NCBI GenBank assembly: GCA_002224055.1
Contig: AZLU01000059.1
Location: 62,001 to 126,000 of the forward strand
Source: Pezizomycotina sp. ARF18
Taxonomy: Eukaryota > Ascomycota
Length of the DNA stretch: 64,000 bases
Reading direction: 5' to 3'
Every line of letters begins with the position of its first letter. Position 1 is the first letter of the stretch. Under the pieces are notes generated by a model. The model saw only the letters and a list, made by a program, of their open reading frames with translations. It was not told where the DNA came from and searched no databases. This document shows, in pieces, positions 1 to 64,000 of this stretch. Both the position numbers and the translations under genes were made by a program.

Positions 1-3000
1 AGCTTACAGGCAGATGGGAAATAATTGCTAATATGAGGCATTTTCATTACTAGCATTTTAGCTATGTCCATCCTCGCTGCTTTGCTTGTGTTTTGATATC
101 CTCCTCTCAAGAAGCGTACGTTTCTTAGTCATTATTGTGAATTTCTAAGAAATGTATATATATATATATATAAATGCAGTTTCATATACTGTTGCATATA
201 CGGACGGGCCGAATATAGTAGCTGGTAGCTATCATTCTTTCTCTCTCCATGACCACGTCGTGCGTATGCGAACGAGAAGATAAACTGGTAAAGAAATAAA
301 GTTGATGAGCAAGTGCACTCGGATCGCGTTTTCCTCTGTGAAACAAGGCTGCGAATTAGGGAAACGACCGTTTACCGAATATTACAAAGTCCAGGTATTT
401 GCGATCTATTCACCATATCTGGACTCTAGAATATCAAAGAAAGAAGTAAACTTTTGAGAAGGGATGTCTTATCTTCGCAACTTTTTTAATAACGTTTGTA
501 AACGTGTCTTTAGAAAGTGAGGCATTTACCCGTTTCAAGACAGCAGTACTCAACAGTAACAAAAACGATGTTCGCAATCGCAAATGCAAGATTGTACGCT
601 TCTTCTTGGTTTTTTTTTTTTTAGTTCTGATAAAGCTCTTGCATGTTAGGCAAAGGGAGGCAAACGAGAGAGATTTGCCTATTGTGCGCATTTTGTGTGA
701 GAGGCGTACCGGTATTTGGGGGGGACTTTATTAATTGGCTGGTATCGTTCTAGGATCAATAGATCTATAGAGATAACGAGCATTCTATAACAAAAAGCCA
801 TGGTATTAGGCTAATGATCGTATAAATCTCAAAAGCTAACTGATCTCGCTCATCGCGATCTTCTTCTACTCCAATCTTTGAAAAAAAGCATGACAGAGAT
901 ACTTGATATTACGTTCACCTTAAGGCTATTATGCTATATTCTGCTCATTGTTGATTCTGTAGACCTATCATGTGCATTACGCGCACAGGTCCTCTTTTTT
1001 TATTTTTTTTTTTATTTAAATTGACAACCGGCCGCCCCGCCCCACGATCTAGAACTACTCTCTTTTATGATCTCATTACTGACGTCCGCATCGGATGTGT
1101 ATCATTTTAGGAAACATATACTCATGTTCGATGATCTTACATTGATAAATTAAGAGAATGCGATTGAGATTGTGGCCAAATTTAAATTGCTTCACGGCAT
1201 GCAATTTGCGGGTTGTTTCTCTAGATCTCTGAGACAATTGGTGCTACTTATAATATCATCGATCCGTTGCCGAAACAATAATATGACTTACACAACCCCC
1301 TTCAGCGGAGTTAATATCGCCCCCACAGTCGGAGTATGATGGATCACTATGGGGTTATATCATCGAATAAGCACCGTCCTATAGGAAATTATCGGTCATT
1401 GTGACTTTGAAAGACAGGAAGAGAGGAAGGAGTGTCGTTTATCTTCCACATTTGCGAGAAATTGTCTAATATCAGACAAAGTATTTGCGGGCGGGTAGTG
1501 CACCTCCCCGCACTATTAATGGCGCCGTAAGCCATTTACTGGGCTATATATACTGATGAGACAATATTAATATGTATATTCTAGACTATAGAGCGGTGGC
1601 GACGCCATTCAGTCTCGTGATGTCCCGCGGGGAAACAGGTGGTATTTAGGCTACAGGGAGGGTAGGCAGTTCTTCTTATTGATAAACATTATCTAGGGAC
1701 CTTTAGTTAGGCCGGCTATAGGTCCTAATAATGATTGACGATATTGGCACTGATGTGAATATAACATCTTCAAAACGAATCATCCAAAGTCCCTCTGAAG
1801 AGGGATTTTCCTTATCAACCTCGATGAACTTCTAAATATATCGTACTAACAAGAATCGATAGAACTGTCAACGCCTGTGGGAGTATATCTAAAGTGACTT
1901 TCATTGAACTATACATAATATATCACTAGCGTTTTCAAGCATGATTTATCCGATCCTAACTCTTCATTTGTAGATTGTTTACTCTCATAGGCCAAGCTGG
2001 GACTTATTTCTTATTTGTATCAGATATTGCGCGATTCTTCGAGGGCAATGAACAGGTTAACAAGTGAGCGTTTCAATTAATGAACATTTGGCTGAGTAGG
2101 TTATTACTAGGTAACGCATTGGCCGTTATGAAGGGTCAGAAAGACAGACTTGTTGCATCGATCGCGAGATAGCATATTACGGTTATGAAAAGCAGGGCCC
2201 ATGTGTAGTAGTTCTTTATAATTCCTCAAATTTTTTTTAATTGAATTCAAATATTATCTCCTTTTTGGCATTCTAGTGATTCGTAAGAGTACCTGACGTC
2301 CAATTCTTTCAAAGTTCTATGTTATACCATTTGACCGACTAGCTACTTTTACCATGTATATATCGATATATATATGATGCGACATATATTGGTCATAAGG
2401 CGCTAGTTCAAGCTCTTATCAGCTTGATTACTTTAGATCGTTATAGCGTTCGATACTGAAGAACCAGTCCTATATAAATTTGATATCAGGTGCGACGTCA
2501 TGCCTTATTGGAAAATCCATTTACTTTAAAGCATCGAGCATTCTACGCCGCTTCATTCGGGGCCCTTGTGATGAAGCCAAGTACTAGCTTGTTCAGCTTG
2601 TCTAGTGCGACGTGACTGGACCCTATTTCGGTATGGCGATAGCTCACCTGAGCTAGCCGTCCTAGCTCTGCAATAAATTTCGGCAGTATCATAAATGAAT
2701 TTAAGAATTGGCATGGTACTTCCCATTTCCTTGCGATGAGTAATGATTAATCAGAGATTAATTAGCAGTGTCATAGGGAGACAACGGACAGCTACGCTCG
2801 AACGGCCTAGTCATAACTCGTATATCTGGCCAGCTCTTGAATGCTAACAATATCTCAGCGCTACAGAAGAATGTCGATGCATGTATAGATATTGCAAGAA
2901 TGCTTCTAGATATATAGACCCTAAGCTCATTTTATCCCTGTAGATGTTTGAGAAGAGCGATCTTCTTTCTACACTCATTGGTACCGCTCTGGAGCACATC

Positions 3001-3779
3001 ACTACCCGCGCCGCAGTGAAGCGGTTGAAGTATCCGTATCGGTACTTTTGAGACTATAGGAAACCAACGAACTGGTTCAAGATACTTTCACACATTTGTG
3101 AGTCTCAAGCACCATATTCTCGGTATTGAACAGTTGCTAAATTTTGTAAACAAGAAGCCGAAGAGCAGAGCAGGTCTTCAAGGACCGTCTATCCCTCATG
3201 ATAACGAATTCATAGCTAGATAGTGATTTGAAGGCGCCGTCGGATGTTATTGAAGTAGAGCATCGAGGTTGCAACCTGATTGACGGAGACCGAGAACACA
3301 TGATCTTATCATTATACCCATAATGCATCGTTTGTGATAGTATACAGTTGACGTTCCATAGTGACTTTTTGGATATGATATAAATACCCAAGTAGTCATT
3401 TTGCGCTTCTAATTGTCACTGACTCAAATACTTAGCTGTTTCCTGCCAATGTTATGTATACATACAGTATTGACGAGGACACCTTAGGCTCCAGATATCA
3501 CAAATATGGAAAACGACGAATCATCCATGAGAAGTTGAACAAAAAAAAAAAACTGTACGAAATTCCAGCAAAAGCATAAACCACCATTCCTAAGCAGTTG
3601 GGTGGTGGTAAAAGCAAACCTGATTTAACAAGTTTTCCTTTGTACGAAGCCTAAATCCTAAGAGGTCCAATCGATCCACCCTACTTCTCGACTATGGGTG
3701 TTACATCGATATTCACTGGTTGACCGCATTTTTCAAGAGCTGCTTACGTAAAGCACGTGTTCTCTACACTCTATCAGGT
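1..3779. other. gene-free AT-rich stretch
   Basis: No convincing coding region was found on either strand. The reading frames are short and none resembles a known family. The sequence is AT-rich with short TA runs near 155-172 and a small palindrome around 2355-2372, but CpG-containing words are still common. I see no terminal repeats or transposase fragments. It may be decayed mobile DNA, but nothing in it proves that. Confidence 0.5.
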
Positions 3780-3966
3780 AGCCTACGGGCCAGTTGAGAT
3801 GCTGAGAGGGTAGGATTCTGCTATTTAAGGCCCAATTCTTTTTTTGCTGTTGGCCGCAGAGGGGAGTTCACGTGATCGCCGCGTTTTGTGCTGTGCGTGC
3901 TCTATGGGCTGTTATGTCTTTGGAAGGGTGTTCTCACGGATTAAAAAATCAATCAATCAATCAATC
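3780..3966 (+). mobile_element. possible LINE 3' end with (AATC)n tail
   Basis: A block of about 180 bases is richer in G and C than its flanks. It ends in a run of A followed by about five copies of AATC (3945-3966). Non-LTR retrotransposons of fungi commonly end in a short tandem tail of this kind, so this could be a 5'-truncated 3' untranslated end. No reverse transcriptase fragment is present and no target-site duplication was recognised. It could also be an ordinary tetranucleotide repeat next to unrelated DNA. Confidence 0.35.
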
Positions 3967-4289
3967 CACCAGTGGCAGCACCTCGCTCCCTAGCGTCGCC
4001 TGATATCAACATGTTCCCTGTATTCACAGATGAGTAACTTATGAATATGAGCTGCTTATCAACATCATGTTCATTTACATCACTTCGGGTGTACAAATTA
4101 TCAAACTTGTGTGAACAAATTTAATTCTTAAATATAAAACTAAGCCGGCTCATTCTTATCTACCGCTAGTATATCGTTCCCTCAACATTGATCCGCATAC
4201 GTAACATTCATAGCATTCCCTTATACACGAAGAAAAAGTCAGCAAGTCAGAGAAGCACTTAGGCAATGAACTCTGAGTCATGCCGGCGA

Positions 4290-4764
4290 TTAATAATTAT
4301 TGTCATCTCTGTTCCTGCGGCTGCTTCCGTACGAATTGTCGTTGTCGCGGGAGCTTCCATACGAGCCATCATTACTTTGAGTGAGCTAAATCGATCATCT
4401 TATTCGGCTGAGCTTCTAAATCGTCATTGCCATGGCTGCTTCCGTAGGATTATCGTTGTCGTCGTCATGAGAGCTTCCGTAAGTGTTTGTTCAAGCTTCC
4501 TAGATCGTCATTGTCCTGCCTGAACTGCCGTAGGTATCGTTGTCTTTGCGGGAACTTCCATAGGTATCATGTCGTCTTTGGGAGCTTCCGTAGGTATTGT
4601 CCCGGTCATTCCTGCTGCTACTATAGGTCTTATAGAGTATATCAAGGCAGATGTTGAATTATGGAGCATTGTGGAGCATAGAGAAATGTATGAGAAAAGT
4701 CACGAAGAGGGCAGGTATTACGAACATCGTCACCGTAGCTTGGGTTGTGTCTCGTAGCAGACAT
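4290..4764 (-). CDS. small hydrophilic YGSS-repeat protein
   Basis: The protein is short, glycine-, serine-, asparagine- and aspartate-rich. It carries about seven copies of a TYGSS or SYGSS motif separated by short charged spacers such as RDND, and ends in RDDNNY before a TAA at 4290-4292. The start at 4764 (MSATRHNPSYGDD) is preferred over an upstream ATG at 4881. A TATA box lies only about 20 bases before that upstream ATG, and the stretch between is CAAC-rich like a fungal leader. A likely intron runs 4721-4621 (GTAATA..TATAG). The frame changes several times in the repeats, probably from missing bases. The composition resembles hydrophilins and other intrinsically disordered stress proteins, but no function is established. 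Confidence 0.6.
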
Positions 4765-4901
4765 TGTTGCTGATGTGGTTTGAGTGTAATAAGGTGGTTG
4801 TTGTGACGCTAAGCTTCTTTGTGTGTCGATTGGGAGTGATTTGAGTTGATGCTGCTCTGGAGATGGAGAGGTATTGGTCAAGAGAGGGGAACCCGGCTAT
4901 G

Positions 4902-4937
4902 TTTATATAGCAGAGAATTGCGCTGCTGAAAGCCAAT
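4902..4937 (-). promoter_or_regulatory. TATA and CCAAT elements of the YGSS gene
   Basis: Read on the minus strand, TATATAAA occupies 4909-4902, and a CCAAT box (4933-4937 on the plus strand) lies about 25 bases further upstream. Initiation roughly 30 bases after the TATA box would give a leader of about 110 bases to the ATG at 4764. A perfect TATA box is typical of inducible, stress-type fungal genes. Confidence 0.5.
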
Positions 4938-6078
4938 GGTGAGGGCAAGCACAGGATGGCCATCGCAATATTACCCCACTATGGTTCCATTGACACCATC
5001 AGAGTACATTGCCTTTGACTGCGATACCCAGTCACTATTGCCGCCCCAAAACCGAACTAACAGCTCTACTGTTGACGAAGGGAAGGAAGTAACGAAAAAA
5101 GCAAAATGTAAAGAAACGTAAGGATATTATTGGTATCGCCAACTTGGTAATGTACATTTCTTCCGACATCCTGTGGCTTTTCTTTTTTAAAAATCGCAAT
5201 TCCTTTCCCTCTTCCCTCAGTTTACCGAGAACAATCTTGTCCTCTGATCAGCTCGACGAACATTGGGGAACATAGGAGACGAGAAATTAGCAAAAAGGCT
5301 TAGGAAGATCAATCTGATGTAGTTCGAATCGGAAAAAAGCAACAGCCGGATATCCCAACTCGTACAATCACCTCGACGTCAGAAAAAGTCTATATAATCC
5401 GCGGAAGCAATAACAGCCGACATAGATTGAGAGGACTGGGAAGCAGAAACTCTATAAAACAGTTCCAATTCTCATAGAACTGGCACGGGCTTTATGATAG
5501 CCATGTTGTAGTAGACTCGAAGGGATCACATCATTCCGCTTTCATCATGAGCAGCGGTACCCCGCTTTTTTGATTTCTTCTTAACTTTGCGTTCTTTTCG
5601 CAATAGTTTTTCTGGATGTGTTGTGATCATTGCTTCTACACGAGTTTGGGTCTCTGTATCTGGCTCATGTTTATCAATGAAAGTGGGGTTCTCTAGCTTG
5701 TCTGGCTGTCCTGCATCGCTTGTGATCAAAAAAAATGCGGGAGATATAGAAATCGAGGCTGTGCAAAATAAGAAAAGAATCTCAGATTCAAGTATCTCCC
5801 TCGCTTTCGAGTTGCGAGAGGAATGCTCGGCAGGGTCTTATAATCGAGCTGCATACCATGCTCGCATTAGCTAAACGGGAATAAATAGATAGAGGAGGCG
5901 ATTTACCGCTTTTTACCGAGTTTTGTTTTTTTTGCCTTCAGCCTTATCCTGTTCCGAGTGGGAAATTTTGCGACGAGACGCCCCAAGATCTCATGACATT
6001 GCGCGACTGGCGATGTCTTTCAGCCCTAGGATGGATTAGTATCTTCTCGTGGTCTTTATGTTTTAAATTTTTTTTTTT

Positions 6079-6109
<31 letters not shown>

Positions 6110-6844
6110 TTTTATTTTGCCTTCTGAGACTACGGCGAGTCCGGATTATGAAGACAAAAAAATTGACGCTGTTTTGTCTTGATTTCAGCGGCAGGACGCA
6201 AGAAAAGGGAAAAGATACCAAAGCTTTTTGACATTTAAGTCGCAAATCGTTCAATCGCGGCAGTGAAAAGCACAAAATCATTAGCGTCGACGTCAACAGA
6301 TCTCTCGGTCTAAAAAAACGCGTCAACCCAAAAGCCCGGTTTGAGGCGAATAAATTTGAAAAGCGTCAATCTTTGCATGTCTAATCGGAGCACGCGGTTC
6401 TTTATGCAAGGCGTTAGGACTTTGCATGCACAGGGAGCCTCTCAGAAAAAGTGATCGAGAGGCCTTTGAACCTGTGTCTCAGATGGTAACGGCGTCCAAA
6501 AAAAAAGAGAAAAGAAGGCGGTAAAGAAAACTGTTGGCTGTTCTGTATCGTGCCCTCCTCCGACGCAAATTCAAAACCGGAGAGTCAGAAGGCAGCCCAG
6601 TTGTAGGCAATTCAGATATAGAAAATATGTCGGACGGTGCGATTTTATTAGTGTGCCATATATTCCGGCTTGTTTAGACACTGTACCAATAGCTTCTCCA
6701 CGCTTTACTCTAGTAATACAAAGAACAAGCCTTAAAAAGATGCAGAGGAAAAAAAATCTAGAAAGACGAACATTGCAGATACCAAGATAATGACGAGAAA
6801 TTTAGCGCACGTATTTGTTCTAAGAGAGAAAGCGCACACAAACG
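4938..6844. other. intergenic, no gene recognised
   Basis: It holds the upstream region of the YGSS gene, two TATA-like words near 5390 and 5452 with no clear plus-strand gene after them, a lysine-rich minus frame at 5526-5729 without an ATG at its beginning, and a TTTA microsatellite. Nothing here could be tied to a family. Confidence 0.5.
6068..6118. repeat. poly-T and (TTTA)n microsatellite
   Basis: A run of about twelve T is followed by seven or more copies of ATTT (about 6081-6110) and a short degenerate TTTTATTTT tail. It lies between the YGSS gene and the 3' end of Cwc15 and is not coding. Confidence 0.9.
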
Positions 6845-7990
6845 TTAGCTCTGTCGTACCTGTTGAGTGGATGTTGTACCAAAAGGATAGCCTACCATAA
6901 ACCGTTTTGTGAAAATCAGAGCGAAGAAGGTCCTGTTGTATTTCTCATATATTAGCAGGCTGAGCATGGCTGGACCTTAGGAAATGTAACAATTTTAGGC
7001 GATTCCGAGCGACTTACATTGACGAACTCCTTCTTCTTGCCCTTCTCCTCAACACAGGGCTTGATTTTGAAGATAACGTCGTCGTCCCACCTCCTCTTGA
7101 CGCTAAAATCCTTTTGGGATTGAGCAGCGGATTCCCATGTGCTATGTCGATTTCTCTTTGAGCTTCTGCTTCTGCTGCCTTCTCTCGTTCCTATACGTAG
7201 GTCATGCGACCTCGTTAGCAGAGGTAAAAAAATCGACTACCAATGATTGCAGTATGCAGTTCCTATGAAATGTAACGTTCCAAGTCAGAAATTGTAGCAA
7301 TTACCTCTCGTTCCTTAGCTTCGGCCCTCTCCCTCCTGATCTTCTCGAGCTCCCTCATCAGCTCCGCAGTCTCGTCCTCATCATCGCTATCGTCGCTACT
7401 ACTGCTGTCGCTGTCTGAGTCTCCTCCACCGCTTCCGAATCGGCGTCTAGATCTCTTGTCTCCTCGAGTATTCGCCGCCTTTTTGCCTCGGGACTCTCGT
7501 CTTCCTCCTCGGTCTTCCCTGCCATCTGCATCGTCGGTGTCCATGCGATCGGTTATCTGTCGTTTTGCAGCGCGGCGGTCCTTGAATCATCTTCATGTCC
7601 TCATCATCGTCGTCCGTGGGAAGAGGCTGGCCCTTGACTTTGGCGTAGTGGGCAGCCTCTGCCTTGAGAAGCTCGGCGCGGAGGTCGCGCTTCGCACTGT
7701 CCGGCTCGCCGCCTTGGCCGGGTTGACTATGGGTAGGTACGCGCGTCAGTAAAGGGTAGACGTGAATCGAGCGATTGGCATAGACGGAATAGGCTACGCA
7801 CCGTAGCTTGAGCTTCGTGTGTGCGGGAAGGAGGCGCTGGTGATATGCGGGCCCCTTTTGGTTTCCTTGCCGACGGCCTAATTCACGTAAAAGTGTTAGT
7901 AGAATTAAGCTTTCCACAAGCTAAGGAATGGTTATTGTAGAACAGAGGCGGACTTTACGGGTCGAATGTAGGACGATGTGCTGTAGTCAT
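6845..7990 (-). CDS. CWC15: spliceosome component Cwc15 (Cwf15)
   Basis: A core protein of the Prp19/NTC part of the active spliceosome. The N-terminus MTTAHRPTFDP, then GPAYHQRLLPAHTKLK in exon 2, an acidic middle, an ELMRELEKIRRERAEAKERE helix and the C-terminal KRRWDDDVIFK are family hallmarks. The C-terminal DLLRSDFHK follows. Introns are visible after PTFDP, after KLKLR, after AKERE (GTAATT..TATAG) and before DLLRSDF. A final short exon VRQS gives a stop at 6845-6847. Frame changes occur near 7560 and between NPLLNPK and VKRRWDDD, each consistent with one missing base. It is divergently arranged with Rrp45, with 322 bases between the two ATGs. Confidence 0.93.
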
Positions 7991-8312
7991 GGTGAAGGAT
8001 GCGGTGGAGACGTGATAGTGATTGAATTGAGGTCGCGATGATGATGTCGGCGTATACTTTGAGTTGAAAGATTTGGGTCAGAGCTCTTGGCAAAGAGTGC
8101 TATTAAAATTTTCTGTTTCTTTTTTCAATTTTTTGAGCCGCACCACCAACAACTTTAGTCCACCGACTGTTACACGGCATTAAAACTTTTCAAATCGTCG
8201 CTCGTTCTGCTAACATTGCCAACGCTTCGCCGCCGTTCGCACTGGACGTATTCCTAAAGTGCATTCCTCTTGTTCCCTTTCCTGTTAGCGAAACTTTTGA
8301 GCTGCCGCAACA
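7991..8312. promoter_or_regulatory. shared divergent promoter Cwc15 / Rrp45
   Basis: The two start codons face away from each other with 322 bases between them, so this stretch must hold both promoters and both leaders. No TATA box stands out. The Rrp45 side is relatively GC-rich and the Cwc15 side contains pyrimidine runs on both strands. Confidence 0.6.
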
Positions 8313-9347
8313 ATGCCGCCAGGGACATAGAGCTGAGCATAAATGAGAAGAGCTTCGTCCTCGAAGCTTTGAAGAAAGGAATTCGCATTGACGGCAGGGA
8401 ATTTGACGCATTTAGGGATGTCAAGATTGAGTTCGGGCAGGAGTACGGTCTGGTGGACATTACTCTGGCAAAACTCGGTTCGTAATTCAAGCTCTCACGA
8501 AGCAGGACCAAACGAGACCAGGGCTGAGCTAAAAGAGAGCTCTTTTCATTATAGCGTACTAGCAAGAGTTTCGGCTGAGGTTTCGAAACCGAGACAGGAG
8601 CGGCCGTTCGAAGGGCTATTCACGATCACGACGGAGATGGGACTATGGCTTCGCCGGTATTCGAAGCTGGAAGGTGAGCGACAAAATTTATCTACTTGAG
8701 CGGCCTCCAATGTTTCATCTTTCTCAATTAAAATAGCTTCATTCTGCTGCTCAGTGCTGAGATCTTTTCTACTGCGACAGACAAACGGAACAAGAGCTCC
8801 TTCTTGCCCGCTTAATAGAAAAATCCATCCGCCGCTCACATGCTCTCGATACCGAATCCCTCTGCATAGTCTCGGCAAACGCTGTTGGGCCGTTGCGTGC
8901 AGACTGTCTCTTTGTCTCCCACGATGGTAATCTCGTCGATGCATCCTGTCTCGCCGTCATCGCGGCGCTCTCCCACTTCCGCCGGCCGGACGTTACGGTA
9001 TCCGGCGACGTTATAACCATACACCGATCGAGGAGCGCGAACCTATGCCGTTGTCGATATTACACCATCCCATATGCGTCACGTTTTCTTTCTTTCTGGG
9101 CGGGGAGGTCTGCTTGATCGATGCGACGGCGCAGGAAGAAACATTGAGGGATGGGGACATGAGTATTACGATCAACAGGAACGGGGAGCTATGTCAGATC
9201 GCAAAGGCGGGCGGCGTAGCGACGGAGGCGCACGTTATTTTGCGGTGCGCTGAGGTGGCGCTAGTGAAAGTGAGGGAGATATCAAGGAAACTGATGGATG
9301 CGCTAAAGGAGGATGCAGCGAAGAGGAATGTTGGCTTGGGACCTTAG
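8313..9347 (+). CDS. RRP45: exosome RNase PH-like subunit Rrp45
   Basis: A subunit of the six-member RNase PH ring of the RNA exosome (EXOSC9 in animals), in nucleus and cytoplasm. Conserved blocks in order: ELSINEKSFVLEALKKGIRI with DGREFDAFRD, then RVSAEVSKP, GLFTITTEM, ESLCIVSAN, HDGNLVDASCLAVIAALSHF with RRPDV, and PLSILHHPICVTFSFF. Like other eukaryotic Rrp45 proteins it is expected to be structural rather than catalytic. Introns: 8478-8554 and 8674-8780. The ATG at 8313 (MPP) needs one extra base to join RDIELSINEK. Further single-base gaps before KTRVL, in EMGTMASP and before the MPLSILHH block are consistent with dropped homopolymer bases. The protein lacks the long C-terminal tail of the animal form. 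Confidence 0.93.
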
Positions 9348-9794
9348 ATTTACGGATAGAAGGGCGTTCGGAAAACGAAAGATAACATCTATGTACTTCT
9401 TATATTTGTTTCCTTGTAATATTATCATCTGATTTTGTTCTTCTTTCAGCTCTTTTTTGGCGTTTGGTAGAGATCTCTCAAAGCATCTGGATAGCAAGTG
9501 CAGTATATCTAAAAAGACATGATTTGATATTATTGAGTTTTCTTGGAAGATGAAAAGTCTTGGCATTTGGAGATGATAGATCGTCTGAACTTTTGTGTCG
9601 CTATCTATCTCTTTTCGGGCGCACCTTGCACCATTTAACCCGCGTTTTTTAACATTATTACTCTAGCACAACATCACCCGCACTTAACCTCCTATCTTCG
9701 CTATCGACAATGTTTATCCTAGTACTATAATAGCTCTAATTATACTTGGTATCTTTACGGCCTGAGCTCGGGACGGAAGAGCAGAAGTACAAAT
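9348..9794. other. intergenic Rrp45-Med22
   Basis: About 450 bases hold the Rrp45 3' end and the Med22 upstream region. No further gene is seen. Confidence 0.6.
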
Positions 9795-10422
9795 ATGGAG
9801 GGCTCATTTTCGTCACAGCAAATCTCCTCGCAACCCAGTACGATTCAGCACAATCCATTTGCATAGTGCACACAGAGAGCTAACGTCCTTTCATAACTGC
9901 AGAGCTACACACTCTCCAGAATACACTTCTCCGGCTATTCCAAGGCATCGTCGAGCTTGCGCCCGTACGTTTCACCGTGTGTTATTGTTTGAAATCTATC
10001 TCGCAGTTGATTAATATGTTTCGTACATAGACCGAGAACAAGGACCGCCAAATGACGGCTACGCAGACGTATCAGATACAGGTGCACGCCGCATCGATAG
10101 TACGTTACTCACCCCCACACTCACTTCTACATGAATATCACCAGAACTGTAGTGCTAATCGAAGTTTCGTTCAGATACAAAACGCCGAAGAGCTCCTGTC
10201 AATAACGCGCTCTTTGAAGGAAGCGTGGTTGTTCGGACGTCTAGGCGCGGAGCCGGTACAGAAGGACTCCGGCGGCGCGGAGGTGGATGAGAAGAACACG
10301 GAGGCGGACGCGGTATTTGTCGCGGAGTACTTGAGGGAAAGCTACGGGAGATGGACGTCGGCGTCACGGAGGAAGACGAGGAGGCGTATGCTATCGCGAG
10401 GAGGGCAGAGCGGGCGAAGTGA
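9795..10422 (+). CDS. MED22: Mediator complex subunit 22 (Med22/Srb6)
   Basis: A head-module subunit of Mediator, which links activators to RNA polymerase II in the nucleus. Exons appear to be 9795-9837, 9903-9964, 10031-10099 and 10175-10422, all with GT..AG introns and matching phases. The joined product reads MEGSFSSQQISSQP, then a KLHTLQNTLLRLFQGIVELA helix, TATQTYQIQVHAASI and the signature AEELLSITRSLKEAWLFGRL, which is diagnostic for Med22. The C-terminus KLREMDVGVTEEDEEAYAIA ending in RRAERAK is reached only if one A is added to the AAA at about 10338. As written, the frame runs on to 10498. Confidence 0.9.
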
Positions 10423-10641
10423 TTGGGAAAATGGTGAGAAGGGCGAGAGCTCGTGTACGATGTTACGTTTTTTGACGGAATGGCATACTGGAATATGAGC
10501 GACGAATATCATGAGAAAGTAGGGTCAAAGGGCGATGGGCGTTTCACTAAGCAAAGAAAACACCTAACTTGAAGCGCAGCGGGAATTTGCACTCGTGTCG
10601 ATGAGTTGACCTCCAGTTCTGAGAGCATTTACAACATTATT

Positions 10642-10789
10642 TCAAAAAAAAAAAAATAAAAAAAAAATAAAGTAATAAATAAATAATAAAAAAAATTTTT
10701 TTTAAAAAAAAAAAAAAAAAAATTAATAAAAAAAAAAAATAAAAAAAATAAATAAAAATTTTTAAAAAAAATAAAAAAATAAAAAAAAA
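10642..10789. repeat. A/T-only low-complexity block
   Basis: Almost 150 bases consist only of A and T, mainly long A runs broken by single T bases, with two short T runs in the middle (about 10695-10704 and 10758-10763). Some of the A runs could pair with these T runs. It lies about 220 bases after the Med22 stop. Confidence 0.9.
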
Positions 10790-11448
10790 GTGAACCCAAC
10801 AAAGGTCCTGGAGTAATCTTGAGACCTGGACTACGAAGCCAATGTTTATATTAACATTATTTCTTGAGGCGAAGCTACAAGCGCTTCGATATTGTTTTCT
10901 TTTGTTTTATTTGATTAAGCAGAAATGTTTTCACTTGGTCATGTATTATTGTCATTATTGTTGAATCATTACCTGTTGGATAGATCTTTGCGCGCGGTAT
11001 CGTGGTTTCTCTGTTGCTTCCGGTTTCTTTCTTTATTTAATATTTATTTATTTATATATTATTTCATTTTGTGTGTTAAAAAGCTATCCGCCGCCCCCAT
11101 TCTCCGTTGATATGTTGCACATCTATTTATCCCAGCATCTACGGTGTGCAAACATTCTATTAAATCAAAACAGGTCCTATATAGCTATATATTGCGGGTG
11201 GGATATTACTTGAGGGGCAAAAAAGCTTAAAGGGTACGTACTTATATATCGATATATTATCATTATCATTATCATGATTATGCGTATCACAGGCTCACAG
11301 CTGGCTGGAGTTAGCCGCTGGAGCTCGAAAAGGGACAGTACGCTAAATAAATGTGCCTGCCAGCTCAAAGACAGCTGCCTTCCCACACGGACATATAGCT
11401 CCCCTTTTCCTGCAGCTTAGGGGCAAGGGTTTACAAGCACAACTTGTA

Positions 11449-11449
<1 letters not shown>

Positions 11450-11492
<43 letters not shown>

Positions 11493-11502
11493 TTATTATT
11501 AT
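11450..11502. repeat. (CTA)n passing into (TTA)n microsatellite
   Basis: About fourteen copies of a CTA-type triplet change abruptly into about four TTA copies. The switch of unit within one array suggests a point change that then spread. It lies in the gene-poor region before Nrd1/Mrn1. Confidence 0.9.
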
Positions 11503-14500
11503 CATTTCTTTTTTGCCCAAGTCTCCGGCTACTGACAAGTATCCGAGAAGGTCTCGGCAGCTTGAAAAAAGACCGCGGTCTGGACGGAAGAGGACCCGGC
11601 CCGTTGTGACTTCTCCTTTCTTTTTCATCTCTAAAATGCCGCCCAAGGCACCAATAGCAACACCACTTTTTACAACGCCCAACAGAGATCGTTGATAGAT
11701 TCTCTTCCATGTTGTTTAAATATTATTTCGAAGCTCAGGCTCGAGCAAAGGAAGGTCGTGGTAGTGCCCGAGCTTGAGCAACGGCCAGCGGCGACCTGAT
11801 GAGATAAGCCCAACGACATGCTAGCGTGAACTCACATGGAAAAAAAAGGCATAATAGCAGTTGGAGAAAAAAAAGAAAAAGCTCCCATGGCACACCAGAC
11901 GGAAGTGGAGGAAACACGCGATGAAGGGGGGAAAAGAAAGAAGACGAAAATGGAAAAAGCAAAGGAAACCAAGCAGCCAGTTACAGGCTCTGAATTGTCA
12001 AATTGTCGCCCCCTTTCCGTTTTTCGACGTGGACCTTTCCTAATACGGCGCCTCTTTCGGTCCTTTTGGCTCAGAACGTTGGGGGGCAGCCGCACTGATC
12101 GACCAACGGGGGTGATAGGAGCAGAAGCAGTGTGTGGATATCTGAAAGTATTCATTTGCTAGGTTTAACCAAGATATTTTTGCATGTCCGAACCCCTTTC
12201 GCGGCTTCAACGGACTGCCTGTCCTAGTTTCGCTCTCGCTCGCAAGGTCAAGGAGACTTCAAGAGGGAAAGAAAGGTTCCTTCTCACACAATTTCTATGG
12301 AAAGGCTTAAATGATTTTTTTCTCTTCTAAAAAGCATGCAGGCCAAGTGGAGTACAGTCTCGCGACTCGCTTCGAAACTCGAGCTTTGAGATATTTTAGC
12401 GACAATGCTTTTCCCTGTTATGAGAATATATGAAAACGCTACAGCACCAGGAGTCGCTGCTGCACCGCACCATGCTATCACAATAGCTTCCCCTTTCTTG
12501 ACCGTGAAGAAAGTCGCCTTTTGCGGGACGAAAAAAAAAGGCTGTTTCTTTCTTAATTCCACATAACGGAGCCTTTATCTTATCAGGACCCGTGTTCCTT
12601 TGAGAGGAGGGGATGACCGTGATGGTTTATTTCATTTATTGAATGGCTTGTCTTGACCTTCGAGATACCTGGCCAGCCGCACATCACAATAATACTCACA
12701 CAAACACCCACACCATTCTTTTTCATTTCCTCGATTTTTTTATTGTTTTATTTATTTCTCCTATCGTCCCATGTCCAAGCTCCTGTGTGTTGGCCAGGTT
12801 CCTGTTCCTTTCCCTTTTTTTTTTTTTTTTGCCTCTGCTTTTTTCTCCGCATTCTCGCAGACTTCCAGGACTCCTTTCGCTGTTGTCGGCAGTCAGTATA
12901 CTTATTTGAAAAAGACGTGAGATTTTCAGAGCAAAAAAGACAGGACATTGCCCCTTTCCCTCCCCTTTTTATATTATTAGCTACTATCGAATATTTTATT
13001 AAATTTACACAACCACACCCTTCAACGCTCATTTCCTTTTTATTTTTTTCTCCGTCCTCTGTTACTTCTGCCAAAAGGGTTCCTTGTTCGCTTTAGTCGC
13101 CTTTTGAATATATAGAGCTGTTTTTAAATTGAAATTCTGTTCATTACTTACGGGCAGTGTAGATATCATATATATTTTAAGGGGTGGAGGTAACAATAAT
13201 TTCGTTTAATAATATTATTCCTTTCTCCGTCGGTCCAAAGAAAAAAAAAAAAAAAAAAACTTCCCCCTTCTCAAATTTTAAACTCCTCCGCCTTTTTATT
13301 TTATTTTATTATTTTTTTTTTCCCTTTTTTGGTCTTCCCTCTCTTCATTTCCCTTTTCCCTCTATCCTATCTTTTCTGCTCCTTTTTCTCCCTCCTCTTC
13401 TTCTTTCATTCTTCCTTTGCTTTCTTTTCTTGTTCGCCACCGCTTCTTAACCTCTTTTCTTTCCCCCTTCTTCATTCCTTTCTTTATTTCTTATACCTCT
13501 TGTTTTATAGGTTTCTGGTAGCTTTCGACTGAGAGCTACACGAAGACTTTTCAATTCGAACCTTAATCGAGCTTGCTTCTCGTTCCCTATTTTGTCCTTG
13601 ACTTACCGTGGCTGCGAAGGCTTCTTCGGCTGCACGTTTTCGTTCGCTCCAACTTGACAGGAAAGGTATCTGTTCTCACAAGAGAGTTTGCAGAGGGATC
13701 AAACAAGGTATGCTGATACCTCTCTTCCTTCCAGCTTTGCCTACAAAGTGATATAGAGGCTGTCCGCCTTTTTTGGATGCGATTAGTGAATCCTCTGCGT
13801 GATTTGAAGACATGCTCTTTCCAGATCAGACCATTCGAGTTCGCAACCTATTAGTTGTATACTAACGTAATGCCTGGAATAGAGCAGACAGTCGGACTTG
13901 TATGACCATTTGAAGATTTTCGTTTTACCCTTCTCGTTTCGTCGAATTCGATTTTATACACCATACAACAAGAAGTCGAAACGCTATCGGGGAGCACCTT
14001 TTCTTCTTCTTATCGACATCGCATTTTCTTGATTTTATCTCAAGGGTTTCATATAATCGTCAACTGCGAAAGTGCTCACTTGTACGGATAGCAGATTCTA
14101 CGATCTTGTCTAGATCGCGACGCGTTTCGAATTCGGATTTTGACGAATAGTGTGTAATTTTGCAAGCTGCAAATTGTGAGTTATTAGTGTTTTTTTTTTT
14201 TTTCTTTTCTTTTTTGAGTTCCCAGGTTCGTCGGAATTTTGTCTTATCGTTGGCATTTATTGTTATTTTGTACTATTTATTCTCTTTCAATCCTTTTCGT
14301 ATCTATACGTTGTATAGCTTGTCCGCGAATTTTGGACATTTGTTCATTGGCTGCGAATGCCTCTAAAAACATAAATATCCCTTTCGTTGCTATATGAACC
14401 GCGTTGAGGCATTCGATCATTACGGGGAAGTTTTTTTTTTTTGTGTCAATATCTCTACCGAAATCGGTACCTTTTTTTTGAGCTGAGAAGATCAGTGAAG

Positions 14501-16675
14501 AAATGGGAAAGAAAAAGATCGGACGTTTTTTTTTTTCGGTTCCTGGGGAAAAAGAAAAAAAGGTACGCAAGAAAAATATAGAATGGGAAGAGCAACCAAC
14601 CACGCATATTTATTTTGTTACAGGAGTCTCAGGGCCACACTGTACAGAGCACAGGGCAAGCCACTGGTGTCCTATGACTGACTGGGAAGTTTTTATTTGT
14701 TGGGCTGGAGATTCTCCGCTCACCTGACACTTGCTGGTTGCCTCTTGCGTGCCCTGCTGTGGCCGTCACCTTCCTTCCATTCATTTCGTTTATATGGATT
14801 TTCCTGCGGAATGCGTTTCGATCAATTCGACGCTACAGCTCCGCTCCGCTGTCATCTTTACGTTTCCCCATTTTTTGACTCCCGCGGTGCTGTCTTAGTT
14901 TAATGCGATATCTGTTTTTTTCTGTTGATTTATGTCCGTTTTGAAAGTTCTGCAATGTTGAGCGTTCATGTTTATCCCTCTATTTCGGCCTTGTACCCGC
15001 TTTGCTTTAAACTTTTCTTCTCTCTTTTTTTCCTGGTTTCAAGTCTCAGGCAGATCAGCTTGGAGGTCGACTATGAAGGGCTTTATTTATAGGTAATTCT
15101 GCCATTTTCAGCTCGCTTCTATACGGATTCATTTGCAAAAAAGAAAAAGGGGAGAAGATGGAACATCGGGAGAAAGAGATTGAGACGCCTAACGATAAGA
15201 GACGGGGCCTTAGAATCCTACGAGAAAGATAGCAAGAGCTGGTAGAAAGTATTAGCGGAGAAAAGAAAGAATAAGGAATATATTTAGAACGATGATTGAA
15301 CAAGAGAAAGCGAAAGAAAAAAAAGTAAGGGGAAAAAAAGGAAAGAAATGAAAAGAATGGGAACTCCTTTATCGGATCTGTCCAGCCCAAGCTTCTAATT
15401 TGCTTTCTGGAAATGGGATCCCTGACCCAGGTGTTAGTGTACCTTGTAAAGAAGTGTGCTCATAGTAGGGCAGTACTATACAGAAAGGCACTGGTTCTCT
15501 TTCTCCTTTCTTCCCCCCTTCTCTCTGTCTCTTGCTACTATTTGTTCTCTCCAGCTTCTTTTATAGCCAGCCCTTGGCTCTTTTTTCTAACGTGGTTCAG
15601 TTATTTATTATTGCTATATCTTTTTTTTTTTTTTTTTTTTCCCTCTTTGTTCTCTCTTTTCTTCACACGTTGGACTATTTTGATTTTACTCCTTTTTTAA
15701 TCCCAGTTTGATAGTTCTTGCCATTTTTCTTTCTTTTCTTTCTTTCTTTATACTCTCTTTCTCTTCTAAACTTCAGTTACTTCTTTGATTTCTTGTTTAG
15801 ACGGCTTGTTATTATTTCCTATCTTTTCGTCGCCTTTATTTTCTTACTCGCATATTTAGAGATTCAATCAGGTTCGTTGTAAGTGGTGCTTGGTCTTGTC
15901 CGGAGTTAGTTTTTTTTTTTTTTTTTTTTTTTTGAAAAAAATTTTTTTTTCTTAATTATAATTTTTCCCCTTCACTCCCCTTTTTATTTCCCTGTTTCAT
16001 TTCCTTTCCATTCCTTTCCGTACAAACCCTCAATCAATCTCTTCTTTCTTTATTCTTAATTCCTTTCTTTGCTCTAAGTTTTGTTATTTTTATTTCTTTC
16101 CTTTTCTACAGTTTCAAGCGTTTCTTTCCTTGGAATCATTCATTCAATGTTTCTCCACATGCTCTCGAGGGATTAGGTGCTAACATTAGATCTCATCGGT
16201 AGTCCTTCAAAGTTTCGCGACCACCACATTCACTCACTATCCCCATTCCTTCACAGCATATACACGTTCTAGACAGTCGCTGCCCTTTTTCTCTTCATTC
16301 GGTCAATTGTTGTCTATATTATTCCCGCCTTTGGAACCAGAGACAAAAAGAAATAAGACGGAACAGTTACTCGTCGATTCTAAACGCAAAAATTTGCTGT
16401 CGTTCTTTGGCTTTCCTTTGACGAAACTTGACAATCTAAATTAACGCTTCTATTCACTATCGAATCCGTAGATCGACTTTCACTTCGACACACTTTCCAC
16501 AAAGTTTATTAACTTTTCCTTTTTCTTTCTACAACGAAGCTTCTCTTCACAACAACGAGGTACTCTTAGTCTTGTTCCGGTCATTCCAGACACCGGAGCA
16601 ACTCTCAATATCTCACACGGCAGTCCTATCAGCTCCACCGTTGGACAGTTTTGTCCTTCCTCCCCATCTCTAGCC

Positions 16676-18819
16676 ATGCAGACTCCAGCTCCTCGACCGG
16701 AGCTGCTGTTGGGGGCAACAGGCTCCCTCACCCTCTTTCGAAATCGCATAACGTCGGGGACCGAAATAGCGTCGATTATACCAATCAGCAATCTCAACTC
16801 GGATCAGATACTTCGCAGAACCCCCGCAGACGTGTTAACGTTCCTCAGATCAATACCGGAACCTCTGGACACCATATGGAATATGAATGGAACTTTGGCG
16901 TCTCCCGGCGGCGATTACGGCATGAACTTTACCCCATTGCTTCCGTCTCAACTGCTCCTTGGCTCACCTTTCCAGACAACGCCTCAGTTCGCGTCTTCCG
17001 GGTTCGCGATTGGCGGAGCCTTTTCTCCTCAAGGCCCCAACGCTGCTATGTCGCCGAGTACGTACAATGCTGGGGGCCTTGTCTCCCCTGGAGGATTTAC
17101 GCCTCAGTTGCGTCTTACTATCCGCAGCAATCGCCCACTGCGAACTCCCCTCTCGGATCCGGCCTCCTGTCTGGAACCTCCCGCACGGTGTACTTGGTAA
17201 CATCCTCCTGAGACGTCTGCTGAGGAAATCCTCGGGCACGTCAGGTCCGGCCCAATTGATCCGTTAGGCTGCTTCCTGACAAGAACTGCGCCTTCATCTC
17301 GTTTTTGGACGGATCCTCCGCCACGCATTTCATTCCGATGCCATCCTTAAGAAGCTGGCTATCAAAGGACAGGATATCAAGATTGGTTGGGAAAGCCTTC
17401 TCAGGTTCCGACTTCCGTTGCGCTTGCTGTCCAGCAATCTGGAGCGTCCCGCAACGTCTACCTCGGCAATCTTCCTGAGGATGTTACCGAGGAAGAACTT
17501 AAGGAGGACTTGGGAAAGTTCGGACCGATAGACACAATCAAGATCGTGCGCGAAAAGGCTATCGGATTTGTCCATTTCCTTTCCATTGGTAACGCGATTA
17601 AGGCGGTGAACCAGCTTCCACAGGAGACGAATGGCAAGCCCCGCGTAGGGTTTACTACGGCAAGGATAGATGTGCGTATGTTTCGAAGACTCAGCAACAG
17701 AACGCCGCCCAGTATCTCGGAATCAACCCTAGCATGGCACATGTTCTGAACAGCGCGGACCGCGAGGTCATCTCTAACGCTTTGGCGCAGCAGTCCGTTG
17801 CCGCAGCTGCTGTTGCAACCTCCGCTGGAGGCTTGAATAATCTGGGTAACAGGACCGTCTACCTCGGAAACATCCACCCGGAAACCACCATCGAGGAGAT
17901 CTGTAACGTTGTCCGTGGCGGTCTCCTCCACCACATCCGATATATCCCTGACAAGCACATATGCTTCGTCACTTTCATTGACCGACCGCCGCGGCGTCTT
18001 TCTACGCTCTGTCTAACCTACAGGGCCTCATGATCCATAACCGCCGTTTGAAGATTGGTTGGGGTAAGCATTCTGGAGCTCTCCCACCGGCTATCGCGTT
18101 GGCAGTGTCCGGCGGAGCTTCCCGAAATGTTTATATCGGTAACCTCGATGAAACCTGGACGGAAGAAAGGCTGCGCCAGGATTTCTCAGAGTACGGCGAA
18201 ATCGAGCTCGTCAACACCCTCGCGAAAAGTCGTGTGCGTTCGTGAACTTTACCAACATTGCCAACGCCATCAAAGCCATCGAGGCCGTTAGGGTAAGGAG
18301 GATTACCGCAGGTTCAAGATTAACTTCGGAAAGGACCGCTGCGGTAACCCGCCTCGCCAGTCCAACGGAGGTAACGGTAACGCGGAAGGTTCACCGAACG
18401 GTCACCAGGGAGGATCGCAGGGCGGTGGCTCTCCGGCTTCCGGTCCAGCTTTGTCTCCGGCCGCCAATGGTGCCATCGTCGCCAACCCATTGCAAGTTTA
18501 CCTTGCCCATCAGCAGCACCAGGCTGTCCAGCAGCAGCAGGAGGCTTATGCGCAGCAAATCAGCGTATACCCCCCGCAAAATGACAATATGGTCAACAAC
18601 ATGGCTAGCCCGGCCCCGCAGCAAACGCAGCATCAGATGAACGGTAGTGGTCCCAGCACGAACGGCAACGGCAATTCTCTGAGTCTGCCAAGGTCTTCGC
18701 ACAACAGGGCTGTCAGTCTGCCAGTCCTCAGCATGATGGGACCTGGTTCGCAGCAAAATGGTGTCCAGAACGGGACCTCTTTCGGAATGTCGTCGCCTGG
18801 AATGATGCGGACGGAATGA
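16676..18819 (+). CDS. four-RRM RNA-binding protein Nrd1/Mrn1
   Basis: Orthologue of fission yeast nrd1 and budding yeast MRN1, cytoplasmic mRNA-binding regulators linked to differentiation and stress granules. The N-terminus is disordered ([19 protein letters not shown]). Four RRMs follow: RRM1 about 17185-17390 ([23 protein letters not shown]), RRM2 about 17447-17680 ([26 protein letters not shown]), RRM3 about 17850-18065 ([26 protein letters not shown]) and RRM4 about 18117-18345 ([32 protein letters not shown]). A glutamine-rich tail ends at 18819. The ATG at 16676 is the nearest one, but coding-like sequence extends upstream, so the start is unsure. The frame switches about eight or nine times. 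Several switches (for example in GNIPPET of RRM1) are explained by one missing base in a doublet. Confidence 0.92.
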
Positions 18820-20603
18820 CGGGCCATTAGAGGATAGAAATAAAACCAATTCTACTTCTTATTGTTATTAATTCCCTTTTAAATATTTAAGCTATTTCTA
18901 GATTTCACTCTGTTGCAAGAAGCAAGCAGGTTAAGAAAGTATTGGAGAAAGAAACAACTACCCTTTATTCTTTTTTTTTCAAAGTGATTGATAACAATTT
19001 TTTTTATTTATTTGCTATCATGTTTACTCGTTTTTTCTTTTATCATAATTACTATCTCCATATCTCTCTCTCCCTCCCTAGCGTTTCATCGAAAAAGACG
19101 TTGAACGTTCTTGTATTCTTAGCTGTATATGCGTTCCTTTTCCGCTCTAATTTCAAATTACAGTAACTTTTCTCTTTACTCATGTACGTGTCCCAGTCGC
19201 CTTTTTTGTTTTTTTACCAGTCATCTTTCTCTCCATCTCCATAATGTCATTTGTTTTTTTTGTTTGCACTTGTATGTCTTGAGTAATTTGCAATAGTCGA
19301 ACTTTTAATCGCCTTTTATTTTTAACACTATTACTACCTTTTAAAGAAAAAACCTTCATAAACTGCCAGTTTTCAACCTTTTTTTTCCCCTTCTCTGTGT
19401 ATTTTTTTCGTATAGTCATTTTCACTTTGTCCTTTGTGGATCTTCGGATCGCACCTAATTCTCGCTCCTTTCACTTTTTCCTTTCTACATCTTCCCTTCT
19501 CTGTAATTTTTTTGAACCAATGAATTTAAGAAAAAAAACCCCATTTGAAAATAAGTACTGTTGCTTTGTAATTTGTGTTAACCACCTCGTTTCTTTTATC
19601 AACTATATATATATATATATATCATTGCGTCTTCAATTCGTTGTTTATACTTTCTTGAAATAAATTGAATTGAAATGTTTCTCGCATTACTTATTCTCTC
19701 GCAGGTTGCTCAGGTGATTAGTTGTTTGACATGCTATTTTGTGCCCTATGGAGCCCAGAAGGTGAAGAAGGGATAGTGCAATGATAGCAGTAACCAGAAA
19801 CAAGAATCTCTTCTTGCTACATGTACAACATAATAGGACCAATCTATTAGGATAAAACCAACCCGGTTGGAATCGGTATGTCGTCAAGATAAGCAGCTTA
19901 CGATTGAGTTATTGAGCTTCATCACTTATAGAACATGCAAGGTACTACGCTATATTTACACTGACACAGCCGACGGTTAAGCTTTTTTGTGCATAGGAAA
20001 GCTTGTAACCGTTGCACAATTCCTCTAGGAATATACCAAAATCCTGTCAGATCGCTCAATTGCTCAATTCCTTACATCTAAGTGGAAGGAATGATTCAGT
20101 CATTGCTCCGGCGTTAGATCCTACGTTTGCATGTTTTTCTTTCATTTGCGGGAAGGGTTGGAAGATATAGATAGTAGTGTGGTTGTTGATAAGAAAAAGA
20201 GAAGCGCAGAAATGTGCGGTGGAATTAAACTATGAGAGCGATGAATCACGCGGACAAAAAAAAATTATTCCACTACTCAACACAAAACACTTTCAAACAG
20301 TTCTCTCTCTCTCTCTCTCTCCTTCCCCTTCCTTCTTCACTTTTCCTTATCTCTCTCCCCCACCCCTTTGACTCAAAAGCAACAACCACGACGATTCTTC
20401 ACTATTTAAAGGGGACAGAAGGAAACCTCCTGTTGACCGTTCTCCAAATTTCTTTCCAGTCAATTCCATCCCTCTTAACAATATTCCTTTCAATTTCTTT
20501 GAACATCTTTCCGAAGCTCTTTGTTCCGCCTTATCGATTCTGACCAGATCGCAAACCTTACCATAACGTCTTGCCTTATCTGAGCTACCAATCCACAGCG
20601 ACC
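18820..20603. other. intergenic Nrd1/Mrn1 - AsnRS
   Basis: AT-rich 3' region of the RRM gene, with T-rich stretches, a TA microsatellite and a CT microsatellite near 20302-20322, followed by a pyrimidine-rich AsnRS upstream region. No other gene is recognised. Confidence 0.55.
19603..19622. repeat. (TA)n microsatellite
   Basis: About ten TA units lie in the intergenic region after the RRM protein gene. Confidence 0.9.
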
Positions 20604-22652
20604 ATGGCGGAATCAAGATCTACAGACCAAAAACTGGCCTCTGCGGTCGAGGGACTTTCGATGTCTCACCCTGCGATAAGTATGTCAAGCTTCCTTGGAG
20701 CTTTGCTGTAGCTATCTCTATCTTTCTGATGTAGCTGGAAGTTTGTTGGGGCGGGAGAAGAAACAAGCTATATCGCACTATCTCTCAGCAGCTACCCCAG
20801 CGCAGAGCTTTTCCCAATGCAAGATATATCTTGAACATAGCAAATGCTAATATTGAAATCGCTCAAAATGATGTTAAAGTCTACATCGACGAGGAAACCG
20901 GCGTCGATTCCACCGACAAGCCCAACACCCCCGAGACTCCCTACAAGACCCTCCTCTACGCACTGTCCTTGAACCCACCGCCTACGACGACCTACCACGT
21001 CAAAAAGACCAAAGCTGCTGCCGCAGAGGAGCGGAAGCGCCTTCGTCCGAATACGAACCGGCCACCCCTACCGCCCTCAAAAAGGCTAAAAAGGTCCACG
21101 AAGCCGCCGTCCGCAAAGCCGCCAAGAACGCTGCCAGCGCGGCCGCCCGCGAGAAGGACGAAGCCGAGCGCGCCGAGAGGGAAAAAGCCAAGCTCGAGGC
21201 TGCAAAGGCTATAGTCCTCAAAGAAGATCTCTCGCTCGATAAAGCGGTGTCCATAAAGATACACGACGCCGTTAAAAGTCGAGGGAAACGTATTAAGGTC
21301 TCGGGTTGGATCCACAGGTTGCGGCCGCAGGCGCAGCTGATTTTCATCGTGCTCAGGGACGGTACGGGGTATTTGCAGTGCGTGCTCTCGGGCGAGCTGA
21401 CGAAGACGTACGACGCACTCATGTTCACTCCCGAGACGTCGATCACGATATATGGCGTCATCAGCGAGGTACCCGAGGGCCAAACTGCTCCCGACGGTCA
21501 CGAGCTCGCGGCAGATTACTACGAAGTCGTCGGTAAAGCTCCCGGGGGTATGGAGACCATTACGACGGTTATTTCCCCCGACGCCGAACCGCAGCTGAAG
21601 CTCGACCAGCGGCACCTCGTCATCCGCGGCTCCGAAGCTTCGTCCGTCCTTAAAGTCCGCGCCGGCGTCCTCCGCGCTTTCCGAAAGATGTACGAGGACT
21701 ACACCTTACGGAAGTCACACCGCCCTGCATGGTGCAGACGCAGGTCGAGGGCGGTTCCACTTTATTTGAATTCAACTACTACGGCGAGAAAGCCTACCTC
21801 ACACAATCCTCGCAGCTGTATTTGGAAACCTGCCTGCCGTCACTAGGCGACGTGTTCTGCGTCGCCGAATCCTTCCGCGCCGAAAAATCGCTCACGCGCC
21901 GCCACTTATCCGAATACACGCACATCGAAGCCGAGCTCGCGTTCATAACCTTCGACGACCTCCTCTGCCACCTCGAGGAAGTAATCTGCCGGGTCGTAGA
22001 CTACGTCCTCGCGGACCCCATCTGCGGCCCACTAATTAAAGAACTCAACCCAAGTTTCGTCGCGCCGTCACGACCGTTCATGAGGATGAAGTATAAAGAC
22101 GCGATCGAGTGGCTCACGGAGCACGGCATCATGAACGAAGACGGGGAACCGCATAAATTCGGCGACGATATTGCCGAGGCAGCGGAGCGGAAGATGACGG
22201 ATACGATTAACAAGCCGATTTTTTTGACGGAGTTTCCCTTGGAGATTAAGGCGTTTTACATGAAGAAGCTGGATAGTGACAAGAGGGTTACTGAGTCCGT
22301 TGAGTAAGTAGTCAAACATCCCCTCTTCCTCTTCCTCCCTACTTCCTTTTACCTCTTTTTTGCCGTGGTAGTTTGTCTGACCTGATTGAATAGCGTCCTG
22401 ATGCCGAACGTCGGCGAGATCGTCGGCGGATCCATGCGCATGGACGACCTGACCGAGCTCATGGGCGGTTACGCCCGCGAGGACATCGACCCGGGACCGT
22501 ACTACTGGTTCACCGATCAGAGGAAGTACGGCACCTGCCCGCACGGCGGTTACGGCCTCGGCCTCGAGAGGTTCCTGGCGTGGATATGCGACAGGTACAC
22601 GGTCAGGGAGTGCTGCCTGTACCCCAGATTCATGGGACGGTGCAAGCCTTAA
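20604..22652 (+). CDS. DED81: cytosolic asparaginyl-tRNA synthetase
   Basis: A class IIb synthetase that charges tRNA-Asn. The N-terminal block [20 protein letters not shown] is the fungal AsnRS extension, followed by a charged helical linker. The OB-fold anticodon domain (about 21240-21560) contains [20 protein letters not shown]. Motif 2 shows in [20 protein letters not shown] and motif 3 in [28 protein letters not shown] and the C-terminal YPRF complete the fold. The ATG at 20604 opens a short first exon ([17 protein letters not shown]) with a GTATGT donor near 20682. A clean intron lies at 22304-22393, giving [14 protein letters not shown] across the junction. Two frame changes (near 21040 and 21710) interrupt otherwise perfect homology, consistent with single missing bases. 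Confidence 0.95.
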
Positions 22653-23005
22653 AACTTTCATATGACAATAAGACGATATAGGTCTTCTGCGAGATTTATA
22701 GTGTCCATGTTTATCTTTTCTTTACGTCGTTGCTTTACTTAGCTTTTCATGTTCTTCAATAGTTTATAAAGAAAAATAAAATAAAATAGATTATGTCTAG
22801 TGAAATGAATTACTCGTTATGATTATTACACTAGCGATATATTGTAATGAGTAAATTTATGTTTTACAGAACCCCCCCCCAAAAAAAAGCTATTAAACAG
22901 ACCCAATCGTGATATAAATAAAATTCCTTTCACACCATCTATGCTAATCCCCAAAAGAACACACAAACAAAAACTAAAAAGCAGCAACTTAAAGCAAAGG
23001 CGAAG
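22653..23005. other. convergent spacer AsnRS / hydrolase
   Basis: AT-rich spacer between two convergent 3' ends. It includes a C run followed by an A run near 22871-22888. No gene is seen. Confidence 0.6.
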
Positions 23006-24649
23006 CTATGCAGCAGCGCCGTTCGTCGATGAAGCCGGCTGCTCAGCTTGCTGCGGAGTATCACCTTCAACAGCACCGTTCGTCTTACTCAAATCGACAT
23101 TCGAATACGGCGAAAACAACCCGGCAGCTCCTCCTTGCAGCCGTAAAACAGCCTCCGTAACTCCTCGCACGCCTCCACGTACATCCTCTTCCTCAAGTCG
23201 TCGTTGCCCCACGGTGCTTTATCCCACCCGTGCGCTACACCCAACACTTTCTTATACACCACATCCTTCCCCAATTCATCTTCCAACCTATCCCTGAGCC
23301 TTTCCGCTTCAGCCAATAACTCGTCCCACTCGCACGTGTACATCATGATATCCTTCGGTAAACCCTTCAACATCCCGTGCGGCGCTACCGCAGGCGACAG
23401 GAACGGATTATGCAGCGCGACTTCCTTCGGAGGGTACAAATAACTAGCGTCGAACAGATCCGTGAAGAACTTCGGCATCCCCTTATCGACGCGTATGTTC
23501 GTCATCCGCCGCTGCTCGCGGGTGTTGGTGTAGTCGCAAGAGGGGTACCACGCGCATATAGCGAGTATGTTCGCGGGACACCGTGCGCGTCCGTGCCGCC
23601 GTGGGAAACGATGCTTTCGCGGTGAGTACCCCTCGACCGCCGCGCCGCCTCTTTGCTCCTCCTGATGATCTCATCCTCATCATCGCTATTGCTACCGCTC
23701 GCGACGGCGGTCTCGGGAACTCTCACGCTCATGGCCTGTATCAGTCCCGGTTGGACGGCGCAGAAGCTTCCCCTCCCCGCTGCTTCGCGCGTAGTTCCGT
23801 CGTTCCACCCTCCGTATCCGTCGGCAACCCCATCCGCATGCGAAGCTCGTACTGCCACCGCAGCGGCACCGTGAACGCCATATTCCCGCCCGCGGAAAAC
23901 CCGCTCGATACGATCCTTTTGACGTCCAGCTGCAGCTCGTCCGCGTTGTCGATGAGGTACATCAGCGCGTCCACGCCGTCTTCTATCGCTGTGGGGAAAG
24001 GGTACTTCGGCGCCAACCTGTAGTCTACGGCCACGACGACGGCGTTGTCAGCGTCGTGACGGCGTGCGCCCAGCGGCAGTCGTCCTGAGCGTTTCCGATG
24101 GTGAAGCCGCCGCCGTGGAACGAGAGAACGACGGGGAAGAGCGACTGCTGCCTGTTCTGCTGCGTGTTCAGCGACAACGTACTCGCCGCCGGATCCACCG
24201 TCGTCGTCGTCCCGTCCTTTTTCGTATTAATATTGATATTCGCATTCGGAACCTGCAGAGTATTCCCGTTCGGTTTCGCATTTTTCGGTGGCGACGATGA
24301 AGACGAGCTCGTATTCGTCGACTGCCGCGATATATCCACTTCCTGTACCATTCCCTTGTTGTTAACGCTGGTAGAGCTGCTGTTCCTGCTACTACCGCTA
24401 CCGCAGGACGAACCGTCGGGAACAACGTAGGCGGGCGGCGTGTAAAAGTGTAGCTTTATCGTTCCCGGGTACTTTTTCGAAACGGTGGTCTGTATCGTCC
24501 GGGTGAAGGAAGGGGCGAGGGTTGGGGTGGGGGAAGGTGTGGATGTACATGCCGATGTTCATGAGGTTGCGCCATGTCATGGCCTCGAGCTGCAACGTCC
24601 ACCGGGGGCGGGAGGAGCACATGTTGGAACAGGGGCAGGAAGGCGCCAT
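23006..24649 (-). CDS. alpha/beta hydrolase, HSL-type (Abhydrolase_3)
   Basis: A lipase/esterase-like enzyme with a full catalytic apparatus: the HGGGFT oxyanion motif near 24101-24118, the nucleophile elbow GFSAGGN near 23889-23909, an aspartate in CEWDEL near 23311-23332 and a histidine in VAHGWD near 23220-23237. The N-terminus from the ATG at 24649 (MAPSCPCSNMCSSRPRWTLQ) followed by a WRNLMNIGMYIHTF segment is typical of a fungal membrane-associated subgroup. A serine-rich insertion precedes the HGGG strand. The tail ends in SSTNGAAA at 23006. Several frame changes occur in GC-rich parts. The substrate cannot be told from sequence. It is convergent with AsnRS, with 353 bases between the stops. 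Confidence 0.85.
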
Positions 24650-24703
24650 TTAGAAGGGAGGTTCTTTTTCTTTCTTTTCGAGCTTCGCGGGGAATCGGTT
24701 ATT

Positions 24704-24734
24704 TATGTATGTATGTATGTGTGTATGTATGTAT
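24704..24734. repeat. (TATG)n microsatellite
   Basis: About seven TATG units, one of them altered to TGTG, lie just upstream of the hydrolase start. A similar TATG stretch recurs at 25071-25110. Confidence 0.85.
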
Positions 24735-25157
24735 TCGGAGAAGGGTGGTTGGTGTTCGAGGTTATGAACGGTTTTGGAATAAGGTGAGGTGAAGCTATTG
24801 TTCAGAAACGGCGGTTAGTGGCGTCAACTCGTCTCCTTGATACAAGGCTAGTGGGTAGTGATAGAAAAATAACGGCCAGCCGTATCGAGAAACGAGCGGT
24901 GAGCTCGCGCTAAAAAAATAATAATAAAGTAGGTAAATCGGATAAACAGAACAGATTTACGCAAGCTACTTAGCTAAACAGCAAAGAAAAGGTATCGATA
25001 ATAATAGTAAAAGGAAAATGAACAGAAATAACGTCTCCGGTAAAATGAATTTCGAAAAACAGTAGCGAGCGTATGTATGTATGTACATATGTATGTATAT
25101 ATGTATATGCAGCTATGTTGTCAAGGGTTTGAAAGAAATGGATCCGCCTGGGGAAGG

Positions 25158-25189
<32 letters not shown>
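25158..25189. repeat. 32-base poly-A tract
   Basis: One of the longest single-base runs in the window, in intergenic DNA upstream of the hydrolase. No transposon remnant is visible beside it, so it does not look like a retrotransposon tail. Confidence 0.9.
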
Positions 25190-25190
<1 letters not shown>

Positions 25191-27303
25191 AAAGGAATAA
25201 TAACTTTAGGGGGGAAAGGATATTTTTATAAAGAATTCGTGCGAAACCGGAAGTAAAATACTTAGGTACTGCTGCTACTAGTATTAACTGCTGCAGCAAG
25301 TTCTGCCTATCTCAGGAACAAAAAGCGGACCACTCTCACGGATTGTCGAAGCGGCAATAGGGAAGTTCCGCAGTGCAAACAGACACACCACTAAATGATA
25401 ATAAACCCAGGTAGGCCGTGGCAGGCTTGTATGCAGGAAGAACAGGCTGGGAGAGGGAAAAAAAAAAATAGTTGCAGATAAAAGAGAAGTGTTTCAGAAC
25501 TGTCAGTAAGAAAAGGTAACTAGCAGAAGCAGTTCAGTAGGCTGTGCGATGTTATAGCAGATTTGATTTCCAAGCGCTTGTCGTTCTTTTCCCTGCATGT
25601 ATGTGTACATGCATGTAATTGGAGACCGAAAAATAATGGATCGAAGCCCACACACAAGATACGAAATACTGTCGTTTGTCGTTGTTGGAGATGTAGCTAT
25701 CTATACAGAAAAATAAAGAATGGGAGGGGATGATGATAGATAGTTAAGAGTTTATATATATATATTCTAGATACTTGTACTATCTATATAACAAGGACGG
25801 ATTAAATATCCTTACTTTTCTTCTATTTTGATGATTGTTAGGTATGGGGGGCGAATGCGATATTGTGATGATACTTAATGATGATATCAGTCGGGGGCAG
25901 ATCATTCACCCAATTCGAGCTACAAAGGTTTGGAACTTAAAAAGTAGGCGCAAGCTACCGAGCTCCGAGGAGCTATCCAGCAAATAAACACAAGTGCTTT
26001 TTATTTTTATTTTTTTTTATAAAAAAAAAAAAAAAAAAAAAAAAAACTCCGGAAGAATTGATGACCCACTCCCATCAAAAATCCACATCGAGAGACCATA
26101 TTCTTTTTTTGCAAGCAATCAGTATAAACATTGTTCCATTTATTTTAGTTTCCCACTGTAACTACTCAGCCGTGGCAACTGCTGTTTAATTAAATGCTGA
26201 GGCTTTGTGGAGACCTTTCAGTGGGCGACTCGGCCCCGAACGACTCCCGATGATTGCGTGTTGCTTACTCGATACTTAGCTTAGTAGTAAAATGCGAAGT
26301 GGGTGGGCGCCGATGTTCCGATAGTTCCCCCACTATACGCCATGATAGCTTTTTGTTGTGGTCTATGACGTTGCCGCTCTCGGAACCTCCCAGATTTACA
26401 ATCCTCCCCTTGCAAAAAAGTACCCTATAATATTTATTGTTGTTTGTTGCTCTGCATAAAAAACGATAAAAAGAAAATCCGATCCAATAATAGCACGAAG
26501 AAGTATTCGATCTCTGTGTTTATTTGGATTGTTTTTGACAAGTTGGGTTTTCATTTTTATTGTTGTTTGTAATTGTTTTTTTTTTTTTTTTTTTTTTTTT
26601 TTGTTTTTGTTTTTGTTTTTGTTTTCATTCCTTGTCAAGCACAATCTTAATGATAAAAATAATAGTCGGAGGATTCGTGCTAAAGACAAGCTTTGGAATA
26701 CTAAGTAATGTGTAACTGAGAGTGTGTGATGTCTGTTTCCACCCACTTTTTTGCACTGCCCACGAATAAGTCTCAACATAGACAGGAATGAGAATGCGAA
26801 TTGAATAAATAAATGTTTGTAATTAAACGACAAATAGAAATTGAAAACGTTGCTTATAAAACGATGCTTTTTTTTTGGGAAGTCACAGGCAACGGCAATG
26901 ACGAAGAATCACGGCGATATCAAATAAGTGGGAAGAAAAGAGAAATACAGAAGGAATGAAGGGGATGCTGAGGGTAGGGGTAACTGGGAGGTATACTTCT
27001 CAATACCTTTGCGTTGACTGGAAGCTCTCCTGGGCTTCCATAGGTGAAATACACAATGTAAATACGACTAGTAACGATGATGAAAATTCATAGAAGAATG
27101 AGAAATTTTGAAACGAAACGAATTAGATAATAGTAGGGTAGAAAATGAATAAGTGCAACTTTACCGTCTACGCCGGGATATATATCTCCCGCTCACGAGG
27201 GGCAAAAGGGTGAGTTGAAGCTACTGTATTCAAATTAGCGATACATTATCGAGATAAATATTCAAATTTGTACCAGCTCGGTATGCTCTTACGTTCTTCT
27301 TGC

Positions 27304-28521
27304 TCATAGCACAGCCCATTCAGTACTCGACAATCTCGTCCCCATCGCGTCCATGTTAACCTTTGTCTCCTCCGACGGCGAATCAGCATCCCTCACGTCC
27401 CTATCATCACCTTCTTTCGGTGAGGAACACCGCCAGCTTGTTTGTTATCGTTCCGAGCAGTAGAAGGTGACGAGTCAGCAGAATGTTTAATAACATCATC
27501 ATCCCCATTGCTCATCTCAAACATCGTCGTCGGTTTGCTTGTTATTGTGGTTGTCAGTCTATCTGCTTTCTCATCATCATCTTTAGTAGCTATGGAGGAG
27601 CTGACGCCGTTGCTTCTGCCAGTTCACGGGACGGAGGTTCCTCGCTGTTCCGCTGGACGATTACTTCTTCTTCGGCGTAATCGTGCTTCGCTAGTTGTTC
27701 CTCGATGAGCAGTTCTTGGGTTGGTAGCAGTTTCCATGGTAGGTAGTACTAAAAACATGAAAAACGGTTGTTTAGCGATAGTGTCCACGCAATAAATAAG
27801 AGTGACGAGGAGGAGTTCGTAGCAGTCGAAACATACCAATCTCGGTTTCGCTTTCGTACACAGGAAATGCGCCATATTCCGTTCGTTCGCCTTCTGAATC
27901 CTAGCCTATACCCATCATTACAAAACCATTAGCCTTTTCCCTCAACATTCAAGATCGCAAAAAAAAAAAAAAAAAAAAAAAAAAGGGAAAGAAAAGAGTA
28001 GGGGTTGCGTAGTACGTACGGCCCTCTCCTGAAACTCCCTCTTCTCCTCCATCCTCTCCTCCCCTTCCGCCTTCTTCCTCCCTATCCCGCGCTTCCTGCT
28101 GCTTCAGCTTCTCCGCCATCTTCTGCTCTACTCTATCCTCTTCTTCGCGCGCGCGCTCTCCGTGGCTGTCGACGTCGTCCGCCCGAGGGTGCCCAGGATC
28201 GATCCGAACAGCCGGCGTCCGCGGCCCCGGTCGTCAGTCTCCCGAAGCACTCAGGCGCGCACGCTTGCGGTCGCGGGGGTCATCGCCGTTGTTGTTGCTG
28301 TCGTGGTGGTTGCTGCTGCGGTCGTTATCGCGGCTGTCGCGGCGCTTGCGGTAGGAAGGAGGGGATGGCGGAGGGAGGAGCGGCCGGGGACTACGACGGC
28401 GGATGCTATCGTTCTATACGAGTAAGTCTTCTGGTTATAAATGACTGAAGTATAGGTTAGGGATGCCTTTTTTTTTTTTTTTTTTTTTTAGCTCTGTCTC
28501 TTACATTTGCGGTTCTGACAT
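27304..28521 (-). CDS. pinin/SDK/memA splicing-associated protein
   Basis: Pinin family proteins act in the nucleus with the exon junction complex and in splicing. The diagnostic motif TDDRGRGRRLFGSILGTLGR lies near 28165-28232. It is followed by a charged helix (EKLKQQEARDREEE), then MAHFLCTKAKPRL near 27840-27875 and YYLPWKLLPTQELLIEEQLA near 27680-27750, with an intron of about 90 bases between these last two. The tail ends in STEWAVL with a stop at 27304-27306. A short first exon MSEPQ starts at 28521 with a GTAAGA donor, and the acceptor is probably near 28418. Frame changes precede TDDRGRG, lie in the helix and lie near 27590. The family is certain; the exact exon ends are less so. Confidence 0.87.
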
Positions 28522-29338
28522 GGCTCTGTTTCTGGAAAGACAACGGGATACTGAAGTGGGTCTTTCTCGAAAAGGACGTTGCAATGTTGCTGTTAATTTA
28601 TGAGTATGAAGGAAAAGAAGTAGGGAATATATATAGGGTAAACGACCAGGAGTTAAGGGATGATATGGTTGATGACAATTGTGATGTCGAAGCCGTTGTT
28701 TGTGTTTGTATTGAGTTGTTACCCAATCATTGGAGAGAGTGTGCGTGATTTTTTCTCGTGCTAGGTGGTGTGTAGTGTAAGGGTTAAATTTTTAATTTTT
28801 AATTTTTAGAAAAGTTTTCTTAAGTATTTGTCCCACGCCAAAAAAAAAAAAAAAAAAAAAAAAAAATTAAGTGTTTTTGCGGGTCCCAAAAAAAAGGCCA
28901 ATCCCAGAAAGGATTAGAGCTGTACATTGAAGTACAGGAGTGGTATATCTCAGCACGACTATCCTTTATTGTTTTTTGCTTTTTCTCGAAATTTCTAAAA
29001 GAGCGGCTCTGCGAAATACCATTTTAGTCACACACACGTACAGTAGAGTAAAATCTTCAAATTTGTCAACGCCACTTGCTCTGCTTCCTGCTCCTCTACA
29101 TTTTACATCCAACCTGCCCTCGACTTCACGACTTCTACCACGAGCAGATATATATATTAACAAGACGCCTATCCTGATCTCCTCCGAAATTCATCTCCCT
29201 TAAAATCTCTCAGCTTCTCGTCCTCATCTTCTTTAACGACTCGCGCGACACGGTTTCTTCCTTTTTTTTCTTTCGCAAAGCCTTTCAATCTCGAGCTCTT
29301 CCTTACGATCCTCTCTCGAACATCTTCACTTCGAAGCC
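28522..29338. promoter_or_regulatory. divergent intergenic region pinin / Rds3
   Basis: About 820 bases separate the two facing starts. The region contains a poly-A run (about 28840-28865), repeated AATTTTTAATTTTT words near 28785-28808 and a pyrimidine-rich stretch before Rds3. Both genes act in splicing, so joint expression is plausible but unproven. Confidence 0.5.
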
Positions 29339-29826
29339 ATGTCGCGCCATCATCCCGATCTCGTAATGTGCCGGTACGTCTTCCTCCTCCCTTACTCTCT
29401 CTCTCTCTCCCCCCCCCCCCCCGGGGCAGGCCCCATTCTATCCTCCCCACAAACGCCCAACTAACACTCCTTCTACAGTAAACAATCCGGCATAGCAATC
29501 GGTCGCCTCTGCGACAAGTGCGACGGCAAATGCCCCGTCTGCGACTCGTACGTCCGCCCACAACCTCGTCGGATATGCGACGAGTGCTCCTTCGGAAACT
29601 ACCAGAACAAGTGCATCGTCTGCGGCGGCGAAGGAATATCCGACGCTTTTTACTGTTTTGAGTGTACGAGGTTGGAGAAGGATAGGGATGGTTGTCCGAA
29701 GATTATTAATTTGGGTAGTAGTCGGACGGATCTCTTTTACCAGAAGAAGAATTTCGGAATCATTAGTGTGGGGAAAGACAGGGAGAGCTGGTGGGTGGAG
29801 GAGGGTTTATCACCGTATTTTAGGTG
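29339..29826 (+). CDS. RDS3: SF3b subunit Rds3 (PHF5A, Ini1)
   Basis: A small zinc-binding protein of the SF3b part of U2 snRNP, needed for branch-point recognition. Exon 1 (29339-29373) encodes [13 protein letters not shown] 105-base intron follows (29374-29478), and exon 2 continues [20 protein letters not shown] with [47 protein letters not shown] and [18 protein letters not shown]. The cysteine pairs of the zinc knot are present. The family motif VRPTTLVRICDEC reads here as [12 protein letters not shown]. Adding one C at each of three C-containing spots restores it exactly, so three bases appear lost with the frame kept. After NFG the frame runs on to 29826. One more A would give NH and a stop at 29764-29766, a more usual length. 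Confidence 0.95.
29409..29422. repeat. 14-base C run inside the Rds3 intron
   Basis: A CT tract runs into fourteen C bases followed by GGGG in the only intron of Rds3. It lies well upstream of the CTACAG acceptor. Confidence 0.9.
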
Positions 29827-30537
29827 ACTGTACGATATTTTTTTTGTAATAGTCGCTATGAAAAGGCATACCTGTTGCATTTGTTAAGAGCTGGAAAGCG
29901 CTGTAATATAGAACGCATCCTTATGAACGAATAACCCTTCAATCACTATCTATATAAGCCCTGTGCTTTGCAGCCCGTGCATGCTACATTCAGTAAGGCG
30001 ATATTTCTAGACCTTCGAAATATTACTGGTAAGACTTCCATTTGAATTATTTCATTCATTTTTTTGTACTATTTATATTGGTATTGATCGTATACTACAA
30101 AAAAGCATTATCTGCAAAAAGAAACGAAACGCCTTTCGCCATTGAACATAAGAGTAATGCTATAGCATCAGTGAGCCGTGATGCTATGTCCTCCGCGTTC
30201 GTGATCGACCAAAAAAAAAAAAAAAAAAAAAAAAAAAACAAAGACATAAAACAATGAATACAAGATGCTGACGGCGACCAAAAAAAAAAAGAAGAGGGAA
30301 TATGGTATCGCACCGACTGAGTCATTCTTGTACATAGAAAGGACAAGAGTAGTGACGAAGTAGATGAGGTGGTATAGGGGGATGTGAAGATATCGCGAAT
30401 TAGACGCCAAATAAGTGCAACGTAGCAGACAAGGTGAAAGGAAAACCTGGTCAATAGAAGTAACCCAAAACAATAGATAAATAGACCTTCTGTGTCAAAA
30501 ATTCGTTGAATACCCATAAGCCGTTTAACCGTCTTAT
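29827..30537. other. convergent spacer Rds3 / Ecm14
   Basis: AT-rich 3' regions of two convergent genes, with a poly-A run of about 29 bases at 30210-30238 and a second A run near 30280-30289. No gene is recognised. Confidence 0.6.
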
Positions 30538-32334
30538 TTACCCGTCTGAGCGCAAACCCAGGCTCGGATGGTACTTGGCCGTCATTGACGATTCCTTCAA
30601 AAACTGCCGAACCGCCGCGTCATAGCTACCGCCTCCTCTCCCGTAGGCCCAATGTTCCGGCTCGGGAGCAAAAGCCATAGCTACCCTTATCGCGAAGCTT
30701 GATCTGGTAGCTGTACGGACCGAAAGTTACCAAAAAGTAGTCGAGAGCACTGCGCCTCCACCGGTCTCTGTCAGTTGGATGAGCCTTTGTCCGATTCGAT
30801 CTGCCAGCCACCTCCCTCGCAAGCGATTGGACTTCGTAGTGTTCGCCGTCGGGACCATTCGTATGAGCCTTTGCCAAGCCATCGCGAGTTCTTCGAGGTT
30901 CTCAAGGCGGGAGGGAATGCGGCGCAGGAGTAGGAGTAGGGATAAAGAACTTAGGGCCAAGTTAGCATTTGTGTCATAATTCACATTGGAAACGATAAGA
31001 CATACTTTGTTGGGAATACGAGTGGAGATCAAGGAAGCCCATGATTTGGGTATTCGATTCCGAGGTTAGTTGTGAGCCATTCCGCAAAGGCCTTCGCCTC
31101 CATGCCTCGAACGCTGTTCACCAGGATAGTCTAGAAAAATCAACGAAGTTAGCAGTGAGAATGAGCAAAACAAATGTCTAGTTTTCGTCACACAACTTTC
31201 GCTACAAGGGTTGCTCGAGACTTGAGCGTTCCACTGGTTACGAATAGCTCCTATCCAACTCTACGCCGCGGCAGAACCTCAGACTTGTCGGCTGCCTGTT
31301 CTTCCTCCACAGTCGATCTCTTTCCACGAATACACGTAGCCGTCCACGTTCAGCGTCGGAATGAAATACCAATCGAAACTGTCAACTAGATCCGTAATGT
31401 CCTTGTCGAACTTGCCGTTCGGCTTCTTCTTCTCGCTGTTAGTGCGTGATAAACGTGTACGCCAAGTAGCACACCGTCGAAACGCTGATCCACTCGCGAG
31501 CATGAGCGGCACCCGTCACGATGATAGCCTGCTTCTTCACGTTCGGGTCCTGGTTGCCTCCGAAGACCTTTAACCCGCTGATATCCCTTCCTTCGAACGA
31601 AGAACCACGGTGAACGGGGTGACGTGACCTGCGAGAGATTGAGTGCAGCTTCATCCATTCGTAATGACGTTTAGGGGTTGGTACTCGGCGAAGAACAGTC
31701 CTGTACGGAGGCGCTGACGCGGAGGAGGCACGGGATTTCGGTGCCGGGAACGTTTCCCGGATCGTCGATGCCAGTCGTGTATCAATCTTCTTGTCGAGTG
31801 GTGCATGGATTTGGGTAGGTAGTCGAGTAGAGGTTCGACCTGTAAGAATGAAAAAAAAATTTAGCCCTTACAAAATCCTTCCTCATTCTTGATTCACAAT
31901 CAAAGATAATCAAGAAATACACACCATCCTAGCATCAAGCCTAATATCCGCATGCTTCTAGTTGCCGACCAGACGTCGAGGTATAGGTCGTCAACAGCCT
32001 TGGCCCAATTTCGCCGCCTCTTCCTCGAGGTATGTTAAACCTCAAGACGACGTCATCCATGTACCGGGAGTAATTTGGAACGTGGGTAACAGTTTTCGGA
32101 GGTGGTGGTGACCCTGTTGCCCGTGCCGTCTCGCTGCCGGAGGCGGTCCCAGGAACCACTGGGAGATTTTAGCATTACGCCGCCATTCTGATCCTTCGGT
32201 TGGGGTTCGAGGGGTCGTAGTGGTCATCCAGGAGGTTGAAATGCCGTGCCATCTTCGTGGGGATGGTCGAGGCGAAGTACCCTCGTTACGTCCACTGCCA
32301 GGAGGAGGACGATCGAGCAGAGTTGTAAATGCAT
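30538..32334 (-). CDS. ECM14: Ecm14-like inactive M14 metallocarboxypeptidase
   Basis: A secreted or vacuolar protein of the zinc carboxypeptidase family, linked to the cell wall in yeast. The ATG at 32334 opens a signal-peptide-like start ([19 protein letters not shown]). The propeptide region has [12 protein letters not shown] and [12 protein letters not shown]. The catalytic-domain part has [77 protein letters not shown] and [14 protein letters not shown]. The zinc motif HARE is kept. The catalytic glutamate of active enzymes (ELRDTG) is lysine here (KLRDKG), as known for Ecm14, so it is probably a pseudo-enzyme. An intron lies at about 31925-31839, another ends at 31131 and another begins near 31005. 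The tail ends in [11 protein letters not shown] with a stop at 30538. There are several single-base frame changes. Confidence 0.9.
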
Positions 32335-35300
32335 CGAAGAGAGTGAGGGTTTATTCGGAGGAGGCTGTCGTTATCGCTGTCGATTCATGGAAATTCGAGA
32401 AGGAAAGGTGATCTGTGACTGAAAGACGGACGTTGTCCCGGTAGAGCTACGCCTAAGAGTGCTCTAAGAATAGCTACCTAAGGGGGAAAAACGATGAGAG
32501 ACGACGGGAGGGAAAGGAGGATTGTGAGGCTGTCTTCACTAGGAGAACGGAGGACGACGATATGACGGCGGATAAACCCTTGGACCGAAATGAGTCGAAC
32601 CGTGAGGAAACAGAAAGAAAGTTCAACGAGCGGAAAAGGCAAAAAACAAGCCTGCTAGCTGTACAACGTAAAGGGGGGAGAAGGATCCGATTCCCCAGTA
32701 TCGAGGAAGACGACGATATGGCGTGATAGAGAATATCAGAATGAGGGTGCCGCGTATCAGTCCCTCTTTGTAGAATTTTCTTCCTCTACCTGCTTTTGAA
32801 TTATTTTTGGTGTAGGGGGGAAGACGGAAAGAGTGAGGAGGATCGCTCAATCACGGAAGAGAAAGAAAAAGGCTGGACCTTCTTCACAACAGGAAGGCAG
32901 CAAAAAAAAAAATACTACTAGTAATAAGAAAACACCCACAAAAAATATAGAGATAACCACCACAAGCACTTTATCTTCAGTAAATCACTTCACTTATCTA
33001 CCGCTCATATAAAGTATAAGGATATCAGAGAAAGAAGACTTGTGAGGCTAATAGTCATTTCACTGCGAACTTTCTGAAGGCAGGGTCGTCGTAAATCCGA
33101 AGGGTGATAAGAGAGAAAAAGCACCTTTTGCCGAAAACGACCTTCAAAGCAACGGAATTGCTAGCACAGCCCACCTTTCATCACAAGTCAAACGAGTCCT
33201 TCAGATAATTAGTATCTGGTTTTCTTTCAGAAAAACTTACAGGGAGTGCCCTGGAGAAGCTTGCAAGGTTCTAAGAGAGGTTGGTTTGATAGGTCAATTG
33301 CAATGCTGTTTTTTTTTAAAGATATCAGGTGAGTTATTAAGAATATAAGAATCGTCTAGATATCGCGATCCTTGCTCGAGTCTGCATGGTTAACGATGTT
33401 TACAGCAGTCGGAGACTCCCGAGAGAGGCTTGAGAGTTAGTATAAAACCCTGCTGCAAGCAGCATGTTCGAAAGTAACACACAAATACAGCATATTCACG
33501 GCCAATTGGACGTGTAAAATTTCGTTCAAGTTTATGACAACAGAAAGGCAAGCTGGAATCGAGCTTGCTCTGAAGCTTCTCCATTTAACAATTGACAAGG
33601 CAGCCGAATAATGAGCACAGATCCAGTACCGACGCGTTTAACGAGAAAGTTAAACAACCCCGCAACAACGGGACTATATAGCACACCTGCCTGCTATAAT
33701 GAGATTGGGAGAGCAAACCGAGCATAGGGTTTTTTATTTTGGTTAACGTTCCCGATTATTGCGAAACCGATGAGCGTAAAAGCGCTAGTTCGGCGGAGAC
33801 CTGGTTGATAACAAGTATACAAATTCGTCAACTGCTGATTGGAATGACCCGAGCCGTTTCTGAAACTCATATCCTTGAGTATCGCTGCTACCGTAGAAGC
33901 TTGGGCTAGTTTATAGCTTTCGGCATCGGGTAGCTTTCAAGAGCAGAGCTAAAATACCTGTAATGTATGTTATTGACTGTCGCGTCCTGATAGGTAATTG
34001 TAATGTGCTTAAGGTTTTGCGAGACCGGTTCTCGCCAGCAAGGAATTTGAATATTGCTGTCTTCCCTCACTCTCATGCTGAAATTTGAGGTTCGGATGTT
34101 TGATGTTTCGAGTTGCACACGTATGAGAAACGGAAATGATTATTTTGTCAAGAATCAAAGTTCCATGTCTATGTCCGTAAAGATCTAGCCCTGGGGCCAG
34201 CAATATAATGGCTCGAAATACCTAATCATGACTCTATTAGCTTTCAATGAGGGAAGTAATCCTTGTAGTGAAATTTTCATAGGTATATATCAAATTTATT
34301 GTCCTCTTTCGGCTAGTAATACCACGCCTGAAGAGTCAAGAACCGTTGGCGGGATCGGAAAAGAGCTTTGGGCTGGGCCGTGGGCGCCTATGAGGCTTGA
34401 TGCCCGAAACCCCGATAATACCACAGCGGCACCGTCTCTAGCGTCCCCCCAAAAAAAAAAAAAAAAAAATCGAGCCATTAAAATGCCTCTCCATTATCGA
34501 ACCCGTACACCCGGGGTCGATCATTTAGGGGTACTTTGCACCTGCATGCTGCATCTGCTTTGCAACAGTTTTTCCCCACTCCGTTGAAAAGAAATGGTGC
34601 TGTTTGGCGCTTGCCAATTAGTGTCCGTTGCACCAGACGGCGTACCACCGGCGCCCCAGGTAACGTGAAATCGTGCGGCTCTGCAGCTCATGCTCGTGAT
34701 GCTGCTTAGTCCTATTCACCATGAGGCCTTTCCGCCTCCCTCAAAATGCCCATCCTGTGCGGGGAGCCTTTAGATGAAACGAAACATTATCCAACGAATG
34801 CTCTCACATTCCTCGCAAAGATAGATTAGATAAACGAAGGAGAATAATTATCACGTTCAATAGTCGCGAGGATAAGGCAGGGAGCGAGCGAATTAAAACC
34901 GGTTTATACATACGCTTCGCTTCGAAAGGAGAGAAAGAGCCTTTTGAAAGGGTCGCGTTGCATAGTAATCAGGAAAAAAGTTTAGTGGACCTGATAGCTT
35001 CACTCGTTTATAATTATTTAGGGCGAGTAATAGATATATTGGAACTTTTGATGAGAGGGCGACAAATAGATATCAATAGGTAGTAGTAGTAACCAGTAAG
35101 CTGTAGTATAGTAAAGCACCAGGAAATGGGTATTTCCTGGATTCATTGGTGGTGGTGCGAAGTATATGGATACCACTTACCATTTTGTTCGAGTTTGCTG
35201 CCTTTCCACGGGACCAGTCAGTCGCTTCTCACAAATTATCACGATGCCCCTCCACCCAGTCGTAAACCCGGGAAAAGCACCCAAATTCCAAACACCTCAC

Positions 35301-37789
35301 ATCATATCAAATCACCAAATAAAAGATATTATTATTTTGTCCATCTTCAATTCAGAAAATACCCCTTTTTCCTTTTCCCTGTTTTAGAGCTAGAGGTGTT
35401 TAAAATATCGATGGCTTGCGGTAAGTAGCTGCATCCCAACGGCAAGAATTGTCGAGCCTCAAAAGCGTCCCAGAGGCCGTCTCTTTCTTCTTAACCCTTG
35501 CTTTCTTCATCTACCCATGCGCTTACTTACTTCGTAAGCTACCTCTTGGTCATCCAATCGTTATTCTTTTTCCTTCTTTATATTGTCTTCCCATTCGCGT
35601 TTTCCCTCGTGTGAGCGACAAGCTTGTGCTGCTGTTCCTGGCCGGAGTGGAGCTTGGAGCTGGACGGAATGAAATGCAGGTTCTGTTGCAACCGTTTCAA
35701 ACTTACCAATCGATTTTTAGCTCAACCTGTATCTTTTTCAGCTAACTATCAACAGTTGCTTTTCTCCCCCACACAAATCGATGATCGATGTCTTGTTTGA
35801 GTGATAGTCCCCTCGCACGGTCTTGATCTGGCCCTTGCTCTTCAATTTCGAGAAGACAAGGTGTGTGTGAGAAAAAGAGAAAGGAACCCGGGCAGAGCAA
35901 AAAAGCCTGGCTTGTCTAGGTATATCAGACGTCTTTTTACCCAAAGTACCCCAAGAACCAGAGAAAAGGTCAGAGCAAGACCAAAGGCATGGCCCTCAAC
36001 TGGGAAAATGATAATAATCATACTTGGCCATCGGAATTATATAACATGGAATTACCTCGCCGTTTATATTTATAAATAATCAATACAACATTTATAATCT
36101 TACTTGGGTTTGGACGTATCGAAAAAGGGAGAAAAAAAAGAGAAGCTGACGGCTCTTACACCTTGTCGAGGCCTTTAGGATCACAGATACCTATAGATCG
36201 AGGGATTTTTATTGCTCGATCAACTCCGAACGGAGCGGTAAGTGCTAGTTGCTGCTGCTATTTTTTTCTAGTTCAAATTATCGATCCCGAAGGGGAGGGG
36301 ATAATACTGTAGGATGCTGCCTGTCCCTAAATCAACCCCCAAGAGTGGCCCCCCTTCCGTTGGGAAAATATCTATCCCTTTTTTCTTTCTTACGAAAACG
36401 AAAATTCTCGACCCCTTCGGGAACAAACCCCCCTCTATATCGTTCGTTCCTTCATATTATCAAACAGTACTAGGTAGTGCTAAATATATTATATCATTAT
36501 TTGGGCCCTGTTCTCCACGGATTATTGTAACAAAACTTCACGGTTCTTGCAATCTTCCTTCATTCTTTTCTTTCCCTTTTTCTCTCTCATTCACTCTGTA
36601 TTCCAACATCCAACCTTTGTTTGCAGTTACAATAGCGGAATGTCCTGTATTTTTCTTCTCATGAGGGATCCATCCATTCTTTAACGATTGCCCTTTTTTC
36701 TTCTTCTTCGTCTCTTCTCCTCCCGTGTTCCTGACAAGTACGTTACGATCATTTCTCAATCGTGAAAAAACAGAGAAGGGTAATAACAGAACGAGCTGAC
36801 ACCGAGAGGAATTCACTCTCATCTAGAGCCGGCTTTTCTCGCTATTAGTATTTGTTTCCTTTCCTGGTTTGCGGCTACAGTGGTATCTGGTCACTCTTGG
36901 TCACTGTCGACAATATTATCCCCCAAAAATATCGAACCTGGAAGACTTTTTTTTTATTTTTTATTTTTATTTTTTTTATTTCATCATCTCCTAAAATAAC
37001 AACAACCGATATATCACAACCTGGTAATCCGTACAATTGCAGAATTACATACCTTTCAGGGGTAAAAAGGAAGGAAGGAAGAATCGAAATTATCCGATAA
37101 AATACATTACACAATTTTAGCATTTCCTTGGGGATTTCTCCGATGTTATCACGGACGCATTAAGTCTTGGAGGCGCCCAGGTCAGGGTCCCTATTTACTG
37201 CTGGCGGTTCTCTCGCTATCAACTAATATCATTACCGCTTACTACTTGCTGAGTGTTGTCTACGTTGGATGCCTGTCGCCCCAAATCGATCATCAATTAA
37301 CAACATTACTCGCTGCTACGCTTTTAGATGACTTTCCAATCTCACTGAAAATCATTCCTTCTTTCTTCCTTCTCTTCTCGTTTCTGTTTCCTTTTTTTTC
37401 TTTTTTATATATATATATAAAATTTATCTCAATTTCGCACTCAATTCCCTTATTTCTTTACAGGGAGATCGTCACCCTTTTGTTTTTCCTTCCAATTTAT
37501 CTTTGTAGTCTGTGTTGTCGTGCTCGCGCCTTTCGTCCCTGCCCTTTTTTTTTTTTTTCCTACTCTCTTTCTTGGGGTTCCTATTTTTTATTTTATTTAT
37601 TTATTTTTTTGGGCGCGGATGGACTAGATCCACATAGGGTCAAAAGCCGTTGAACCAGAAAAGACTAAAAAAGCGCACACTTTTTCTTTTTTAACTTAGT
37701 GTGTCTTCTTTTTTTTTCTTCTCCTACAAGCGACCCCCGACACACCCTTTTCTTCTCCCTAATATCCATATACACCGCCATTCACGGCA
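32335..37789. other. gene-free region Ecm14 - Sec7
   Basis: More than 5 kb without a recognisable gene on either strand. Frames of up to 119 codons exist (for example 34228-34587), but they span homopolymers or low complexity and match no family I know. The last 700 bases before 37,790 are pyrimidine-rich and probably form the leader of the Sec7 gene. Confidence 0.45.
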
Positions 37790-40700
37790 TTGGAAGGAGA
37801 AGGAAGATTGCACGATAATTGGACGAGAAGAAGAAAAACGACGAGCGGCAACGACAATCGCAGGTACAGTCTGGATGCGAGCGCGTTATTCGGTCGAGCA
37901 TCCTTAGGTCACTTCAGGTTTCGGAATCCTCGCGTCCCTGTCCTCTTGTGGATGACGATGCGCCCCTCCCCAAAAACTTCGCCTGCCGACTCCACGACAA
38001 CTGTCGAGGCCATCCAACGATGTGCCGAGAAGTCACCGTTTTCGCTTCTACGGTTCCGTACCGCATCCGATCCAGCTCTGGGAGCGAAAGCCCGTGCTCA
38101 GGAGGAAGCGCCGCCGGTCCCGGATGTGCCAACGGTGATCACCACTTCCCGACATTTGATATAAATCAGTCATCACCGAGCATTGCCCAACTAGCCGCCG
38201 AAGTAGAAACTCAAGGATCCCTTACCCACGACGTCCTGGTTCCAGATCGGAAGTAAACCTGGCATCCGCCTCCGCTCCAACGATTGCAGGTCTCACACCG
38301 ACAACGACCCCGCCTCCTTTACCCGGTGGAATGGTAGAGCCTCGTCCGACGATCTACCACAACGGCATGTGGGTATGAGAGCCGACAGATACACAGGAAT
38401 CGCAACAACAGCCATAGCACACCCACGCTGATTACGAAGACAAGCCGGGTTACATTCGATGAACCAGAGCGTCGTCCCAAAGCGAATCCGCCTCCCCATC
38501 GCATTCCTCGCCTCCGCCATACGACGAGCAAAATGGTACTAGCCTACCGATACCATGTTCAAGGCTCTCCGAATCATCTAGATCTACGTTAAGTTCCGGT
38601 GACGTTGCAGTTACTACGACCACTACAACTACACATACCACCACAACCCACATTTTTCCGTTTCGGCAGAAGGAAGAAGAATGCACCATTGTTTCCCTTG
38701 CCGCCAAAAGTCTCAATGGACGGGGAAGGCCAGCAATTCTGATGCGGACCTCTTTCGGCCTAATGCTGCGCGTGCGAGCATGCTTCCCGTCCAAGATCAT
38801 CAGTAAATATATCGGCTCCGACTACCCCGCAAGGTGGGGTCGGTGACTCGCAATCGGCGCTTGGAACGCTGGCTGCCACAGCTCTGGGATTTACAAGTCC
38901 TGCCGTGCCGCTTCTGAGATCAGATTCTGCGGCATCGGTACGCTCAGCACGGTCTACGCCTGGAGCTACCCAATCCCCGCACCTTCTCGACTCCGGCCTC
39001 GCAGCCAAACCATGACATCCTTGGAACCAACCGTCAATGGAGGAGTAGCACGGGCGGGGATTCGATAGGGCGGAACAGTATCGTAGGGAGGACTAGCTTG
39101 GGAGGGCTTTTTGCTAGGGTGCGACAAAATAGCGAACCCCCCTTTTTACCTTTCTCCTCTCGAACATCGTCGCCACATCCGTACGGAAGGCACTCGGGCT
39201 CGCTGCCAAACTCCTCGGCCGTCTCTCGAGAGAAGCTCATAATACCGGAGCGACACGACGAAGACACTCCGGATAGGTACCTAGAGAGACTGGAAGAGCA
39301 GTGAGCAAGAGCGTTATCGCTAGCCTCTTGAGCCGTACGATGATCCGTTCCATGTCGATGTACTCAAGAGATATTTAGCCACGTTTCGCTTCTATAGGGA
39401 TCCAATGGATATGGCTTTGAGGAAACTCCTGATGAGGTAGAGCTCCCGAGGAAACGCAGCAGATTGATAGAGTTCTGCAGGGTTCGCAGATAGATACCAT
39501 GAATGTAATCCGGGTATATACGAATCTGCGGTAAGTTGTTCAACTCATACCAAATTTAGATATCTTAGTTTATCGTGCGCTCATATTTTATGTTTCTTCG
39601 CCTCCAGCTCAAGCGTATTTTATCGCCTTCTCGCTTCTGATCCTTCATACCGACGTTTACAACAAGAATAATAAGCATAAAAGCAAAAGGCGGATTACGT
39701 TAGGAATACCGGTGGAGAAGGCGTTACCACTGACGTTTTGAGGTAAGTCGCGTTTTCAATCGCTTTGGGGGGGATCCAGCTCTAAACTATTTTAAACAGT
39801 ACTTCTACGACAATATATCCTATACGCCTTTCATTCATGTTGAAGATGACCTAGATATCAACGGTGATAAAATTGTGCCTCACAGACCCAAACGTAGCGT
39901 CTTCGGGAAGGGGAACCGGACCCGAAGAAACTCAAGGAGCCCGTTGATCCTTATACCTTCATTCTAGAGGACAAACTCGATTGGTTGCGAGCCAAGTTGG
40001 ACGAGATCCTGGATACCGAAGATACTTACGGCTATCTCGCACTGCAAATTCTCTTGATATGGCCGGATTGCACAAATCATTTTTTCGAAGTGCGGTCCTA
40101 CAGATAGTTTTCCGCGAGGTCTCGACCGGACGCCTTCCTGAATCCCACCGGTAGCGAATCCTGAGGAAGCGAACCCAGGCGTCGTGAAATCAAAGTCACC
40201 AAAATCGGTATCCTGTGGCGAAAGGACGCTAAAAAGAAGAAGACACGCAGTCCTTGGCAGGAGTGGGGTGCGATACTTACCGGATCTCAATTGTACTTTT
40301 CCGTAACGTTGGTTGGGTGAAGAACCTTCTCTGGCAGTATGACAGCATATCAAAGCTGGAAACAGCTTTATTCCGTGCGTTTTCACGCCTGCCGTAGTGG
40401 ATTTCAGTCCGGATGCCGTACTATCGACGGACGACAACTGTTGCGCTCCACGATAATCCTACAAGCGCCATAAGAATGCCTTTCTTTTCGTCAGGCACGG
40501 CGGTGCCCACGAATACTTCCTCGCAGACAATGAGCCCGAGATGAATGATTGGCTAGCCAAGCTAAACTATGCTTCAGCATTTCGCACCGCCGGAGTGCGC
40601 ATGGCGTGGCGTGGTTGAGGAATTACGACGGGCAACGCAGCCGTGGTATTCGCCGCTTTGGTGATTCGGGGCTCAAGTCAAATCCATTCAAACGCCTTCT

Positions 40701-42559
40701 GGTGAAGTTTCTATCCTCTCTGGACGCATAGATCCGCAACTGGCTGCGCAAATAGCTGCTGCGAGACGCCAAGTAATCGATAGGAAGCTAGCTGAGGCCA
40801 GGGAAAGGCAGGAAAACGCTGAAAAGCAACTTGCCGCATGCCTTCGCAATGCTGCTCATTTGAGGATCTTAACACCGTCCAAGCAAGGACGCGTGAAGCT
40901 ATTACTCTTTCGGCGGAGACTTTGAACACGAAACTGAAATGGCTCCGTCAGGAACTATGGAAACTTCGCTGCCATCAAGACATCTTGATCCTCGATCTTG
41001 ATGAAGAGAGGTATGAGACACAAAACATATTATTTTGCTGCAGAATTTCAATTTACTAACCAGCTATTTCAAATTGCGTAGAAAACTTGCCAAAGATAAG
41101 CTTCAACGAAATCTATCGGTTGCTGCACCGTCCACCACACCGAAGCGTTCACCAAAATCCCCCGCGACAAGTTCACCAAGCTCAGCTGGAACGACACCCA
41201 CTCAAGCCACGGTAACGGCCGCCTCCCTAGGAGCAAATATTGCCGCGCTGGGTATGCTAGGAAATACAGCAATGAAGGCAATGGTGATGGGTTATCCAGA
41301 GCGTCCTCACAAGTTAGCCGAAAGACTGGCGGTAGCTGGGAACTTCCGCGCTGCCTTTCCAGTCACTCGCGGCATGAGTGTCTCCGGGCCAGCCTCTAAT
41401 GCCGAGCTGGTCCATGAGCCATTTGATCTCGAGAGCGCAGTCATGCTTGACGGGGCCTCACAGAAAAGGAGTAGCTCCACACCGACTCAGACTACAATTT
41501 CCCGCACGGGAAGCTCGAGCAAGGACGACTGGAGCTGCAGATAGATCAAGTTTCAAGGCGGGACAGTGTTGCAACATCCTCGAAGGGCAAGGGACGGGAC
41601 GACGTCGGCTATGAGCTTTCGAAGACTTCCACGCCGCCGGAAGGTGGACGGTACGCCGCCTGAGACTCCGAACAAGGAGAAGGAGAAGGAGAGTGACGCG
41701 AAGAAGCTCCGCCGATCGATACAGCGTACCCTCAGAGACTCTGCGAATCTCAACCACCATCGGTCGAGGAGATCTCGCGAGGTCACCGAGAACAAGCATG
41801 GCGCCGAGATGACGCTGCATCCCGTGACGAAGGCCTTACCAGGGGCAGCGGCAGCTTTACAGTGCACGGGAAGAAGGCTTCGGTGATCACCTTCGGTAGC
41901 GAATGGCATACCATGAGCCCCGAAGATCGCCTACGTCGGCATAGGAGCGGCGCAGGCTCGACAATCACTGACAGGTTTTCGACCGGTGACAAATGGAGGC
42001 GTCCAACTTGGGAAAGGTACTCGTAATGCTGGACCGGAACGAAAGTGATGGAGACGGCGAGGTGTTCCATGATGCTGGGAGTCAGTACAGGGATGAAGAA
42101 ACGACACCGAGCAATAACAGCGACATGGATAACAAGAGTGAAGCTACGCATAGTGGCAAGCTTATCGTAGTTAACCCCAGACGCGTCCCAGGATGACCTA
42201 CGTAGCGCTGCTGCTTCCAGCCGTGCAGCTACGACAGAAGACGGTGACGAAGGTTCGATCACGCTACATTTCTCGGGCTCAGCCCCGATATGGTCGTGAA
42301 CAGCGTGAGCAAGGAGCACTTGCCGGACACAATCGGAGACGGTTCTTCTATGGCCTGTAGGAAAAACAGCGAAGTAGCCGTGGCTGACGCTACCGTCGTA
42401 GATGTCACCAAGGACCATGAAGATGGTGAAGAGCAACAGCTCCATGTGGTTGTCGGCGAGAAACAGGACGTCAATGGGAAGTTATCCACGAAGGAACAGG
42501 CCATCTTGGATCCAGCAACCCCTCAACAGCAAATGCAGGTATCTGAAGGTCAAAACTAG
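37790..42559 (+). CDS. Sec7 plus PH domain ARF guanine-nucleotide exchange factor
   Basis: Related to fungal Syt1/EFA6-type exchange factors, which activate ARF GTPases at Golgi or plasma membrane. A long disordered N-terminus (LRFRTASDPALGAKARAQEE, INQSSPSIAQLAAEVETQGS) precedes the Sec7 domain from about 39,250 (DEDTPDRYLERLEE, YRDPMDMALRKLLM, AYFIAFSLLILHTDVYNKNN). A clean intron lies at about 39531-39607. Then come FIHVEDDLDINGDKIVPH, an ELHKAF-like segment, a PH domain at about 40,200-40,720 (WQEWG, SQLYF, ANNEPEMNDWLAKLNYASAF-like) and a coiled coil at about 40,740-41,010. The disordered tail contains FTVHGKKASVITFGSEWHTM and ends at 42559. The frame changes many times, as elsewhere. 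The start is uncertain because no ATG fits just before EGEGRLHDNWTRRRKTTSG. Confidence 0.85.
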
Positions 42560-44822
42560 TGGCCAGCTGAATGATTTATTCAAAGCCCTGAATCTCCACA
42601 TATGAGCAATATCTTACACGCGACAAATACCCGACCATATATATACGTTTTCTACGGACAGATGAAACGAAATGGCATTCTTCTTCGCGCACTTAAACAT
42701 CATTACGCCTAGCTATCGCTTTCATGCTCCATCCTAATTGTCTCTTATTGTTGTATTTTCTTTGTTTCCGCTCCTTTTCTTTTGTTATTATCTCACTTTT
42801 TCATATATTTTTTTCTCTTCCTTTTGGCATATTATTCTTAGTTCTCGATTCCTTAATTCCTTTTTCCCTTTACATCACTAGCTCGCTCCCGCATACAAAG
42901 GTCTTGGAAAAATTCTTTAAAAATGGTTTGGTGCATCCTTATTGTGTTCGTTTTGTTTTCGTGTCCCTTTTTTTTTTTATTTATTTCTGCTTTCCGTTAT
43001 TCAGTTATTTCGTCGAGCACTTCACTACTTAGTACTTTTTAATTATACCCCTGCAGAATATTCTCTTTTTTTTTTTTTTTTTTTTTTTGTTTCCTTCCCA
43101 ATTTCGCTTCATTTGTTGATTTCGTCTTCGTTTTGGGCGTCAGTATATATAAAGGTCTTCTTCAAGGCCAAATATCTCTTTTGTTGATCTTTCATTCCTC
43201 TACTTTGTTTGTCTTCCTTTGTTTTGCATATTTTACGACCCTCGTAACGACAAAAAACAAAATATGTACAATAACTACGATATTTGTTTTTAAAACCTTT
43301 AGGATCAATTCGCCGGGGTTTTAGGATTCCAAGGCTTATCAACTCACGGCCGGCTGTTTCTGTCTATAATCACTACATCTGTGCAAAGTTTTTAATTGGT
43401 TGCTGCCTTTGTATCTACCAAGCTCGACTAAAAGTTCAATCGCCTATAACTCTCTTAAATCTCGTCTTCTTTTCTACCTCATGGTGTAATATATTGGCGT
43501 GGAACTTTTTCAAGTATTTTCCCCTTTGTACCGACTAGAGAAGGTTTTGCCGTAGCTATTCAATATAGTAGCGGTATAAATATCAGTTTCTTTGATGATA
43601 GTTAACAGCTATACCCGCTTGGTATGGATGTCCTTGGAAGGGTATTACATCTGGAGTATATTTGATCCATGTCAACATGGCAAATGATGGCGAGCGGCGG
43701 CCAATGTAATTACTCTGTGCCTTTTACCATATACGTTTTACGGAGGCTCGTTATTCCGTTTCGCTTCAATATTATCACAACGCCATGGGAAGTAGGACGG
43801 AGTATGTCTCAAGGATACATTTCCGTTAAGGGGTGAAGACAATCCAGCTTGAGACCGCTGACAAATTAGCAATCGCAGTTTAGAATTGTATATCCTTGAA
43901 ACCTCCAGTATAGCAGTATTTACCAAGGTACCGAACTAAAAACCTTATCCTGCTCGGAGGGAATGTCTATCCTCGAGCATGGGAAAAAGCATGGTAACAA
44001 GCGAGCTGCGGGCGATACACAAAGGCGCCATGACGGAGAACTAGCTACTTTAGGGCCCTAACGCGGGACTTAAACAATGTTCGATAGTGAGAACCAGTGG
44101 CTGCTGCGCATGTGCTCATGCTATCTGGATCGTCCTCGCGTCAATTGGAAGCACCAAGCAGGTTCCTATCCTTTGAGATTTTTCAACCACGGCGAGTCGT
44201 CTCGGGCACCTGTTGGTCCGCCTTTGTTCAAGAAGGGTCTCACATCTCATCGCCTCGGGAAGTGGAGCTTTCGCGGCCAATGCCGCCAGTGTTCTTCTAT
44301 CAATGCCGCGGCAGAAAATTAGGGATATGTGGGGGGAGGTTTTGTGTCATTTTTGGCGCCATATTGCATTTTTTTTTTTTGACCGACATCTTGCCGCAGC
44401 TTACTTACCATGACTTCTTCTGGAACTTGGAATTCAATGAACTCTCGTATGGTTTCACCAAAAAAAAGCCTTCTTTCTCTTTGCTTTTAAATCCCACACA
44501 CCTTGCAAATTAAGGGTTTCTTTTTCCAGTGATGCTTCCAGCCTTCTCCTCTAGCTCTTCTGCTTCCAGTTCTTTTCTTCTTCCTTCTCGTATATCTGCA
44601 CTTTCGGCTGGAATCATTTAACTGTCCGTATCGTATTAGAAGCGAAGAGAGTTACATAGCAGCAGAAAAAAAAAGAAAAAAAAAACGTCATCGGGACCTC
44701 GAACACCCTAAAGCCGTCGGTGACTTTTTGGGCAGGAGATTTTTTTCCAATTGAGTTTAGCAGTAAACTGAAACTCGGACGAGAGAGTGTTTGACAGCTC
44801 CTGGAGCATCTTGCTAGGAAAT
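42560..44822. other. intergenic Sec7 - epoxide hydrolase
   Basis: T-rich 3' region of the Sec7 gene (42,720-43,200) and AT-rich DNA. A plus frame at 44097-44513 (138 codons) was considered but shows no recognisable domain and crosses T and A runs. Confidence 0.45.
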
Positions 44823-46002
44823 ATGAATGTAAGTAGCTAGGACTGAAGGATATATAAGCTTGGGGTTTTCGTCAGCTCATGGGGGAAGCTGTTCATATTC
44901 ATCGACTACCTTTAACTAACACACCTTACCGTTTTCCAATTAGCTCTTCAAATATAAACCGTTTCGCATGATGTCGAGCACGTACGAACCCATCCACCCT
45001 ACCTCCGACCCGCGCGTCACGCACGAGTATGAGTTCCTCAACGGCCACCGCTTCCACTACGTCGTCGGCAACCCGACTTCCGGTCGCGAGCCACGCGCTA
45101 CCGCCGTTTTAATACACGGCTGGCCGGATCTGTGGTTCGGCTGGCGGCATACGATCCCGGCACTCCTCGATTTGGACCTCCAAGTCGTGGCCATCGACTG
45201 TCTAGGCTACGGCGGGAGCGATTCGCCGCGCTGCCCTCCCGAGGATCTCTCCGTCTACGGCATGAAGACGACGATCGACGCCATCGCCGAGCTGCTCACG
45301 AGATGAACGTCGAGAAGGCCGTCGTCATCGGCCACGATTGGGGTGCCATGGTCGCCTGGCGCTTCGTAAACTTCCACCCGGACCGCGCGAGCCACCTGTG
45401 CACGATATGCGTTCCCTACGTACCCCTTCGCCGACTTACCTCTCGCTCGAAGAAATCGTTAAGGCGCTGCCTAATTTCACGTACCAGCTCTCGCTGGCGA
45501 ACCCGCAGACCGCAAGGGATTTAGACTCTAAGAAAGCCAAGCGGGACTTTTTAGCGGCGATCCACCGCGGTGCCGGCGAGCGGCCACCGGGTAAATTTAA
45601 CGTTCCGGAAAACATCGTCGCGAACATGGGCGAGATGGAACGTTCGGGTATACTCACGCAGGAGGAGCTGGATTACTACGTCGAGCAGTACCACGCCAAG
45701 GCTTCGACGGGCCGCTAAATTGGTACAGGGTGAGAAAGTACAACTGGGAAGACGATAAGGCTATTACAGATCCGAATATTTACGTTCCGACGCTGTTCAT
45801 CGCTGCGGAAAAGGATTCGGCGCTGCCGCCGAGTATGGCGCAGGGGCAAGAGAAGTTCGTCAAGGAGCTTACGTATAGGGAAGTTAAGGATGCTGCACAT
45901 TGGGTTATGACGGAGAAGAAGGATGAGGTCAATGCTATTCTCAAGGAGTGGGTTGAGAATGTCGTCTTCGGAGGAAGTCGAAGCTCTGAGCGCTCGAGCT
46001 AG
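44823..46002 (+). CDS. soluble epoxide hydrolase (alpha/beta hydrolase)
   Basis: An enzyme that opens epoxides to diols. Motifs in order: VLIHGWPDLWFGWRHTIP (HGxP oxyanion motif), DCLGYGGSDSP, VIGHDWGAMVAWRFV (nucleophilic aspartate in GHDWGA), a cap region with FTYQLSLANPQTARDL and PTLFIAAEKDSALPPSMAQG, and the catalytic histidine in DAAHWVMTEK. The gene can start at the ATG at 44968. A better model uses ATGAAT at 44823-44828, a GTAAGT..TTAG intron to 44942 and then LFKYKPFRMMSS in frame. Frame changes after AELL, near YVP and near HAKG look like dropped bases. It may act on lipid or xenobiotic epoxides; the substrate cannot be read from sequence. Confidence 0.88.
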
Positions 46003-47149
<1,147 letters not shown>

Positions 47150-47730
47150 GGATCCTTTTTGAGCATTATGCGAAGGACTAGGATCTATGAACTACTCAGG
47201 AGCTCAAGAAATTATCTTATAGAGGACGTTCACAGTTTTTCCGAGCCAAAACCTTTTTTTCCTCCCAAGATCCGGGGCGCCAAAGCACCAACGCGTCTCT
47301 TAACCAACAATAACATGAGCGTAGGTATCAAGGCCTAGTAATCTCACACAGACAATCTCGTTGATTTCCCTATTTATTTGTTTAGTAATAGCCATAGATT
47401 AGCTCGCGCTGCCATAAACCTTCAAAAAAAGGGAGCATGTATATATTTCAGAGATGCTAGGGGGGTCTTACGTGGATATACGAGTCTATGCGAGTACGCA
47501 TCCTCGGACATCAGCCTTGGGCCTACCCACTTGGCGTATTGTGGTAATTCAGTAACCCAATGCTGCTCATCGGTTTGGAGTGCCGCCAACCCCAAGAGAA
47601 GTGGTAACGAAAGAGTCAAGAGACAGCCCGATTCGCAATTTCCATCCTGATGATCTGGTGCCGAGTAACTAGCTGGCGTTATATGTGGAGTGTCGCCCAA
47701 CAGGTACCGAAAATTGCGCCGCAGCTAGGG
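47150..47730. other. convergent spacer DHFR / GDSGSW gene
   Basis: A 580-base spacer between two convergent genes. The frames in it (47378-47650 plus, 47422-47700 minus) resemble nothing known. Confidence 0.5.
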
Positions 47731-50140
47731 TTAGGGAGACTTCCCCCGCGTCCATGTGTATAGTTTGTGGATACACTTTCCCAACATGAAGTGAGGTGAT
47801 CCGAATCCGATCGTTTGGCCAACGGACAAGGCATCAGGAGTGTCTGCATACTCCCTTTTCATAAATACAGGAAGTTCCGAAGACTGTGGTAGAATTAAAA
47901 GTAAATGCTCGCCAGATTCTCTGACGCTTGCTGTGTATCCCTCCCTAGAACAAGCCTCTTCTCCATTGAATTCGAGATGTACTTTTTTTTGTGGTATGAG
48001 GCCTTGGCATAGATGCTTTGAAGTGGCCGAAAGCTCTTTTCCATATTCTTCTACGCTTCCGTTACCAAATTTAGAGTCTGTTGTGAATAGTTCTATATCG
48101 ATGGCATATGGTTTTGGCATCAGGTGAGCTTGGCGGGACATCTGCTCCTTTCCTGCTTTCGATTCTTCAGCACGCAAGTGATCTTTAACAGCTTTCAATT
48201 CTTCAGCGGAAATTACTAGACTATCAGATCCTTTCGCCGTTCGAGTAGCAATTTTCGTAGATGCTTTGTGGTTTTTTTGACAGAGCTGTTCCTCAAAATA
48301 TCGACTTCCAACCCGGGAATGCATTCGTAAGGCCGAGTATAAGCTCCGTAGCCGGGATGAAATAGGCCACTGAATCACCCACTATTCCGGCGGTGAGCTG
48401 GCCGATAAAGTTATCTTCGTCGTCTATAATCCACGAACCGGAGTCTCCGTATGCTAAGATTTACATATCTGCTCAGTTAAATACTGCAACTATAAATCCA
48501 AGAGTTCTAGCTGGAGAGACGAACTGATAGGGCGATCGAGTATTACTCGCCATGTCTTCGAGAACGTCTTGTCCCGGAAGCTTCAAGGCTACGGCGGGGG
48601 AGCTTACAACTCCCCGAATAGTTTTCGGTTTCGTAAATATCGTGACCGCTTTGTTATAAACGTCCTTAGGGGAACAACTTTTTATCTTAATCACTGAGTG
48701 ATCTCCGTCTGGTTGCTCATCATCATAGAATATGTTGTTGAGGATAGTGGCATCGTCAGCTGGTAAAAGAAGACACCAGTCATCGCAAAATCTCAACGAG
48801 GATCGTGAACCGTTATACTTGAATGCGTTGAAGCATTCAATGCCAATAACCGAAGCGTTGGGATTTCTGCTGAGCCTAAACACTAGCCTCCCGTTGTTGG
48901 GTTCCGCATGTTGACCATCGAACGACCCAGGCATGCTGGAAGATTCTCCTTTAGAAGGAACCTCGCTTAGGGGTCTATCACGGTCCAGGGAGACTTCTTC
49001 GTCATCCTCGGAACTACCATCGCCGTTAGGATCCCATGTTTCAAACTCATACTGCTCCAACCCGAGTTGGTCGTGATTTATGGCGTTCTCGCCATCTACA
49101 GGCTTTCCCGTGTAAATACCGCAGTCCTCTAAACGATTTTCAGTTGCATTACAAGGATAACACCCTTCGTCATATTCCAGCAAGTGTCCGGCGGTAACGA
49201 TGAAGGGTATTTCTGAAATCAAAACAAACCCCCAAGAGTGACTGAAAAGCTAGCAGTTTCATTGCGGTATCCATACAAGCGCTGCCCACATGAAAGTCGT
49301 TCTACAGGCGCTTCAGGGAGTTCAGTTTTCGGATAAGTAGCATCTGCAGCCTCCGTTTTCGCAGACCGATAATGAAGAAGGGATCTAAACATGGACTTGA
49401 TGGGTCCATCTGCTAGTTTCTTTTTTGCAAAATGAACGAGGCAGTTCGGATGCAGTCTGTCCAGGCGGCAGCGCTTGAGCAATCGTTTGAAATACTTCGT
49501 ATTTCGGCCTGTGTGCAAACGCAGACGAAGTACCTTGTGATTTCTTCTATGTCTATAAGACCAACTGCAACAGGGAAAATCTCTCCTCCTCTTTTATCAG
49601 ATAAACAGTAGCTGTGACGCAGGTCCTCTTCCTCAATATCTGGCAGGATCTGTTCATCCCACACAATTTTTTTTTCTTCTGGTAGTGGCCATGTTTTTCG
49701 TTCTGTTTTAACCACGCCGACACATAAAGTGGGTAGCCAATCGTTCGAGCTTCCGGGTGCTGTGTTGTTGGTATAAGGTCCGTGGTGAGACCTGGAGCCG
49801 TTGACTGACTTCCGCTCGGATTTAAAGATTCAGAACTTGGCCCTGACCGACTCAAGTTGGTAGCTTGACCGTCAGCGCCAAATTCAACCCCTTGTAAATG
49901 TGAAGTTGCATTGAATGCTGTTTGTTCATGTGAGAACTGTTCATAAATTTGGTAGCCTTGTACGTTCACCGATATCGCGGAGGATGACCGTCCTAATGCG
50001 TTGCTGAGACTAGTATTATATGTTAAAAAGGAGCTTGCATTGGCCTTTCTCTCAAGGTCTATAGCCGGCGAGTCGAGTATCGTGCTCTGTATCTCCGACT
50101 TCCTCTTCTTGCACGGAGGTTCAGTAGCGTCTAGGATAGG
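47731..50140 (-). CDS. uncharacterised trypsin-like GDSGSW protein
   Basis: A large fungal protein with a trypsin-like core split by a long insert. The first part reads LGGL(V)LISEIPFIVTAGHLL, where TAGH matches the catalytic-histidine motif TAAH. The second reads YGDSGSWIIDDEDNFIGQLT, then AGIVGDSVAYFIPATELI, where GDSGSW matches the catalytic-serine motif GDSGGP. Between them lie an acidic stretch (GSSEDDEEVSLDRDR) and about 150 residues that probably hold the third catalytic residue. The N-terminal part has a KKRK nuclear-signal-like cluster and a zone rich in S, Q and P. After the serine motif come a charged helix and a beta-rich end (ELPVFMKREYADTPDALSVG). A short intron lies just before YGDSGSW. 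The first exon is unsure. Proteins of this shape are frequent in filamentous ascomycetes and have no known role. Confidence 0.7.
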
Positions 50141-50416
50141 TTCAGTAAGGATTAAGTATTCTTTTATCTACTCATAAGCTATCGGTCGTATGAAATACAG
50201 TAGCTAATATATAGCGTGATAATTCATGCGGGGAGAGCAACCTTCTTCTCGAATAAGGACATTCGACATTATAGGTCTACACGCCCACTTGTGGGTGTCT
50301 TGTAAAAAGGAGAGGACTATTGAATAATATTAGTTTCTTCATGATTATAAGGACGCATGAGAGTAGGGATAACGGATAACCTAATGCTAATGCGTGGGCG
50401 TTTGCGACTATTTCGA

Positions 50417-50887
50417 TTAGTGCATGCAACTCAGGCATCGACTAACGTTATAGCGGTCGCACCCACGGCGACCGCGCCTTAGTGACCGAAATACGATCCC
50501 ACTCGGCAGAGTTGAAGCTACGTTGCCGTAGAAAACCTCTAGACGATCGATAATTAGTTCCCTAGGAACCTTCTTTGATCGTAAGCGTAAGCAATTCAAG
50601 GAGAGATAACATAATTTATATACTGACCGCCAAAGATAAGCTGTGAAAATGTAAAATGCGGCGAATGAGAACAGTATTGGCCCTACCCATTCCCGAAATG
50701 CGACCAGGCTACGATTTGTTGTGTTAACGTTCGGGATCGATTCTCGATCAAAATTGTGAATTTGTTCAGCCTCGTCGATATCAATACATCCTGTATAACG
50801 CGTTGAGGCTTCATGCAGGATGGTACTTATCGACCCCACCAGGCTTCCGCCAAAATTTGTGGATCTTCGTTTGCATCCTGCCTTCAT
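50417..50887 (-). CDS. hypothetical single-pass membrane protein
   Basis: An uninterrupted frame of 156 codons with an ATG. It has a hydrophilic N-terminal half (about 85 residues) with one NTT/NRS-type glycosylation site, one hydrophobic segment (WVGPILFSFAAFYIFTAYLW) and a basic C-terminal part (LRLRSKKVPRELIIDRLEVF, then a run of arginines). I do not recognise the family. It stands back to back with the CorA-like gene (217 bases between ATGs) and just upstream of the GDSGSW gene in the same direction. Introns may be missed and it could be a chance frame, but its unbroken length in a window full of frame breaks argues for a gene. Confidence 0.4.
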   Translation of the reverse strand: MKAGCKRRSTNFGGSLVGSISTILHEASTRYTGCIDIDEAEQIHNFDRESIPNVNTTNRSLVAFREWVGPILFSFAAFYIFTAYLWRSVYKLCYLSLNCLRLRSKKVPRELIIDRLEVFYGNVASTLPSGIVFRSLRRGRRGCDRYNVSRCLSCMH

Positions 50888-51103
50888 AAGAGCTCTGAGG
50901 CAGCGTGAGGCTGTGAAATGGGTAAAATGGTAAGCTACTAGAATTGTTTAAACGCAAAATTCTGATATATATATCCCTATATTCTGATGTTTCGAAGCAA
51001 AGAATAAAGTCTTGAAACAAGTGCAAATGCCTTAAAATTCCCAAAAGTCAACCATATTCACGAAAGCTCATCTAAATTTCCCCAGACCTATCGGAAGTCG
51101 AAG

Positions 51104-53466
51104 ATGGAGCGAGATTATTTCCCTGCCCAGCGCGCCTTCGCGTATAAAAGAGCTGAAGCTTTGGTAGTGGACATTCCTGAGCATATCAGGGGAAATATCA
51201 CAGAGAGGTCATGTTTGGAGGTTTGGAATTATAGATCAAGCTCAAATCCCGAACTGTATGGGAATTCGACAATTATTCGAAATTACTTTAGTCGAAATGG
51301 CCTGGTAAGCTGTAGCAAATCTTCTTCAAATCCAATTTTTCCTATAAGTCCAAGACAGCGTTCTTACTTGGCTTGCGCGGCCGTGAAGCGGTAGCCACTA
51401 TAACTACTCTCTCTCTCTTTTTCTTTTTTTTTCTTTTTTTTTTTTTTTCCCTAAAAGACCATATAAACTTGATTTAAATAGAATATAAATCGAAAGACTC
51501 TATTTTAATAAACGCTCCAAGTTGGAGCATCATATCATTACATCTACCGAAGGATTGTTTTAAAGGAACAGGATGCTAGCGGTCGCTAAAATAAAACGTT
51601 GCGATCTATGCTACGCCTAAAGATTTTAGCTTCAGACAGACCAGAATCACCGCAAAGACGTATATTGTAAGTAATATTAATATCAAGCGTATAGGTTACA
51701 CGATAATGATTTCCAAATACCTTACCAAGTTGATCAATGTTACTACCTGTATCAGCCATAGTAACTTTATCTTATAAGGTCATTCACCCCCAGTGTGCCG
51801 TGCACGGCCCTGAAGAACTTCCGCAGTTTCTCCGGAGAAATGTTATACCAGATTCTCCAGTTCATAGGATGACACGCGTCAAGCCAAAGATCGAATCTTG
51901 CTGTCAAATGGCGACGGGTCCTAACATGCCGTCGTTAGACAGGAGTAAATGCAAGTTTGAAGTTGTGATTCAAACATTATCTTTGAGTAAACTTCCTATA
52001 TTTTGCGCATTAGACGTTATATAATGATAAAGCATTCTTCAGCTTTTCCTTTATCTTAAGCACTCTGGGGCTTTTAGTTATATCATGACCCTTTTATTTG
52101 ACAGAAACATTCATTCAATGATATAGAAAAATTCACCATCCTCTGCAGTGGCAGTGAATGGGATGATAAACTAGATTTCAGAAATGTTCCGGCTTGTGCG
52201 ATTTTGACGTCAAAGATCGCACACGTGCAGGCTCACCGTCGAGCAGGAGCTGCTTCTGCTTTTATCAAAGCGAAGGCTGCCACTTCGATTGACCTAGTAG
52301 CAGGAGTAACTGCTTATATTGCATTTTGCGAGACAACTCAAATGGCTATTCATATGGTATACGAGCAACCAAAGGTCGATTATTCCAAACATTCTTTCGA
52401 TATTATGACGACGTCTCGCGCAGAGAATTGGCGGCATATAATTGACCCTACTCAAGAGGCAAACGGTATTCCTACAACCCTCGATGTTCTCGTGCATCTT
52501 TTCAGCACGCAAGTGCACGAGTGGAGAAAGTTGTTCGAGAATCTGGACTATCATGTGTACTGGCTCGTAAGTCGTTCCATATCCAGATCTATTATATCCG
52601 TACCCGGGGCATATGCGTTCACTAATGCTAAATTCTTCTAGAGAGCGCACGTCCACGAAGGCAACTGCAAGAAGCACCTTGTCGACATGCTTCTATCCAC
52701 AGCTACATTACTAGAAAATATGAGGCGGATGCGGACCGACTACCTGGATATTTTAGAGAAGATACTTCCTTCCAAATCCTTAAAGAGGTCTCGAAAATTG
52801 GTAGCGAATGATCAAGTGGCCAGGTGGTGGACCCTTGATGAAGAAAACTTTGAAAAATCCCTAGAACGGGATTTTCCTCGGGAAGCAAATGAGCTTCTAG
52901 GATGCAAAGGGTTCTTCGATGAGAGCAAAGAAACGATCAATAAGCTTATCGACGATATACAAAGAACCATACAAACAGTACGTTGTTCCTTCAACTGGGG
53001 AATATCATTACGTCTCGGCTTACTTCCGAGGTACGGATGGTAGGCATTCAGCGTCCATTCAATCAATGAGTCCAGACGGAGCATCGAACAGAATACGAGT
53101 TTGAAACGATTGAGCTGGATAACTGTGAGCCAAAATCTCATGTACCATTGTTTTGAGCGTTATGGCTACTGATACAGTCTCGCAGTTCATTTTCCTCCCT
53201 CTTTTATTCATCGCAGTCAGTATAATTATACTATCTATCGTCCCCTATACTTCTCTTTAATCTATATGCGCCAAATCACTCACTAAAGAAATCGCTTTGC
53301 ACAGTCTCTGTTCGGTATGAACATAAACATACTTGGCAACAACCCGCCTTGGTGGTGGTATCTTGTCTGTAGCGGCCCCGCCATCGTTCTTATTTTTGGC
53401 GCATGGTGGCTTACACGGCTTTGGATAGGAAATCTATTAACGATGCTGAGATGGCGTTTAAATTGA
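51104..53466 (+). CDS. CorA-like membrane protein
   Basis: A member of the fungal CorA/Mg-transporter-like group. Exon 1 (51104-51304) reads MERDYFPAQRAFAYKRAEAL onward and ends in a GTAAGC donor. The middle exons carry a long helical soluble domain (ENWRHIIDP, LDVLVHLFSTQVHEWRKLFE, VHEGNCKKHLVDMLLSTATL, ELLGCKGFFDESKETINKLI, DDIQRTIQT). An intron at about 52980-53049 then joins VHSINESRRSIEQNTSLKRL and SWIT. The first membrane helix (SQFIFLPLLFIA) is followed by SLFGMNINILGNNPPWWWYL, which contains the GMN signature, and the second helix is LVCSGPAIVLIFGAWW. The stop is at 53464-53466. At least four small introns are needed. Whether it transports magnesium is unknown; many fungal members of this group are fused to or surrounded by signalling domains. 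Confidence 0.8.
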
Positions 53467-54264
53467 AATGATGTATTCAAACAGCCTCTTGTAATGGTCA
53501 GAGTAAGCTTTATCCAAATGAGAGATGCGACAGCAGAGAGTTATTATGCTCACTCACTCCATATATCTTACAACAGCTAGAAAATTTGAATATACAAATA
53601 TTTTCCAATTAAGCTGGGCGCCTTTACGGTCATGTACGTACTGTTAATCAGCAGTTCTGTAGCTGTAGGATCTGTAAGATCGGTTGTGCATGGGTTTCTT
53701 ACGGTTTAGAACCATCATTATATTATTCAACGTATATAGACAACCATTTTCGGACCTCCGATGTATATTAATGTCTCGGCTTTCTATACCTCCGCAAACG
53801 CGATGGAATAAAGCTTAGGATACGAAAGGATATAGTTACAAGGCTTGAATTTTCAAGGCGAGGGGCTGTGTCTCATTAAGCTGAAAGAGCTTGAAAAACG
53901 GCCTTCTCCGAGCTCTCTCGACGGACGAAATGTGGAGTTACTACAATATAGCATATCATTGATCCCTGTCATTGCATGAGTTGTGTCTACGATCCGATCT
54001 CTAGAGGCAGAGTATTCAAATCCTGCGATCGTGTGCTACGAACATGAGTCACATATCCACGAGAGCTCCGCTTGCATCTGAACACTGCCTTCCAAGGCGT
54101 GTATATAAGTATAGGTAGCTTCCTTGTGTTACAACCAATGATTTCTGAGACTTCAATCGATCCAAAGCTATATGTTACGATATCAGCCACGGCTCAAGAG
54201 ACCCCACATTCGCTTAATTCATTCCCTCGTTAGCTCTAGAAACGTATTCAAAAAAGCTCTAACC
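53467..54264. other. intergenic CorA-like - DAAO
   Basis: About 800 AT-rich bases with no recognised gene. The last 100 bases before 54265 look like a leader. Confidence 0.55.
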
Positions 54265-55374
54265 ATGTCGGATAGCAGCAAACACATTATTGTCGTCGGG
54301 TAAGCCAATAGTTCCGTTTTTAAAGCTTTTCTATAAGCTGATAAAACCCCATTTAGGGCTGGCGTTATTGGCCTACAAACTGCCTCCTTACTCTCTCAAG
54401 AAGGTCATAAAGTCACCATAGTCGCACAATACTTTCCCGGTGACTTATCCATAGACTACACCTCTCCATGGGCTGGGGCTCACTTCCGGGGCGGCACGGA
54501 GGGCCCTCCGTTCGAAACGTTCGAAAGAGAGACATTCCTCCACTGGAGTAAACTCATCAATGACAATAACAAGGCTAAACAAATCGGGATCGAATTCGTA
54601 CCAGCGGTATACTACTGGGACGAATATACACCCGCCTGCGAAAAGCTCTGGTGGTCGGGTATAGTCCCGAATTTCAGAATTTTAAAGAAAGAAGAACTAC
54701 CGGACGGTGTCGAGTATGGTGTCGCGTACGATACTATTTGCTGTAATCCGAATACCTATATGCCTTACTTAATCTCCCTCGCGCCGGAAGTTAAACACGT
54801 GCGCTGTGGGAAGCTGAAGAGTATTGAGGAGGTGTTTAACTTACCCGAGATAGCGGCAATCAAGGATGACGTTGTCGGCATTGTCAATTGTAGCGGGCTG
54901 GGTGCGCTCGAGCTTGTTAATGATGCGGACGTCTTCCCGACGAGGGGCCAGACACTACTCGTGAAAGAGAGTACCCCGCTGGATGTGTTCAGGCAAGCCC
55001 GAGAGGGACAGGCTTGGTACATCGTCTGCCGTGCAGATGGGGGTGGCTCGATTATTGGAGGAAGCAGGCAGCACGGTGATTGGAATGCCGAAGTTGACGA
55101 TGATCTCACGAAGCGGATTATAGAGAACTGCAAGCTCATTGCCCCCAGGGAGTTAAAGACTGCTGATAATGGGGAGGATTTTCAAATTGCAAGCGTACAG
55201 GTTGGACGTAGACCTTCGAGGAAAGGCGGTATCAGAGTCGAAGTCGACGGGAATGGTGTCAATGGCAAGTGGCTTGTCCACGAGTATGGACACTCGGGCA
55301 GCGGATATCAGACGTCCTACGGTAGCGCAAAGGAGACAGTGAGGTTAATACTAGAGCTGGTGAAGGGGAAGTAA
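54265..55374 (+). CDS. D-amino-acid oxidase family flavoprotein
   Basis: It oxidatively deaminates D-amino acids using FAD, giving ammonia and hydrogen peroxide. Exon 1 (54265-54299) encodes MSDSSKHIIVVG. The intron 54300-54356 splits the FAD-binding motif VVGAGVIGLQTASLL. Exon 2 (54357-55374) is open throughout, and the product is 350 residues, the normal family length. Other landmarks: DYTSPWAGAHFRG, VNCSGLGALELVND, FPTRGQTLLVK, GGSRQHGDWN, VQVGRRPSRKGG (substrate-binding arginine region) and HEYGHSGSGYQTSYGSA. The C-terminus LVKGK is not a peroxisomal SKL signal. D-aspartate oxidase is the alternative; the family members are hard to separate by eye. It is the cleanest gene in the window, with no frame break. 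Confidence 0.95.
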
Positions 55375-56403
55375 AGAGGTTAGAATAGATTCGTAATACG
55401 TGGTTATCCATTCAACATGAAGTAGAAAATAACTCAAGCTTCCCAGAGTTAGTGGCCTGACACTTGTCGGCTAACTCTTGTCCGGCTCCCAAATGCTTGT
55501 CAAAAACCGTTGAACCTAGCATTGCCTTCCGTAAGACATGTACCCGGATGTCTCGCCGCGATATCCATGCAACCAGGGCTAGACGGACTAACTATCCATG
55601 CGATGCAACGCCAGTGGGAAATCGGCTCTTTGTCCAGCCCTTGCGTGATACAATAATAGCGACGAACTACTAGGCGGCACTGGTAGCCTTTTTTTGACCA
55701 CGTTGGCGGCCGCGCATGCCCTGTGTATATCTCCCAGCCGCGAGATTCCCCTGTTCTCTTCGTTATGCATGAAAAGAATATTTCCCAAGCGAGCGCCTTT
55801 CGAATTCGGCGCCTTCTCAAAAAAGGGAACTAGGCAGTTACCCTTCTCATCCTTATCGTTATCGGATGGACAAAGCAAGCAAGAAGCAGTTGCTTAAGTA
55901 AAGGCGGGAGACATTTCGATGCTTCTGGAAAGTCAATGTTTCGTAGATCCGTGGCTGTTTATACTGTACTGGGACAAAATCTCGGGCCGAGTTAAAAAGA
56001 GGATCTAAAGTATCGCTAGCGAGAACAACCAATAATTGTGAGAATGTGACACCGAAACAACTGCTTCAAGGCTTCTTGCGCGATCGATAATAGTGGGGAG
56101 ATTGAAAGCTCCGTAATTCCACTTGAACTACTATAAAGAACTATTTCTTAGTGTAATAAAAGGCTTACGCACGCCGTCGTGTAAATACTACTTCTGGATT
56201 GGCTGTACCTGCATCTCGCATCTCCCGCATTTTTAAAGTTCTCCACTCTATATTTAATTGTCGCACAAAGTTTTCGTCGCACCACTTTACACAGCCGATC
56301 CGGGATTCGAATACCCCAATCATTCACCCTATAAAGAACCTCCTCTTTCAGCTTTTGCAAACCTTCATCATCATTGATCAACCGCCGACGATTTTCAATT
56401 ACA
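55375..56403. other. intergenic DAAO - reductase
   Basis: About 1 kb without a recognised gene. Short frames on both strands between 55,464 and 55,897 overlap each other and show no family traits. The last 60 bases form a CA-rich leader. Confidence 0.55.
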
Positions 56404-58030
56404 ATGTCAACTCACGATAGGCAATTCGATCTTATCCTCTTCGGTGCCACCGGCTACACGGGGACTTTAACCGCCAACATCTGGCGGGGCATGCGCCCAC
56501 TAATCTGCGATGGGCCATCGCCGGTCGGTCGGAGCACAAGCTACAGGCCGCGGCGAATATCCTCAACAGAAGTTTCCGGACAGGACTCCCGTTGGTACGA
56601 AGAACCCTGTGCTGGCTAATTGAGGGCAGATGTATACCCTGGGTTCGACCTGCTAACCATTTGGCCAATTGCTCACTTAGGAACCTTCGTCGCTGATCTA
56701 AACCCCGAATCGCTGAAGAACATGGCGGAAGCTGCGCGCCTCGTCATAACCGCCGTGGGTCCTTACTGCCGCTACGGCACGCCTCTTGTGGAAGCTTGCG
56801 CGAATGCAGGGACCCATTACGTTGACTGTATGTTTGAGCCCTTCGTCCCCACGTCTGGAAATAATGTGACACGTTTCACGAAATATTTCAGTGACGTCAG
56901 AGTAATTTTTGTAACAAGTCGAGAAGACTAATAATATTCGGAATTCTGCAAAAATAGGCACTGGTGAACACATTTGGGTTCTTGAAATGATCAAGAAATA
57001 TCATGAGACTGCAAAGAATAATGGCGCCATCGTAGGCACTAATCCCCCTGCTTCCTGTTTGAAGCATTATTTTCTAGCTTTATCACGAGGTGAGCATGCT
57101 ACTAACATCGAAGCACAGATCGTACCCCAATGCGCATTTGAATCCGCGCCTGCGGACCTCAGTTCATTGGCCATAAGCAAGTTCATCCGCAAAAATTACG
57201 GAACCGGCACGGCCAGCGTCACGTTCGCGCTTTGCGATGTAGTGTATGTTTTTCTCTTTCCTCGCTTGTTCGGCACGAACCATTTCACGCTAAAAGAAAA
57301 CTCTCTGAACCATAGTGGAGGAGTGTCCGGGGGCACGATCGAAACTTTCCTCTCCGTAATAGACACCTACCCCCTCCGCTCCATCGCCGCTTCGGCTTCC
57401 CGCTTGCTCTCTCACCAGTGCAGAGGAAGTGGTCTCCTCCCTCAGGCAGTTTCTTTCCGTCCGGTACAATAAACATATCGGGTATCTTGCGCCGTGGGTC
57501 CAAGCCATCCCGACCGCGCCATAGTAATGCGCAGCTGGGGTCTCATGAAGTCCGAGTCCGCCGACAAAGTAGGCTACGGCGACAAATTCACTTTCGAAGA
57601 GCGTAAAAGGTTCCGGGTTTCATAGCCGGAATAGGATTGTGGTTAGCAATCGGAGTTCTCAGCGTTGCGGTTGCGTTCCCGCCCGTACGCTGGATCGCGA
57701 GGAAGTTTGTCACGCAGCCGGGCGGTGGACCCGATGAACATACAAGAGCGAAGGGTAAGTGTGAGTGGAAAGCGGTGGGTGAGAGCGAGGATGGAAAGAG
57801 GAAGGCGATGAGTACGATGAGGTTCGCGAGGGGAGAAGCTTACATAATTACGGGACTCCTGATCGCCGAGGCTGGATGAGCATCCTGTATGACGAAGGCC
57901 GGGAAGAAGACGGCGAAGAGAGGCTTGTGAAGAAGATGGGTGGTGGCGTTCTGACCCCGCTTGCCTAGGCGAGGCGTACATTGATAGGCTGCACAAAGCT
58001 GGCGTGGTGCTTGAAGTTGAAGAGGTTTGA
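56404..58030 (+). CDS. saccharopine dehydrogenase-like (trans-acting enoyl reductase type)
   Basis: An NAD(P)-binding reductase-like membrane protein. From the ATG at 56404: MSTHDRQFDLILFGATGYTG (Rossmann glycine motif), then RWAIAGRSEHKLQAAA, VITAVGPYCRYGTPLVEACA, NAGTHYVDC, then after an intron (GTATGT near 56828 to about 56957) TGEHIWVLEMIKKYHETAKN and NGAI. A second intron of about 90 bases (GTAGGC..GCACAG, ending at 57119) joins to IVPQCAFESAPADLSS. A hydrophobic helix (LWLAIGVLSVAVAFPPVRW) and GGGPDEHTRAKGKCEWKAVG follow. It ends in HKAGVVLEVEEV with TGA at 58028-58030. The exact reaction is unknown; fungal relatives are annotated as saccharopine dehydrogenase-like without lysine-pathway evidence. 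Several frame changes are visible. Confidence 0.85.
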
Positions 58031-58707
58031 AAAGATTGATAACGTGATATATCAGTTGTCCTCGTCTTTTCCTTTTTTCTTTCTTTTTTCTTTCTTTTTT
58101 CTTTCTTTTTTCTTTCTTTTTATTTTATTCTATCTTTTTTATTCTGTTAAACCAAATTTCCTTGGGCGGTGCCCTTCAAAGCTTCGTCTTGGACATTTTG
58201 TATTTTTCGCTTTGTTTTCCCTGTTTCTCTATGTAAGTTGTTTAGTGTATGTACGAGCTCGGCAATTGCGATGTCGCAGCGTTTTTAGACCCTTTAAAAG
58301 TGCCAAAGCAGTAAGTAATAATAATAAGTAAATGCGGGATATTATCTTATTCGCTGATGTTCTGCGAAAGGTTGATCACACTTTCGTAGAACCCTTGCAC
58401 CTCTTTCCCTAGGTGGTTTCGGTAAAATGTATGAATTGAGGATTCTCGGGGAGAGGCCTAAGACACAGTGCGAAGTGATCTGTGCGAGAGTACTTTACTG
58501 GGTAACAATACCTGGAAAGTCATATCGATGATTTTCCTTCATATCGAAAATGCGAGCACAAGAGACAGTAGACCTTCGAAAGAAGGAACAATCCGCTATA
58601 TTTCTGCAAGATCGCAAACGAGATCCACCACGATCTCGTCAAGGAAAAAATACACTCGAGTCGGCTTTCCCTGATGTGCCTTCCAACGAGTACCCTCATA
58701 ATTTTCA
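58031..58707. other. convergent spacer reductase / Fe-ADH
   Basis: A 677-base spacer with a T/C minisatellite near its left end and no recognised gene. Confidence 0.6.
58073..58121. repeat. 11-base pyrimidine minisatellite
   Basis: About four copies of an 11-base CTTTCTTTTTT unit lie within about 50 bases of the reductase stop, probably in its 3' untranslated region. All purine-free on the plus strand. Confidence 0.85.
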
Positions 58708-59867
58708 TCACCACAGCCCTTTTACGAGCTCCTTGACGGAACTGTAAACCGGATCGTCCTCCGGATTCTTCTCATCCTTGCTCTTAATCAATCCTCCAGC
58801 GCCCTCTTACAGATAATGTCAAGTTGATCCTTCTCAACACCCTTCTCTGTCAGCGTAGTCTTGAGGCCCAATTTGCTCACAAGTCCCAAAATCTTATCGC
58901 CAACTTCATCGCTGTCCTTCACATCATCTCCAGATTTCTTCCCGCCAACGTACGGCAAGATGTTCGCGATATCGCTCGCAACCTGCGAGCTCTGTCTCGC
59001 TTTTAATTTCACAACGGGCCCTAGCGTAATACACGACGTGATGCCGTGAGGGATACCGTACGGTGAACCCAGAGCGTATCCCAGCGAGTGCGACAGTCCC
59101 AGTCCACCTTTCAGGTTTTGCCCCACGAAACCTAAGCTCGCGTACGCCGCGAGGAATAACCCGGTTATAACATCCTCGTTTTTCGGATCGGATTTGTACA
59201 GCGGAAGCAAGCGGAACAGCTCGTTGATAGCATTGAGGGCCACGATCCTGCAGGGCACCCACGTCGCCGTATTGTTGTACTGCGACTCGACAGCGTGGTC
59301 GAGGGCCCTAATACCCGTCGATAGGAAAAGGTGGGGAGGGGTATGCAAACCGAACTTCGGGTCGTAGAAGATATACGACGGGTAGATGTTCGGGTTACTT
59401 ATTCCCGTCTTCACGCCATCGGCGGTAGTGTAGCCCGCCATGGCCGTTGCTTCGGCGGCGGATAGGGTCGTAGGTACGGTTATGTGGACCAACCACTTGC
59501 CCGCCGTCTCGTGCACGCGGTATATGATAGCTTTGGCGCTGTCGATTGGCGACCCCCGCGACGGAGATGATGGTGTCGATGGAGTCATCGGACTTGACCT
59601 GCTGGGTCGCCTCGTCGAGCTGAGCTGCGGGAGCATGCTCTCTGATATTGCTGAACGTGCCGGCGTGGTGGGTTGGCGATAGCAGGGATTCGAGCTGAGA
59701 GATGAGGGTGTCTTTGTGGCGAGGGAATTGCCGGTCACGATGAAAGCTTTGGAAGTGGGGTTGTAAAGCTGATAGGAGGTTGTTCTTCACGACGTCGGGA
59801 CCGTAGAAGAGGATTTGAGCTGGTGAGGCCGGTAATTGCCTTGGAGAGGGTGAAGAGAAGAGTCCAT
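58708..59867 (-). CDS. iron-containing alcohol dehydrogenase / maleylacetate reductase family
   Basis: An Fe-ADH family oxidoreductase. The ATG at 59867 opens MDSSLHPLQGNYRP. Then come ILFYGPDVVKNNLLSALQPH, TGNSLATKTP, ISQLESLLSPTHHAGTFSNI and SIDTIISVAGGSPIDSAKAI (nucleotide site), VHITVPTTLSAAEATAMAG, GIRALDHAVES, and the metal-binding histidines in GLGLSHSLGYALGSPYGIPH followed by GITSCITLG. The C-terminus GGLIKSKDEKNPEDDPVYSS, VKELVKGLW gives a stop at 58708-58710. As written, the frame stops early at 58788. About four frame changes cluster in the first third and one near the end; each restores the family sequence if one base is added. It is convergent with the reductase gene. Confidence 0.92.
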
Positions 59868-60402
59868 CTTTCTATTTCTTTGTTACTTGGAGATACTTAT
59901 TTCACTTTGAGCAATTCAAGTAATTATCCGAACTGAGTAGTTAACTGATCGTGACGGTGTTAAAATCATTTAAATGTGCACAGGCCTTGGTGTAAGTGGT
60001 TCGCAATAATAATAATAATTAATACATATCACCAAAAAAAAAAATGTCGATGATGCCATTTCAACCACTACAACAGAACACCAACTTTTTCGAACTTCCC
60101 TGTTCGGCAGATATAATCCGTCGCAGTTATAGCTTGGATCTGATCATTTTACAAAGCCGGCTAAAGAGAGCAAGCCAGCCTTTTTAAGCCTCAACGAGAT
60201 CCGAATTCCGACGGCAATCCCTTCACAACGAGACAGAAAAGAACAGAACAAACATCGCGAGAGCAGATATCACAGGCGCGCTACTTTTGATGTTATACCC
60301 ATGAACGATCATCGGTCGGCCTCAAAAGATACCAAGACCGAAGACGTTTAATATCGAATTTCGAAGGCATCCAATTGGTTACAGTCAGCCGTTTCCTGAT
60401 CC
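59868..60402. other. upstream region Fe-ADH / unknown gene
   Basis: A 535-base divergent region with AAT repeats (about 60007-60024) and an A run. Promoter elements were not resolved. Confidence 0.5.
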
Positions 60403-61142
60403 ATGCCCTTGACTATTCAGATAAGACTACTTCTTCAACACAACCCACTCCTACTTTCATCAGCCTGGGAAACTCTTTATCGGCCTGGATGGATGTTGCT
60501 TTCACAGGTCCAGCTCCTTCTACGGCGTCGGCGGCACCCTCGGGCAAGCGAAAATCTTACTTGCAGATTTGTCGTCTTTTCCCACACGCCACTTGCTCGC
60601 CTCAACTTCCGTACCATGCAAGAATTAGAGGACTTGGCGCGCGATATTCTGGTTGGTCTTCGAACAAAAGAAGGCATTGCATGACGCCGAGAAAAGATAG
60701 CAGACCATCGCAAGTTCGAGATAGAGATTTCTGAGCTTGGCGATTGTGAGATTCTAATTTTCACAAGAAATACCCACAACCCTTTCCGGTGGCTGCGGAG
60801 AAATCGAAGCTCCGAATAATTTTGAACGAAAGTTTTGATCGTAAAATGAAATTATATACTCAATTGACAGAATCTAAAAAAGCCAGTTCTAATCCAAGGA
60901 CGGAAAATAGTCGTCTGACCGACTCCGGGGTTGGTATTCAACGACGATTTCCAAGACTTTCGTACAGGCTGTTCGATTTTAACTGGCTGACGACGTACGT
61001 CATGGAAGTGGACCTAACAACTTTAGAAACTTCAGAACAGGAAGGACAAACAACGTATTGTTTCTTGGCCTTTTGTGCTGAGCCTTGCTGCTCTGCTGGA
61101 TGCTTTTCTGTCGCTTCCAAAGAACACATTGGTATTGAGTAA
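60403..61142 (+). CDS. unrecognised gene, several frames
   Basis: Coding character shifts between frames, as in the proven genes. Segments that look real are TTSSTQPTPTFISLGNSLSA followed by WMDVAFTGPAP, a helix MQELEDLARDILVGLRTKEG followed by a charged stretch (HRKFEIEISELGD), and VAAEKSKLRIILNESFDRKM followed by KLYTQLTESKKASSNPRTEN. The last 40 residues are cysteine-rich (FLAFCAEPCCSAGCFSV), may be non-coding and end at 61142. The mix suggests a small coiled-coil protein of perhaps 150-200 residues. I cannot name a family. The start at 60403 is the first ATG that fits one frame and is a guess. Confidence 0.35.
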
Positions 61143-61997
61143 GTACCAAATTCTGCTATTCGAAGGCAAAGAGGGTCGCAGGATGGGTCCATGAGCGATC
61201 CACTGAGGCTAAAACGTTTGCCATTTTGCACGATTGACTGATTGCTTGGCTAATTCCTGCCTTTTCAACAGATTCGCGGCAATTGCTTGGAAAGCGTGTT
61301 TGCGCATGAAGGGATTTGTTGTCTTGGCCGCGATATAATGAATGGTACATCTTTGCCGGTTTCCAAACGAAGTGTAACGATGCCAGCCGTAAAAACACTT
61401 ACAAATCATGTAAAATAGTTCAAAACAACGGGAAGTGCTTTAAAACTACTACAAAGCTTAAACTTCTTGCTTATCTCCGCTGAAGCGGTATCGTCCTCGA
61501 AATTAAGCTACAGCTCACTGCGATCCTGGCTGGAGTCAAAGCGAATAAATTTGTTTTACTCTATTTATTATTAACAAACAGATATTATTTATCAACAGTA
61601 GGGCTGAAAAGGTGCTGTATATACTAATCTCTAGGTTATTCTTGAAAGCCACGAAAGCTTAGAAGTACCTCCTCGCTCAATACCAAGAGCACAGTAATCG
61701 AAACCTCTCTTATTCCGCGACATCGAACGACCGGAATTGGAAGCTTATTAGTGATCAGTGAGATCTTACAGGAAGAAAGATCTTCGGCTTTCAAGTACAA
61801 CATTCTCGAAACAACAAAACCACACATCACGGCTTCGATCCTATTGCTGCGGGAGTTACCGATTTTGTTATTTATTTTGATAGATATAACTTTTACGGTT
61901 TCACTGCGCAGCAAGGACTCGTAAGCGGTAGGCGATGATCGTTTGATAGCAGCGGTATCATTATCTGATACGAAATAGGTACGCTGTTAAAAAAAAT

Positions 61998-62028
<31 letters not shown>

Positions 62029-63576
62029 AAAGGATTTTTTTGGTTACTCCACTCAGCCCATGCCTGTTGCCTGCCTTGCACGCCGCGGTAACAGGGAAGT
62101 ATTTAATTTAATATAATTTTTTATTCGGATGTTTCGGCAGACTTGGCCCCCTTTTAACAGGCGAAAAGGTACCTCTAGGCTCTATCTAGCACCAACAGCG
62201 GCAGAAAAGAGGGGAATATTTGCGTAGTTCGGAACCACGGCCGATTATTTCTCCTTCCCAGGCGACACCAAAAAAAAAAAAAAAGGCCCAAGGAAAAGAG
62301 CGTATACCTTCTCTACTACAATTGTAAAGCCGTACTAGAGGTATTCTTTTCCTCGTATACTCTTTGTATGTATGCACTGTGCGTACCGACATACAGAAGA
62401 CCAAAGACAGATATTTGCGGTTGTGGTATATCCTCGCTTTTCCACGCATGTATTTGAACAAGATTGCACATCTCCACCAGGCCACTGTGTAGTTCTTACT
62501 CAAACGGCCCTTTTTAATCGAAATGAACGCGCGGCCATTTGGCTTTTAGGTATCGACTTCCCTGTCCCGCTTCCCAAACAACACCGTCCAAAGCACGAGA
62601 GAGCTCAGAGGATGTATCTTTTTGGACTGAGCGTGGCCAATCAGATACCCAAGCGTCTTCCCGTTTAAATCTTTTAAGGGCTAAATCATCTGCAGACAAG
62701 CGTCCACAATGAGGTAAGTTGCGTCGCGAAACCCAAGTATTCATCTCCGCCGTCTCAAAAAAAAAAAAAAAAAAAAATAGATACCTCGGTGGGTTAGGGC
62801 TTCGTCTTGTGTCTATCAAAAGGAAAAGGGCCACATGTTCCGACCCCGACAAAGATTTTCTCTGTAGACGATTGTTTATTTCCGGAAGCATGTTCCGAGG
62901 TATATTTTCTTCTTTTCTGAATTGTTGGTAACTGAAATTATTTAAAGTGTCTTCGCACACTTTCTTCCAGCATTTCAAATACCGTATCTGCACCCACGCA
63001 GATATTGAATACTTTCCCACTGAGCACAAACAGATGAGAGGAAACCTTTTCTTTTTAAATGAAAAGAAGGGGCCAGTACTGATTCACTTATAGCAAATAA
63101 TAGATCTTTCGGTAAGATACCAAGATGTCTATATATTTATACGTGCAGCTTATTCAACGAATGTTCAAGGCACGACAATTGTGGAGAATAGATAGAGAGA
63201 GAAAAGAGATGGTGAACGCATGAGTTTTAAGTATATCTTGGAAAACTGGACAGTGGACGCTATTAGATACTTGGGACTAGACCAAGTTGCTCTCCTCCCC
63301 CCTCCCTTTTCCCAAGTAAAATTAATATTGGCAATGTATATTATTTTTTATAAAAAATTCTTGTCGCCAGCTTTAAATATAGATCTTAATGACGGAATCT
63401 ATATATAATACAATTATCGCCCAGAAAACCCCGTGGTTTGGGTGTCTTTGTTATTTAGTATATAAGTATACACGGCCTGTAAAGTATATACTTACACTTT
63501 GAACACTTTTTTGTCGTTTTCTCGTGATTTCCAAAATATCCAAGTTCTTATAGTTCGCCTTTTCTATTTACCCAGA

Positions 63577-63580
<4 letters not shown>

Positions 63581-63621
<41 letters not shown>
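63581..63621. repeat. (CT)n microsatellite
   Basis: Twenty CT units in a row, uninterrupted, in the gene-free right end. Confidence 0.95.
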
Positions 63622-63624
<3 letters not shown>

Positions 63625-63718
63625 GTTCTCTTTGTGCATTTTTGGTCGTGTGCAGTCTTTCCCTTTCTGATTTTCCGGCGTCAAGGGTAGAAAAATATAG
63701 AGACGAAATACATCATCC

Positions 63719-63750
<32 letters not shown>

Positions 63751-63796
63751 GTATATATAATATAAATATATTGCAACAGTATATATATATATATAC
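63719..63796. repeat. (TA)n microsatellites in tandem
   Basis: About thirteen AT units at 63719-63745, an AT-rich spacer, then a second shorter AT array near 63780-63795. Each array is self-complementary and can form a hairpin. Confidence 0.9.
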
Positions 63797-64000
63797 TTAC
63801 ACAAGCGTATACTATATACTTTTATGAGCCAACGATAACAAAAGCACCAATACATCATTCCGTCATCCATATATATTGTTTTTCCTTTTTTATTCTTCCT
63901 CCCTTGCCTCGCTCTCTCCTCTGTTCATTTTACATACACATTTCTTTTCCTATCTTCTCTTTCTTTCTAGGGAAAGAGTAGCGACCCCAAAAAAGCGAAC

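Follow-up and report, generated by a model that had tools for sequence, protein, structure and literature searches.

Many conserved genes in this part of the draft genome of Pezizomycotina sp. ARF18 seem to change reading frame within their coding sequences, which raises the question of whether the genes are decayed, whether the organism compensates for the shifts, or whether the missing bases are missing only from the assembly. An earlier note on this DNA had attributed the breaks to single bases lost from collapsed homopolymers. The window, that is, the whole 64,000-nucleotide stretch analyzed here, corresponds to positions 62,001-126,000 of contig C59 (212,086 bases) in an assembly of 46,361,250 bases and 408 contigs. 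The frame breaks are, with a probability of about 97% as judged from sequence comparisons, residual consensus errors of the draft assembly, most likely left by error-prone single-molecule long reads of modest depth and inadequate polishing.

The following features of the window, numbered from its first base, are relevant to this question.

7296..7719, minus strand: Cwc15-like gene; Pfam and reference-free path, one frame change
8258..9347, plus strand: Rrp45 (exosome) gene; alignment to references, four one-base losses, one one-base gain and two introns (8478-8554 and 8674-8780, both GT..AG)
10166..10419, plus strand: Med22 fragment; Pfam (25.5 bits, slightly below the Pfam cut-off of 26) and reference-free path, one frame change
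17334..18816, plus strand: multi-RRM gene, named Nrd1/Mrn1 in the earlier note (the Pfam match is to RRM only); Pfam and reference-free path, five frame changes, all of the one-base-loss type
20855..22646, plus strand: asparaginyl-tRNA synthetase (AsnRS); Pfam and PDB-chain alignment, one one-base loss, one five-base codon and one intron (22304-22393)
23119..24331, minus strand: alpha/beta hydrolase; Pfam (match on the piece 23,125-23,574) and reference-free path, four frame changes; the region near 24.2-24.3 kb may be noncoding
29339..29758, plus strand: Rds3/PHF5A homologue; alignment to human PHF5A, net frame unchanged, one intron (29374-29478)
44965..45975, plus strand: epoxide hydrolase; Pfam and PDB-chain alignment, three one-base losses and no intron found by the intron-aware alignment
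54811..55371, plus strand: piece of a FAD-dependent oxidoreductase (DAO) gene; Pfam and path, no frame change over 561 bp
58714..59820, minus strand: iron-containing alcohol dehydrogenase (Fe-ADH); Pfam and reference-free path, two frame changes

Frame changes in conserved genes

Frameshift-aware alignments to PDB chains retrieved by sequence search cover eight genes on six contigs (3,214 residues), and the aligner permits codons of one, two, four and five bases together with gaps and GT..AG introns. Rrp45, AsnRS and the epoxide hydrolase lie in the window, and HSP60 and the gamma, delta, beta and epsilon subunits of CCT lie on contigs C70, C139, C24, C54 and C99. The alignments contain 40 frame events, consisting of 32 one-base losses, three two-base losses, four one-base gains and one five-base codon, and the indel density in these nuclear genes is about one per 241 coding bases. 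The number of events ranges from 2 to 12 per gene: 12 in HSP60, six in CCT delta, five each in CCT beta, CCT epsilon and Rrp45, three in the epoxide hydrolase and two each in AsnRS and CCT gamma. Across eight penalty settings, the total varies from 29 to 41. The three window genes, with five, two and three events in Rrp45, AsnRS and the epoxide hydrolase, respectively, bear out the earlier claim that frames break inside conserved stretches, and the indel density in the eight genes agrees with its warning that automatic gene calls are unreliable here.

Among 1,200 simulated single-base deletions, the aligner returns 1,097 as one-base losses and misses 64; the others come back as five-base codons (33), gains (five) or a two-base loss (one). 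Since simulated deletions sometimes return as five-base codons, the five-base codon of AsnRS, which falls in the poorly conserved N-terminal part and has the net shift of a one-base loss, is probably a one-base loss. The intact E. coli groL, the sole intact control, aligns to the HSP60 reference (247/460 identical) with no frame event at three penalties.

Losses greatly outnumber gains in coding sequence (35 versus 4, excluding the five-base codon; binomial P 3e-7). The claim that all breaks are losses does not hold, because four of the 40 reference-based events are one-base gains, two of them in HSP60, one in CCT epsilon and one in Rrp45. At four stricter penalty settings two of the four gains persist and two vanish. 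An independent phmmer alignment of HSP60 places two joining X characters opposite gaps, as the gains predict. The gain in Rrp45 has a partner loss, 17 bases upstream (20 bases with the yeast reference), and this pair is present with both references at frameshift penalties of 10 and 14 and absent at 18 and 22.

A reference-free path was obtained from a codon-usage model trained on the chaperonin (PF00118) matches of the same genome (2,889 codons including overlaps); the counts given here come from the path of the retrained model, and the window pieces queried against Pfam and PDB come from an earlier codon path. The window path contains 27 frame changes within coding segments, 22 of the one-base-loss type and five of opposite sign (two-sided binomial P 0.0015). 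Nineteen of them fall in genes that match a family or structure in the Pfam or PDB sequence search, with one each in Cwc15, Rrp45 and Med22, two each in AsnRS and Fe-ADH, three in the epoxide hydrolase, four in the alpha/beta hydrolase and five in the RRM gene. For Fe-ADH, the RRM gene, Med22 and Cwc15, the basis is Pfam together with this path, which changes frame in the genes that the earlier note called Nrd1/Mrn1, Med22 and Fe-ADH. Some of the 27 changes are uncertain because eight of them fall in stretches with no family name, two near 57.6-57.9 kb, where a Pfam search gave no match, and six near 41-42.5 kb; part of the path changes may be introns. The break proposed in Rds3 was not recovered, since the alignment to human PHF5A shows no net frame change; one residue of the conserved core is missing and the C-terminal tail is unmatched. 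The short strings quoted as sites of missing bases fare unevenly: ATGGGACT (8,637) and CTGGCA (8,465) lie on a break and GGGAAAGC (10,335) adjoins one, but CCGCCAGG (8,316) and AACATCCTCC (17,199), both present in the window, lie beyond the aligned or traced stretches.

The defect extends beyond C59. All eight chaperonin genes traced on seven other contigs (C139, C99, C53 with two genes, C54, C24, C20 and C70) carry at least one frame change each in the reference-free path; three of them, the two on C53 and the one on C20, were followed by the path only and stand outside the reference alignment.

Ribosomal DNA, mitochondrial DNA and homopolymer context

Contig C189 (79,730 bases) carries rDNA units of about 10.86 kb in tandem. 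Since 30,000 of the 70,000 bases examined from it are N, the comparison was restricted to six partial copies. Over the full length compared, the copy closest to the start of the contig differs by 68 deleted and eight inserted bases (76 indel bases) and by 26 substitutions, and its 18S stretch (2,215 bp) contains 42 deletions, five insertions and 21 substitutions. The 18S stretch of the five inner copies contains one indel in 12,438 bp, and 27 of the 32 differences listed for the inner copies lie in runs of at least four bases; the inner copies may share a single assembler consensus. Sister rDNA copies are normally near-identical, and because of this expectation the differences in the near-start copy are probably errors. 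Genuine decay of the near-start copy is conceivable, but the excess of deletions over substitutions (68 versus 26) argues against it. An ITS primer site is present in the assembly and, together with the GT..AG introns of 60-107 bp and an intron-rich mitochondrial contig, suggests a filamentous fungus.

Contig C50 is an intron-rich mitochondrial contig. The longest open frames in 60 kb of it are 505, 487 and 389 codons, and those of the 64-kb window are 345, 332 and 322 codons. Ten C50 frames, picked by length and all with a Pfam match, were scanned; the frames of 505, 487, 389 and 381 codons carry cox3 or weak cox1 matches together with LAGLIDADG in a single frame, and at least one of the ten resembles a truncated endonuclease. 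A 1.5-kb open frame would rarely survive one event per 241 bp.

Deletions in the near-start rDNA copy are more frequent in runs (51 of 2,272 bases) than at single bases (17 of 1,923 bases; Fisher P 0.0005), and the deletion rate for run lengths of 1, 2, 3, 4 and 5 or more is 0.88, 1.75, 2.58, 3.41 and 2.83%, respectively. For the 32 one-base losses in coding sequence, the longest run within the surrounding six bases has a mean of 1.94, the same as in 3,139 background windows, in a measure that in simulation barely distinguishes deletions inside runs from those outside and so has low power at the coding sites. Homopolymers are enriched (2.6-fold in rDNA) and not required, with a mild preference for runs. 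Of the earlier proposal of collapsed homopolymers, the rise of the rDNA deletion rate with run length is retained, but 17 of the 68 deleted bases lie in no run and gains also occur. The pattern looks more like a shallow long-read consensus than a pure problem of homopolymer length.

Alternative readings of the frame changes

True pseudogenes, or a contig representing a decayed duplicate region, would agree with the many genes that have broken frames. Mixed damage is expected of such decay, and no in-frame stop is found in the 3,139 aligned codons of the eight genes, at any of the eight penalty settings, as the earlier note had stated in reporting no stop codons by substitution. The aligned residues also remain similar to the references (371/460 identical in HSP60 and 133/325 in the least similar gene), the 13 introns retain GT..AG ends, although the aligner permits no others, and the AsnRS segment 20878-21846 has a single match in a genome search, with no intact second copy found. 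Together with essential chaperonins being affected on seven other contigs, these observations make gene decay very unlikely; the absence of stops, the other contigs and the noncoding rDNA uphold the preference for assembly error over real pseudogenes.

The conservation of residues flanking the shifts would also be expected if the organism used programmed ribosomal frameshifting to read through them at numerous sites, as in Euplotes, where a conserved protein is likewise spread over two frames. Unlike in Euplotes, there is no strong shared shift motif here, with none of 27 positions across 32 sites exceeding 0.28 bits and an XXXYYYZ sequence near one of the 32 sites compared with 1.4% of 3,139 background codons, and noncoding DNA is affected too. 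Since gains are mixed with losses, no in-frame stop is aligned and similar deletions occur in noncoding rDNA, such frameshifting is extremely improbable.

Insertional RNA editing that supplies the missing bases in transcripts would account for the predominance of one-base losses with conserved flanks. Insertion alone fails to explain the four gains in the DNA, two of which are found at all settings, and sister rDNA copies differ in the DNA itself. Insertional editing is best known from mitochondria, and the scanned mitochondrial frames look intact. This reading therefore has hardly any probability. A fungus that truly lacks single bases throughout its nuclear genes and is rescued by RNA insertion or pervasive frameshifting is even less credible. 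Each of the three readings, pseudogenes, frameshifting and RNA editing, conflicts with at least one feature that was tested.

Introns alone can scarcely account for the frame changes, because even with 13 introns of 60-107 bp in the eight genes and possible introns in the reference-free path, the alignment models introns separately, the 40 events are one- or two-base steps, and most simulated deletions come back from the aligner as one-base steps.

Probable consensus errors in the draft and their meaning

Residual consensus errors are the preferred explanation because the indels come without stops, because both signs occur with losses dominant and no strong motif, and because noncoding DNA is affected and the sequence is cleaner where the DNA is normally multi-copy. 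The reads would be error-prone single-molecule long reads, a modest depth of which, when not adequately polished, would leave one-base errors in the consensus, and mitochondrial DNA and the inner rDNA copies would end cleaner through a presumably greater depth.

Published work on fungal nanopore assemblies describes indels in conserved genes, in and out of homopolymers, that drop with rising coverage, and frameshifts in long-read drafts of filamentous fungi that damage the predicted proteins (PMC9453082). The present assembly is like those drafts in having indels in and out of homopolymers in conserved genes; coverage there was known and varied, whereas the platform and depth of the present assembly are deduced from its errors. 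For bacterial long-read drafts, the Kastor study links deletions to runs between two and eight bases long, ties insertions to no particular runs and describes many false pseudogenes (PMC12007338). Gene-fragmenting errors and deletions tied to runs are common to both, but that study concerns bacterial assemblies judged against reference sets, with deletions peaking after runs of four to five (PMC12007338).

The frame breaks thus appear to be an ordinary artefact, a warning rather than a discovery. Gene calling on this assembly will make many nuclear genes look disrupted, truncated or absent. Until it is polished, it is no safe basis for claiming gene loss, pseudogenes or unusual protein termini. 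Other readings of this window that depend on an exact frame need to be weighed against an indel density of about one per 241 coding bases. The genes are most likely undamaged in the living organism, and it is the draft that has lost, and occasionally gained, single nuclear bases.

Long homopolymers in the window

The longest A run in the window is 32 bases and the longest T run is 27 bases, and therefore this assembly has not simply shortened its long homopolymers. The window also contains an A-rich stretch at positions 10640-10789 (146 bases, 77% A).

The rDNA array

The rDNA contig, C189, carries a tandem array with a unit of 10.86 kb. The ITS1 primer site lies 2,571 bp from where the 18S begins. 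Since the usual distance is about 800 bp shorter, this spacing suggests that the 18S contains an intron.

cox1 on the mitochondrial contig

The mitochondrial contig, C50, is 231,088 bp long, with a GC content of 25-29% in six 10-kb pieces. The first cox1 exon is present twice, and each copy shares its reading frame with a LAGLIDADG endonuclease:

L045:3742-5256 (C50, ~91.7 kb), first cox1 exon copy with LAGLIDADG endonuclease
L041:5988-6869 (C50, ~136.0 kb), first cox1 exon copy with LAGLIDADG endonuclease

The copy at ~91.7 kb has two LAGLIDADG domain matches, and that at ~136.0 kb has one, which is partial. A profile search places four collinear cox1 pieces on C50 at 136,069, 181,022, 187,475 and 206,246, two of which exceed the family cut-off. 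The ascomycete cox1 record stated in a passage of PMC8260586, as of that paper, is 47.5 kb. The positions and order of the four pieces imply that cox1 of C50 would span at least 70 kb, provided that all four belong to one gene.
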